Shown here: piece after piece, positions 1 to 52,818 of the stretch
Layout of the letters: each line of letters begins with the position of its first letter
Position numbering within the stretch: position 1 is the first letter of the stretch
Source of the DNA: Pseudomonadales bacterium
GTDB lineage: Bacteria > Pseudomonadota > Gammaproteobacteria > Pseudomonadales > Pseudohongiellaceae
DNA: 52,818 bases
Reading direction: 5' to 3'
NCBI GenBank assembly: GCA_028281635.1
Contig: JANQJM010000203.1
Location: forward strand, 1 to 52,818
Program-made: the position numbers and the translations under genes
Notes under the pieces: generated by a model
Told to the model about the DNA's origin: nothing
Databases searched by the model: none
What the model saw: only the letters and a program-made list of their open reading frames with translations

Positions 1-75
1 CTATATTTTGGACTCGATCGCTGATCTGTCAGCCTTGTTAACCAAGCACTAATGCATCAGGGTCTTTCAGTCCAC

Positions 76-103
76 TGGACAACACTTCTACTGCTCTTAT
101 ACT
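76..103 (+). promoter_or_regulatory. candidate sigma-70 promoter of the regulator-kinase pair
   Basis: TGGACA at 76-81 and TATACT at 98-103 are separated by 16 bases, which places a start near 110 and leaves a leader of about 30 bases before the regulator's TTG codon. A small dyad, GTCC-ACT-GGAC at 70-80, overlaps the -35 element. It loosely resembles half of the TGTCCC/GGGACA sites further downstream, so autoregulation is conceivable but weakly supported. No -24/-12 element is visible here. Confidence 0.4.
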
Positions 104-140
104 CCACTATTCAACAACCAGATTTCGCAGGGAGCAAATT

Positions 141-1511
141 TTGGCAGTCCTTATTGCTGACGACGACAAGGCAATCGTAAAAGCACTTACTTTGCTATTG
201 GATAGTGAACACATGCGGTCTGTAGCATGTAGCACACCTGCAGAAGTTTTGGATCGAGTGAAAGAAGCTTCGTTCCAATTGGCACTGATCGATCTTAACT
301 ATCATGAAGACACAACGTCCGGCAAAGAAGGCTTAGAGCTTATTTCTGAGATGCGTAAGCTGGATAGTGACCTTCCCATAGTAGTGATGACTGGTTGGGG
401 CACAGTCAATATCGCAGTTGAAGCCATGAAACGAGGCGCTGTGGACTTTATTGAGAAGCCCTGGGAGAAGAACGATCGTCTCATCAACACCATACGCACT
501 CAAATTCAATTGCGTAACGCTTCTCGCCAGGAACTGAAGCTGAAGACAGAGAATCGCTTGCTTAAGAATCAGCAAGCGAACACCAGTCACTTAATCTGTG
601 AATCACCATTGATGAAAGAAGTGATTAACCTGGCCGATCGCGTTGCCGGCAGTGATATGCCCGTACTAATCACCGGAGAAAACGGCACGGGTAAAACCTT
701 GTTAGCAAAATACATTCATGAGCAGTCGGCGCGGTCAGAGAATGCCTTCGTTGCGGTCAATATGGGAGGCATCTCCGATTCCATCTTCGAAAGTGAGATG
801 TTTGGCCACATTAAGGGAGCGTATACGGATGCGAAATCTGAACGAGTTGGTCGGGTTGAGCTTGCAGAAGACGGAACGCTTTTCATGGATGAGATAGCCA
901 ACATGCCTACTCAACAGCAGGCAAAAATACTAAGGCTACTCGAAGAGTTTCGCTATGAGCGACTGGGAAGCTCACAAACCCGGGAAGCGTCAATACGAGT
1001 CATTTCTGCCACCAACGCGGACCTGGATAAACTGATTACCGAACAAGGATTCCGCCAGGATCTCCTTTATCGCCTCAACGGGGTGGCCCTGGAAATTCCA
1101 CCGTTGAGAAACAGACAGGAAGATATCCTGCCCCTGTCCCAACAATTCTTGCAGAATGCAAATGCCCATTATGATTCTGCTGCAAAGGAGTTCACATCCC
1201 GAGCTATGAGAGAACTGCAGACCTACAGCTGGCCCGGAAATGTCAGAGAGCTGCAACATGTAATAGAGCGGGCTGTACTACTCTGCAGTCGAGATGCTAT
1301 TGATTCTATTGATTTGCAATTGACATCCAAGATAGATGAGCCAGGTGTCGCAGTTCAGGATGAGTTTTACGAGATGACTCTGGAAGAAGCCGAAGCATGG
1401 TACATCCATCAAGTCATTGAGAAGCACGCCGGCAATCATACGCAAGCAGCCAAGGCGCTCGGAATCAGCAGATCGGCTCTATACCGCCGAATAGAAAAAA
1501 CAAGGCATTAA
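141..1511 (+). CDS. sigma-54-dependent response regulator, NtrC/AtoC type
   Basis: This is a transcription activator that works with sigma-54 RNA polymerase when phosphorylated. Domains in order are a receiver (residues about 1-120, acidic pocket DDD at 7-9, predicted phospho-acceptor Asp51), an AAA+ domain (about 150-380) with Walker A GENGTGKT at 179-186 and Walker B GTLFMDE at 245-251, and a C-terminal Fis-type helix-turn-helix (about 425-453, HAGNHTQAAKALGISRSALY). The sigma-54 contact loop reads GAYTDA (226-231) instead of the usual GAFTGA. The start is a TTG codon with GGAG six bases upstream. The gene lies directly before the kinase, one base apart. Two consensus -24/-12 promoters downstream, each with a dyad site, are its likely targets. 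Assignment to the family is firm; the signal and regulon are inferred from neighbours. Confidence 0.96.
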   Translation: MAVLIADDDKAIVKALTLLLDSEHMRSVACSTPAEVLDRVKEASFQLALIDLNYHEDTTSGKEGLELISEMRKLDSDLPIVVMTGWGTVNIAVEAMKRGAVDFIEKPWEKNDRLINTIRTQIQLRNASRQELKLKTENRLLKNQQANTSHLICESPLMKEVINLADRVAGSDMPVLITGENGTGKTLLAKYIHEQSARSENAFVAVNMGGISDSIFESEMFGHIKGAYTDAKSERVGRVELAEDGTLFMDEIANMPTQQQAKILRLLEEFRYERLGSSQTREASIRVISATNADLDKLITEQGFRQDLLYRLNGVALEIPPLRNRQEDILPLSQQFLQNANAHYDSAAKEFTSRAMRELQTYSWPGNVRELQHVIERAVLLCSRDAIDSIDLQLTSKIDEPGVAVQDEFYEMTLEEAEAWYIHQVIEKHAGNHTQAAKALGISRSALYRRIEKTRH

Positions 1512-1512
1512 G

Positions 1513-2865
1513 GTGTCTCCACCCCGCTCTCAATCTGGCAAACCCGTAACACGCCGAGTCTCATCGGAACAAAAACTCTTTCTGTCTGTACTAATCAGTG
1601 CAGTACCGGTGGTATTGCTTTTGTTTTACGTATTTACCGATGAGGAAATCTCTCTCACGTTCAAACTGACGATCTCTGGCTTTTGTCTTCTCTGGTTATT
1701 GGCTGTTGCAGCGAGTGTTCGTGAGAATTTTGTTTATCACTTGCGGACGCTGAGCAATCTCATTGAAGCGATTCGAACTGAAGACTACAGCATGCGTAGC
1801 AGCCGGGTTAGAGATCCTGGAGAGCTGGCGGAACTTTATCAACAGATTGACAATCTCACTCACCAGCTAAGAGCAGTTAAACAGCAGGAACTGGAATCCG
1901 AAAAACTACTGGAGCGAATCGTCAACCAGATCAACGTGGCGATTGTTGCCTGCGACGACAAGGACAATATACGACTCGTCAACCGGCTTGCGAGCAAGCT
2001 ATTGGATGTAAAGCCCGACGAGCTTATCAGCAAACCGTTCAACGAAACGGCCTTGGCTGACGTCGTGGACGAGGAAGGATCGAAACTAATTGATCACGAC
2101 TTCCCAGGGTCCGCCGGTCGCTGGCAGGTCAATGTACAACCCTATCGCTATCAGGGTAAGCCGGGCAAGATTGTGTTTATTACCGACCTCAAGCAAGTGT
2201 TGAGTGAAGAAGAGATAAGCGCCTGGCAACGGCTCATTCGCGTTATCGCCCATGAGGTAAACAACTCACTCACGCCGATCAGTTCTATTTGCCAGACTCT
2301 GGAAACTCATCTGGAGAAACTCCCTGAGCTGAATGACACTGATCTCAAACAAGGATTAGCAGTCATCGAAGAAAGGGCCAAAGGCTTGCGCGATTTTATT
2401 TCCGTCTATGCAAGAATTGCCAAGTTGCCCGACCCGCACAAAGTCTCATTTCCCATTGAAGGTTTAATGACCAAAGTCCAGCGATTCTTTGCAGATCAGC
2501 CAGTCGTCACCAAGGAAGTAGATACCGACCTGACTCTGTTTGGAGATCCTGTCCAAATTGAACAAGCGTTGATAAATCTGGTTAAAAATGCTGTTGAGGC
2601 AAACCTAGGTGCTGAGCAGCCCGTTGAGCTGGACTGCGTCCGTAAGGCTGGGTATGTGGAGTTTTCAGTTCTGGACAACGGATCTGGTATCAGCAATCCC
2701 GCAAATTTATTCATCCCTTTCTACACTACCAAGGAAAAAGGTGCCGGTATCGGCTTAGCACTCAGTCGACAAATAGCAGCCAAACATGGTGGACAAGTCA
2801 TCTTGGAGAATCGCAAAGATCTTGCCGGTGCTATCGCGCGATTGCAATTACCCATTACAGTCTGA
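1513..2865 (+). CDS. membrane sensor histidine kinase, NtrY-like
   Basis: This is the likely partner kinase of the preceding regulator. Two membrane segments (about residues 22-42 and 48-69) are separated by only a handful of residues, so there is almost no periplasmic sensor domain and the signal may be read in the membrane or cytoplasm. A HAMP-like linker (about 70-125) is followed by a PAS-like region (about 130-230). The phospho-acceptor is His247 in HEVNNSLTP. The ATPase domain has an N box (NLVKNAVEA), a G1 box (DNGSGI) and a G2 region (GAGIGLALS). The start is GTG, with AAGG seven bases upstream and inside the end of the regulator gene, so translation is probably coupled. The short loop between the membrane segments resembles intramembrane-sensing kinases that monitor envelope or peptide stress; that comparison is an inference. 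Confidence 0.95.
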   Translation: MSPPRSQSGKPVTRRVSSEQKLFLSVLISAVPVVLLLFYVFTDEEISLTFKLTISGFCLLWLLAVAASVRENFVYHLRTLSNLIEAIRTEDYSMRSSRVRDPGELAELYQQIDNLTHQLRAVKQQELESEKLLERIVNQINVAIVACDDKDNIRLVNRLASKLLDVKPDELISKPFNETALADVVDEEGSKLIDHDFPGSAGRWQVNVQPYRYQGKPGKIVFITDLKQVLSEEEISAWQRLIRVIAHEVNNSLTPISSICQTLETHLEKLPELNDTDLKQGLAVIEERAKGLRDFISVYARIAKLPDPHKVSFPIEGLMTKVQRFFADQPVVTKEVDTDLTLFGDPVQIEQALINLVKNAVEANLGAEQPVELDCVRKAGYVEFSVLDNGSGISNPANLFIPFYTTKEKGAGIGLALSRQIAAKHGGQVILENRKDLAGAIARLQLPITV

Positions 2866-2873
2866 TCACACTG

Positions 2874-2903
2874 TGTCCCTTAGCCGGGACAATCTACTGT
2901 CCC
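2874..2903. promoter_or_regulatory. activator site 1: TGTCCC dyad upstream of the TPR-like gene
   Basis: A perfect dyad TGTCCC-N6-GGGACA occupies 2874-2891. A third TGTCCC half-site lies at 2898-2903, exactly 24 bases after the first half-site. The first half-site is 104 bases upstream of the -24 element at 2978. This position and symmetry fit an enhancer for the NtrC-type regulator encoded just upstream. It could also fold as a hairpin after the kinase gene, but no T-run follows, so termination is less likely. Confidence 0.75.
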
Positions 2904-2977
2904 ATTTTTAAAAACAACCTACTCGCTAGCGTACGTAACCTTATTGCAAGGCCGCTAAAACTCTGTGTTTGAAGATT

Positions 2978-2993
2978 TGGCACGATGGTTGCT
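2978..2993 (+). promoter_or_regulatory. sigma-54 promoter 1
   Basis: TGGCACG-ATGG-TTGCT matches the sigma-54 consensus TGGCACG-N4-TTGCW at every fixed position. Transcription would start about 12 bases downstream, giving a leader of about 100 bases before the ATG at 3105. A longer open frame beginning at 2985 lies inside this promoter and is therefore not the real start of the gene. Confidence 0.85.
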
Positions 2994-3104
2994 GCTCACG
3001 TTTTCAATACACGGGATTTCATTAGCAACCTTAGAGCACTATCACGAACAAACATGCCGAATGTCGTCCCGCTACAGAAATTTAATGTTGTAAGGAGTTG
3101 GCCA

Positions 3105-3767
3105 ATGAGAAAGCTTTCCAATCGACCAGGCAATAAAATTTTCCCGCTTGTGCTGCTTGTTGTGTTCATTTCTTATACTGCCGAGGCTGAGTCTGCCAGC
3201 CCTGCATTAAGCATCGTCGAAAGTTTTGAAGAAATCTATCTGACAGTAGACATTGACGACCAGGCCGAAAGAATAGAGCCATTGCTTAATGAAGCGGAGC
3301 TGTACCGCGACAATAATCCCAACGAAGCAGAAGCCTGGTTTGCCAGTGCGTTGATCAGAAGTGCGTATGCCCAGACACAGGGATTACGCGCGCTGAGATT
3401 GGCGAGGACTTCGCGGGATGAATTTGAGAGAGCCATTGTGCTGGACAATTCTGCACTGGGCGGATACTCGCAGGCATTTCTGGGTCGACTGTATTTCACA
3501 TTGCCGGGATGGCCCATTAGCTTCGGCAATGATGACAAAGCTGAGGAGTTGCTGCTGGAAGCGTTATCTATCAACTCAGAGACTGCAGCCAACAATCTGT
3601 ATTTCGCTTTGTACCTGATATCCCAGGAAAGATATGACGAAGCCCAAGATTACCTGAATCGTGCCAAAGCGGCGGCTCCAAGACCTGAGTTTCCAAACTG
3701 GGATGCCGTGCTGCAAAGGGATGTGGAACGCGCGTTAGCGGAGGTCCAAAACGAGCTCCAGCGCTAG
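3105..3767 (+). CDS. exported TPR-like protein
   Basis: This 220-residue protein has an N-terminal signal peptide: basic MRKLSNRPGNK, a hydrophobic core PLVLLVVFISY, and a likely cleavage after AEA near residue 28. The rest is helical and TPR-like. Recognisable repeat signatures include NPNEAEAWFASALIRSAYA, a central GWPISFGNDDKAEELLLEAL segment, and RYDEAQDYLNRAKAAAP near the end. TPR folds bind proteins, so a periplasmic role beside the transporter is plausible, but no specific function can be read from the sequence. The start at ATG 3105 was chosen because AAGGAG lies seven bases upstream and a signal peptide begins there; the in-frame extension to 2985 overlaps the promoter. It has its own sigma-54 promoter and dyad site and is separated from the adaptor by a second such module, so it is probably co-regulated with the transporter. 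Confidence 0.85.
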   Translation: MRKLSNRPGNKIFPLVLLVVFISYTAEAESASPALSIVESFEEIYLTVDIDDQAERIEPLLNEAELYRDNNPNEAEAWFASALIRSAYAQTQGLRALRLARTSRDEFERAIVLDNSALGGYSQAFLGRLYFTLPGWPISFGNDDKAEELLLEALSINSETAANNLYFALYLISQERYDEAQDYLNRAKAAAPRPEFPNWDAVLQRDVERALAEVQNELQR

Positions 3768-3786
3768 GGCTGGTAAATGCTTAAAC

Positions 3787-3816
3787 TGTCCCGATTTTGG
3801 GACAGTCGATTGTCCC
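3787..3816. promoter_or_regulatory. activator site 2: TGTCCC dyad upstream of the transporter operon
   Basis: A perfect dyad TGTCCC-N6-GGGACA lies at 3787-3804. A further TGTCCC lies at 3811-3816, again 24 bases after the first half-site. The first half-site is 103 bases upstream of the -24 element at 3890, against 104 bases in the first module. The repeated geometry argues strongly for a functional binding site for the NtrC-type regulator. Confidence 0.8.
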
Positions 3817-3889
3817 AACTTTGGCGAAATCAGTCTTTCAGATTTTTCCAAAAACTAATAAATCCATATATTTTAATGAGTTACATTAC

Positions 3890-3905
3890 TGGCACGGGGT
3901 TTGCT
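3890..3905 (+). promoter_or_regulatory. sigma-54 promoter 2, driving the transporter operon
   Basis: TGGCACG-GGGT-TTGCT matches the sigma-54 consensus. The predicted leader to the adaptor ATG at 4066 is about 150 bases. This is the only clear promoter found upstream of the array. Intergenic gaps downstream are mostly under 60 bases, so this promoter may drive a very long transcript, possibly helped by weak internal promoters that I cannot identify. Confidence 0.85.
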
Positions 3906-3984
3906 GTTAATACTGTGCTGGTCAGTGCTCACTGTTAACCAAACTCGAATAGGAGTTGATACCAGATTGGTAGTGTGGAGCAGC

Positions 3985-4056
3985 ATGCAATCTAGAAAGG
4001 GGAGCCTGGCCAGCATTGAACATGACGACGCGTCACCAACTACTCTGTCACGATGA
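3985..4056 (+). CDS. possible 23-residue leader peptide
   Basis: A short frame starts at ATG 3985, with GGAG four bases upstream, and ends in TGA nine bases before the adaptor start. The peptide is polar (begins MQSRKGSLASIEHDD) and has no hydrophobic stretch. It could be a translated leader that couples to the adaptor gene, or a chance frame in the 5' untranslated region. The AGGAG near 3951 is too far away to serve it. I see no run of regulatory codons. Confidence 0.25.
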   Translation: MQSRKGSLASIEHDDASPTTLSR

Positions 4057-4065
4057 GAAAGTCAC

Positions 4066-5316
4066 ATGGACAAAGTCCGCAAAAAGTCGAAATTTGCCGT
4101 AGTCAGAAAGATCGCGCTCAGTGTAGTAGCCATAGCTGTCCTGGTCTCGGGCGCTATTGCGATCGCTAATATTGATTTCGAAAGTCGCCGGGTTGATCGG
4201 GATACGCTGCTGATTGGCACGGTTGAACGCGGTGATTTGGAAATTCGCATTAGTGCCAATGGCCAACTACTCCCCAGAGACCTCGAACTCATCTCTGCAC
4301 AGGTGGAGGGAAGAGTCGCCCGTGTGCATGTTGATCCAGGCGATGAGGTTACAAAGGGACAGCTACTGGCAGAACTCACCAATCCACAATTAGTTAATGC
4401 GGCTGAAGAAGCCTACTCCGCCTGGGAAGGTGCGGTTGCCGATTTGCAGGCTTTTGAAGTTGAACTGGAGAATCAGATACTGAACCAAGAATCGGAAGTG
4501 ATGAGGGTTCGGTTCCAGCTTGAAAAAACTAGTATGGAACGGGAGAGGAAACGACCGCTACATCAAAAGGGAATTATCCCGGACATCGAGTTTCAGCAGA
4601 TTCTCCTCGATGTTGATCAATTACAACAAACTCTTGAGATTGAAAATAAACGACTACAGCGCAATCGTGACAATATGCAAACCTTGTTGTCCGTCAGAGA
4701 ATCACGGGTCACCCAACTCGCACGGGCGTTGGACCGGGCAAACAACAACGTCAGCAGTCTCGAGATTACCGCCGGTATAGATGGCATCGTGCAGGAATTG
4801 GATCTGGAACTTGGTCAGCAACTCATGCTGGGAAGTCCTATCGGTAGATTAGCCCGGCAGGATTTACTCTATGCTGAACTGAGAGTACCAGCACGTCAGG
4901 CTGGGGACGTTGTTAGAGGACAAAACGTTGTAGTTGATACGCGCAACGGCACGGTCAATGGAGTGGTAACTCGCATTGATCCAGGAGTTACCGAAGGGAC
5001 TGTCATCGTCGATGTGGACATACACGATGCATTGCCACGCGGCGCGCGTCCTCAGTTACAGGTGGAAGGCATCATCTACGTAGCCCAGATAGCGGATGCG
5101 CTACACGTCGGCAGGCCGACATTCATTCGTACAGATGCGGAAGTCACGATCTACAAACTGGATGATGTGGGTGAGTACGCTGAACGCATCAATGTGCGCA
5201 TGGGCAGAGCTTCTGTCAACAGAGTGGAAATCCTCGATGGCCTGGTGCCCGGGGACCGGGTTATTTTGTCTGACAGCAGCGACTGGCAGGATCACGACCG
5301 TATCCTATTAAACTAG
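4066..5316 (+). CDS. HlyD/MacA-type periplasmic adaptor
   Basis: This is a membrane fusion protein of the kind that links an inner-membrane ABC exporter to an outer-membrane channel. An N-terminal anchor (about residues 14-34) follows a basic MDKVRKKSK tail. A biotinyl-lipoyl half-motif lies at about 65-105 (VEGRVARVHVDPGDEVTKGQLL). A charged coiled-coil hairpin spans about 110-225 and is followed by the second lipoyl half (ITAGIDGIVQELDLELGQQL), a beta-barrel, and a C-terminal membrane-proximal domain (VRMGRASVNRVEILDGLVPGDRVIL). The length of 416 residues is normal. It is the only adaptor in the window, so if the permeases act as MacB-like exporters they must share it. No TolC gene follows it, unlike many MacA-MacB-TolC clusters. 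It is first in the operon behind sigma-54 promoter 2. Confidence 0.94.
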   Translation: MDKVRKKSKFAVVRKIALSVVAIAVLVSGAIAIANIDFESRRVDRDTLLIGTVERGDLEIRISANGQLLPRDLELISAQVEGRVARVHVDPGDEVTKGQLLAELTNPQLVNAAEEAYSAWEGAVADLQAFEVELENQILNQESEVMRVRFQLEKTSMERERKRPLHQKGIIPDIEFQQILLDVDQLQQTLEIENKRLQRNRDNMQTLLSVRESRVTQLARALDRANNNVSSLEITAGIDGIVQELDLELGQQLMLGSPIGRLARQDLLYAELRVPARQAGDVVRGQNVVVDTRNGTVNGVVTRIDPGVTEGTVIVDVDIHDALPRGARPQLQVEGIIYVAQIADALHVGRPTFIRTDAEVTIYKLDDVGEYAERINVRMGRASVNRVEILDGLVPGDRVILSDSSDWQDHDRILLN

Positions 5317-5387
5317 ATAGCAAATCACCCTGGCCACAAGCACGAGTGTGGATAGGCAGCAGCAAGTAATTAGTACAGGAATTGATT

Positions 5388-6134
5388 ATGACTGGTAGAA
5401 CATTGATCCAACTTGAGAATGTCAGCAAAACCTACAAGGTCGGTAAGTTGGAGAGCACTGTCCTAAGCGACATCGATCTGACTATCTCCGAGGGGGAATA
5501 TGTTTCTATCTGCGGGCCTTCCGGCTGTGGCAAATCTACCCTGCTTTCCATCATCGGCGTGCTGAATGGCGCCACAACTGGTCGTTATCTGTTCGATGGC
5601 GCAGACATCACCAGCATGAAGCAGTCCGAGCATGCACGAATTCGTAATCGTCAAATTGGGTTTATTTTCCAGGCATTCAATCTTAGTTCGGAAATGACAG
5701 CAGCGGAAAACGTTGAGCTTCCATTGACCTACCGAAAAGAAATGGGTCGAAAAGAACGTAAGGAACTAGTGGAAGAAATGTTGGACAAGATCGGCATGAC
5801 TGATTTCGCCAATCACTTTCCGGCACAGCTTTCCGGCGGCCAGCAACAAAGAATTGCCATTGCACGAGCGTTAGCAGGAAAACCAAAAATCATTCTTGCA
5901 GACGAGCCTACCGGCAATCTGGATTCCAAGGCTGCTGCTATCGTAATGGATATTTTCGACCGACTAAACGCCGAAGGTACAACTATCTGCCTGGTGACCC
6001 ACGATCCACGCTCTGCCTCCAAAGCAAAGCGTCAGGTGCATTTGTTTGATGGACGAATTGTCGATGGCCCTAAGGAAGAAGGGTCGAACGAAGACAGCAA
6101 TGGAAGTAACTCAAATCACTTACATGCTGTTTAG
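5388..6134 (+). CDS. ABC transporter ATPase 1, MacB/LolD type
   Basis: This is the cytoplasmic motor subunit for the FtsX-fold permeases. Walker A GPSGCGKST is at 43-51, the Q-loop Gln95 is in FIFQAFNL, the signature LSGGQQQ is at 148-154, Walker B IILADE is at 168-173, and the H-loop His205 is in VTHDPR. The ENVELPLTYRK segment after the Q-loop is typical of the MacB/LolD/FtsE group. ATG 5388 is preferred over an upstream in-frame TTG at 5382, because AGGA lies seven bases before the ATG but only one base before the TTG. The C-terminus ends in a 25-residue polar, Asn/Ser-rich tail that the second ATPase lacks. It stands immediately before the first permease block (tails ending LRYE), with a 152-base gap holding a hairpin. 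Confidence 0.95.
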   Translation: MTGRTLIQLENVSKTYKVGKLESTVLSDIDLTISEGEYVSICGPSGCGKSTLLSIIGVLNGATTGRYLFDGADITSMKQSEHARIRNRQIGFIFQAFNLSSEMTAAENVELPLTYRKEMGRKERKELVEEMLDKIGMTDFANHFPAQLSGGQQQRIAIARALAGKPKIILADEPTGNLDSKAAAIVMDIFDRLNAEGTTICLVTHDPRSASKAKRQVHLFDGRIVDGPKEEGSNEDSNGSNSNHLHAV

Positions 6135-6203
6135 TATGACGAACACAAGGGGGAGTACTGCATGCTGGCGACAAATTATGGACAAGAGAACGCCAGTCTT
6201 CCT

Positions 6204-6235
6204 AAAAATTGCACACATGGATGTGTGATTTTTTT
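6204..6235 (+). terminator. hairpin with T-run between ATPase 1 and permease 1
   Basis: CACACA-TGGA-TGTGTG (6212-6227) is followed by A and seven T. An A-run at 6204-6208 can extend the pairing with the T-run. It resembles a weak intrinsic terminator or attenuator. Because the permeases lack another obvious promoter, partial read-through is more plausible than full termination; it would make adaptor and ATPase 1 more abundant than the permeases. A second, looser inverted repeat (CTGGCG at 6165-6170, CGCCAG at 6191-6196) lies just upstream. Confidence 0.45.
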
Positions 6236-6286
6236 GGCAATTCGTGATTTCAGATTACACCAATGATTAACAGGATCTACTGATCG

Positions 6287-8701
6287 ATGCTAGCACTCAA
6301 TGATCTGAAGTATTTGCTACGTTTACTCGCTAAAACTCCGGGTTTTACTGCAGTTACTCTCCTGGTCATTGTCTTAGGTCTGTCACTCTTTCTAACCAGC
6401 TTTACCTTCACTCGACAGATTGCCAGCGAGCCCATGCCGTTTCCTGACGGAGACCGCTATGTGACTTTGGGCGCCAACGATGGCCGCAGCGGTTTTATGT
6501 TGCAACGATCTGTTCACGATGCACTCAGCTTCAGCACGCTTCGCGACAATGCGGAGAGCTTTAGCTTGCTTGGAGCTTACAACCGCAGCTATGTGGTGCT
6601 CAGCGGTGACGGATTTCCACAACGAATTGAGCAGGCAACTATTACGGCGGAGCTATTTGCTGCGACCGCTGTACAACCAGTACTAGGGAGAATGTTCAAT
6701 AGCAACGATGCCCTTGCTTCAGGCAGCATGGCGGCCATCATCAGTCATGATGTTTGGTCAAGTTTCTTCGCCGCGAATCCCAACATTGTTGGTCAGTCCG
6801 CTGACATTAACGGTGAGCCCACCACCATCATCGGCATCATGCCAGAGGGCTTCGGCTTCCCCCGCGGCGCGAAGTTGTGGACACCCTTGATTGTCTCAAA
6901 CGGCTCACTGCCAGGAGGGGACCCCCTTAACGTCGTTGGCATACTGAATGCTGACGCCAGCCCTGACTCCGCCAGACTAGAAATTGAATCTCTGATGGGA
7001 GCGTTGTTTGAAGAATATCCCGACTATGACACGAACCGGGTAGAGACCATACGGCCCTACGCATCGCTCTACCCCGGTGGGGTCACCCTGCCAGATATCC
7101 TGCTTTATATTGCCTGGATAGTGCTGGTCTTGGCTGTAGTCAACCTCTCTTCACTGCTTTTCGTTCGCCTTGCATCCAGAGAGCAGGAATTACTCATCAG
7201 GTCCTCTGTTGGCGCGAACGGTGTTGAGCTAGTGAAACAGGTTCTGATGGAAACATTTTCCTTTTGCTTCCTTGGGCTTGTGCTGTCCATTGGTCTTTCA
7301 AGCTTACTGTTACAAGTCCTTCGAATAGCCTGGGGAGTCGATGTGCCCTACTGGGTGGATTTCAAACTGGATTCGCAGGGGGTTCTTGCAGCATGTCTGA
7401 CAACAACAGCCGTGTGGCTGATTTCTGGCGTCGCCATCGCCAAACGTGCTTATGCAAGCGATACCGCAGACGTATCCATAGGCTCTGCAGTAACCGGTAA
7501 GGGAAAACGGGACTCTTCACAATATGTCGTCGCAATTGAAGTCGTGCTCTCCTGCTTTTTATTGGTTTGTTGCGGTGGGGCCATCTATCTTTTCCAGCTT
7601 GGCTACAACACTGACTACGGTGTCGAAAGCGAAAACACGATTGTCGCGTCTTTTAGCTTTGCCAATGAAAACTACAATGAAGACTCACAGCGCACTGGTT
7701 ATATACGCAACTTACTAAGCAGTGTTGAATCCACCTACGGTGTGGATGCTGCTGCGGCCACTTCGTCGCTGCCCCATCGCATGGGAAGACGTGGCACTTT
7801 CATCATTCCTGATATCGAACCGGAGGCAGCAGACGACTCGTTCCGGCAGTCAACTATTTCCATTAGTGCAGACTACTTCGACATCATGGGAGTGACGGTT
7901 CTGGAAGGGAGGGCCTTTGACGGCACGGACACTCCCGATTCGGAAGCCGTCGCTATCATCAGTGAAGAATTCGCCGAGCAATTTTGGGCTGATGAGTCCG
8001 CCATCGGCAAGCAGATTATAAGCAGCACTGACGGGCAAGAACAAAACCTGACCATCGTTGGAGTAACCAGCCTCGTCCTGCAAAGCGAATATGACTTCGA
8101 ACGCTTGCCTAGCATTTACAGACCAGTGGCGCAGTATACCCCTGACAACTATTACCTGGTGACCAAACATTCAGCGGAGGTCACGGCAGCTGAGCTAGAG
8201 CCTGCGATCAGATCAGCGGCTCTCGGCGTAGACAGAAACCTGCCAGTGGAAAACATTCGTCCTTTGGCAGATCAGATGGTTATAGATAAATCTGGAGTCG
8301 GCGGATTCGCTATGCTTTTCGTCGAGTTCACTATTGCCACCCTGATTCTCGCAAGCATAGGAATCTATGCCGTGATCGCCAGATCAATCTACTTGCGCAC
8401 ACATGAAATAGGCGTACGACGGGCGCTTGGCTCCACAGACTTGAGACTGATTGCCAGATTCCTGCAGAAAGGCGCTTACTTCCTGGGTGCTGGCATAGTC
8501 TTTGGTGCAATTCCGGCAATGGCCTTATCAGTAACGGCTTTTTCGGTAATGGCACCGATAGGCAATCAGGTGATCGCCTATATGCCCACCATTTCTCTAT
8601 TTGCCGTGTTGATCGTCTCTTTCTTAATCGTTATCGCGTCATACATTCCTGCGAAGAAGGCCGTGGCTTTAGAGCCCGGTGATGCGTTGCGCTATGAGTA
8701 A
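6287..8701 (+). CDS. permease 1, duplicated MacB/FtsX-type ABC permease (RYE block)
   Basis: This is the reference copy for the array. The order is TM1 (about 20-42), MacB-like periplasmic domain 1 (50-265), TM2 (272-294), a first coupling helix (ELLIRSSVGANG, about 301-312), TM3 (318-342), TM4 (366-388), TM5 (412-436, SCFLLVCCG), periplasmic domain 2 (445-670), TM6 (676-700), a second coupling helix (EIGVRRALGSTD, 707-718), TM7, TM8 and the tail EPGDALRYE. The 804 residues are thus two MacB-like permease halves in one chain, so a single polypeptide could form the full membrane dimer. No ATPase domain is fused. Periplasmic domain 1 keeps DGDRYV and GIMPEGFGFP. The QFWADESAIGKQI stretch has Ala where the other copies have Pro. 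Periplasmic domain 2 lacks the DLxDRDL strand seen in most neighbours. The ATG follows AGGAT by 11 bases. Confidence 0.93.
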   Translation: MLALNDLKYLLRLLAKTPGFTAVTLLVIVLGLSLFLTSFTFTRQIASEPMPFPDGDRYVTLGANDGRSGFMLQRSVHDALSFSTLRDNAESFSLLGAYNRSYVVLSGDGFPQRIEQATITAELFAATAVQPVLGRMFNSNDALASGSMAAIISHDVWSSFFAANPNIVGQSADINGEPTTIIGIMPEGFGFPRGAKLWTPLIVSNGSLPGGDPLNVVGILNADASPDSARLEIESLMGALFEEYPDYDTNRVETIRPYASLYPGGVTLPDILLYIAWIVLVLAVVNLSSLLFVRLASREQELLIRSSVGANGVELVKQVLMETFSFCFLGLVLSIGLSSLLLQVLRIAWGVDVPYWVDFKLDSQGVLAACLTTTAVWLISGVAIAKRAYASDTADVSIGSAVTGKGKRDSSQYVVAIEVVLSCFLLVCCGGAIYLFQLGYNTDYGVESENTIVASFSFANENYNEDSQRTGYIRNLLSSVESTYGVDAAAATSSLPHRMGRRGTFIIPDIEPEAADDSFRQSTISISADYFDIMGVTVLEGRAFDGTDTPDSEAVAIISEEFAEQFWADESAIGKQIISSTDGQEQNLTIVGVTSLVLQSEYDFERLPSIYRPVAQYTPDNYYLVTKHSAEVTAAELEPAIRSAALGVDRNLPVENIRPLADQMVIDKSGVGGFAMLFVEFTIATLILASIGIYAVIARSIYLRTHEIGVRRALGSTDLRLIARFLQKGAYFLGAGIVFGAIPAMALSVTAFSVMAPIGNQVIAYMPTISLFAVLIVSFLIVIASYIPAKKAVALEPGDALRYE

Positions 8702-8727
8702 TTCGACTAAAGGGTGTAACAAGCATT

Positions 8728-11184
8728 ATGCAACTACTAAGTGACTTCAATTATTCGTTGCGCTTGCTACGAAAAACACCTGCATTTACAGGCATTACGT
8801 TGTTAATAATTGTGCTGGGCCTTTCTCTGTATACGACCGCCTATACTTTGGAACAAATTCTCACCGATAAACCATTGCCCTACCCAGATGGTGATCGCTA
8901 TGTCGCATTGAAAACGATATTTGAAAATTCGGGTAATAATGAAAGAGGGCTGAACAACCACAGCGAATACTCTTATCGATACATAGAGGCGAATTCTGAC
9001 AGTTTCTCGTCGTTGCATGCCTACACCATGTCAAACTACGTATTGAGCGATGGTGAATATGCCCGAACCTTCAGTGGCGCGGCACTGGAATGGGAATTTT
9101 TGCAAGCGACCGCCATAACCCCCATCCTGGGTAGAGTTTTCAATCAAGCCGATGCTGTTCCAGGGGCAGAGAGCGTAGTTGTTATTAGCGAATCCGTATG
9201 GGAAAGCTATTACAACAGTGATCCGGGTATTATCGGTCATACCAGCAGGATCAACGGTGAACCAGCAACGATTGTTGGTGTACTACCCAGTAGTTTCCAG
9301 TTTCCTATATGGGAACAAGTCTGGGTGCCGCTATCTATCTCGCAGACCCCGGCGCCGCCCGATGGCAGTGTCTTCGATGTTTCTTCATCTATCTCCTTAG
9401 TCGGAATCCTGGAACCTGGAGTTGACTCGGACAGCGCAGGTAACGAACTCACTGCTCTTGTCAGTCAATTGGCTAGCTCGTTCCCGGAGACTTTCGACGA
9501 CCGGCTGGAATACCTGTCACCATTCGTAAGCCTGAATCAGGACCGCGGATTCAATTTTGGCAGGATAATGTCTTTCATCACCTTGGTGATCCTGGCTCTT
9601 GCGGTGATCAATCTCTCTTCACTGCTCTTTATCCGATCCAGAAGCAGGCAACACGAACTGGCAGTACGATCTTCTGTGGGGGCAAGCGGACGCGAACTGG
9701 CAAAACAGGTATTACTGGAGTCATTCGTTATTTGTTTCATTGGATTTCTGCTGAGCCTGGTGCTCAGCATGGTCCTCACCGAAACACTGAACTATCTTTT
9801 CGTAAACAGCATGGGCCTTTTGCCCTTCTGGTTTGAGATGTCATTGGAGGCCGATGCTATAGCAATCGGCCTGTTTCTAACGGCACTCATCTGGCTTGCC
9901 GCCGGCCTGCCGATGGCAGTACACGCTTACCGGAGTCAATCTGCCGCCTTGCTGGGGGGCAATAATAAAGGTGTTCAATCTTCGAGTCGTAATCTGGTCA
10001 CGAAAGCTGTTGTCACGACAGAAGTCGTGCTGTCTTTTTTCTTACTCGTCTGCTGCGGTGCGACCATTTATATCGCAGCGCGGGTACTGGATGTTGAATA
10101 CGGCATAGATACCCAAAAACATATGGTTGGTTCATTCAACCTTAATCATCCTGACTATCAGTCGGACTCCGAGAAAGTCCGCTATATTCAAACTCTGATT
10201 GAACGTGTAGAAGAAATCCCGGAAATCACTCTGGCCGCAGTCAGCACCGCACCCCCCGGTAGTTTTGGCCTCGCAGCCAACTATGAACTCGATGATCGTG
10301 ATGTGGCAGTCGGTGACCAATTGCCAATTTTGCGAACTATCTGGGTAAACGACGGCTATTTTGACTCTCTGAATATTGAGCTGCTGTCAGGCAGGGAATT
10401 CACAGGAGGCGATACAGGCAACTCCAATGCAATTACGGTTATACAGCAAAATCTTGCTGACTCGCTGTGGCCGGGAGAATCGGCGCTAGGCAAACGAATA
10501 GGAGTTACTCGACAAGGCGAAACTGAGTGGCTGACTGTGGTGGGGGTGGTGTCAAACCTGCTGCAGGCAGCAATGAACATCAGTGATATTCCACCGAGTA
10601 TTTATCGCCCGATCAGCCAAAGCACACCGACCAACTACTATTTGGTCGCTCAATTTCAAACCAATATCTCACTGGCCGATCTCGAAACTCAGCTGCGGAT
10701 TGCTGCAGGCAATGTTGATCGGAACATTGCAATTGACAACTTCCGGCTTTTGCAACGGCAAATAGAAATAAACCAGGCTGGCCTCGATATTCTCGAGCCA
10801 GTTTTTCTGACATTTGCGCTCGCCACGTTCTTGCTGGCGGGTATAGGCATATATGGCGTGATCGCCAGATCCATTACGCTGCGCAAACATGAGATTGGCG
10901 TTCGCCGAGCCGTGGGATCTGGCAATCACGCGATTGTTTTGAGATTTCTGGGACAAGGCACGGCTTACCTGCTAATTGGCACATTACTGGGCGGTACCAC
11001 TGCGGTGATAGCTATATCGGGTATCGTTTCCTCTCTTTCCAGTTCCGCCAGTATGTCAGCATTTCTACCTACAACGGTATTCACCGTCATCCTGCTGATG
11101 GGCGCTTTGGTATTTCTAGCCTGTTATATCCCAGCTAAACGAGTGATCAGCTTAGAACCCGGTGACGCGCTCCGCTATGAATAA
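8728..11184 (+). CDS. permease 2, duplicated MacB/FtsX-type ABC permease (RYE block)
   Basis: It has the same two-half architecture as permease 1 but 818 residues. Periplasmic domain 1 has GVLPSSFQFP in place of the usual GVMPEGFxFP, and a Pro/Ser-rich stretch (TPAPPDGSVFDVSSS) just before the SLVGIL strand that other copies lack. The first coupling helix is ELAVRSSVGASG and the second is EIGVRRAVGSGN. TM5 reads SFFLLVCCG. Periplasmic domain 2 keeps the ELDDRDV and LWPGESALGKRI motifs. Its start region, from a few bases before the ATG through codon 5, is nearly identical in DNA to that of permease 8. The ribosome-binding site is weak (AGGG 14 bases upstream), and translation may rely on the upstream stop 26 bases away. 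Confidence 0.93.
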   Translation: MQLLSDFNYSLRLLRKTPAFTGITLLIIVLGLSLYTTAYTLEQILTDKPLPYPDGDRYVALKTIFENSGNNERGLNNHSEYSYRYIEANSDSFSSLHAYTMSNYVLSDGEYARTFSGAALEWEFLQATAITPILGRVFNQADAVPGAESVVVISESVWESYYNSDPGIIGHTSRINGEPATIVGVLPSSFQFPIWEQVWVPLSISQTPAPPDGSVFDVSSSISLVGILEPGVDSDSAGNELTALVSQLASSFPETFDDRLEYLSPFVSLNQDRGFNFGRIMSFITLVILALAVINLSSLLFIRSRSRQHELAVRSSVGASGRELAKQVLLESFVICFIGFLLSLVLSMVLTETLNYLFVNSMGLLPFWFEMSLEADAIAIGLFLTALIWLAAGLPMAVHAYRSQSAALLGGNNKGVQSSSRNLVTKAVVTTEVVLSFFLLVCCGATIYIAARVLDVEYGIDTQKHMVGSFNLNHPDYQSDSEKVRYIQTLIERVEEIPEITLAAVSTAPPGSFGLAANYELDDRDVAVGDQLPILRTIWVNDGYFDSLNIELLSGREFTGGDTGNSNAITVIQQNLADSLWPGESALGKRIGVTRQGETEWLTVVGVVSNLLQAAMNISDIPPSIYRPISQSTPTNYYLVAQFQTNISLADLETQLRIAAGNVDRNIAIDNFRLLQRQIEINQAGLDILEPVFLTFALATFLLAGIGIYGVIARSITLRKHEIGVRRAVGSGNHAIVLRFLGQGTAYLLIGTLLGGTTAVIAISGIVSSLSSSASMSAFLPTTVFTVILLMGALVFLACYIPAKRVISLEPGDALRYE

Positions 11185-11202
11185 TCTGACTATGGGCAAA
11201 GT

Positions 11203-13644
11203 ATGATGCAAATGCTTACAGACCTTAAGTATTCAGTCCGCCTGTTAAAGAAAACACCAGCGTTCACTGGGATCACGTTGCTGGTAATCGTATTGGGTTT
11301 GTCACTCTACCTTGCCAGCTATTCACTGGTAGAAACTTTTTTTAGGGAGCCCTTGCCATTTCCGGATGGTGAACGCTATGTGACGCTGAAATCCATCGAT
11401 CTGAACACTAACGCTGATAACGGCCGCAACGTTTACGATACCTATTTCTACCATCGACTTAAGGCAACCACAGATAGTTACTCATTGCTCGGCGCTTTCA
11501 GTAATGCCTCTTTGGTTCTGAGCGATGGAGACTACGCAAGTACCTATGAAGGTTCCTATGTCGAGGCAGAACTCTTCGCGGCGTTTAGCGTTGATCCGGT
11601 ACTAGGCCGTTCACTTGATCAGGATGATCAGGTTCCCGGGTCAGCTCCGGTGGTAGTGATAAGTCATGGACTTTGGCAGGAGTACTACGCTGGCAATGCT
11701 GATGTGGTAGGAAGAGTAAGCGAGATCAATGGCCAAGCTCACACCATCATCGGCGTTATGCCGGAATCGTTCAACTTTCCGATACAGCAGCACTTGTGGT
11801 TACCCCTTTCGCTATCGAATAGCAGCCAACCAGGTGAAGGGCGCTTACTGTCACTAGTGGGGATATTAGGAGACTCGATTGATCTCAGTCAGGCGGATGC
11901 GGAATTGAAGGATTTGGTGGATCAGCTGGGCACAGAGTTCCCCGAAATCTACGCGAACCGATCAGGCCTGGTTGCACCGTTCGCAGCAATTTATTCGCCG
12001 TCCAATTTTCCAATGCCCTTAATCATGAGCGCTATAAGCGTAGTTATCCTGGGCCTGGCCATAGTGAATCTTTCTTCACTCTTGTTCATGCGTGCCAATG
12101 CCCGTCAACAGGAGTTAGCCATTCGCTCTTCTGTAGGCGCAAATGGCTGGCAGCTGGCGAATCATGTACTAATTGAATCGTTCACCATTTGTCTTTTTGG
12201 TTTTTTACTGAGCCTGCTGGTTAGTAGTTTGATGCTGAGTATTTTACACACTGTGATGGTAAACAGCGTCGACGTAACTCCATTTTGGATGCAGTCTGGG
12301 TTGGATAGTCGAGGGATCACAAATGGTGCAATCTGTGCGCTCGTCATCTGGTTGGCGTCCGGGTTAGTCGTAGCCTACAAGGTCTATCGGGGTCAGCCCG
12401 GTGCCATATTAGGCAGCGCCAATAAAGGAGCAGATCCGTCAAGCACCAACAAGACAACCAGTACAGTGGTTGTTATCGAAGTCACCTTGTCCTGTTTTCT
12501 GCTGATTCTATGCGGCGTGTTCGTCAACATGATGGCGCGATGGACCAATGCGGACTACGGGGCTGGAACACAGAACTTGATTATCGGTGAAATCGATTTA
12601 ACCCATCCAGATTACAACGAGAATGCGACAGCCCAGCTTACCTACATACGTAACCTGATAAATGAAGTGCGTCAGATTTCGGGCGTCAGTGCCGCTACGA
12701 TCACCACTCAACCTTCCTACGCCCTGGGTCTGCCGGGCACTTATGATCTCGATGACCGGGATCTGGCTCGTAATCAACAGCTACCTCCCCAGACAACTTA
12801 TTGGGTCGACCATAGCTATTTTCAGACCGTCGGTCTGAACGTTCTTGTCGGCAGAGAGTTTGACGAAGGCGATACAAGTGAGTCAGAAAACGTGGTCATT
12901 GTGGATGAGACTTTCGCGCAACAGATGTGGCCCGACCAAACTGTCATCGGTAAGCGAGTCATGAGCCTGGCAGGAGACCAACAACAGTGGCTGACTGTGG
13001 TAGGCATAGTGCCGACAGTACGAACTGTAGATGGAGTTCTGGTTGCACAAGAACTTCCAAGATTTTATCGCCCGATCGCTCAGCAGGTGCAGAGCAGTTT
13101 TTTTCTGGTGGCGAGACACCAACCGGATTTGGACGTCAATAGCCTGCGAACCCAGATCAACAGAGCCGCTGGCCGGGTGGATCGGAACATCCCAATAAAC
13201 GAAATCAACACATTGGAAAAGACGATTTCGCTGCGCTTCGGTGCCACACCGGTATTCGAACAAATATTCGTCGAGTTTTCACTGGGAACTTTGGCGTTGG
13301 CATGCATCGGTATTTATGGGGTTATCGGACGCTCAATAAGTCAACGCACCCAAGAAGTTGGAATTCAAAGGGCGCTCGGCTCGACTGATTTTCGAATTAT
13401 TTTCCGATTTATGAAAAACGGGTTTTATTTTCTTGTCGCTGGACTCGTGTTAGGTGCTATGCCTGCGTACCTTCTAATTAACGGATCGTTCTCCAATTTC
13501 GGATTTCTCATCGACCTGCTCGACCTGCCGGTAATTACGCTACTGGTGATCATAATCATGGCGGTATTGGTCACTGCCGCCTGCTACTTGCCTGCAAAGA
13601 GAGCTGTTGCCATGGAGCCGGGTGATGCGCTGCGTTATGAGTAG
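11203..13644 (+). CDS. permease 3, duplicated MacB/FtsX-type ABC permease (RYE block)
   Basis: This is an 813-residue two-half permease. The second Met, at 11206, aligns better with the start of its neighbours (MQxL-D-KYS) and may be the true start; no strong ribosome-binding site separates the two. The second coupling helix is EVGIQRALGSTD, with Gln for the first Arg of the usual VRR. TM5 is SCFLLILCG. Periplasmic domain 1 keeps DGERYVTLK, LWQEYYAGN and GVMPESFNFP. Periplasmic domain 2 has QPSYALGLPG where most copies read APPGxxG, then DLDDRDLARN and MWPDQTVIGKRV. The tail is MEPGDALRYE. Confidence 0.93.
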   Translation: MMQMLTDLKYSVRLLKKTPAFTGITLLVIVLGLSLYLASYSLVETFFREPLPFPDGERYVTLKSIDLNTNADNGRNVYDTYFYHRLKATTDSYSLLGAFSNASLVLSDGDYASTYEGSYVEAELFAAFSVDPVLGRSLDQDDQVPGSAPVVVISHGLWQEYYAGNADVVGRVSEINGQAHTIIGVMPESFNFPIQQHLWLPLSLSNSSQPGEGRLLSLVGILGDSIDLSQADAELKDLVDQLGTEFPEIYANRSGLVAPFAAIYSPSNFPMPLIMSAISVVILGLAIVNLSSLLFMRANARQQELAIRSSVGANGWQLANHVLIESFTICLFGFLLSLLVSSLMLSILHTVMVNSVDVTPFWMQSGLDSRGITNGAICALVIWLASGLVVAYKVYRGQPGAILGSANKGADPSSTNKTTSTVVVIEVTLSCFLLILCGVFVNMMARWTNADYGAGTQNLIIGEIDLTHPDYNENATAQLTYIRNLINEVRQISGVSAATITTQPSYALGLPGTYDLDDRDLARNQQLPPQTTYWVDHSYFQTVGLNVLVGREFDEGDTSESENVVIVDETFAQQMWPDQTVIGKRVMSLAGDQQQWLTVVGIVPTVRTVDGVLVAQELPRFYRPIAQQVQSSFFLVARHQPDLDVNSLRTQINRAAGRVDRNIPINEINTLEKTISLRFGATPVFEQIFVEFSLGTLALACIGIYGVIGRSISQRTQEVGIQRALGSTDFRIIFRFMKNGFYFLVAGLVLGAMPAYLLINGSFSNFGFLIDLLDLPVITLLVIIIMAVLVTAACYLPAKRAVAMEPGDALRYE

Positions 13645-13665
13645 CTATTCAGTGAGTAACAAGTA

Positions 13666-16101
13666 ATGCAAACACTTGATGACTTGAAATTTTCTATTCG
13701 ATTGCTGCGAAAGACGCCTGTATTCACGGCTATTACTGTCCTGATAACTGTCTTGGGTCTTTCGCTGCATATTGTGAGTAGCACTTTAACAAGAGCGATG
13801 TCCGATCAGCCGATGCCATTTCCTGATGGCGAACGTTATGTCACTCTGAAGACAATCGATGCTGCAACTGGGGTCGACAACGGCACGAGTAATTTCGATT
13901 CCTACTCCTACAATCAGCTGAGGTCACAAGTTCAGAGCTACGATGTTCTTGGAGCCTTTATTGAAACCAGCTTTGTTCTGAATGGCGGTGAATACGCAAG
14001 AACGTATATCGGATCGCGAATCGATCCTGAGGTGCTAGCGGCGACCAGCGTCATACCTGTGAGTGGCCGTAATCTGTCGATAGCGGATTCGTTTAATAGT
14101 AACGATCCTGTCGTACTCATAAGCCATGCCTTGTGGCAGGAATATTACGCTGGCGCCGATATCATTGGCCAGGTCAGTCAGATCAACGGTGACCCTCACA
14201 CAATAATCGGGGTGATGCCGGAGGGTTTCAATTTTCCAACCATTTCAGACCTGTGGATTCCTCTCTCCACTAACAGCGCTGCCCTGCCTGGAGAGGGCGA
14301 TGCGTTGTCACTGATCGGTGTTCTAACATCTGAAGCAACCACAGCCACCGCAGAGATTGAACTGAACGCAATTATGCAGCAGCTCGCTGGCACCTACCCC
14401 GATCTCTACAGCAACAGGTCCGAGCTGGTATTGCCCTTTGCCTCCATATTTACTCCGGTAACCTTTGGTTTGTCTCGCAATATGAATTTCATGACTATCG
14501 TCATCTTATTGTTAGCAACCACAAATTTGTCCTCACTACTGTTTATGCGTGCCAGCGCGAGAGAACAGGAACTTGCCGTACGCTCCACGCTTGGTGCAAA
14601 TGGCTGGGAACTGGCGAAACAAGCGTTAATGGAGTCCTTCCTCATTTGTTTTTTTGGATCTCTGGCAAGTTTGCTAGTGAGTGGCTATCTGTTGGCGTTT
14701 TTCCGAAATCAGTACTTCGCCGCGTCGGGTGCAATGCCAATGTGGTTCGAGCTGAGTCTGAGCCCTTACGCTATTACAACGGGCGGGGTTTTGATGTTTG
14801 TGATTTGGATTCTTGCAGGTTTATGGGCAGCAATCAGAGCGTACCAGAGTCAATCCGAGAATACGCTGAATTCCGCAAACAAAGGCACTAGCAAACCATC
14901 TGGCAGCACTGGGTTTAAATTTATCGTAGGCATAGAAGTCGTAGTTTCTTTCTTCTTACTTATATGTTGCGGTGTCATGTTCTATCTGATGGAGCGAATA
15001 GTCAATGCGGACTTTGGGGTAGTCACGGAGGACTATGTGGTTAGCTCTTTCAGTTTGGTCCAATCACAGTATGAGGAGAAATCATCTCAAATCGCTTTCA
15101 TTGAGAACTTTCAACAGGCCTTATCAAGTATTTCGGAAATCGGAGAGGTGGTTGTCACAAGTGCGCCTCCAGGGCTACTAGGTTTGACAGGTTTCTATGA
15201 AATCGAAGAAAGGCAAACAGCTGCCAACCAACGCGCCCCGGAATATAGATCGGTTTGGGTTAACCCAGGCTACTTTGAAGCATTAAACATACCTGTATTA
15301 CAAGGAAGAGAATTTGACCGCAGCGATTCTGAAAACTCAGAGTCGGTTGCCATTATCAGCGAAGAGTTCGCCCGCGAGTTGTGGCCCCAATCCTCACCGA
15401 TCGGAAAAACGATTCAGTCCACTGTGAATGAGCGATCTGAAACAGTCTCAGTTGTCGGAGTCATATCTGGGCTAATGCAGTCTCCGTTCGGTTCGGAAAT
15501 CACGATTCAGCCAAGTTTGTATCGGCCACTGACACAGTCTTCACCCAACACTTTTTATGTTATGGCGGAGCTTGATTCATTGGTAACCCTATCCGAATTG
15601 GAAGAAAGCATCAGAACAACAGCGGCCCAAATCGACCGCGAGGTGTCACTTGCTCAAGTTCAGACTCTTAGCAGAGTGATCGTAAGTCGACAGGGTAATG
15701 TGGATCTAATAGCAAGAATCTTTGCTGGTTTCTCCATAGTCACATTAGTTCTAGCGGCGATTGGGATATATGGGGTGATTGCCAGATCTGTCTATCAGCG
15801 CACACATGAGATAGGTGTTCGCCGAGCCTTAGGGTCATCTAATAGCAGTATCTCTTTTCGCTTTCTCAAACAGGGAGCTTATTTTTTAATTGCGGGCCTG
15901 GTTTTAGGTGGAGGGGCAGCAAGCTTGTCGGTTTCTTTGGCTGGTGCGGCGTTATCTCCTGTAGTCAATGTACAGCAGTATCTTCCGGGCATCATTTTCA
16001 TTGTATTTGCTTTGATGTGCACACTTATTTTGACTTCTTCTTACCTACCAGTTCGACGAGCAGTCGCCATGGAGCCAGGAGATGCGTTGCGCTATGAGTA
16101 A
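13666..16101 (+). CDS. permease 4, duplicated MacB/FtsX-type ABC permease (RYE block)
   Basis: This is an 811-residue two-half permease. Its N-terminus contains FSIRLLRKTPVFTAI, shared exactly with permease 10 on the other side of ATPase 2. Periplasmic domain 1 is slightly trimmed (SFNSNDPVVLIS and YYAGADIIG are each about one residue shorter than in neighbours) and has NGGEYA where others have SDGEYA. The coupling helices are ELAVRSTLGANG and EIGVRRALGSSN. TM5 is SFFLLICCG. Periplasmic domain 2 has EIEERQT instead of DLDDRDL. The last 20 bases of the gene plus the first bases after the stop codon are identical to the end of permease 1 over 23 bases (16081-16103 against 8681-8703). Confidence 0.93.
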   Translation: MQTLDDLKFSIRLLRKTPVFTAITVLITVLGLSLHIVSSTLTRAMSDQPMPFPDGERYVTLKTIDAATGVDNGTSNFDSYSYNQLRSQVQSYDVLGAFIETSFVLNGGEYARTYIGSRIDPEVLAATSVIPVSGRNLSIADSFNSNDPVVLISHALWQEYYAGADIIGQVSQINGDPHTIIGVMPEGFNFPTISDLWIPLSTNSAALPGEGDALSLIGVLTSEATTATAEIELNAIMQQLAGTYPDLYSNRSELVLPFASIFTPVTFGLSRNMNFMTIVILLLATTNLSSLLFMRASAREQELAVRSTLGANGWELAKQALMESFLICFFGSLASLLVSGYLLAFFRNQYFAASGAMPMWFELSLSPYAITTGGVLMFVIWILAGLWAAIRAYQSQSENTLNSANKGTSKPSGSTGFKFIVGIEVVVSFFLLICCGVMFYLMERIVNADFGVVTEDYVVSSFSLVQSQYEEKSSQIAFIENFQQALSSISEIGEVVVTSAPPGLLGLTGFYEIEERQTAANQRAPEYRSVWVNPGYFEALNIPVLQGREFDRSDSENSESVAIISEEFARELWPQSSPIGKTIQSTVNERSETVSVVGVISGLMQSPFGSEITIQPSLYRPLTQSSPNTFYVMAELDSLVTLSELEESIRTTAAQIDREVSLAQVQTLSRVIVSRQGNVDLIARIFAGFSIVTLVLAAIGIYGVIARSVYQRTHEIGVRRALGSSNSSISFRFLKQGAYFLIAGLVLGGGAASLSVSLAGAALSPVVNVQQYLPGIIFIVFALMCTLILTSSYLPVRRAVAMEPGDALRYE

Positions 16102-16120
16102 TTATCGGGAGACGCTGTAG

Positions 16121-18541
16121 ATGCACGCTAACCTAAACTTGGTGTACACCCTTCGTCTGTTACGCAAGACACCAGTATTCACTGCCGTTACGTTTTGCAT
16201 TATTGCTGTCGGCTTGTCGCTTTATATGGGTGCCAACACATTGGCGACTACCATCGTTGATAAACCACTGCCCTTTCCCGATGGGGGCCGCTACGTCACC
16301 CTGAAAACGACCGCCAACAATATTGAAAGTGGTGTTCATAATCATGACTTGTATACATTCAATGAGCTAAGGAATACAAGTAGCAACTATTCGACTCTGG
16401 GCGCTTTTAGAATCGCCTCATTCGTTTTTACCGATGGGGATTACGCCCGCCGCTATCAAGGCGCAGCGATTTCCGAAGAATTGATCACCGCCATGGGCGT
16501 GGTTCCACTGTTAGGTCGATCTTTCGAACCTGCGGACTCGATTCAGGGTGCAGAGAAAGTAGTACTGATCGGCCACACTGTTTGGCAGGACTACTATGGC
16601 GGATCACCGGACATCATCGGTCAACCCAGTCAGATTAACGGTGAAAACTACACCATCGTTGGCGTTATGCCAGCGGAGTTCCAGTTTCCGATGGTGGAAT
16701 CTGTTTGGCTTCCTCTGGCTACATCGGCAGCGGTATCGCCAGGCGAAGGTGAAGCATTATCGATTGTTGGTGTTTTGGAAAGCGGGACAAATCGGATAGA
16801 GGCCACGGCGGAAATAAGCGCGCTCGTTGCTCGTCTTGCAGAGGACTATCCGGAGTTCTACGCCAACCGGTCTGAAGCCGTTGCACCCTATGTATCGATT
16901 ATGACTGATTCCAGGATCGCCCTGGGCACAATGCTGAACGTCATCACCCTATGCATCCTGGCGCTAATGATCATCAATTTGTCGTCGCTGCTTTTTATTC
17001 GTTCAGCGGCTCGTCAGCACGAGCTTGCTGTCAGGTCTTCTGTCGGGGCTGTGGGATGGCACCTGGCCAAACAGATTTTGATGGAATCTTTCCTGATTTG
17101 CTGCGGTGGATTGTTGGTAGGGCTAGTGCTGACCCTGTTTATCCTTGACTTTCTGAAGAGCGGACTAATCAACACTCTGCCCTTTACCACGTTCTGGCAG
17201 ACCATGGACTTTGATCTGCCGACATTTTTGACAGGAGTCATGGCTACTCTTGTCACCTGGCTGGCATCCGGTCTGTTTGTTGCTTTTAAGGCCTACCATA
17301 CCGATTCCGCAACCGTACTCAGTAGTGGAGACAAGGTGGCTACCAGGCGTAGTGAGAATGTGATGATCAGGGTGATTGTAACTGCTGAAGTTATCCTCTC
17401 TTGCTTTTTATTGATCTGCGGCGGCGCTGTCATTTATCTGGCAAATCAGTTAGCCCAAACAGATTACGGAGTAAGCACTGAAAACTACCTGATCGCTACA
17501 GTTAACCTCACAGCACCAGGCTATGACAATCCACAGGACAGGCAACGCTACCTGCAGGATCTTGATGAGCGACTGCTTGAGATTCCTGGAGTCACCGCCG
17601 CCACTTTTACTACTACTCCACCCGGACTCTCTGGCCAAACTGGCAACTATGATCTGGAAGATCGTGATCTGACCACCAATGATCAACTCCCGGCCCAGGG
17701 AACCATCTGGATAAGTGATGCCTACTTCAATGATTTAGGTATTGAGTTGCTGGACGGCCGTGAGTTTGAGGTAACAGACACAGCCAACACTGAGCCAGTG
17801 GTAGTCATCAACGATGTCATGGCGAGGCAACTGTGGGGCGATGAATCGGCGCTGGGCCGACGGATTCAGGCAATATCAAACGGGCAAGGGGAATGGCTGA
17901 CGGTTATCGGGGTGATTCCAAGAATCGTGCAGAACGTTTACGGCAATGACTTGCCCACGCTCTACCGGCCGGTTACCCAAAACCAGACCGGAGATTTTTT
18001 TCTGATGGTCAAACATCAGGACCAAGTGGATCTGCTTGAACTCGAAGAGTCAATAAAAGTCGCTGCTGCAAACATTGACAGAGAAATTCCCCTGGAAAGA
18101 TTTCGAACCCTTGATAGAGAGCTCTACCTAAGCCAGGGAGGTGTTGATCTTTTTGCCGACATGTTCTCAGGTTTTTCAGTGGCAACTCTTTTGTTGGCTG
18201 CTATAGGAATATATAGCGTTATTGCCAGGACCATTGTGCAACGAACCCGAGACATCGGAGTGCGAAGGGCCCTGGGATCATCTAATACGAAAATCATCCT
18301 ACGCTTTATCCGTCAAGGGAGTTACTTCCTGGCATCAGGCATCATCGCTGGAACGATACCCGCCTGCCTGATTATTGTTTCTTTCATTGCAGGCAACTTT
18401 GGCGGCAATGCATTTGTTTTTCTGCCTGGAGTGGTAGCTGGAGTTGTTGCTGTGATGACGTTTATTGTGCTGCTGTCCTGTTATCTACCTGCACGGCGAG
18501 CTGTGGAACTGGAGCCCGGGGATGCGCTGCGCTATGAATAA
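16121..18541 (+). CDS. permease 5, duplicated MacB/FtsX-type ABC permease (RYE block)
   Basis: This is an 806-residue two-half permease. Its DGDRYV motif has become DGGRYV, and the conserved MPEGF is MPAEFQFP. TM5 is SCFLLICGG, missing one Cys of the usual pair. The coupling helices are ELAVRSSVGAVG and DIGVRRALGSSN. Periplasmic domain 2 contains TTPPGLSGQTGNYDLEDRDL and LWGDESALGRRI, the latter with Gly for Pro and Arg for Lys. The gene ends with MEDIUM-conserved EPGDALRYE and is followed by an unusually long 135-base gap. GGGAGA lies about ten bases before the ATG. Confidence 0.93.
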   Translation: MHANLNLVYTLRLLRKTPVFTAVTFCIIAVGLSLYMGANTLATTIVDKPLPFPDGGRYVTLKTTANNIESGVHNHDLYTFNELRNTSSNYSTLGAFRIASFVFTDGDYARRYQGAAISEELITAMGVVPLLGRSFEPADSIQGAEKVVLIGHTVWQDYYGGSPDIIGQPSQINGENYTIVGVMPAEFQFPMVESVWLPLATSAAVSPGEGEALSIVGVLESGTNRIEATAEISALVARLAEDYPEFYANRSEAVAPYVSIMTDSRIALGTMLNVITLCILALMIINLSSLLFIRSAARQHELAVRSSVGAVGWHLAKQILMESFLICCGGLLVGLVLTLFILDFLKSGLINTLPFTTFWQTMDFDLPTFLTGVMATLVTWLASGLFVAFKAYHTDSATVLSSGDKVATRRSENVMIRVIVTAEVILSCFLLICGGAVIYLANQLAQTDYGVSTENYLIATVNLTAPGYDNPQDRQRYLQDLDERLLEIPGVTAATFTTTPPGLSGQTGNYDLEDRDLTTNDQLPAQGTIWISDAYFNDLGIELLDGREFEVTDTANTEPVVVINDVMARQLWGDESALGRRIQAISNGQGEWLTVIGVIPRIVQNVYGNDLPTLYRPVTQNQTGDFFLMVKHQDQVDLLELEESIKVAAANIDREIPLERFRTLDRELYLSQGGVDLFADMFSGFSVATLLLAAIGIYSVIARTIVQRTRDIGVRRALGSSNTKIILRFIRQGSYFLASGIIAGTIPACLIIVSFIAGNFGGNAFVFLPGVVAGVVAVMTFIVLLSCYLPARRAVELEPGDALRYE

Positions 18542-18676
18542 ATACACCCTGGAAACTACTGCTTGCTGGCATCGATTTACAGTAATGAACTCTCAGTTTT
18601 CCCTAAGACCAAGTGCGGAATACGCGATTTTGAGGTTGCGTAATCTTCGATTCAGAACAGGACTATCTCTAAGAAC
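18542..18676 (+). other. 135-base gap with a possible N-terminal permease relic
   Basis: This is the longest gene-free gap inside the first permease block, where gaps are otherwise 18-36 bases. A short frame from ATG 18585 to TAG 18689, overlapping the start of permease 6, encodes a 34-residue peptide containing EYAILRLRNLRFRTGLSL. That resembles the permease N-terminus (YxLRLLRKxxxF...LGLSL) in a compressed form. It may be the decayed start of a lost copy, or coincidence. No promoter or terminator is evident. Confidence 0.25.
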
Positions 18677-21115
18677 ATGCAACTGTTAGCAAATATAAAT
18701 TACTCTCTTCGGCTACTCCGAAAGACCCCTGGGTTTACCCTGGCCACCCTGATCGTGCTGGTGCTGGGACTTTCTCTTTACCTGACCAGTTATACCTTCG
18801 TGCGAATTCTCTCCGACAAGCCGATGCCATTCGTCAACGGTGATCGCTATGTAACTCTAAAAACGATCAACAACGATATCGGGAGTTTCGACTACAGTCA
18901 GGATGCTTATGACCAATACGCTTTCAACCGTCTAAGGGATCGATCTACCAGTTACACAATACTGGGCGCATTTGATACGGATTCATTTGTTTTCAGCGAC
19001 CGCGATTATGCTCAGCGTTTTGCCGGGGCGAGTGTATCAACCGATCTCTTTACAGCTCTTGAAGTAAATCCATCACAGGGCCGGGTATTCAACAGCGCGG
19101 ACGCCGAACCGGGTGGCGAAAGAGTAGCCATCATCAGCCATAGCCTCTGGCAGAGTTATTATGGCGGCGACCCGGAGATAGTAGGCGAGTCCAGTTTAGT
19201 CAATGGGGAACCCCATACCGTCATCGGGGTCATGCCCGAGGATTTCAAATTTCCAACCCACCAGGACGTCTGGTTTCCTCTGCACATTGCGGACAGTGCG
19301 ACCCCAGGTGAAGGTGTGCGCCTGACACTGGTGGGCATTCTTAACGAAGACTCAAATCTGATCGAAGCCGAAATCGAACTCAACGCACTGCTGCAGGAAC
19401 TCTCTGTTGAATACCCGGAAATCTACGCCAATAGATCTGAAATCGTAAGATACTACGCTGCCTCAACATCCCCGGATACCAATGGTTTCAACCAGATACT
19501 GCTTTATACCACTCTGATAATCCTGACCCTTGGAGTAGTCAATCTTTCTTCTTTATTACTAATCCGATCAGCATCCAGGCGACACGAATTGGCGATTAGA
19601 TCGTCACTGGGCGCCAATGGTTGGGAACTTGCCAAGCAGGTGCTGCTTGAATCATCGCTGATCTGCACTTTCGGCTTAGTGGTAAGTATAGGGCTAACTT
19701 CTTTGCTGCTGCCGCTGATGCAGATCCAGTTCCAGAGCAGCCAGGAAGTGCCTCTGCCATTTTGGTTCGATTTTCAGATAGATGGAAACGTGGTGCTTGC
19801 TGGCATTTTGTGCACGGCACTGATATGGCTGGCATCCAGCCTGTTTGTCGCAATCCGGGTATGCCGGGAGAAGCCTGCGGAAGCACTTTCCGCCAGCACC
19901 ACCAAAGGAGCAGGCGGAACCGGTAAATCATGGATCACTCAAATCGTCGTCAGTACCGAAGTGACCTTGTCTTGTTTCCTGCTCGTCTGCTGCGGCATGG
20001 TGGTTTATTTCGCTTACCAGGTGACCAATACAGACTATGGGCTTGACACAACTCAGTACGTATCCGCGTCGTTTAACCTGGCACATCCCGACTACCAACG
20101 ATCGGCGGACAAAATCAACTACCTGCGTAACCTGGAAGAGCAAGCAAGCCAGATACCGACCATCACTAACATCGCCTTTACTTCAGCAATACCTGGATTC
20201 GCTGGACAGGCAGGACGCTACCAGATCGCTGACAGAGACCTTAGTGTCAACGATCAATTACCCCTAAACCGAACGATCTGGATTGATGAGAACTACTTAC
20301 CCTTATTGGGAGTGAATGTTCTGGAGGGGCGTAATCTGGATAGTGGTGACAATGCGGACTCTGAGCTGGTGACGCTCATCAATGAGGATCTTGCCAGGGA
20401 ACTCTGGCCAGAAAGCTCCGCCCTTGGTAAACAAATTACCAGTTATGTCGGGGATCAGGAACGGGTACTGACAGTAGTTGGAGTAATCGCAACCGTAAGG
20501 CAATCAGCAAGCAGGCTAGTACCAAATCCCGATGTGCTCTATCGGCCTCTCAGTCAAGACACACCAAACGAGTTCTATCTCACAGCTCTGGTAGAGCCGT
20601 CTCCCATCGAGTTAGTCGAAGACTCGCTGCGGCGTATTGCCAACAACCTGGATCGAAACATCCCTATCGAGAATATCCAGCCTCTGGATATTCAAATCAG
20701 CAAGATTCAAGGGGCCTTCGATGTGCTGGCAAACATATTCATAGTGCTGGCAGTGGGAACCTTGCTGCTTGCCATTATTGGAATTTATGCGGTGATCACC
20801 CGCTCCGTGTCTGAACGGGTTCAGGAAATTGGAATTTGTCGAGCCCTGGGGTCGACCAATGTGCAAGTAATCACAAGGTTTATCAAACAAGGGTTTCGAT
20901 ACCTGTTGCTGGGGATTCCATTAGGCGTGGGGCCGGCAATTCTGGTAGTCACATTCAGCTTCTCAGCCGTTGGCATTAACGAAGGTATGGTTGTACTGCC
21001 AGTATTGTCAGTACTGGTGGTACTTGGCATAGGAGCACTGATTTCATGGGCTTCCTTCTTGCCAGCACGAAAAGCGATTGCTTTAGAGCCAGGTGATGCA
21101 CTGCGTTATGAGTAA
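18677..21115 (+). CDS. permease 6, duplicated MacB/FtsX-type ABC permease (RYE block)
   Basis: This is an 812-residue two-half permease. The conserved PDGDRYV is VNGDRYV, and the second coupling helix is EIGICRALGSTN, with Cys in place of the first Arg. That position should face the ATPase, so the change may matter for motor contact. The first coupling helix is ELAIRSSLGANG and TM5 is SCFLLVCCG. Periplasmic domain 1 keeps LWQSYYGGDPEIVG and GVMPEDFKFP. Periplasmic domain 2 has SAIPGFAGQAGRYQIADRDL and LWPESSALGKQI. The nearest AGGA is about 15 bases upstream of the ATG, further than usual. It is preceded by the long gap described above. Confidence 0.93.
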   Translation: MQLLANINYSLRLLRKTPGFTLATLIVLVLGLSLYLTSYTFVRILSDKPMPFVNGDRYVTLKTINNDIGSFDYSQDAYDQYAFNRLRDRSTSYTILGAFDTDSFVFSDRDYAQRFAGASVSTDLFTALEVNPSQGRVFNSADAEPGGERVAIISHSLWQSYYGGDPEIVGESSLVNGEPHTVIGVMPEDFKFPTHQDVWFPLHIADSATPGEGVRLTLVGILNEDSNLIEAEIELNALLQELSVEYPEIYANRSEIVRYYAASTSPDTNGFNQILLYTTLIILTLGVVNLSSLLLIRSASRRHELAIRSSLGANGWELAKQVLLESSLICTFGLVVSIGLTSLLLPLMQIQFQSSQEVPLPFWFDFQIDGNVVLAGILCTALIWLASSLFVAIRVCREKPAEALSASTTKGAGGTGKSWITQIVVSTEVTLSCFLLVCCGMVVYFAYQVTNTDYGLDTTQYVSASFNLAHPDYQRSADKINYLRNLEEQASQIPTITNIAFTSAIPGFAGQAGRYQIADRDLSVNDQLPLNRTIWIDENYLPLLGVNVLEGRNLDSGDNADSELVTLINEDLARELWPESSALGKQITSYVGDQERVLTVVGVIATVRQSASRLVPNPDVLYRPLSQDTPNEFYLTALVEPSPIELVEDSLRRIANNLDRNIPIENIQPLDIQISKIQGAFDVLANIFIVLAVGTLLLAIIGIYAVITRSVSERVQEIGICRALGSTNVQVITRFIKQGFRYLLLGIPLGVGPAILVVTFSFSAVGINEGMVVLPVLSVLVVLGIGALISWASFLPARKAIALEPGDALRYE

Positions 21116-21136
21116 CTTAACTACAGGTAATGTCTG

Positions 21137-23581
21137 ATGCATGTGATTGAAGACCTCATATACACATTACGCCTGTTGCGTAAATCGCCAGGATTTACTT
21201 TCACAACCCTGGTAGTTATGGCGTTAGGACTCTCTCTATATCTGGCCAGCGCCACTCTGGGCAGAATGATGAGCAATCAGCCCCTCCCCTTTCCAGATGG
21301 CGATCGTTATGTAAGTCTGAAATCAATAATCTCACCATCGTTTGTCGATGTAGGACAAAACAATTTTGATCTCTACACCTACAACCAACTAAAAGAAATT
21401 TCTGACAATTACTCAGTACTCGGGGCATTCAACCTGAGCAATGCTGCACTGAGTAACGATGAGACGATTCGTCAGTATTCCTCAACCAGTATCTCTATTG
21501 AGTTTTTTAATGCTACTCAGCAGGCACCGCTGCTGGGGCGGAGTTTTACAGATGATGATTCAGCTATCGACGCAGGCAAAGTAGCGCTCATTAGCTATAC
21601 AGTCTGGCAGGAGTTTTACAACGCTGATCCGGGTGTTGTTGGTCGGGCCGATCTCATTGATGGCGAGATTCACACTATCATCGGCGTCATGCCGGAGGGT
21701 TTCCACTTTCCGCTTAAGCAGGACATTTGGACACCATTGATCGTGTCCGAAGGGATGTTGCCTAATCAAGGTGCGCCAGTTTCTATCGCCGGCATTCTGA
21801 CAAACGGAACCGACAGTGCAGCAGCACAGCTTGAACTAAACACGCTTTACTCCCAGATTATTGAGGATTTTCCAGAAAGCTATCGTGAGGCAGAGCATCG
21901 GGTACTACCCTTTGCGTCATTAAACTGGTCAAAAGCCTCACCCATGAATGATCTCGCCTTCGTGGTGGAAGCGACCAGTCTGATTATCCTGGGATTGACT
22001 GTGGTCAATCTCTCTTCTCTTCTACTCATCCGTTCTACTGCAAGACAATCAGAACTGCAGATACGCTCTTCGGTAGGGGCAAATCGATTCCAGTTGAGCA
22101 AGCAGGTTCTTGCTGAATCTCTCATTATCTGCCTGATAGGTTTTGTATTAAGTCTTTCATTCACTTCCATACTACTTCCTGTCGTTCAATCGCAAATGGA
22201 AAACGAAGTGGGGCGACTGGATTTCTGGTTTAACCTGGCGCTGGACTTGGAAGCATTAGCGACGGGAATAGGGCTTACTCTCGTAATCTGGATGGCTTCG
22301 GGATTGCTGGCTGCCTACAGAGCTTTCAACAGCGATTCAGATCTGTCCCTGAACGCTTCAAGTAAAGGTGTCACAGGCAGCGGCAGCACGACAACAAGCC
22401 GGGCCATTGTTGTCATCGAGATGATTTTCAGCTGTTTCCTGTTAGTGTGCTGCGGAGCGGTAATCTATCTCTTTGACAATTTCGCCGATACTGATTTTGG
22501 ATTCTCAACCAATAACTATGTGATCGCCAATGTCCGTCTCGACACACCTGAGTACACCGACACCCAGACCCAACTCACTTATCTAGATAATCTGAAAAAC
22601 AACATCCAGTCCTTGCCGAATACTGTCGCTGCTTCCATCACCACAGCGCCACCGGGGGAGAATGGACCCAATGGATTCTTCGATCTGGACGATCGCGACC
22701 TGACTCAGAACGGCCAATTGCCTTCAATGATGAGTATCTGGGTAGAACCAGATTATTTCGAACTTTTAGGTTTTCAAATCACTCAGGGTCGAAGCTTTGA
22801 CATCACAGACACAAGCGACTCTGCAGCGGTGGTTATTCTCGCCGACCAGTTTGCTGAGACTCTGTGGCCAGACGACACTCCTATCGGCAAACAGATCAAA
22901 AGTGTCCACGAAGGCGCTGAAGAATGGCTAACTGTCGTGGGCACCTTCCCCGGCATCCTGCAATATCCAATCGAACTTAGTTTCGGAAGGCCAGCATTCT
23001 ATCGTCCCATTGCGCAGACTCAAGTTAACAACTACTCGCTGGTCGCAGAGGTTAGTGGAGAGCTCAGCCTGAATGAACTTCGCCAACAATTTGAAAGCGC
23101 TGCAGCTGCGACAGATCGAACTATCGTATTCAGTCATTTCAACTCGTTGGACGCCGAGATTACTGGATTTCTGGGTGTCAACAAAGTTGTCATGCAGATT
23201 TTTATCGCCTTTGCTATTGCTACGCTCTTTTTAGCTACCATTGGTATTTATGGCGTAATTGCCAGATCGATCACAATGCGTACGCAAGAGATTGGTGTAC
23301 GAAGAGCGTTAGGCTCTTCAAATAATGGCATTGTTTCGAGGTATCTGAGGCAGGGAATTAATTTCCTGCTAGTGGGATTGCTGGTTGGTGCACTGCCTGC
23401 CTGTTATATCGTAGTTGCAGCTATTCCGCGAATTTTTGGAGGCATAGATGCAATAAACCTTCTGAGCGTTGTTTCGGTAGCAGTCACTGTAATCATGTGC
23501 TCATTGATTCTGATCTCTTCGTTTATTCCTGCCCGCAAAGCAGTCGCACTCGAACCCGGAGACGCACTACGCTATGAGTAA
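21137..23581 (+). CDS. permease 7, duplicated MacB/FtsX-type ABC permease (RYE block)
   Basis: This is an 814-residue two-half permease. Periplasmic domain 1 keeps FPDGDRYVSLK, VWQEFYNADPGVVG and GVMPEGFHFP, but the SDGEYA segment is replaced by SNDETIRQ, so the surface around residue 100 differs from neighbours. The coupling helices are ELQIRSSVGANR and EIGVRRALGSSN. TM5 is SCFLLVCCG. Periplasmic domain 2 carries APPGENGPNGFFDLDDRDL and LWPDDTPIGKQI. The tail is LEPGDALRYE. It follows permease 6 after 21 bases. No defects are visible. Confidence 0.93.
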   Translation: MHVIEDLIYTLRLLRKSPGFTFTTLVVMALGLSLYLASATLGRMMSNQPLPFPDGDRYVSLKSIISPSFVDVGQNNFDLYTYNQLKEISDNYSVLGAFNLSNAALSNDETIRQYSSTSISIEFFNATQQAPLLGRSFTDDDSAIDAGKVALISYTVWQEFYNADPGVVGRADLIDGEIHTIIGVMPEGFHFPLKQDIWTPLIVSEGMLPNQGAPVSIAGILTNGTDSAAAQLELNTLYSQIIEDFPESYREAEHRVLPFASLNWSKASPMNDLAFVVEATSLIILGLTVVNLSSLLLIRSTARQSELQIRSSVGANRFQLSKQVLAESLIICLIGFVLSLSFTSILLPVVQSQMENEVGRLDFWFNLALDLEALATGIGLTLVIWMASGLLAAYRAFNSDSDLSLNASSKGVTGSGSTTTSRAIVVIEMIFSCFLLVCCGAVIYLFDNFADTDFGFSTNNYVIANVRLDTPEYTDTQTQLTYLDNLKNNIQSLPNTVAASITTAPPGENGPNGFFDLDDRDLTQNGQLPSMMSIWVEPDYFELLGFQITQGRSFDITDTSDSAAVVILADQFAETLWPDDTPIGKQIKSVHEGAEEWLTVVGTFPGILQYPIELSFGRPAFYRPIAQTQVNNYSLVAEVSGELSLNELRQQFESAAAATDRTIVFSHFNSLDAEITGFLGVNKVVMQIFIAFAIATLFLATIGIYGVIARSITMRTQEIGVRRALGSSNNGIVSRYLRQGINFLLVGLLVGALPACYIVVAAIPRIFGGIDAINLLSVVSVAVTVIMCSLILISSFIPARKAVALEPGDALRYE

Positions 23582-23601
23582 GGGGCTGAGGTAAAGCATT
23601 T

Positions 23602-26037
23602 ATGCAACTACTAAGTGATATCAAATACTCACTGCGCCTGCTGGCAAAGACCCCAGGATTTACTGTGGCCACACTGATTGTCCTTGTCGCAGGGCTGTCC
23701 CTGTTTATTACAAGCCTTTCGGTTTCACGATTGGTTACAGATAAACCTTTGCCTTTCCCCAATGGCGACCGTTATGTGGCACTGAAATCGGTAGATACGC
23801 TCACCAACATAGACCGCCCGACTCAACATGATCTCTATTCATTCAATCGCATCAGAAATAGCGTTGACAGTTATTCGATTCTTGGAGCCTTCGACAATGT
23901 CTTGTTTTCAGTAAGCGATGGTGAAGCAGCAAGACAGTTTGCAGGGGCTGCTATAAGTCAGGAACTACTCTCCGCTACTCAGGTGGTGCCGGTCATGGGC
24001 AGAGGCTTCACTGCAAATGATGCCTTACCTGATGCAGATAAGGTTGTGCTTATTGGGCACTCGTTATGGCAGGACTTTTACAGTAGCAGTGCCGATGTTG
24101 TCGGCCGAACCGTCTCGATTAATGGCGTAACTACTACAATAGTCGGAGTTATGCCTGAAGGTTTTAACTTTCCCCGCAACGACAATCTGTGGATACCTAT
24201 TGCCGATTCACAGGCTGTACAGCCGACAGGAGAATTTAGACTTGCTCTGGCAGGAATACTAAAGCCAGAGACCACTCACTCTGTAGCAGCGGCCGAACTC
24301 AATACGATCATGTCGCAGTTAGCTGAAGAGTTTCCAGAGTTTTATTCGGACAGGCTGGAGCTGGTCTTGCCCTATGCCAACATAGCAGATCAGACTCGAC
24401 CCATTAATTTCTCTGAAATCATTTCTTTCATTACGCTAATCGTTCTTGTTCTATCCATTGTTAATCTGTCATCACTGTTACTCATAAGATCCAGTGCACG
24501 AGATCAGGAGCTGGCGGTACGGATATCAGTTGGAAGTTCACCCTGGCAGTTGATCAAGCAAGTCATGCTTGAATCCCTTTTGATTTGCCTGCTGGGATTC
24601 GTGCTGAGTTTGCTGATCAGCTCTATACTTCTCGCTGGAGTAGTGTCCCTTTTTGAGGCCCGCTCTTTTGCATTATGGTTCTGGATTGGTGATCTTTCCC
24701 TGGATCTGCACGTTGTCAGCCAAGGACTAATCTGGACGCTAATCGTATGGTTACTGTCGAGTCTCGTTACCTCGTTACGCGCCTATCGTAGCCAACCGGC
24801 ACAGGCCCTTTCCATCAACAGCAGTAAAGCAAGCATGGACCAGGGCAACAGTGGTACAGGAGTCGTGGTCGCCTCAGAGGTTCTACTTTCCTGTTTCCTA
24901 CTACTGGTTTGTGGACTATTCACCGTCTTCGGTTGGCAATTGGTGAATACGGACTTTGGCGTTGATCCTGACAACTATGTGGTTGGAGGGTACAGCCTGA
25001 ACACGCCAGACTATAGAGACTCACAGGCACGGCTAAGCTATATCGATGCATTGAACAACGAAGTCTCCAATGCCCCGGGCATAGCCATGGCATCTGCCAC
25101 AACAGCACCTCCCGGAGTTGCCAGCGTATTCGGAACTTACAATCTCCCAGACCGTGATCTGAGAATTGCAGACCAACTGCCACGTCTGAGAACAGTCTGG
25201 ATTGATGATAACTACCTTGAGGTGATCGGAATTGATGTACTACAAGGGCGTGGATTCGAAAGCAGCGATACACCGACTTCGCAGCAAGTAGCCCTCATCA
25301 ATCAGGCGTTTGCGTCACAACTTTGGCCCGACCAATCCCCGATTGGTAAATCAATTTTGTCAATTAGCGACGGAGAGGAACGTATTTTGACAGTCGTGGG
25401 CGTTATTCCACGCCTTGTTCAAAACAGTTCCGATCTGGCTCCGATTAACGAGATCGTCTATCGCCCGATCACTCAGGACACCCCAACAGACTTTTTCCTC
25501 ATCGCTTCCCAGCAGGAAGAGATGAACGACAATGAATTGCAGCAGCTAGTCATCCAGGCTGGCAACAGAGTCGACAGTTTTATACCCATAAACGACATTC
25601 GATCCCTCGCTGCTGAGATCGACTCACGTAGCGGCGGATGGGCAATGATCATTGCTATCGGTGTCAGCATATCCACGGCGACCCTCATCCTGGCAACTAT
25701 CGGTGTCTATGCCGTTATAGCCAGAAGCATAGCCTTGCAAACACAAGAGATTGGGATCCGTCGAGCCCTGGGTTCCAGCAACTCACAAGTTATTTTTCGA
25801 TTTTTGAGAAGAGGCAGTTACTTCCTGCTACCAGGGGTGGCGGTGGGTATTGGCGTCGGCATTGTGTATCTGGTCTACGATGATCCAGCCAGCATAGCTG
25901 ATGTAGTGATGGAATACCTGCCAGGTATCAGTAGTTTTGTCGGGCTGCTCATGGCTTCGGTTATCGTTATGGCCTCTTACTTACCGGCGAAAAAAGCTGT
26001 TGCCATGGAGCCCGGAGATGCACTGCGTTACGAGTAG
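23602..26037 (+). CDS. permease 8, duplicated MacB/FtsX-type ABC permease (RYE block)
   Basis: This is an 811-residue two-half permease. TM1 reads LVAGLSLF rather than LVLGLSLY, PDGDRYV is PNGDRYV, and the first coupling helix is ELAVRISVGSSP, the least typical in this block. The segment before TM4 is Trp/Phe-rich (FALWFWIGDLSL). TM5 is SCFLLLVCG. Periplasmic domain 2 has APPGVASVFGTYNLPDRDL and LWPDQSPIGKSI. The second coupling helix is EIGIRRALGSSN. Its start codon region matches permease 2 almost base for base. Confidence 0.93.
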   Translation: MQLLSDIKYSLRLLAKTPGFTVATLIVLVAGLSLFITSLSVSRLVTDKPLPFPNGDRYVALKSVDTLTNIDRPTQHDLYSFNRIRNSVDSYSILGAFDNVLFSVSDGEAARQFAGAAISQELLSATQVVPVMGRGFTANDALPDADKVVLIGHSLWQDFYSSSADVVGRTVSINGVTTTIVGVMPEGFNFPRNDNLWIPIADSQAVQPTGEFRLALAGILKPETTHSVAAAELNTIMSQLAEEFPEFYSDRLELVLPYANIADQTRPINFSEIISFITLIVLVLSIVNLSSLLLIRSSARDQELAVRISVGSSPWQLIKQVMLESLLICLLGFVLSLLISSILLAGVVSLFEARSFALWFWIGDLSLDLHVVSQGLIWTLIVWLLSSLVTSLRAYRSQPAQALSINSSKASMDQGNSGTGVVVASEVLLSCFLLLVCGLFTVFGWQLVNTDFGVDPDNYVVGGYSLNTPDYRDSQARLSYIDALNNEVSNAPGIAMASATTAPPGVASVFGTYNLPDRDLRIADQLPRLRTVWIDDNYLEVIGIDVLQGRGFESSDTPTSQQVALINQAFASQLWPDQSPIGKSILSISDGEERILTVVGVIPRLVQNSSDLAPINEIVYRPITQDTPTDFFLIASQQEEMNDNELQQLVIQAGNRVDSFIPINDIRSLAAEIDSRSGGWAMIIAIGVSISTATLILATIGVYAVIARSIALQTQEIGIRRALGSSNSQVIFRFLRRGSYFLLPGVAVGIGVGIVYLVYDDPASIADVVMEYLPGISSFVGLLMASVIVMASYLPAKKAVAMEPGDALRYE

Positions 26038-26073
26038 TTCCATGTTCATAGATACATATAAAGGAAGCAAGAG

Positions 26074-28506
26074 ATGAGCCTGTGGTTTGAACTGAAATAC
26101 ACCCTGCGCTTGCTTATCAAGAATAGCTGGCACTCGCTGCTGTCTGCCGTGATCGTTGCCTTGTGTATCGCTATTACCTGGACGGCGGTCTCTAGTTACT
26201 ACCATACACAGATAAAGCCTTTGCCTTTCACAGATGCTGAACAATGGTATGCCATAGAGGAATTTGATCGGGTAATTGACGCTGACCCTACTCATAGGCT
26301 CGATGCCTACACTCATCAGCTGTTTTCATCAAACATAGACGACTTCGAAGTGCTTGGCGGGTACGCTTATCAACCGGCCGCCCTGACAGTGGAGGGGCTG
26401 AGTGAGCGGGTTCACAGGGTCGCGGTCTCTCCGGAACTTCTTCAGGCCACAGGAATCTTTCCCGCAATAGGCAGTGGCTTTAGTTCCGATGACAGGCTCG
26501 CAGGAGCCAATTCCGTTGCAGTCATCAGCTACGATCTCTGGGTCAATACATTTGCTGCAGATGAGCAGATCCTGGATCGACAGATTGTCATTGATGGTCA
26601 GGCCCACTCTATAGTCGGCGTCTTGGGACAAAACGACCACCTGGTAGCCGCGTTTGACGTTTACACACCTTTATCTTTATCGGCAGTCACGCAACCAAGC
26701 GATACGAACCTGCAAGTGGGAACGATTGGAAAACTGAATCCCAACACATCATTAGCTGATGTCAACGTGGCAATCGCCAGCCTAGTTAGTTCACTGAGGA
26801 GCCAGTATCCAGAGTACTACAGTGAAAATTACGAAGCCTGGCTCACACCGCTAAATGAGGTTTTTCGCTTCAATGTCAGCCCCGGAGTAAACGCCATTCT
26901 TGGCTTTGTGGTCATTACCATGACTGCTCTAGGCTGCATCAGCATAGGCAATCTGTTTACCGCCAGAATGTTAGAGCGGGGGCAGGAGTTTGCTCTACGT
27001 AATGCACTGGGCAGCTCTAAGTACAGATTACTCCGGCAGTCACTGCTTGAATCTTTCGCAGTCTGCCTAATTGGCTCAATAGTCGGTGTAGGGCTTAGTT
27101 ACCTGGCGTCTTTTGGCCTGGCGCAGATGGGCGAGCAAATATACAACAGCGGAGCCTTAGGGTCTGTGCCTGTTGACCTTATTTCCGGCACAGCACTCAT
27201 TGAGTTTGTGTTTCTTTTATTTCTCATTGTGGCAATCTGGTTACTATCCGGCCTGATACCCGCATTGAAGGTCGCTAGAAAAGACCCTTCCGAAGTGTTG
27301 TCCGGATCTTCCAGCGGCGCTCTGTCCTCAGGCAGCGCTAGATCTACAACCATCCTTGTCAGCTTGCAGATCATCTGCACCTGTTTCGCACTCATCGTAT
27401 GCGCGGGCGGTATATACGCGGTAGCTCTCACTCGAACCATCGATTATGGCTTTGAAACGGAAGATATCATCACCGCAAGCTTAGACTTTCCAACTGCCAA
27501 CTCTACGCACAACGACAAATTGCTTTATATGAACGAGTTGCAGGCAGAGGTGGAAGCCCTGCCAACAGTAGAAACACTAGCTTTCAGTAGTCAATTGCCA
27601 GGCTCGATGGCAGGTGGGCTTGACTACCGAACTGAGGAGATGCCCGACTCTAACGACCAGTTTCAACAAATTCCGGTAGTAGCAATCAGCCCAAACTATT
27701 TATCTACGCTGGACATCGAACTAACCACAGGCAGGAGTTTTGATAGTAACGATAACGACACCTCCTTGCCCGTTGCCTTAATAGATACCGAACTTGCTCA
27801 AAGTCTATGGCCAGATGAAACAGCTCTCGGCAAACGTATTCAAATTGACCCGAGAAATACCGCAACGTGGGTAACCGTAGTTGGCATCACTTCGGGCATT
27901 ACCCCAGCCATGTCTGCTAATCGCCCTCAGCCAATTGTCTACTTACCCCTGGCCCAGAGTTCTATAAGCCAACTGCATCTCCTGGCCAGAACGAACGGTA
28001 CTCCAACAATTGTTTCTACGCAGCTAAAGCAGGCTGCTACCAATGTGGATCGGGGTATACCCCTATATCGAACTTTCACCATGGCAGAGCATTTGGATTC
28101 ACTGGAAGCAAACTTACTTCTGCTGAGAAACATTTTCGCCACGATTTCGCTAGCGTCATTGATCATGGCCATAACAGGAATTTACGGCGTAGTGTCACGC
28201 TCGATACTGCAGCGAGTCAGGGAGATTGGCGTACGCCGCGCCATGGGTTCCAGTAACTGGAAAGTTATTCGTTTGTTTCTAAGAAAGACCGCGACCTATT
28301 TAGGTATAGGCAGTGTGGTCGGTGGTGGGCCGGCTATTTTGGCCCTGGTTGCTCTAATCGACGGAGACGAGGGTGTACTAACTGTAGTCCCCCCAATTTA
28401 TATAGCCGTATGTTTTGGGCTGGCAATGTTCATTGCCCTTGCCACTTATCTTCCAACTCGCAGAGCCATCTCATTGGAGCCAGGTGATGCGTTGAGATAC
28501 GAGTAA
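26074..28506 (+). CDS. permease 9, divergent duplicated permease with RYE tail
   Basis: This is an 810-residue two-half permease, the last before ATPase 2 and the odd one of its block. Its start, MSLWFELKYTLRLL, resembles permeases 14 and 15 (MNYWFELKYTLRLL). Its TM2 exit, GNLFTARMLERGQEFALR, and first coupling helix RNALGSSK also match the second block, as does VVSRS after TM6. Yet its tail is LEPGDALRYE, the first-block form. Periplasmic domain 1 has lost two array-wide motifs: DGDRYV is replaced by DAEQWYA, and GVMPEGFxFP by GVLGQNDHLVA. TM5 is CTCFALIVCAGG. Periplasmic domain 2 keeps LWPDETALGKRI. It has a good AAGGA site. It is either a mosaic or a second-block copy that acquired a first-block end. 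Confidence 0.92.
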   Translation: MSLWFELKYTLRLLIKNSWHSLLSAVIVALCIAITWTAVSSYYHTQIKPLPFTDAEQWYAIEEFDRVIDADPTHRLDAYTHQLFSSNIDDFEVLGGYAYQPAALTVEGLSERVHRVAVSPELLQATGIFPAIGSGFSSDDRLAGANSVAVISYDLWVNTFAADEQILDRQIVIDGQAHSIVGVLGQNDHLVAAFDVYTPLSLSAVTQPSDTNLQVGTIGKLNPNTSLADVNVAIASLVSSLRSQYPEYYSENYEAWLTPLNEVFRFNVSPGVNAILGFVVITMTALGCISIGNLFTARMLERGQEFALRNALGSSKYRLLRQSLLESFAVCLIGSIVGVGLSYLASFGLAQMGEQIYNSGALGSVPVDLISGTALIEFVFLLFLIVAIWLLSGLIPALKVARKDPSEVLSGSSSGALSSGSARSTTILVSLQIICTCFALIVCAGGIYAVALTRTIDYGFETEDIITASLDFPTANSTHNDKLLYMNELQAEVEALPTVETLAFSSQLPGSMAGGLDYRTEEMPDSNDQFQQIPVVAISPNYLSTLDIELTTGRSFDSNDNDTSLPVALIDTELAQSLWPDETALGKRIQIDPRNTATWVTVVGITSGITPAMSANRPQPIVYLPLAQSSISQLHLLARTNGTPTIVSTQLKQAATNVDRGIPLYRTFTMAEHLDSLEANLLLLRNIFATISLASLIMAITGIYGVVSRSILQRVREIGVRRAMGSSNWKVIRLFLRKTATYLGIGSVVGGGPAILALVALIDGDEGVLTVVPPIYIAVCFGLAMFIALATYLPTRRAISLEPGDALRYE

Positions 28507-28558
28507 CAGTGTGCGGTTGCAACAACAGATTTGCCATTTGAGTTTGTAGGAGACAGTC

Positions 28559-29296
28559 ATGACAGACACATCATTAATCCAATTGGAAGGAATCCAGAAA
28601 ATCTTTTTCACTGATGAAATTGAGACCTGGGCACTCGATGAGATTCACCTGAAAGTGAATGAAGGAGAGTACGTGTCGATTGCGGGACCGTCTGGTTGTG
28701 GAAAATCCACATTACTCTCCGTTATGGGATTACTTAACTCTTCCACAGATGGTCAGTATTTCCTGGATGGCGAAGATGTAGCATCACTAAACTCCACTGC
28801 TCAAGCAAGAGTACGTAACCGCCAAATCGGATTTATTTTTCAGGCGTTTAACCTCATCGGCGACATGACTGTGTTTGAGAATGTTGAACTCCCACTTACC
28901 TACAGGAAAGAACTAAAACGCAAAGAGCGAAAAGAGAAGGTTCAGGAAGCGCTGGAGAAGGTAGATATGGCGCATCGCATGAAGCATTTCCCTTCTCAAC
29001 TTTCTGGAGGTCAACAACAACGGGTTGCTATCGCGCGAGCCTTGACTGGTGATCCAAAAGTACTGCTCGCGGACGAGCCCACTGGTAATTTGGATTCGAA
29101 GAACGCACAAATCGTTATGGAGTTACTCGACGATCTGCATAAACAGGGCAGCACGATTTGCATGGTGACTCACGACCCTCGCTCGGCCCTTCGTGCGCAG
29201 CGGCAGGTAACCCTGTTTGACGGAAAAATCGTTGACGATCAACCCACTTCGAACTTACGTCTGGAAACTGAAGTAATAACCAGCCTTCCGAGCTAA
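28559..29296 (+). CDS. ABC transporter ATPase 2, MacB/LolD type
   Basis: This is a 245-residue motor subunit, collinear with ATPase 1: Walker A GPSGCGKST at 43-51, LSGGQQQR at 148-155, Walker B VLLADE, and H-loop VTHDPRSA. It shares RNRQIGFIFQAFNL and ENVELPLTYRKE with ATPase 1, so the two are paralogues. It differs in the N-terminal strand region (IQKIFFTDEIETWALDEI), in the helix before the signature (DMAHRMKHFPS), and in its C-terminal tail. AGGAGA lies five bases before the ATG. It stands at the exact point where the permease tails switch from LRYE to LHYE, so a dedicated partnership with the downstream permeases is an attractive inference. The preceding gap of 52 bases contains no clear promoter. 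Confidence 0.95.
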   Translation: MTDTSLIQLEGIQKIFFTDEIETWALDEIHLKVNEGEYVSIAGPSGCGKSTLLSVMGLLNSSTDGQYFLDGEDVASLNSTAQARVRNRQIGFIFQAFNLIGDMTVFENVELPLTYRKELKRKERKEKVQEALEKVDMAHRMKHFPSQLSGGQQQRVAIARALTGDPKVLLADEPTGNLDSKNAQIVMELLDDLHKQGSTICMVTHDPRSALRAQRQVTLFDGKIVDDQPTSNLRLETEVITSLPS

Positions 29297-29300
29297 TGTT

Positions 29301-29414
29301 ATGAAAACACTAAACGATCTTCTGCTTGGTCTCTGTCGCTTGGCTAACAATCCTTCATTTACGATTACTTCGGTCCTGGTAGTCGTTCTGGGACTGGCAC
29401 TGCACTATGAGTAG
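29301..29414 (+). pseudogene. 37-codon permease relic (in-frame internal deletion)
   Basis: An open frame begins four bases after the ATPase 2 stop codon. Its first 33 residues are a normal permease start (MKTLNDLLLGLCRLANNPSF, then TM1 ending VVVLGL). The frame then passes directly into ALHYE and a stop, which is the last five residues of a second-block permease. About 2.3 kb encoding both periplasmic domains and TM2-TM8 has been lost without breaking the frame. At the junction the GCACTG of the TM1 side can pair with the GCACTGCACTAT type of 3' end, so deletion at a short homology is likely. It was probably the first permease of the second block. As it stands it encodes one membrane segment and cannot transport, unless it has become a small membrane peptide. 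Confidence 0.88.
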
Positions 29415-29488
29415 AACATACATGACGAATGATGTGTTTTACGACCTGTGGTCTATCGGTCAGATAGTAATTCAAAGGGGCAACTAAG
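29415..29488 (+). other. gap after the relic, small inverted repeat
   Basis: These 74 bases separate the relic from permease 10. CTATC-N5-GATAG forms a small inverted repeat near the middle, with no T-run after it. AAGGGG just before permease 10 serves as its ribosome-binding site. I see no convincing promoter. Confidence 0.35.
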
Positions 29489-31927
29489 ATGAGCCTCATC
29501 AGAGACATTTCGTTCAGCATTAGACTTCTAAGAAAGACCCCTGTATTTACTGCGATCTGCTTTCTGGTAGTGGCGTTTGGGGTTGGTGTATCGCTATCTC
29601 TCTACTCCATAAACAAGAACTTCTATTTCGGTGAAGCACCATTCACCAATGGTGATCGACTCATCGTAGTCAAGCGCATTGATCCAGATTCTAACGCGGA
29701 TATGGGGTCAATAATGGCCAACGGCTTCGCCTTTAATAGGATTAGAGAAAGTACTGAAAGTTTTTCTGAACTGGGTGTCTCCAGAACCATTCTAGCGACG
29801 ATAAGCGACGGTGAAAGCGCTGAAGTCTACAACGCCGCAGAAATCACACCTAATCTGCTGGAACTCACAAACACGCAACCAATACTTGGCAGATTGCTAG
29901 CCGAATCCGATGCCGGCATTGGAGCAGAGCCTGTAGCATTGATCGGCTATCACCTGTGGCAAAACTACTATATTGCAGATCCCAACATAGTTGGGCAGCA
30001 AGCCCGTATCAATGGAGAGTCCTTTACTATTGTTGGGGTAATGCCGGAAAGTTTCTCATTTCCAATTACCCATGAAATATGGTTTCCAACAGTTGTAACT
30101 GAGAGTGCAAGCGCTGATAGCCAGGTGTTCTACGACATCATTGGCAGCTTGCACCCAAATGTCGATCGGCAACAAGCCTCGGTTGAGATGGCTGAAATAA
30201 CTGAACAATTGAGGTCCGAATATCCTGGTCAATTCAGCCAACTGCACGGCATCGTCGCCAGCTACACCCGCATTGGAACCAACAACCCGAGTGGGTTTCC
30301 ATTGATCTTAAGCGCCCTTGCTCTAACTATCCTTCTATTGGTTTCGTTGAACTTAAGCACACTATTGTTTGTCAGAGCGAATACTCGTCATCAGGAACTG
30401 ACGGTGCGAAACGCTATCGGTGCTAACCGATGGCAGATAGCCGTTCAAGTATTGATTGAGTCCCTGGTGATTTGTTCCATTGGATCTGTTTGCGGAATCT
30501 TGTTAGCAGAATCCATAACACGAATTTATATGTCCTCTCTCACCGTGCTATCTGACGTGGGGAGTGGTCTCCTGCCATTCTGGGTCGACTTCACTCCCAA
30601 TGGTGATGCACTGCTAATCACTTGCGGTTTTACTATAGCAATCTGGTTACTGTCAGGCGGATTCGCGGCGTACCGTGCATCGGGGAGCAAGCCTAATCAA
30701 GCACTCGAAGGGAGCAAAGGTACATCAAGCCGATTTAGCGCCATCAGCATGCGATTTGTGATAGGTACAGAAGTCACTTTTTCCGTGTTTCTATTAGTTT
30801 TATGTGCTGTGTTTGTTCTCGCCATGCGAGATTTTTCAAATTTAGACTATGGGACATCCACTGAAAATGTGTTTACTGGTGTCATTGATTTGTCTTCAGA
30901 GCGATATGATGAATATGAAACCCGACTACAGTTTTATAGCGATCTAAGCAGCGAACTATCGCGCCTATCGGAAGTCAGCTCCGTAACCCTCGCCAGCGCA
31001 CTGCCAGGGCAGAATGGAGCTAGACTTTCCTACAACATTCGAGAATTGGAACGTTCGCAAAACCAGGATCTTCCACAAGTTGATGTGGTCTGGGTTGCAG
31101 ATAACTACTTCGAATCACTGGGAGTAGAACCACTAACAGGACGTGACTTTGACAGCACTGATATTCGTGAGCGCGCGGCTGTTATTGTTATTGATGAGAA
31201 ATTCTCTGACCTCTATTGGCCCGGCGAATCTGCATTGGGGAAGTCTATTCAGTTTAGTCACAACGAAGTAACTGAATGGCTGACCGTTGTAGGGGTTATT
31301 CCACAAATCATCCAAACCACCGCTGTCTCAACCGAATTTCCGCCTGTTGTTTTTTTACCGCTTGATAGTTTCACACCTCGAAATCTGTCACTTGCCGTGA
31401 CAATGGACAGTGATGTTGAGCTTTCAAGAGTGTCAGCAGACTTTAAGGCTGCTGCTGTCAATATCGACAGAGATGTTCCTGTTAGGAATATCTACAGCCT
31501 GGAACAGGTTCTTGAGCTAAATACCCTTCCTCTGGAAGTCTTTGGCAATTTCATCATTGGCATTGCGCTGGTGACGCTATTTCTCTCCGTTGTGGGAATC
31601 TATGGAGTCATCTCTCGCGGCATTTCCCTTAGAACCAATGAGATTGGTATACGGCGCGCGCTGGGGTCCAGCCGCGTAAAAGTCATTTCTCTGTTCGTTA
31701 ATCAGGGATTGAGATTTTTTACGTTTGGAACAGTCATCGGTGGAGCGGCGGTACTACTTATAGTCAACGCGATACCAGGAGAGATGAGTGGCGTGTTGTT
31801 CAGACACATTGATGTGTCCATTCTAACGTCAGTAACTATTGTGGGAGGTCTGGTGGTCGCCGCGTCCTACTTCCCCGCCAAAAAAGCAGTTTCACTGGAA
31901 CCAGGTGAGGCATTGCATTATGAGTAA
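29489..31927 (+). CDS. permease 10, duplicated MacB/FtsX-type permease (HYE block)
   Basis: This 812-residue two-half permease is the first intact one after ATPase 2. Its N-terminus, FSIRLLRKTPVFTAI, and TM2 exit, LNLSTLLFVRANTRHQEL, resemble first-block members, notably permease 4, but the tail is LEPGEALHYE. The TM6 exit is GVISRG and the coupling helices are ELTVRNAIGANR and EIGIRRALGSSR, a mixture of the two blocks. TM5 is SVFLLVLCA. Periplasmic domain 1 keeps TNGDRLIVVK and GVMPESFSFP. Periplasmic domain 2 has ALPGQNGARLSYNIRELERSQ, without the usual DRD, and YWPGESALGKSI. It looks like a first-block body with a second-block end, the converse of permease 9. Confidence 0.92.
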   Translation: MSLIRDISFSIRLLRKTPVFTAICFLVVAFGVGVSLSLYSINKNFYFGEAPFTNGDRLIVVKRIDPDSNADMGSIMANGFAFNRIRESTESFSELGVSRTILATISDGESAEVYNAAEITPNLLELTNTQPILGRLLAESDAGIGAEPVALIGYHLWQNYYIADPNIVGQQARINGESFTIVGVMPESFSFPITHEIWFPTVVTESASADSQVFYDIIGSLHPNVDRQQASVEMAEITEQLRSEYPGQFSQLHGIVASYTRIGTNNPSGFPLILSALALTILLLVSLNLSTLLFVRANTRHQELTVRNAIGANRWQIAVQVLIESLVICSIGSVCGILLAESITRIYMSSLTVLSDVGSGLLPFWVDFTPNGDALLITCGFTIAIWLLSGGFAAYRASGSKPNQALEGSKGTSSRFSAISMRFVIGTEVTFSVFLLVLCAVFVLAMRDFSNLDYGTSTENVFTGVIDLSSERYDEYETRLQFYSDLSSELSRLSEVSSVTLASALPGQNGARLSYNIRELERSQNQDLPQVDVVWVADNYFESLGVEPLTGRDFDSTDIRERAAVIVIDEKFSDLYWPGESALGKSIQFSHNEVTEWLTVVGVIPQIIQTTAVSTEFPPVVFLPLDSFTPRNLSLAVTMDSDVELSRVSADFKAAAVNIDRDVPVRNIYSLEQVLELNTLPLEVFGNFIIGIALVTLFLSVVGIYGVISRGISLRTNEIGIRRALGSSRVKVISLFVNQGLRFFTFGTVIGGAAVLLIVNAIPGEMSGVLFRHIDVSILTSVTIVGGLVVAASYFPAKKAVSLEPGEALHYE

Positions 31928-31950
31928 ACAGTTTAACTCTGGAGACAAAG

Positions 31951-34419
31951 ATGTTTGAGAGATACCTACCTCTGGATTTACAGTTTAGTCTTCGACTACT
32001 GCGCAAAAACTATCTGTTTGTCTCAATGTGCGTATTGGTTATTGCCCTGGGAATGGCCTCCAGTATCGCAATGTATGAAGTTGTTTCTGCTTTCGGTTAC
32101 AGCACTCTCCCCTATCCCGATGGCGACAAGTACATCGTTGTAAAGCGAATAGATGGCGAGACGGGCCAGGTTGATGGTTACCCTTCAAGTATCGATAGTT
32201 ACACCTATCAATACCTGGCAAGCTCGGTTCAGAGCTATCGAGAATTCGGCGCGTATCGACGGCAATATGCCACATTCAGTGATGGAGAGTACGCGCAGCA
32301 GTATTACTCTGCATATATTTCCCCAAATCTTTTACAAGCGACAGCAGTGGAACCGATCCTGGGGCGCGCACTCGCCCCAAGCGATGATGTACCAGGTGCT
32401 GATCCGGTAGTCGTTCTTTCTTATCGATTGTGGCAAGACTACTACGGAGGGCAAGAAGACATAGTCGGCCAAACCAGCCGTGTGAATGGACTGCCATTTA
32501 CAATCATTGGTGTCATGCCGGAGGGATTTATCTATCCGGTAGATTTCTCCGCCTGGTTTCCATTGGGTATGTCAGCCAATCTGTCACCCAATGATGGCCA
32601 AATAGTGAGAGTAATGGGAATACTGGCCGCTGGTGTATCTCTTGATACAGCCAGCGCAGAAGTCGCTACCCTTATCCAGCAACTCGGAGAAAATTATCCA
32701 GAGTACTACGCTAATTACAGCGCACTGGTCAGACCTTTTACTCAATTCATACTTCCCTCAATGACAATACTGCACACCATGGCAATGGCAGTAGGTGCTG
32801 TATTGCTGTTGGTCTGCTTCAATCTTGCGAATCTGCTTGCCGTACGTAGTTTTGAGCGACAGCAGGAATTAGCAGTTAGAAATGCACTAGGGGCAACTCC
32901 TTGGGGGCTTGTCAAATCAGTTTTACTGGAATCCCTCCTCATCTGTTTACTGGGTGCAATACTCAGTGTTTTCCTGGCCGACTTCGGTATTCGATTCTTG
33001 CAATTGTTCAGTGGCGGTGAAGGAGTGCCGTTCTGGATGAAGTCATACGATTGGGAACTAAGTTCCTTATTCGTTGCCACGCTGATCTGCATCTTAATCT
33101 GGTTCTTTGCTGGTGGTATGGCTGCATGGCGAGTGTCCCGGCAGGATCCGGCTGTACAGCTTAGTGGCGGCAAAGGTTCTGTGGAATCCGGAAGCAAAGC
33201 TGGCATGGCCATATTAGTTGCGTCTGAAATCGTGTTTTCCTGCTTTCTCATGATTCTTTGCGGAGTAACCGTTTTGCAGACAGTTGCTCTCGCTAATAAG
33301 GACCTTGGTACTTCAATTGATGGCTATTTGACCGGAAGAATAGATATACCGGCTGCAACTTACCCAGATACCGAAAGTCGCGAGAACTTTCGACGGGATC
33401 TACAGGCGGAGCTACTCAATCAGGAAGGCGTATTGGAAGTATCGTATGCAACAGTCTTACCTGGCGAAGCCGGACTTCTATCAAATTATGATTTAGAAGA
33501 TCGTAACACCTTGATCGATGGCCGCTACCCTGCTCAGGAAGTCATTGATATCGCTCCAAACTACTTTGACACGATGGATGTTCCCCTGCTTGAAGGAAGG
33601 ATGTTCGACTCAAACGATACTCAGAGCTCCTTGCCGGTGATCATCGTGGACCACTTGTTTGCTGAGCGCACATGGCCAGGGGAATCTCCACTTGGAAAAC
33701 GCATTCAGATCAATCCCGGACTCAGTTCATCGCCATGGCATACGATTGTCGGTGTCAATGCGCATATTGGTCAGGGAAATGCTGCAATGGGAACAGTGGA
33801 GCCGAGTCTTTATCGACCGATCACACAGCGCAACCTGACCACCACTGTTCCTGACGAACAAACCAACGAGAGCAGATCTTCGGGATTTCATCTGGTGTTT
33901 AGAACAGCAGGAGATCCAGATAGTTATCGAGGACCGTTACAAGCCGCCTTGTCGAGGGTAGATCGAGATATTGCAGTAAACAATCTCCGAACTATGGAAG
34001 ACGTATTGGCAGAGGGAATTGGTCCAGTTGGATATTTCACGCGCATATTCTCCACAATTGCACTAATTACTCTGGTACTTGCTGTTACTGGCATTTACGC
34101 CATCGTATCCCGATCCGTATCACAACGAACCAAAGAAATTGGAATCCGTCGCGCCCTTGGCTCCAGCGATAACAAAGTGCTTTGGCTTTTTATCCAACAA
34201 GCGTTTGTGTACCTCAGTCTCGGGCTGGTCCTGGGGGGCGGAGCAGCTGCTATTGCAGCCAATGGGATTGAGACACTTATCCTGGGCGTCGGGACGTGGT
34301 TACCAACTGTATTCATCAGCGTCAGTGTCGGACTCGGTCTACTCGTATTCTTCGCTGCTTACAATCCGGCCCGTAAGTTAGTACTGATCGAACCCGGGGA
34401 CGCATTGCACTATGAGTAG
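31951..34419 (+). CDS. permease 11, duplicated MacB/FtsX-type permease (HYE block)
   Basis: This is an 822-residue two-half permease. Its closest relative in the window is permease 16, not its neighbours. Both share a LDLQ start, DSYTYQYL or DSFTYQYL, RALxPSDDV, VVVLSY, YxGQEDIxGxTSR, IRNALGATP or VRNALGATP, LTGRI, and NLEDRN or DLEDRN. Both also carry an insertion of about 15-20 polar residues in periplasmic domain 2 after the YRP motif (here RNLTTTVPDEQTNESRSSG). TM5 is SCFLMILCG. The second coupling helix is EIGIRRALGSSD. The tail, IEPGDALHYE, is the only one in the second block with Asp rather than Glu before Ala. GGAGA lies upstream of the ATG. Confidence 0.93.
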   Translation: MFERYLPLDLQFSLRLLRKNYLFVSMCVLVIALGMASSIAMYEVVSAFGYSTLPYPDGDKYIVVKRIDGETGQVDGYPSSIDSYTYQYLASSVQSYREFGAYRRQYATFSDGEYAQQYYSAYISPNLLQATAVEPILGRALAPSDDVPGADPVVVLSYRLWQDYYGGQEDIVGQTSRVNGLPFTIIGVMPEGFIYPVDFSAWFPLGMSANLSPNDGQIVRVMGILAAGVSLDTASAEVATLIQQLGENYPEYYANYSALVRPFTQFILPSMTILHTMAMAVGAVLLLVCFNLANLLAVRSFERQQELAVRNALGATPWGLVKSVLLESLLICLLGAILSVFLADFGIRFLQLFSGGEGVPFWMKSYDWELSSLFVATLICILIWFFAGGMAAWRVSRQDPAVQLSGGKGSVESGSKAGMAILVASEIVFSCFLMILCGVTVLQTVALANKDLGTSIDGYLTGRIDIPAATYPDTESRENFRRDLQAELLNQEGVLEVSYATVLPGEAGLLSNYDLEDRNTLIDGRYPAQEVIDIAPNYFDTMDVPLLEGRMFDSNDTQSSLPVIIVDHLFAERTWPGESPLGKRIQINPGLSSSPWHTIVGVNAHIGQGNAAMGTVEPSLYRPITQRNLTTTVPDEQTNESRSSGFHLVFRTAGDPDSYRGPLQAALSRVDRDIAVNNLRTMEDVLAEGIGPVGYFTRIFSTIALITLVLAVTGIYAIVSRSVSQRTKEIGIRRALGSSDNKVLWLFIQQAFVYLSLGLVLGGGAAAIAANGIETLILGVGTWLPTVFISVSVGLGLLVFFAAYNPARKLVLIEPGDALHYE

Positions 34420-34460
34420 CACTATAGAACAAATCAGAAGCACACAAGGAAACCGGCAAA

Positions 34461-36890
34461 ATGTTTAGCCGATTTGATCTCTTTTATTCTCTAAGACTGA
34501 TTAGGAAAAGAATCGGCTTTAACTTGCTTTTTATATCTGTGGTCGCTCTTGGGTTTAGCATTTCTATTCCACTCTACTCCATTACCAAGAACTTGGTCTT
34601 TCCTTCATTGCCAGGAAGCAAAGATTCGCAATTAGTAATAATTGAGCAGGTAGACTCCCGCAACAACCGCGGTATGACTACTAATTCCTTTGATAGCTTT
34701 CAATTGAATTACATTCGGGACAACGCCGATAGTTTCGAATCCATCAGTGGGCTAATAGATATCCCCGCTACGTTTTCAGACGGGGAAACCATTGAGACTT
34801 ACTTTGGTACCAGCCTGGAAGTATCGGCTCTTTCAATGATGGAAACTGCCCCGATTTTGGGGCGCGCTTTTACCACCAGTGATGAGCTTCAGGGCGCTGA
34901 ACCCGTGGTACTACTCAGTCATGATCTTTGGACCCAATACTACGCTGGCGACCCCGATGTGGTAGGCATGTCAATCCCTATGAATGGAGAATTTCGAACC
35001 GTAATCGGCGTTATGCCGGAAGGATTCAGGCATCCACAGGTCCATTACTTCTGGCTACCACTGACCATTCCCAGCGTTACCAATCCTGGTGAACTAACGA
35101 ACATCGGACTGTTTGGGGTGCTTAAAGAACATGTAAGTATTGAGAATGCCACTACTGAAGTGAGCGAGCTTGTTTCAGCGTTAAGCCAGCGTTTACCTGA
35201 CGAATACCCCTTTCGAACCGCGAAAGTCATTCCTTATTCCCATGGATGGGTAAACTCAATTGCCACTTTCGAGATGGCAGGAGTGATATCCGTCAGTCTT
35301 CTCGGACTGGTATTCCTCAATGTCTGTAACTTGTTGCTTATCAGTGCGAACCGGAGAATTGCAGAGCTCGCCATTAGAACAACAGTTGGCGCCAAAAAAA
35401 CTAATCTCATTCTTCATGTTCTCTCCGAATCCTTCCTTATCTGCACGCTCGGCGTCGTATTTGGCGCGCTTCTCTCGAGCCAGATCCTGAACTGGTTACA
35501 GTTCTTTTTTACCAACATCTTTATAGGTGGCGGTCTGCTTTACTGGTTCGACTTTCATTTCGATTTGGAAATCCTGTTCATCTCTATAATGGTGCTTGCG
35601 GTATTTTGGTTGATTGCAGGGCTATTTGCAGCCTGGCGCACAACCAGAAGCGACATTGCATTGGTTTTGGGCGGTGGAGCTACCGGTAAAGCAGCCAACA
35701 GTCCGAATCGCGTTGCTTCTGTTTTAGTTGTATCACAAGTCATACTTTCATTCTTTCTGCTCTTGGTCAGCTGCTCTTATCTGTATTCATTCGTGCAGGG
35801 TTTTCGATCAGAGGTAGTGCAAGATGAAGAAAACTATCTATCGGCATACTGGACCAGCTCATCTGAAACATTCGCCAGCAAAGCAAGCGAACTCAGCTTT
35901 CAAACGCAGCTGCAGGATGGGATTCGAAACATCTCCAACGTTGAGTCTGTAACATTTTCATCCACCAACCCCGGAAACAATGGACGTAGAGTGGCGGTGG
36001 CAATGTCTGCCACAGAACTACTCGAACAACCTACCCGGCCCCAATTTGGCGAAGTTAGCATCGCAGAAAGTTACTTTGAAACACTGAGATTATCAGTAAT
36101 TGAAGGAAGATCGTTTGACCCCGGCGACTCGCAAAATTCAGAGCCTGTAGCACTGGTAGACAATGCCTTTGTAGATTTAATGCAACTCGACGAATCACCA
36201 GTGGGTAGATTGCTTTACCTACAAGATAATTCCAATTCAGAGATTCGAGCCGTTCGAATAGTCGGGTTGGTACCAACCATAGAAGGAGGGTCTGTCCTTT
36301 CGAAAGTGTACAGACCTATATCCCAGACTCCATCGCGACAGACTTACCTTATTGCGAAGCTGCGGGACGCTGACGGCCCGTTAGCCGAACTGGAAAGGCA
36401 GATCAGGTTAACTGCAGCAGCTTCGAACAGGACAATCGCGCTCAGTAATTTTCAAACCCTCTCTCGTTACACACAGTCACTAAACTCATGGTTCACACTC
36501 CATGTTGGCATGTTCGGCACACCTGTTTTAGGCGCGCTGTTGCTGTCGATCATTGGCATATATGGACTCATAGCAAGGTCGATTCACGAAAGGATTCACG
36601 AGATTGGCATCAGAAGAGCGTTAGGTTCGCCTAATTGGTTAATTCTCAAGTTGTCCATGCACCGCGGCGCAACCTATCTGCTGCTGGGAGCGGCAATTGG
36701 CGGTGGTGGTGCCCTTGTAGCGCTCAACTACGTAAGCATCTCAGGTGCCATGGATTCTTCCTGGCCAGTACTTACGACAATTTTTACAGTCATCGTCGCA
36801 GTTATTGGCGCCATCGTTGCTTTGGCTTCCTATTTGCCTGCGCGAGAAGCGATAGCGATAGAACCAGGTGAAGCACTGCACTATGAGTAA
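34461..36890 (+). CDS. permease 12, duplicated MacB/FtsX-type permease (HYE block)
   Basis: This is an 809-residue two-half permease. It pairs with permease 13 through the first coupling helix (AIRTTVGAKKTNLxLHVLxES) and through a changed motif in periplasmic domain 2, where MQLDESPVGR replaces the array-wide LWPxxSAIGK. Periplasmic domain 1 lacks the PDGDRY motif (LPGSKDSQLVII). TM5 is SFFLLLVSCS, without the CC pair. The usual PARxAV before the tail is PAREAIAIEPGEALHYE. Periplasmic domain 2 has no DRD strand. These shared losses suggest that permeases 12 and 13 form a distinct functional subgroup. The second coupling helix EIGIRRALGSPN is intact. Confidence 0.92.
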   Translation: MFSRFDLFYSLRLIRKRIGFNLLFISVVALGFSISIPLYSITKNLVFPSLPGSKDSQLVIIEQVDSRNNRGMTTNSFDSFQLNYIRDNADSFESISGLIDIPATFSDGETIETYFGTSLEVSALSMMETAPILGRAFTTSDELQGAEPVVLLSHDLWTQYYAGDPDVVGMSIPMNGEFRTVIGVMPEGFRHPQVHYFWLPLTIPSVTNPGELTNIGLFGVLKEHVSIENATTEVSELVSALSQRLPDEYPFRTAKVIPYSHGWVNSIATFEMAGVISVSLLGLVFLNVCNLLLISANRRIAELAIRTTVGAKKTNLILHVLSESFLICTLGVVFGALLSSQILNWLQFFFTNIFIGGGLLYWFDFHFDLEILFISIMVLAVFWLIAGLFAAWRTTRSDIALVLGGGATGKAANSPNRVASVLVVSQVILSFFLLLVSCSYLYSFVQGFRSEVVQDEENYLSAYWTSSSETFASKASELSFQTQLQDGIRNISNVESVTFSSTNPGNNGRRVAVAMSATELLEQPTRPQFGEVSIAESYFETLRLSVIEGRSFDPGDSQNSEPVALVDNAFVDLMQLDESPVGRLLYLQDNSNSEIRAVRIVGLVPTIEGGSVLSKVYRPISQTPSRQTYLIAKLRDADGPLAELERQIRLTAAASNRTIALSNFQTLSRYTQSLNSWFTLHVGMFGTPVLGALLLSIIGIYGLIARSIHERIHEIGIRRALGSPNWLILKLSMHRGATYLLLGAAIGGGGALVALNYVSISGAMDSSWPVLTTIFTVIVAVIGAIVALASYLPAREAIAIEPGEALHYE

Positions 36891-36904
36891 ACGGAGATAA
36901 CGTA

Positions 36905-39373
36905 ATGAACCTTCAGTATGAAGCGAACTACACCCTTCGTCTCATTCGCCGTAGGTACGGATTTAGTGCACTGTGCATTACTGTAATTGCAATCGGTTAT
37001 TTAATTACTCTTCCTCTCTATTCCTTCGTTAAAAATTTCGCCTATACCACACTGCCCTATCCTGATGGTGATCGGCTGGTTGCCGTAAAGCCCTATGACG
37101 AATTCAATCAAACAGAAATGGCTTCGGCCAATTTCGATGCGTTCCAGTTTAATTCTTATAACTCCTCATTAGGTTCTCTCGAACAACTAGGCGCCTATCA
37201 CTCTGAAATCGTAGCTCTGAGTGATGGTGACTTTGGCGAGCAATTTTTTGGATTTCGCACGACGGCAAATGCCCTTGAATTTACAGCGATCCCACCATCC
37301 ATGGGCCGCCCGTTGCTGCGCACTGATGAAATAGAAGGCGCGGAGCCAGTAGTTCTGATCAGCAATCGGGTGTGGCGTAACTACTATGCCGCCGATCCCG
37401 ACGTAATTGGCAGAACTTCCATCGTGAACGGTCAACCGCATACCGTCGTTGGTGTTATGCCACCGGATTTCCGTTACCCAATGGATTCTGATCTATGGCT
37501 TCCACTAACGATTCCCGCCGCCGCTGTGCCGGGCGACGGGGCAGCAATGACACTGATTGGAATCTTAAACGAGGGCGCAAATCGCACTCAGGCCAGTGAA
37601 GAAGCACGCGCCATTAGTGAACAACTTGCCACGGATTATCCAGACCAATATGAAAACCGTTCAGCTTTCGTTATCCGCTTTACTCAAAACGTGATCAACA
37701 ATGGCATGTTCATATTTGATGCCATGGGGACTGTGGGTACCGCCTTGTTTCTGCTTATTTGTTTAAACATAAGCAATCTGTTGATGATCCGTGCTAACGA
37801 AAGAGTCACCGAGTTAGCAATTCGCTCGGCCGTTGGGGCACGTAAAGTGAACCTGTTTCTCCATGTGTTGCTTGAGTCCTTGATGATCTGCGCAGCGGGC
37901 ACTGTCATTGGCATAGCACTGGCTACTTTCGTCCTGAGCGGAATGGAAACACTGTTCTCCACGTTAATGGGAGGACTGGGATTATCACCTTTCTGGATGG
38001 ACTTTAGCTTTGGCTCGGACGAACTCGCCACCTCAATCCTGATGCTATTGGTTTTATGGCTCCTTTCGGGATTTTTCGCTGCCTGGCGCGGCACTCAAGG
38101 AGATATCACTTCCATACTGGGAAGCGATTCCAAGACACTGGCGATAGAAAAAGGCGGAAAGATCACCCGCTTTATTGTGCATCTGCAAATGACTCTCTCG
38201 TTCTTCTTACTAATTCTCAGTGGCGTCTTTGTGTTGAGTTTTCAATCTTCACTACCGCAGAGCCCAGTGAATAGATCCGACGACTTTATTATCGGGAACA
38301 TCAGTGTTGAGGCAGTTAATTTTGCTAATCCAGAGCACTCTAAGCCCTTCCGGGATGCATTCAAGTCAGCACTGGTGAGTAATCCGGGATTCACAGCCGC
38401 CACCTTCTCCACATCTCCTCCTGGAGATGCAACAAGCGGCATTCGTGCCCTTATGGCAGGCGATACGACAGATGCAGACAACGCTGTACTGTTTGGCATC
38501 AATTGGATCGATGAGGATCTTTTCTCGACAATCGATTTCCCAATTTTGGAAGGCCGAAATTTCACTACAGACGATACGCTTGAATCCCCGTTGGTCGCCA
38601 TTGTAGATGAGACATTTGTCACCAGAATGCAACTTGAGGGATCTCCCGTTGGGCAAGCGATACAACTGTATGATTTCGACGGAAACGCGACTGAGCAAGT
38701 CACAATAATCGGTGTAGTGCCTCAATCGAACATGCCTGACAGTGAAGTTACTGCCCGCTTTGGTCCGCGGATTTATATCCCCCTCTCCCAGAACCCCACG
38801 CTATCAGGATTTCAGTTCACTGTTCGAATGCACCCTTCAACACTACTGCGCCCAATTGCAGAGGTTGAAAGAGAACTGCGGGAAATTTCTAGTGGGGTAA
38901 ATCGGGACATCACGCTCTACCGCATCATGCTGCTGTCTAATCCTATTGAACTCAATGCCTCAGGAATAACAGCAATCCTCGGGATGTTCGCTGCCGCTGC
39001 AGTCGGGGCGCTCGTGCTCTCCGTGATCAGTATCTACGGCCTGATATCACGCTCAGTACTTGCCCGCACCGGTGAAATGGGCATCCGGCGCGCCATGGGC
39101 GCATCCGACTTGCGCATTGTAAAAATATTTCTTTATCAGGGCCTGCTCTATTTGAGCGTTGCTTTTGTTTTCGGCGGCGGACTAGGTGCTATCGCAATGA
39201 GCGCTGCACAATCGTCACTGACCTCAATTTCCGGCTTCAATGCGATGATCATTTTTAGCAGCATTTTTACTACGGTTACCGTTGTAGTAGGCGTTTTGGT
39301 GCTAGTTGCATCGTATGTTCCGACAAGGCGTCTTGTCACCATGGAACCCGGTGAAGCCCTGCATTATGAATAA
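36905..39373 (+). CDS. permease 13, duplicated MacB/FtsX-type permease (HYE block)
   Basis: This 822-residue two-half permease is the partner of permease 12. They share LHVLLES-type helix sequence after the coupling helix (AIRSAVGARKVNL) and the Trp-less TRMQLEGSPVGQAI motif. Periplasmic domain 1 keeps YPDGDRLVAVK and GVMPPDFRYP. TM5 is SFFLLILSG, with no Cys. The second coupling helix is EMGIRRAMGASD, and the GIYG after TM6 reads SIYG. The start has a CGGAGA site. The gene ends in a CTGCATTATGAATAA sequence, part of which recurs after the next gene, the lipoprotein. Confidence 0.92.
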   Translation: MNLQYEANYTLRLIRRRYGFSALCITVIAIGYLITLPLYSFVKNFAYTTLPYPDGDRLVAVKPYDEFNQTEMASANFDAFQFNSYNSSLGSLEQLGAYHSEIVALSDGDFGEQFFGFRTTANALEFTAIPPSMGRPLLRTDEIEGAEPVVLISNRVWRNYYAADPDVIGRTSIVNGQPHTVVGVMPPDFRYPMDSDLWLPLTIPAAAVPGDGAAMTLIGILNEGANRTQASEEARAISEQLATDYPDQYENRSAFVIRFTQNVINNGMFIFDAMGTVGTALFLLICLNISNLLMIRANERVTELAIRSAVGARKVNLFLHVLLESLMICAAGTVIGIALATFVLSGMETLFSTLMGGLGLSPFWMDFSFGSDELATSILMLLVLWLLSGFFAAWRGTQGDITSILGSDSKTLAIEKGGKITRFIVHLQMTLSFFLLILSGVFVLSFQSSLPQSPVNRSDDFIIGNISVEAVNFANPEHSKPFRDAFKSALVSNPGFTAATFSTSPPGDATSGIRALMAGDTTDADNAVLFGINWIDEDLFSTIDFPILEGRNFTTDDTLESPLVAIVDETFVTRMQLEGSPVGQAIQLYDFDGNATEQVTIIGVVPQSNMPDSEVTARFGPRIYIPLSQNPTLSGFQFTVRMHPSTLLRPIAEVERELREISSGVNRDITLYRIMLLSNPIELNASGITAILGMFAAAAVGALVLSVISIYGLISRSVLARTGEMGIRRAMGASDLRIVKIFLYQGLLYLSVAFVFGGGLGAIAMSAAQSSLTSISGFNAMIIFSSIFTTVTVVVGVLVLVASYVPTRRLVTMEPGEALHYE
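39360..39369 (+). repeat. direct repeat, left copy (permease 13 3' end)
   Basis: TGCATTATGA, the codons for the LHYE tail of permease 13, recurs at 40206-40215 on the far side of the lipoprotein gene. Confidence 0.5.
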
Positions 39374-39407
39374 CCGCCAACTACATTAACTACCGAGAGG
39401 CAGCATC

Positions 39408-40160
39408 ATGAAACTTCAGCAATCCCTAGTTATGAGGCAAATCTTAGTCTTCTTTCTTTTATTAACGTTGAGCGGTTGTGTCATCTATAGCCGCAGCAGC
39501 GACCCCACAAGAATTAGATCTACCAACTCGACAATCGTGCTGACACCCGAACCTGAACAGGGACGCAATGTCAGCAACGTCAACGGGCGCATCGTGGTAG
39601 GCACCGGCATGACCGTGAACGATGTGGACTCTGTAAACGGCCGCGTTACGGTTGAAGACGGCGCGACCGCCAGGAATGTGGAAACCGTCAATGGGCGAGT
39701 GACAATCGGCGGTCGTAACGCCCGCGTCAACGATGTGGAGACGGTTAATGGCCGTATTACTGCAGTGAATGGCGGGCAGATTGATGGCAATGCAAGAGCC
39801 GTCAACGGTCGTATCAGTCTTTCCAATGTCACCGTGGGGCGCTCGGTCAGAACTTCTAACGGTGACATCCAACTATTCGACGTGAGTGTTGGCGAAAACG
39901 TCGAGACCCGAACCGGCGATATTCGTTTGGAGAACAGCGTTATAGAAAATGACGTGATCATTCAGCGGCGAAGAGTCAGGGGGATCCTGGACATCATGAA
40001 CAGGAATTGGGGCAGGCAGGAAGTTGTCATCGGCCCCGGTTCAGAGATTCGGGGAACCTTATTGGCTAGAGACGAGATTACGCTTTACGTTCATGAATCT
40101 GCTTCTGTAAACAATATTGTCGGTGCGACACCGCGAACTTATAGCGGGTTACGGCCCTAA
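39408..40160 (+). CDS. lipoprotein with VNGR-type repeats, predicted beta-helix
   Basis: This 250-residue protein has a type II signal peptide: MKLQQ, a hydrophobic LVFFLLLTLSGC, and the lipobox LSGC with Cys24 as the likely acylated residue. Residue +2 after Cys is Val, which does not suggest inner-membrane retention, so outer-membrane sorting is expected. From about residue 53 to 175, short repeats of roughly 20 residues recur: NVNGRIVVGTG, SVNGRVTVEDG, TVNGRVTIGGR, TVNGRITAVNG, AVNGRISLSN, TSNGDIQLFD, TRTGDIRLEN. This pattern predicts a right-handed beta-helix, as in DUF4097/adhesin-like or polymer-forming domains. It is the only non-transporter gene inside the array. It could be an accessory surface or periplasmic factor, or an unrelated insertion. 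GAGAGG lies seven bases before the ATG. A second ATG at codon 9 is possible but would shorten the signal peptide. Confidence 0.88.
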   Translation: MKLQQSLVMRQILVFFLLLTLSGCVIYSRSSDPTRIRSTNSTIVLTPEPEQGRNVSNVNGRIVVGTGMTVNDVDSVNGRVTVEDGATARNVETVNGRVTIGGRNARVNDVETVNGRITAVNGGQIDGNARAVNGRISLSNVTVGRSVRTSNGDIQLFDVSVGENVETRTGDIRLENSVIENDVIIQRRRVRGILDIMNRNWGRQEVVIGPGSEIRGTLLARDEITLYVHESASVNNIVGATPRTYSGLRP

Positions 40161-40182
40161 CCTCGGATCAAGACAAAAGTTA

Positions 40183-40206
40183 GGACTGTAATTTCCAACA
40201 GTTTTT
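40183..40206 (+). terminator. weak hairpin with T-run after the lipoprotein gene
   Basis: ACTGT (40185-40189) and ACAGT (40198-40202) can pair, with two further G-T pairs, around an eight-base loop, and five T follow. It is a weak candidate terminator or attenuator between the lipoprotein and permease 14. Confidence 0.3.
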
Positions 40207-40216
40207 GCATTATGAG
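40205..40216 (+). repeat. direct repeat, right copy; vestigial permease 3' end
   Basis: TTGCATTATGAG is identical to the end of permease 10 and shares ten bases with the end of permease 13. It lies 12 bases before permease 14, outside any gene, and reads like the LHYE codons of a lost permease end. Together with the copy at 39360-39369 it brackets the lipoprotein gene. Confidence 0.5.
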
Positions 40217-40227
40217 AAGAAGAAAAT

Positions 40228-42684
40228 ATGAACTACTGGTTTGAATTGAAATACACCTTGAGGCTGCTACGCAAGAAGCTGGGTTTCACCTCTTTGTGCG
40301 TATTTATTATTGCGGTAGGAATCGGCATTACTGTCCCCCTGATTTATACGGCACAGTTTATGGGGTTTGCGGAGTTGCCTCACAGAGATGCCGATCGTTT
40401 TGTCACTACACAACAAGTACTTCAGGGCAGGCAAAACTCTACCCTGGTAGATCCTTTCGTATTTCGCCGCCTCCAACAAAACGTTAACAGTTACAAGACC
40501 TTTGGGGCTTTCGATCAGTTCCAGGCAATACTGAGTGACGGTGATACCGCTGAACGATTCAGCGCGGTAACTATAACGCCTGACATATTCAACATGACAG
40601 AAGTTGCGCCTCTGCTGGGTCGCAGCTTACAGCCTGACGATGACTCGCCTGGAGCGCGGCCGGTTGTCGTTGTCAGTTTCGACGTATGGCAAAACTACTA
40701 TGCCGGAGTGGACGATATCATCGGCCAGCAGAGCCGTATAAATGGACAACCATACACCATTGCCGGTGTCATGCCGGAGGGTTATGGCTTTCCTATCGCA
40801 CACGATCTATGGATACCATTGCAGCTTGATTCCAATCCGGAACCCGGTGGAGCCAGATCACTAAACGTTGTCGGTCTACTGGAAGAGGCGGCAACACGGG
40901 ACTCGGCGTCGACAGAAATCAACTCGATATGGCTACAACTCAGTGAAGAATTTCCTGAGTACTATGGGGGAATAGTCAGCAATGTTGTTCCCTACACACT
41001 GATTCTCATTGCCGATGGCCCCTTCTTCGGGCAACTCATGATCGGAATTACGATAACGGTTTTACTGCTGGTTTGCTTCAACGTGGGAAACCTGTTGACA
41101 GCGAGAAACAGCGAAAGAGTGGCAGAACTGGCTGTTCGTGCCTCTGTTGGAGGAACCCGGTGGCGCATCATTCGGCAGGTATTGATGGAGTCATTTCTGA
41201 TCTGCCTGTTTGCCGCAATCGTTGGTTTGGCTCTTGGAGCACTCGCTCTCAATGTGCTGGCAAGCGAAATTACACAGTCCCCCGCCACACTCCCTTATTG
41301 GCTGCATCTCGAACTACAGTTGAATGAGGTAATGGTTATTTTGGCTATTACTTTTTCAGTCTGGTTGTTGTCAGGGCTTTATCCCGCCTGGCAGATTTCC
41401 CGCCAGGACATAAGCAGTGTCCTCAACAGTGAATCAGTAGCGGGAAGCGGGGCCGGTCGACTCACCCGGACTCTTGTTACCCTGGAAATCATTACGTCCT
41501 GCTGTCTACTTATTATTTGCGTTTCCATAGTGGTGGGCTTTTACCGGTCCAACAACCGGGATATGGGTGTAGAAAGCGAGGGTTTACTCGCTGCCCGAAT
41601 GAATCTCTCCTCCGGGGTGTACTCGAGTGCCGATGACAGATTGAGATTTCTAAACGAACTCAGAAACGAAGTACTGCTTGCCACCGAGTTTCAAGCTGTC
41701 ACCTTTGCCTCCGCACTCGCCGGCCAGGGATCGAGGCGGTTTACCTATGGCTTGGAAGAGAGAGACGTCACAACAGACGGCAGATACCCCGATGCGGGAA
41801 TAGTTTGGGTCGAAGAAAACTACCGTGAACAGATGCAGATATCACTGCTAGAGGGCAGATTCTTTGATTTTAGTGACAACGCAAACAGTCTGCCAGTGGT
41901 CATCATCGACGAATTGTTTGCCGAACGCTTTTGGCCAAATGAATCAGCTCTTGGAAAACAGATTCAACTAATCCCTGCTGAGGGCGGCCAGTGGCTTACA
42001 GTGGTCGGTGTCATTAATCACATCATTCAGGGTCAACCGACTGCAGAAAGACTGTATCAGTCCACGCTTTACAGGCCCTTACAGCAACTGCCAATTGCAG
42101 ACCCCGAAGTGCAATCGAGTGTTACTACCTTCTCCATGGCCGTTCAAACGCCGGACTTGCAGAGCAGGCCGTTAAATGAATACGAATTATTGATTAAGAC
42201 CGCAGCCAGTAAAGTCGATCGCGATATTCCTATCACCAACGTAATGCCCCTGTCACGCGCGATGTATCTGTCCATGGAATTTGTCAACTTCTTCGGGGAC
42301 ATCATGCTGTGGATTGCCTCGGTAACCCTGCTCCTCGCCATAGCTGGCATCTATGGTGTGGTCTCACGTTCGGTGTTATCTCGCGGCAAGGAAGTCGGCG
42401 TTCGCCGCGCCCTTGGTTCCAGCAACCTGGGAATTATCAACATATTCCTCAGGCAAGGTCTGTTCTACGCATTGGTGGGTCTCCTGATCGGTGGAGCTAA
42501 TGGAGCCGTGGTGCTCGATCTCTATCTAGGCTTTGTTGGATCGCGAGATTCGAGCCTCGATTCTCTATCAACAGTAGGCATGCCTATCGCACTTTGTTTG
42601 GGGCTGTTGGTGCTCATTGCTTCTTATATTCCTGCAAGAAAACTCATCGCCTGTGAACCAGGGGAAGTTCTGCACTATGAATAA
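40228..42684 (+). CDS. permease 14, duplicated MacB/FtsX-type permease (HYE block)
   Basis: This 818-residue two-half permease forms an obvious tandem pair with permease 15: the same MNYWFELKYTLRLLRKK start, GNLLTARNSERVAELAVR, GGTRWRIIRQVLMESFLICL, VGVINHIIQGQPTAERLYQS, DIMLWIA, and GIYGVVSRSVLSR. The DNA differs at many third positions, so the duplication is not very recent and the protein is under purifying selection. The DGDRY motif is DADRFVTTQ. Periplasmic domain 2 has YGLEERDV and FWPNESALGKQI. The tail, CEPGEVLHYE, is the only one with Val before Leu. The second coupling helix is EVGVRRALGSSN. The ribosome-binding site is purine-rich (GAGAAGAAG). A vestigial permease end lies just upstream. 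Confidence 0.93.
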   Translation: MNYWFELKYTLRLLRKKLGFTSLCVFIIAVGIGITVPLIYTAQFMGFAELPHRDADRFVTTQQVLQGRQNSTLVDPFVFRRLQQNVNSYKTFGAFDQFQAILSDGDTAERFSAVTITPDIFNMTEVAPLLGRSLQPDDDSPGARPVVVVSFDVWQNYYAGVDDIIGQQSRINGQPYTIAGVMPEGYGFPIAHDLWIPLQLDSNPEPGGARSLNVVGLLEEAATRDSASTEINSIWLQLSEEFPEYYGGIVSNVVPYTLILIADGPFFGQLMIGITITVLLLVCFNVGNLLTARNSERVAELAVRASVGGTRWRIIRQVLMESFLICLFAAIVGLALGALALNVLASEITQSPATLPYWLHLELQLNEVMVILAITFSVWLLSGLYPAWQISRQDISSVLNSESVAGSGAGRLTRTLVTLEIITSCCLLIICVSIVVGFYRSNNRDMGVESEGLLAARMNLSSGVYSSADDRLRFLNELRNEVLLATEFQAVTFASALAGQGSRRFTYGLEERDVTTDGRYPDAGIVWVEENYREQMQISLLEGRFFDFSDNANSLPVVIIDELFAERFWPNESALGKQIQLIPAEGGQWLTVVGVINHIIQGQPTAERLYQSTLYRPLQQLPIADPEVQSSVTTFSMAVQTPDLQSRPLNEYELLIKTAASKVDRDIPITNVMPLSRAMYLSMEFVNFFGDIMLWIASVTLLLAIAGIYGVVSRSVLSRGKEVGVRRALGSSNLGIINIFLRQGLFYALVGLLIGGANGAVVLDLYLGFVGSRDSSLDSLSTVGMPIALCLGLLVLIASYIPARKLIACEPGEVLHYE

Positions 42685-42735
42685 TCACCGCGTGTCTTTG
42701 CAGGGCAGTACAAATACAGTCGAGGAGGTTGCTCT

Positions 42736-45195
42736 ATGAATTACTGGTTCGAACTGAAGTATACCTTGAGGCTCTTGCGCAAGAAGCAGGGGTTTGCAGC
42801 ACTTTGCACATTCGTTATTGCCGTAGGCATCGGCATCAGCATTCCCCTTGCATCGGTCAGTGAATTCTTCGGATTTACAGACCTGCCGACACCCGATAGT
42901 GAGCGCCTGGTTGTTCTTAAGCAACGCATCGAAGGCAGAGGTACTATACCTTTCGTTGATGCCTACAGTTATCGCTTCATTGAACAAAATACAGAGAGCT
43001 ATGAGTTACTGTCGGCATTTAGTCGACGATCTGCCGTATTCAGCGACGGTGAAACAGCTGAAGCTTTCAGTGGCGCGTGGATCGAGCCGGAGTTTCTGAA
43101 CTATGCGGCCCAGGCACCACTAGTTGGCCGCAGCCTGCTTGCCAACGATAACCTGCCAGGGGCCGAACCCGTTGCGGTGATCGGATTCGATCTATGGCAG
43201 AGCTACTACGCTGGGGCGGACGATGTAATTGGTCGCATCAGTCGTATCAACGGCGAGAACGTCACCATCGTCGGCATCATGCCGGAAGGTTTCGGCTTTC
43301 CTGTTTCCAATGATCTATGGCTGCCTTTGCAGGCTCCTAATAATCCTGATCCTGGATCGGAACAAAATCTCTATCTGGCGGGATTGTTGCACAACGGAAC
43401 AAGTCAGAACGACGCGCTAACCGAGCTAAACGCGATGCTTCAGTCTCTTTCCCTTGAGTACCCGGAGTTCTATAGCGGGGCATCGGGGATTGTATTGCCC
43501 TACTCCCTGGTCCTTATCAATGACGGGCCAATCTTCGGCCAACTCTTTCTTGGCATGCTGGCTACCGTGTTGCTATTGGTCTGCTTCAATGTCGGCAATT
43601 TATTGTCTGCGCGTAACAGCGAACGCTTGAATGAGTTGGCGGTGCGCGGCGCCATGGGAGGCACTCAGTGGCGGATCATCCGGCAAGTGTTGTTGGAATC
43701 ATTTTTGATATGCCTGTTAGCAGCCATCATTGGAGTTGGGCTCGGTTCAATTGGGTTGAGCATCATGGGCGGTGGCATAGGAAACACGGTGTTTTCTATC
43801 CCCTACTGGATAGAGTTTTCGCTGGATGGTGGTGACCTTCTTCAAGTGACAGCCATAACGTCCGCAGTCTGGTTGTTGTCCGGGTTTTATCCAGCCTGGA
43901 AGATATCCCGCCAAGACATTAACTCGATCCTGAGCAGTGACTCCAAGAGTACCTCCAATCTGGCTTCCGGCAAGCTGACCAAGTCGTTGGTCACAGTCGA
44001 AATAGTCGTTTCCTGCTTTTTACTGATAATTTGTTTTTCCACCATCGCAGCTTTCTACTATTCGTCTCGTCAAAGCATGGGAGTAAACCCGGAAGGGCTG
44101 CTCTCTGCACGCCTGGATCTCTCCTCAGCAAACTACGCAGAATCGGATTCCAAATTACGATTCATCAATGACCTGCGTAGTGAGCTGATAAATGCTGATG
44201 AATTTGAAGCGGCGACCTTTGCAACAGCAATGGCAGGACAACAACCGCCTCGCCTTGAATTCGACATGGAAGGCATCGATGTGGCGGTAGACAACCGGCT
44301 GCCGCAGGTAGGTTTATCCTGGGTTGATGCGGAGTATCTTGGCTTGATGGAAACCAATCTGCTGCAGGGCCGTCACTTTGATTTTGCCGACGACGCCGAC
44401 AGCTTACCAGTGGTCATCGTTGACGAGTTGTTCGCGGAGCGGTATTGGCCAGAAGAAACTGCCGTAGGCAAGAGGATCAGACTGCAGCCGGAACGGGGCG
44501 GCGAATGGCTAACTGTTGTCGGTGTAATCAATCACATCATTCAAGGCCAGCCTACTGCAGAACGTTTTTATCAGTCGACTGTGTACCGCCCCATTGAGCA
44601 ATTAGCGAGTGATAACTCAGCAATCTTTTCAGCCAACAATATATCTCTTGCTGTTCGCGTTCCCAACCTTGTCAATGCACCGATCGCCGATCTGGAACGA
44701 TCACTAAAGACGATAGCGGCACAAATTGATAGGGAAATTCCCATCTCCCGCGTGATGCCCATGACACGCATGATGTATCTGGGCTTGGAGGCGAACCAGT
44801 TCTTTTTTGACATCATGTTGTGGATGGCCCTGGCCACACTGGCCTTGGCAATTGTCGGCATCTACGGCGTGGTTTCCCGCTCGGTACTATCACGCGCCAT
44901 GGAAATTGGTGTTCGCCGAGCATTGGGTTCCACCAATTTGAAAATTATCAGCATTTTTCTGAAACAGGGGTCTCTATATCTCTGCTTCGGCCTGTTAATT
45001 GGCGGCGTAGGCGGTGTCCTGGTTGCCGACTTGCTGCTACAGGCCGTGGGCTCCGAACAAGGAGTGTCATTTGTTTTTCTTTACATCATTTTGTTGGTGG
45101 CAGTGACACTCTCATTGATGGTAATCGTCGCGTCATACATGCCGGCCAGAAAACTGGTTGCGATCGAACCCGGCGAGGCGCTGCACTATGAGTAG
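42736..45195 (+). CDS. permease 15, duplicated MacB/FtsX-type permease (HYE block)
   Basis: This 819-residue two-half permease is the tandem sister of permease 14. It shares with 14 the first coupling region (GGTQWRIIRQVLLESFLICL) and a near-identical stretch in periplasmic domain 2 (VGVINHIIQGQPTAERFYQS). The sisters differ mostly in periplasmic domain 1 and the first half of domain 2 (here AMAGQQPPRLEFDMEGIDV). The DGDRY motif is TPDSERLVVLK. TM5 is SCFLLIICF. The second coupling helix is EIGVRRALGSTN and the tail is IEPGEALHYE. A strong GAGGAGG site precedes the ATG, similar to that of permease 16. Confidence 0.93.
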   Translation: MNYWFELKYTLRLLRKKQGFAALCTFVIAVGIGISIPLASVSEFFGFTDLPTPDSERLVVLKQRIEGRGTIPFVDAYSYRFIEQNTESYELLSAFSRRSAVFSDGETAEAFSGAWIEPEFLNYAAQAPLVGRSLLANDNLPGAEPVAVIGFDLWQSYYAGADDVIGRISRINGENVTIVGIMPEGFGFPVSNDLWLPLQAPNNPDPGSEQNLYLAGLLHNGTSQNDALTELNAMLQSLSLEYPEFYSGASGIVLPYSLVLINDGPIFGQLFLGMLATVLLLVCFNVGNLLSARNSERLNELAVRGAMGGTQWRIIRQVLLESFLICLLAAIIGVGLGSIGLSIMGGGIGNTVFSIPYWIEFSLDGGDLLQVTAITSAVWLLSGFYPAWKISRQDINSILSSDSKSTSNLASGKLTKSLVTVEIVVSCFLLIICFSTIAAFYYSSRQSMGVNPEGLLSARLDLSSANYAESDSKLRFINDLRSELINADEFEAATFATAMAGQQPPRLEFDMEGIDVAVDNRLPQVGLSWVDAEYLGLMETNLLQGRHFDFADDADSLPVVIVDELFAERYWPEETAVGKRIRLQPERGGEWLTVVGVINHIIQGQPTAERFYQSTVYRPIEQLASDNSAIFSANNISLAVRVPNLVNAPIADLERSLKTIAAQIDREIPISRVMPMTRMMYLGLEANQFFFDIMLWMALATLALAIVGIYGVVSRSVLSRAMEIGVRRALGSTNLKIISIFLKQGSLYLCFGLLIGGVGGVLVADLLLQAVGSEQGVSFVFLYIILLVAVTLSLMVIVASYMPARKLVAIEPGEALHYE

Positions 45196-45221
45196 TCACC
45201 CTAATTGAGGAGGTCGCTACA

Positions 45222-47711
45222 ATGTATCTGTCATTAGACCTGCAACACAATCTTCGCTCACTGCGTAGAAATCTCGGATTCGTGACTCTTTGCATATTGG
45301 TCATCGCAATGGGCATTGCTGTCTCCATTACGATGTATTCACTCATTACTAACTCTGTTTATCGATCAATGCCATTTCCTGATGGTGGCAATTATGTGGC
45401 AATGCGAACTATTGATCACGATACGGGACAAGAACAACAAGGGGCCGCCGTCGATAGTTTTACATACCAGTACCTCAAGTCCTCGGTTGAAAGCTATCAA
45501 GCATTTGGGTCTTGGCGCGACTCTTTTATTACTTTCAGCGACGGAGAAGTAGCAGAACAGTATTTCGCTTCCTATATCTCTCCTGAATTAATGCAGATCA
45601 GTGCGATAGAACCTTTGATGGGGCGTGCCTTACTTCCAAGCGACGATGTGGCAGATGCAGAACCAGTTGTAGTGCTGTCCTACCACGTTTGGCAGAGTTA
45701 TTACGCTGGTCAGGAAGACATCATTGGCAGAACCAGCCGTATCGACGGCGATCTCTATACCATTGTCGGTGTAATGCCCGAAGGTTTTATGTATCCAGTC
45801 AGCGGTGAGGTCTGGCTACCCTCTCAATTGCCTACTAATGCACAGCCGGGTGGCCAACCCAATGTTTGGATTATGGGGGTGTTGACAGATGACGTTGACA
45901 TTGAGAGTGCTGAAGCAGAGTTAAATGCATCATTACAGGCTTTAGGTCAGCGCTTGCCTGAGTTCTACAATAATCTGGGCGCCACCCTAATACCTTTCAC
46001 TCGATTTCTAGCGCCATCCATGACTTACTGGAATATCCTGACGGGCCTGACAGTTGCTCTCTTGTTATTGGTCTCTCTCAATGTCGCCAATTTGCTAGTA
46101 GTTCGTACCACTGAACGCATTCAAGAGCTGGCAATTCGTAATGCGCTGGGTGCCACGCCGTGGTTATTGGTTCGATCTGTACTTCTCGACTCCTTATTGA
46201 TCTGTATATTGGGTCTCGCCCTAGGCACCTTGCTGGCAGACCTCGGAATGACTTCCATCGGGGCGATGATGAGCGGTATCTACCAAGACGTCAGTCAGAC
46301 CAGGCCGCCTTCATGGTCGACTGGTTACAATTGGGAACTGGGCACGATCGTTACTACTGTGTTAGCGATTGGACTGATTTGGTTGTTCTCGTCTGTATTT
46401 GCTGTTCGGAAAGTCATACGACACGACATTTCCATGCCGCTGGGAGGCGGCAGTACAGGATCTGCAATCTCTGGCAAATCAAACGGCAATGCTGCCCTTG
46501 TCACCTTTGAAGTTATCTTTTCTTGTTTTCTATTGATCTTTTGTGGTGCGCTGGTAGGCACTGCAAATGAAATGAGTGAAATCGAATATGGTACTGCTAC
46601 TGATGGTTATTTAACTGGTAGGATCGCGTTGCCCACGACGAGCTATTCTGATGCCTCATCGCGAGAAGTATATCGCCAGAATTTGAGACAGGAATTGCTG
46701 CAACAAGAGGGTATCAGCGAAGTCGTATTCGTCTCCTCATTACCTAGTCAACAGGGTATCCCCGTTACCTACAACCTAGAAGACCGCAATGTTCTAACTG
46801 AGTCAGCAAGATACCCCACACAAGAGATCGTCTACGTAGGCCCTGACTATTTTACCGCCATGGATGTGCCATTGAGAGAAGGGAGAGAATTCGATGGCTC
46901 CGAGAACGCGACTTCACTACCGGTAGTTATTGTCAATGAATTGTTCGCCCAACAAATGTGGCCCGATGAATCAGCCATCGGAAAACGCATCGAGGTCAAC
47001 CCAGAATCTGAAGATTCGGAATGGCTTACAGTTGTAGGTGTTACGTCACATATCATTCAACGTTGGTCATATTTTGGTACGAATGTACCCGTCCTTTATC
47101 GCCCTTTCTCTCAGAGTCCAGCTAATCGTAGCGTAGTACCTCAAGCAGGACTGGCCCAAAGCAGCGGTGAAGTATTCCACGTTGTTCTAAAAGTTGATGA
47201 GGCTAACCCAGATCAATATCGCCGTGTCTTGCAGGAAGCAGCCACCAGAATTGATCGCGACGTCCCAATTACATTTCTATTTCTGTTGGCAGAGTTGTTG
47301 GAGTTAACTAATGCCATGTCCACCAATTCGACCGCGATATCGTCGAACATCGCATTGTTTACTCTGGTATTAGCTGTAACGGGCATTTACGCCATCGTGG
47401 CGAGGTCAGTGAATCAACGAACTCGTGAGATTGGCATTCGCCGTGCCTTAGGATCAAGCGATAGAAATGTTCTATGGGTATTCATTCGTCAGGGCTTTAA
47501 GTATCTCGCAGCAGGCTTGTTGATAGGTGGTGGTGCTGCAGTTTTGGTCTCCAATGCGATGTCCATCATATTTGTTGGAATTGGAGGTTGGGTCCCCATC
47601 TCCTTCATCGGCGTAAGCTTGGGTCTTGGCCTGCTAATCTTCTTCGCAGCCTACCACCCAGCTAGCAATTTAGTGGCAATAGAACCCGGCGAGGCGCTGC
47701 ACTATGAATAG
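45222..47711 (+). CDS. permease 16, duplicated MacB/FtsX-type permease (HYE block)
   Basis: At 829 residues this is the longest copy. It is most similar to permease 11, four permeases away, and carries the same kind of polar insertion in periplasmic domain 2 (SPANRSVVPQAGLAQSSGE). It also has an extended loop before TM4 (YQDVSQTRPPSWSTGYNWELG). The conserved basic pair just before the tail (PAR/K-K) is PASNLVAIEPGEALHYE, an unusual loss on the cytoplasmic side. The coupling helices are ELAIRNALGATP and EIGIRRALGSSD. TM5 is SCFLLIFCG. GAGGAGG precedes the ATG. Periplasmic domain 2 keeps MWPDESAIGKRI. Confidence 0.93.
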   Translation: MYLSLDLQHNLRSLRRNLGFVTLCILVIAMGIAVSITMYSLITNSVYRSMPFPDGGNYVAMRTIDHDTGQEQQGAAVDSFTYQYLKSSVESYQAFGSWRDSFITFSDGEVAEQYFASYISPELMQISAIEPLMGRALLPSDDVADAEPVVVLSYHVWQSYYAGQEDIIGRTSRIDGDLYTIVGVMPEGFMYPVSGEVWLPSQLPTNAQPGGQPNVWIMGVLTDDVDIESAEAELNASLQALGQRLPEFYNNLGATLIPFTRFLAPSMTYWNILTGLTVALLLLVSLNVANLLVVRTTERIQELAIRNALGATPWLLVRSVLLDSLLICILGLALGTLLADLGMTSIGAMMSGIYQDVSQTRPPSWSTGYNWELGTIVTTVLAIGLIWLFSSVFAVRKVIRHDISMPLGGGSTGSAISGKSNGNAALVTFEVIFSCFLLIFCGALVGTANEMSEIEYGTATDGYLTGRIALPTTSYSDASSREVYRQNLRQELLQQEGISEVVFVSSLPSQQGIPVTYNLEDRNVLTESARYPTQEIVYVGPDYFTAMDVPLREGREFDGSENATSLPVVIVNELFAQQMWPDESAIGKRIEVNPESEDSEWLTVVGVTSHIIQRWSYFGTNVPVLYRPFSQSPANRSVVPQAGLAQSSGEVFHVVLKVDEANPDQYRRVLQEAATRIDRDVPITFLFLLAELLELTNAMSTNSTAISSNIALFTLVLAVTGIYAIVARSVNQRTREIGIRRALGSSDRNVLWVFIRQGFKYLAAGLLIGGGAAVLVSNAMSIIFVGIGGWVPISFIGVSLGLGLLIFFAAYHPASNLVAIEPGEALHYE

Positions 47712-47720
47712 GTATACAAC

Positions 47721-50168
47721 ATGAACTTGTTATTCAACCTCCGCTACACACTGAGACTACTACGTAAAAGCCCTGGTACTGCCGTTGTTGCTGTCTTCAT
47801 CATGGCACTTGGTCTGGCTGTGGCGGTACCGCTGTATGCACTCATTAAGAACATAGGCTATAGCTCTCTGCCCTTTCCTGATGGGGACAGAATAGTCCGG
47901 GTTATGGCATTGAATAATGAGACAGGACAACCGTTGCGGATCGGGTTCGATAGCTACCAATATGAACTGATGAAAAGTTCGCTTGAAAACGTGGAGGAAT
48001 TCGCCGCCTACGATAGTTTCAGGGTTATTCTAAGCGATGGCGATGTGGCCGTAGATTTCATGGGAGGGCAGGTTACTTCTTCTTTCTTCTCCATCATGCC
48101 GGCCGAACCTTTTCTGGGGCGCACACTGCAACCGGCTGATGAAGAACCCGGAGCTCCGGCTGTCGTAGTACTTGGCTACAACACTTGGCAAAACTACTAT
48201 AGTGGTAATCCTGACATAATCGGTCAAAGCAGTCGGATCAATGGTGAACCCCACACCGTTGTTGGTGTCATGCCCGAGGGATACCGCTATCCCGAAGTGC
48301 GGGAGTTATGGACAGCCTTGCCTCTCAAGAATTCAAATCCAGGAGGCGTACGCAATCTGAGTGTTATGGCGACGCTAAGTGAATCTACTGATCTATCTGA
48401 GACCAGCGTTGCTATAGGCACACTTTTCGACGGACTCCGAGCTGACTATCCAGACATTTACCCTTTGGTTTCGGCAACTGTTGTTCCCTTTACCAGATAT
48501 CTAGCCGTCTCAACCGATATGAGCACAATAGGTATCCTCATGTCCGGGATTGCCCTGGCGACTCTTGTGCTGGTGAGTTTTAACCTCGGCAATCTGCTGC
48601 TGATCAGGGCTAATGAAAGACTGCAGGAACTGAGCATTCGCAATGCCCTGGGTTCGACAAAGCTGGAAATAATCCGTGAAGTGTTGCGGGAATCACTGAT
48701 CATTTGTACGGCCGGTCTTGCCTTCGGCCTGATTCTCTCCAGGTTAGTACTGGATTTTTTTAACTTCGAAATCAACTACCTTCTCGGCACCGAGGGGAGC
48801 TTTATGCTACCCCCTTGGGCAGTGTTCGAACTGACACCGAATGTAGTTTTAATTTCATTCCTGACAACGTTCTTTATTTGGATCGCCACCGGACTATTTA
48901 GTGCCTGGCGATTGGCCAGGCGGGATATTGGTACCTTCATTCAGGGGGGTGCTCACAGCCTGATCGGTGGCGCCGGCAAGCGTGCCCTGCATGTGCTGGT
49001 GGGGTTGGAGATTACTGTGTCGGCAGCCCTTCTTGTGGTATGCGGAGCGTCTTTCATCGCAACAATTAACGGTACCCGTGCCGATTTCGGTGCGGTAAAA
49101 GACAATTTTTTCACTGGGTACGTCGTACTCTCGGCATCAGCCTACGACAGCAAGGCGGCACGTCTCAACTATCTGAATGAGCTTCACACAGAATTGCTTG
49201 ATCAAAACGATTTCACTGACGTGACATTCAGCACGGCAGTTCCAGGACAGGACGGTGAGACAATTACCTATGCTCTCAATGATCGGCAGTTTGATACCGA
49301 CACACCACCGAGTCAGAACCAGGTTTGGGTCGCCGACAATTTTTTTGAGCTGTTTGAAGTGCCGTTGCAAGAAGGCCGGTGGTTCGATGCTGGTGATGTT
49401 GACGGTTCCCAGCCTGTCGTAATTGTGGATGAGCTGTTTGCTGAAAATACCTGGCCGGGAGAGTCGGCCATCGGGAAAAGCATCCAGGTAACCCAAGAAC
49501 AACGAACGGAGTCGTTGCAAATAGTTGGGGTCACCTCACACATCATACATGATGAACCTATGGCCCCTCAGTCAAGCTATACATCGCTGTATCGTCCGAT
49601 TGCTCAATCTCCTCTCGACTACTTCAGGGTAGCCGTAAAAGTCGAACAGACTCTCAATGCCGATATCGCCGCTGTCTCAAGCAGCCTGAGACAGGCTGCG
49701 ACAAGAGTTGATCGGGACGTGCCCGTACTGACGATACACCCTCTTGAAAGAGTTATGCAGAGTTCCATGAACGGAAACGACACGCTAGGCGAGATTCTGC
49801 TCGGTGTGGCGTTCGTTGTCTTCTCTCTAGCCATTGTTGCCCTTTTCGCCATTGTCTCCCGCTCGATTATTGCGAGAACCACAGAAGTAGGTATTAGACG
49901 AGCACTCGGATCGACCGAGTTAAAGGCCATATCACTCTTTCTAAAACAGGGACTTGGCCATGTTGCCTTCGCGCTGCCTGTTGGCGGTGGACTCGGAATT
50001 TTGATCAGCAGCAGCTTCCTGGCTGACACTGCTAATGTGGGGAGCATTATCGTTAATGTGTCAGTGGTGGTAGCACTGACGATCACCACAATGGTCTTTC
50101 TTGCTTCTTATATACCTTCTCGCAAGGTGGTAACTATGGAACCGGGTGAAGCACTGCACTATGAGTAG
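47721..50168 (+). CDS. permease 17, duplicated MacB/FtsX-type permease (HYE block)
   Basis: This 815-residue two-half permease starts only nine bases after permease 16, so translation is probably coupled; the only purine stretch upstream is AATAGG. The near-invariant GIYGV/A after TM6 is ALFAIVSRS, the most altered version in the array. TM5 is SAALLVVCG. The coupling helices are ELSIRNALGSTK and EVGIRRALGSTE. Periplasmic domain 1 keeps FPDGDRIVRV, TWQNYYSGNPDIIG and GVMPEGYRYP. Periplasmic domain 2 keeps TWPGESAIGKSI and YRPIAQS. The tail is MEPGEALHYE. Confidence 0.93.
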   Translation: MNLLFNLRYTLRLLRKSPGTAVVAVFIMALGLAVAVPLYALIKNIGYSSLPFPDGDRIVRVMALNNETGQPLRIGFDSYQYELMKSSLENVEEFAAYDSFRVILSDGDVAVDFMGGQVTSSFFSIMPAEPFLGRTLQPADEEPGAPAVVVLGYNTWQNYYSGNPDIIGQSSRINGEPHTVVGVMPEGYRYPEVRELWTALPLKNSNPGGVRNLSVMATLSESTDLSETSVAIGTLFDGLRADYPDIYPLVSATVVPFTRYLAVSTDMSTIGILMSGIALATLVLVSFNLGNLLLIRANERLQELSIRNALGSTKLEIIREVLRESLIICTAGLAFGLILSRLVLDFFNFEINYLLGTEGSFMLPPWAVFELTPNVVLISFLTTFFIWIATGLFSAWRLARRDIGTFIQGGAHSLIGGAGKRALHVLVGLEITVSAALLVVCGASFIATINGTRADFGAVKDNFFTGYVVLSASAYDSKAARLNYLNELHTELLDQNDFTDVTFSTAVPGQDGETITYALNDRQFDTDTPPSQNQVWVADNFFELFEVPLQEGRWFDAGDVDGSQPVVIVDELFAENTWPGESAIGKSIQVTQEQRTESLQIVGVTSHIIHDEPMAPQSSYTSLYRPIAQSPLDYFRVAVKVEQTLNADIAAVSSSLRQAATRVDRDVPVLTIHPLERVMQSSMNGNDTLGEILLGVAFVVFSLAIVALFAIVSRSIIARTTEVGIRRALGSTELKAISLFLKQGLGHVAFALPVGGGLGILISSSFLADTANVGSIIVNVSVVVALTITTMVFLASYIPSRKVVTMEPGEALHYE

Positions 50169-50204
50169 ACTCAGCGATCAAGCTTGCCATGGGGAGAATG
50201 TAGG

Positions 50205-52652
50205 ATGATTTTAAATTCGAACTTTCGATTCGCTTTGCGAATAATGTCAAAGCGAACAGGATTTAATTGCTTGTGTGCATTGGTAATCGCGCTTGGGCTG
50301 AGTATCTCCTTAATCAACATTGCGCTGATGAACATCGTTGCTTATGAAGAACTACCTTTCGAGGACGGTGATCGCTTCGCCATACCGCGAGTAGCAAATC
50401 AAATAAATAGTACGGTTCCAATAGAACTATGGGATATCTATCAATATACCTACCTGAAAGAAAACGCTCAGAGTTTCAGTGAAATTGGCGCGATGTTGCC
50501 GAGTCTGGCGGGCGTAATAAGCGACGGAGAAACAAGTGACAGGTACAACACAGCTGCCCTGACACCAAATCTCTTGAGGATCACTCAGGTGCAACCCTTA
50601 TTAGGGAGAAGCCTGACCGAAGAGGATGACCTACAGGGCGCACAGCCGGTTGCTATGATCAGTCACCGCGTTTGGCAGAATTTTTTCAACGGACGACAGG
50701 ATATCATCGGCTCACTCGCCCAAATAAATGGTGAAAACCGCACGATCATAGGTGTCATGCCCCCAGGCTTTGCTTACCCCATTGTCAACGACATCTGGAT
50801 TCCTCTGCACCTGACTCCGAACAGCCAACCCGGTGACGAATCCCCATTGCTCACCATCGCTGGTTTACTCGAGGAAGGCGCAAGCATCAGGTCGGCAAGT
50901 AGAGAACTCAATAATCTGCTGGACCGGCTGGTCTCTCAGTATCCGGAGCACTATCAGAGCTATCCAGCCGACGTCAGGCCCTATGTCTTAATTCAAAATG
51001 CAGGAACCATGCCGTTGGTTAATACGATGGCAGGTGTCATCGTTATTATCATTCTGCTTTCTTGTCTGAACTTGGGAAACCTTTTGCTAGTCCGGGCGAA
51101 CGAACGGTATCAAGAACTTCTCATTCGCAGCACTGTGGGAGCCAACCGAGTCAATCTGATATTTCCCGTACTACTTGAGTCCTTACTGATCTGTATTATC
51201 GGCGGATCGATAGGCCTCTTATTTACCTATGGCGGAATGGCATTCGTTGACAACGCCCTATTCAATTTGCGAGGCGTTGAACTTCCTTTTTGGGTCCATT
51301 TTGATTTAACAGGAGAAACAATAGCCCTCGCGCTAATCATAGTGCTGTTTATCTGGTTATTAGCCGGTGGCATCCCCGCCTGGAAAATGACCCGCATCGA
51401 CATCGCCCAGGGCTTGGGAAGTGGCAGTAAAGGCACAGCACAGATCGGCCACGGAAGGTCCACAACTGTCTTGGTTGGTTTCGAACTCATCGTATCCGTA
51501 TTTCTCCTGATCCTCTGTGGCATGCTGGTGTTGAACATTGAAGCAGCAAGCCGAGCTGACTATGGCGTAGAAAGCGCCAACCGATTGGCTGCCAGGGTCG
51601 ATCTACCGGAAGCCACCTATAGCACGGATCAAGCCCGAATTGAGTACCTTCAGAATTTGCAGTTAGAGCTGGAATCTACTCCAGAAGTCATTAACGCCAC
51701 ATTTGCGACAGCCCTGCCCGGGAACGGCGGCAGCTTTACTTCCGTCCAAATCGAGGACGCGGAGTTGAATGTGGAATCCAACTTACCTATACATCGGGTT
51801 GTTTCAGTAGCAGAACATTATTTTCAGGAGTTGGGCGTTGAACTTATTGGCGGAAGGTTCTTCGATTTCTCGGACACTGCAACGTCTCAGCAAGTAGCAG
51901 TAGTTGACGAGATTCTCGCCAGTCATTTGTGGCCCGCACTGTATGCTGAAAACCCGGCTTCTGTGATTGGCAAACGATTCATGCTTGAACCAGATGAGAA
52001 TCCTCAGTGGGTCACAGTGGTCGGAATCAACGGCCATGTCATTCAGAATTCTCCATTAGCGGAGCCACAACGCAGGGCCTCAATCTACAGGCCCTTCAGC
52101 CAGCGAACCCAGTCGAGAGTTGACCTGGTCATTGAGACCAGAGGAGACACGATTCAAAATTTCCAGGCACTGCAACTGGCGGCCTCTGCAGTTGACAGAG
52201 AGGTGCCACTATACCGATTTAGAAATTTCGACTTGGTGCTGACAGATTCTCTAGCGGCAATGGTTATCGTTGGTCAGATATTTACTGTCGTGTCACTAGT
52301 GACATTGGGGCTGGCTGCAAGCGGTATCTATGCCATCATCTCGCGGACAGTCCTCCAAAGAACCCATGAATCCGGTATTCGTCGTGCACTCGGATCGACA
52401 GATATCAATGCTGTTCTACTCTTCGTACGCAAGGGGCTCCTGTATTTCAGCATCGCGATAGTTGTTGGCGGAGTTATGGCAGCAATAAGTAGCCAGCCCC
52501 TGTCGGTTTTGTTTCCTCAAATGGCCGACTATCTACCCACCGTATTCCCGTCAGTCGCTTTGCTGTTCGGCCTCATCATCATGAGCGCATCCTATCTCCC
52601 TGCTCGCCGAATAGTCGCAATGGAACCTGGCGAAGCATTGCACTATGAATAA
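50205..52652 (+). CDS. permease 18, duplicated MacB/FtsX-type permease (HYE block)
   Basis: This is an 815-residue two-half permease. ATG 50205 is preferred over an in-frame TTG at 50184, because GGGGAG lies eight bases before the ATG and the protein then begins MILNSNFRFALRIM, aligned with its paralogues. Periplasmic domain 2 has a small insertion between Trp-Pro and Gly-Lys (LWPALYAENPASVIGKRF). The second coupling helix is ESGIRRALGSTD, with Ser for the usual Ile or Val. The first is ELLIRSTVGANR. TM5 is SVFLLILCG. DGDRF is retained, and GVMPEGF is GVMPPGFAYP. The tail is MEPGEALHYE. Confidence 0.93.
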   Translation: MILNSNFRFALRIMSKRTGFNCLCALVIALGLSISLINIALMNIVAYEELPFEDGDRFAIPRVANQINSTVPIELWDIYQYTYLKENAQSFSEIGAMLPSLAGVISDGETSDRYNTAALTPNLLRITQVQPLLGRSLTEEDDLQGAQPVAMISHRVWQNFFNGRQDIIGSLAQINGENRTIIGVMPPGFAYPIVNDIWIPLHLTPNSQPGDESPLLTIAGLLEEGASIRSASRELNNLLDRLVSQYPEHYQSYPADVRPYVLIQNAGTMPLVNTMAGVIVIIILLSCLNLGNLLLVRANERYQELLIRSTVGANRVNLIFPVLLESLLICIIGGSIGLLFTYGGMAFVDNALFNLRGVELPFWVHFDLTGETIALALIIVLFIWLLAGGIPAWKMTRIDIAQGLGSGSKGTAQIGHGRSTTVLVGFELIVSVFLLILCGMLVLNIEAASRADYGVESANRLAARVDLPEATYSTDQARIEYLQNLQLELESTPEVINATFATALPGNGGSFTSVQIEDAELNVESNLPIHRVVSVAEHYFQELGVELIGGRFFDFSDTATSQQVAVVDEILASHLWPALYAENPASVIGKRFMLEPDENPQWVTVVGINGHVIQNSPLAEPQRRASIYRPFSQRTQSRVDLVIETRGDTIQNFQALQLAASAVDREVPLYRFRNFDLVLTDSLAAMVIVGQIFTVVSLVTLGLAASGIYAIISRTVLQRTHESGIRRALGSTDINAVLLFVRKGLLYFSIAIVVGGVMAAISSQPLSVLFPQMADYLPTVFPSVALLFGLIIMSASYLPARRIVAMEPGEALHYE

Positions 52653-52668
52653 GTAAAAGGTTTTAGCT

Positions 52669-52818
52669 ATGAGACTTCCAGCAGAAATACTGTACAACTT
52701 GCGATTGCTATTAAAGAGCCCCGGCCATGTCATCATTTGTATTTTGGTAATCGGCATGGGCATGGGGTTGTCTATCACTGGTTATTCAATTCTGGAAAAC
52801 TTCAAACCGCAGGTCATG
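52669..52818 (+). CDS. permease 19, 5' fragment cut by the window end
   Basis: Fifty codons of a further permease are present: a basic amphipathic start (MRLPAEILYNLRLLLKSPG) followed by TM1 (VIICILVIGMGMGLSI). AAAAGG lies about nine bases upstream of the ATG, and the gene starts 16 bases after permease 18. The array therefore continues beyond this window, and its total size is unknown. Confidence 0.85.
   Translation, partial: MRLPAEILYNLRLLLKSPGHVIICILVIGMGMGLSITGYSILENFKPQVM

Follow-up and report, generated by a model that had tools for sequence, protein, structure and literature searches.

A putative MacAB-like export locus with a row of twenty double permeases, one adaptor and two ATPases in a Pseudohongiellaceae bacterium, and signs of permease exchange between species

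A MacB-type pump is usually pictured with a single permease. How should one read a long row of duplicated permease genes that is accompanied by a single adaptor gene and only two ATPase genes? We addressed this question for the window, a stretch of 52,818 nucleotides that constitutes the whole of contig C194 in the genome of a Pseudomonadales bacterium of the family Pseudohongiellaceae (G000; 4.24 Mb, 257 contigs, 85.8% complete).

Composition and control of the row

All row genes lie on the + strand and comprise 18 intact double permeases, the start of a 19th, one relic, one adaptor and two ATPases (Table 1). A preliminary description of the same DNA had counted 18 complete permeases of 804-829 residues, one truncated copy and one relic, all on one strand; the open reading frames and profile matches confirmed this tally, with the complete genes spanning 6287..52652 and PF12704 matches spread over the entire row. 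The single adaptor and the two ATPases stood as gene counts, although both ATPases had been placed ahead of the permeases and ATPase 2 lies inside the row. A spacing of mostly 9-67 bases was accurate for most intervals, the exceptions being 152 bases (5' of permease 1), 135 bases (18542-18676) and 192 bases (29297-29488, containing the relic). The relic joins ~33 codons of a permease N-terminus in frame to the family's final codons (...ALHYE-stop). Another remnant, GCATTATGAG, which resembles the last codons of a lost permease, was seen 5' of permease 14 (40161-40227). The lipoprotein in the row, the second sigma-54 site, the regulator and kinase genes, and the secreted TPR protein were absent from the earlier finding.

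Table 1. Features of the window, in their order along the + strand
Feature	Position	Strand	Basis or remark
Sigma-54-dependent response regulator (NtrC type)	141..1511	+	PF00072, PF00158, PF02954
Sensor histidine kinase with PAS	1513..2865	+	PF02518, PF00989
Palindrome TGTCCC-N6-GGGACA, putative regulator site 1	2874..2891	+	same place in closest relative
Sigma-54 promoter 1	2978..2992	+	exact TGGCAC-N5-TTGC, pattern match
Secreted TPR protein	3105..3767	+	start 3105, AAGGAG ahead; TPR matches under their cut-offs
Palindrome TGTCCC-N6-GGGACA, putative regulator site 2	3787..3804	+	pattern search
Sigma-54 promoter 2	3890..3904	+	exact, pattern match
Periplasmic adaptor (HlyD/MacA type)	4066..5316	+	TIGR01730 112.9 bits (cut-off 94.9), PF16576, PF13437
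ATPase 1	5382..6134	+	PF00005; Walker A, LSGGQ, Walker B, H-loop visible in sequence
Terminator-like hairpin with T-run, between ATPase 1 and permease 1	6212..6227	+	sequence scan
Permeases 1-9	6287..28506	+	starts 6287, 8728, 11203, 13666, 16121, 18677, 21137, 23602, 26074; 9/9 end LRYE
ATPase 2	28559..29296	+	PF00005; motifs intact
Permease relic (deletion scar)	29301..29414	+	N-terminus fused in frame to last codons
Permeases 10-13	29489..39373	+	starts 29489, 31951, 34461, 36905
Lipoprotein inside row, possibly Toastrack-like (DUF4097)	39408..40160	+	lipobox-like LTLSGC; PF13349 18.3 bits, under 22.9 cut-off
Permeases 14-18	40228..52652	+	starts 40228, 42736, 45222, 47721, 50184
Permease 19, first 50 codons	52669..52818	+	remainder on contig C143

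The truncated copy of permease 19 is real, since the window is contig C194 in full. Elsewhere in the genome, the final 99 bases of the window were found at one place only, the end of contig C143. Such an exact match of contig ends is what an assembler produces at one k-mer; the bin may lack a further branch. C143 carries the rest of permease 19 and permease 20, both open across the join (810 and 823 residues), followed with a 41-base overlap by a 292-residue alpha/beta hydrolase gene and then by a strand change. Extension to the end of the array, as had been proposed, gave a total of 20 intact permeases over ~51 kb. A TolC gene, the other object of that extension, was not found in the row; eight PF02321 (OEP) stretches lie on six other contigs of the genome, in which PF00005 matched 63 times. 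The copy number in the window's own row depends on a short-read assembly. An assembly artefact as the source of the row plan, a worry raised at the outset, was excluded: five genomes of one genus carry the row (G000, G038, G039, G040 and G042), and one of them, the uncultured Pseudohongiella sp. G039, is a single-contig chromosome of 6,586,598 bases.

The regulator gene adjoins the kinase and adaptor genes in all five array genomes. The sigma-54 site at 3890, noted previously, is exact, and so is a second one at 2978; these two matches in the window compare with 0.13 expected by shuffling, and none of 100 shuffles reached two. Across the 4.24-Mb genome, TGTCCC-N(3-11)-GGGACA gave three matches (2874, 3787 and C143:11458), and the backward control pattern one. 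The window's two palindromes start 104 and 103 bases ahead of its only two exact sigma-54 matches. With a -24/-12 site, a palindrome upstream as putative binding site and an AAA+ regulator gene alongside, the region has the predicted make-up of a sigma-54/NtrC-type operon. G038 has the palindrome-promoter pair at both promoters and G042 at its single one. In G040, two sigma-54 sites are exact but no exact palindrome accompanies them, and G039 has a one-mismatch site with a degenerate palindrome. The third palindrome (N7; C143:11458-11476) lies ~28.5 kb away from the end of C143 at which the window continues. In G038, the array's own pair has a further kinase gene beside it, along with the end of a further regulator gene (L050:7596-9296).

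Ahead of permease 1, the hairpin could set motor and adaptor levels above permease levels. A GCACA..TGTG stem with a T-run was seen by eye at its position in G038, G040 and G042, not in G039, and the spacer folded no better than its shuffles (z -0.85). Terminator-like sites exceeded shuffles in all three scans (27, 24 and 13 versus 18.0, 17.6 and 8.0), nearly all of them intragenic. Sigma-70-like sites were fewer than in shuffles (3, 8 and 4 versus 22.5, 23.9 and 10.8), a deficit in keeping with a single transcript, although the coding sequence itself might account for it.

Permease conservation and known transporters

Each of the three permeases scanned with Pfam (of 18) contained two PF12704 and two PF02687 stretches. 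A structure model of permease 10 (pLDDT 87.5) had YbbP, BceB and MacB as its best fold matches. The domains, model and fold matches predict the 4-TM units, MacB-like periplasmic domain and TM2-TM3 coupling helix of Type VII ABC systems (MacB/FtsX/LolCDE/YbbAP), and the adaptor gene, over the TIGR01730 cut-off, adds the mark of a MacAB-like tripartite pump.

The 20 permeases have strongly diverged (mean identity 34.5%) except in their motor-facing elements. Mean pairwise identity was 71% in the C-tail, 53 and 64% in the coupling helices and 47% in the N-helix, against 35 and 31% in the periplasmic domains and 23 and 15% in the outer loops. According to one account of MacB, the ATPase is contacted by the coupling helix and a C-terminal minor coupling helix (PMC5985334). 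We rejected coupling-helix conservation as proof of motor sharing, because nine more distant, ATPase-less permeases on contig C2 of the same genome keep these helices too (56 and 72%); what the conservation shows is that they couple to an ATPase, but not that it is one of the two in the row. A rule that each permease C-terminus fits its ATPase was likewise dropped. LRYE/LHYE endings have R in 16 of 19 permeases before ATPase 2 and H in 33 of 36 after it, yet this split tracks permease clades (outside the main clade, one R and three H before ATPase 2), and Lysobacterales and Acidobacteriota relatives end in LRYE or LRHE with an ATPase-2-like partner.

We consider the locus to be, probably, a two-component- and sigma-54-controlled MacAB-like (Type VII ABC) export system, in which one adaptor and two ATPases are common to ~20 alternative double permeases, the permeases are exchangeable and the cargo is most likely peptide-like. 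Each permease would be a pseudo-dimer formed by a single chain, with a periplasmic domain in either half. Its conserved coupling helices and C-terminal helix would recruit an ATPase dimer; together with the adaptor and a TolC-like channel encoded at another place, it would transport a periplasmic or membrane ligand of its own, most likely peptide-like. That many permeases share their motors and a single adaptor had been proposed before, and this is still the best reading; the 20:2 ratio, the motor-facing conservation and the solitary permeases described below, with no ATPase labelled nearby, point to such sharing. If so, the locus would suggest a way in which duplicated permeases that have no ATPase receive their power in trans, and the copies would offer a natural panel for mapping recognition by the two periplasmic domains.

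No known system that we compared matches this arrangement in full. ADOP-type two-copy permeases form big paralogous families in Acidobacteria and, to our knowledge, are defined as orphans with essentially no ATPase gene nearby. The permeases of the row are equal to them in length and domain order, and TIGR03434 (ADOP) was the best NCBIfam match, under its cut-off, in all three permeases scanned. When 19 of 59 candidates were scored, permease 12 not among them, none of the own-genome matches reached the cut-off of 622.3 (475.9-609.5 bits), and two PF00005 genes and an adaptor gene stand in the row. The ADOP statement in the preliminary description holds here only partly: the profile checks that it had proposed (PF12704, PF02687, TIGR03434) bore out the domains, whereas ATPase genes stand beside the permeases here, and beside rows of three or four in at least 4 of the 16 Acidobacteriota loci read.

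MacAB-TolC and the MacAB homologues linked to nonribosomal peptide synthetases (NRPS) share with the row an adaptor, a MacB-like ATPase, the MacB periplasmic core domain and the 4-TM unit, here present twice; unlike MacAB, the row has a separate ATPase, a duplicated permease, 20 permeases per adaptor gene and no TolC gene. The darobactin exporter DarBCD has permease, adaptor and ATPase subunits. DarD was the top NCBIfam match for both ATPases and DarC the second-ranking one for the adaptor, but every match was far under its cut-off (e.g. 238.6 of 375, 88.6 of 450 and 34.5 of 700). Group II ECF transporters use one common motor module for many substrate-binding membrane parts; they are importers of unrelated fold, with parts scattered rather than kept in one exchangeable row. 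In Bacteroidota, rows with sigma-54 regulators occur. We found no description of such a permease array in the open-access PMC literature.

YbbAP-TesA of E. coli, the top fold match, also combines a one-chain double permease with a separate ATPase, but has a single permease. It is described as a lipid hydrolase complex extracting hydrophobic compounds (PMC12646458). Lipid or lipoprotein handling at the inner membrane, as by YbbAP-TesA or LolCDE, seems a rather improbable role for the row: the adaptor gene is conserved, a housekeeping system for lipids would hardly be expected in 20 diverged copies, and a TonB receptor gene follows the row in G042, with its 91% match at the same place in G040.

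Relatives and exchange of permease genes

The adaptor profile search yielded 13 loci in named genomes. At E <= 1e-120, the adaptor was present in 6 of 137 family genomes (own included), five of them of the window's genus and one (G041) of another genus, so most of the genus and family are without the system. Matches were found in 4 of 390 genomes of the order sample (at 1e-80) and in 2 of 369 of the class sample (at 1e-100), own included in both, and in 23 of 297 Acidobacteriota (phylum of L018; at 1e-100). The survey for similar arrays that had been suggested revealed rows of 11 permeases in G039 (one frameshifted), 15 in G040 and 14-15 in G042 over two contigs, where two pieces may represent one gene; G041 has one permease. 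The order regulator-kinase-adaptor-ATPase 1-permeases-ATPase 2-permeases holds in all four genomes read across the locus (G000, G039, G040 and G042), and the pieces of the fragmented G038 locus agree with it. ATPase 2 is present in all five array genomes, with 96% (G038), 94% (G039), 87% (G040) and 88% (G042) identity to that of the window. The lipoprotein has homologues within the rows of G038, G040 and G042; none was seen in the G039 row.

Nineteen further loci around adaptor matches were read, 16 from the Acidobacteriota search; longest-frame annotation is rough at high GC and these counts are lower bounds. In at least 4 of the 16, an uninterrupted run of three or four permeases adjoins an ATPase (L099, L100, L102 and L110). 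L107 carries five permeases in a stretch that shows no ATPase, and in L094 another gene breaks up a set of four. ATPase-linked permease rows are therefore not unique to this genus; what stands out in its rows is the size, the common plan and the turnover.

Permeases of the same subfamily also occur outside the row in row-carrying genomes (L051-L054, L056, L057, L060, L061 and L064), and no ATPase was labelled beside these solitary genes within the 14-17 kb read. TPR genes adjoin two of them (L052 and L056), and the one in G040 (L053) is followed by a homologue of the row lipoprotein. In a tree of 108 permeases (topology only), members of different arrays group together with solitary genes among them.

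The most unusual part of the locus, missed previously, is an apparent exchange of permease genes between species. Comparing G000 with G038, its closest relative, we obtained a baseline of silent difference from the five genes after the row (0.55), the adaptor (0.62), the ATPases (0.64 and 0.74), the kinase (0.75) and the regulator (0.83); permeases 2, 6, 7, 17 and 20 ranged from 0.50 to 0.71. By contrast, silent difference was only 0.07 in permease 16, 0.17 in permease 12 and 0.14-0.17 in permease 13 (chi-square p < 1e-34 each, sites taken as independent). Values were also low for the lipoprotein (0.33), the TPR gene (0.35) and permease 9 (0.36-0.39). Permease 18 was best split at residue 456, near the border between its two halves, with 0.09 before it and 0.59 beyond it (a gain of 90 log units). 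For several permeases of G038, or pieces of them, no G000 permease matched at 60% or more. Gene order differed as well: in G000, ATPase 2 is followed by the scar, permeases 10-13 and the lipoprotein, and in G038 by a scar and permease 13 on one contig, with permeases 13 and 12 and the lipoprotein on another. The scars 3' of ATPase 2 differ between the two genomes, and G039, G040 and G042 have an intact permease at that position. Units of permeases 12 and 13 carry their own leaders, and the G000-G038 matches begin in the last ~33 bases of the preceding gene and stop at gene ends.

This mosaic supports an exchange of permease genes by recombination: in whole permeases and in one half-permease, silent change is far lower than in the neighbours, the gene order has changed, and deletions have left scars. 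Each permease gene, together with its leader, would be a cassette that is gained, lost and swapped between species, often near conserved gene ends. Strain mixing in the two short-read genomes could feign low silent divergence, yet stretches of low and of high divergence occur together on single contigs. A special recombination-site repeat was rejected: the listed direct repeats with copies are coding motifs, and the gene-end repeat is the conserved C-terminus. More tentatively, the locus might be a transporter repertoire, an inducible motor and adaptor platform with interchangeable permease cassettes or half-cassettes that are shuffled within the genus at conserved gene ends and give each lineage its own export specificities; its logic would resemble that of an integron or a polymorphic immune locus. 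If 11-20 exchangeable permeases do work on two motors, export specificity can evolve by cassette exchange.

Could the row be largely the product of selfish or neutral tandem amplification, with copies that have no distinct functions? Scars, the frameshifted copy in G039 and strong copy-number variation would fit, but all 20 frames are intact at ~34% identity, and dN/dS of the G000-G038 orthologues (0.03-0.26 where defined) indicates purifying selection; we regard such an origin as highly improbable.

Possible cargo

Peptide cargo had been suggested from the window, and the related loci lend it indirect support. In three of four Lysobacterales loci (L021, L022 and L025), the related adaptor and ATPase genes have as their neighbour an NRPS gene that encodes condensation, adenylation and carrier domains; a double permease lies in the stretches of L021 and L025, not of L022, and L019 has an adaptor/ATPase/permease set without a recognised NRPS. 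Permeases of L019, L020, L023 and L025 stand next to permease 9 in the tree, on long branches (topology only). MacAB homologues have been found in operons for nonribosomal phytotoxins (PMC5985334). These neighbourhoods might also mean that the row exports many products made by the cell itself, each through a permease of its own. However, no synthetase-sized gene is present in the array stretches of G000, G039, G040 and G042, the largest other frame being 856 residues, and we think this reading unlikely.

The favoured reading, a shared platform for peptide-like cargo, also has a sharper form that is not its opposite: a resistance and sensing hub whose permeases chiefly bind membrane-active peptides of foreign origin and either signal their presence or clear them, in the manner of BceAB-type modules and their two-component system, with turnover following changing enemies. 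Its own kinase and regulator, the nearly exclusive palindromes, BceB among the best folds, the rapid permease turnover and the possibly Toastrack-like lipoprotein agree with this role, which we hold to be possible though short of probable. The Toastrack fold is tied to envelope stress in one source, which also argues that it is intracellular (PMC11237479), whereas the protein here is a predicted lipoprotein with a match under the cut-off. The kinase, moreover, has a PAS domain and AtoS as its best NCBIfam match, and BceAB is without an adaptor gene.

Several neighbouring genes and loci were noted in addition. The TPR protein has a weak NCBIfam match to BstC (31.2 of 350 bits). Three row neighbours scanned with Pfam were a hydrolase, the TonB receptor and a glycine betaine transporter; a 655-residue gene follows the G039 row. 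Contig C2 (92009-120061; L003-L005) carries a second group of duplicated permeases, about eleven in number and more distant, with one of them on the opposite strand and no ATPase among them, adjoining a regulator/kinase pair and an ATPase-permease-permease-adaptor set. A separate, related system, adaptor-ATPase-permease-permease-permease, runs off the end of contig C222 (1-8028; L006). Compared with its counterpart on contig C20 of G038, this second locus has saturated silent sites, which makes it of no use as a baseline of silent difference, and a protein identity of 28-84%.
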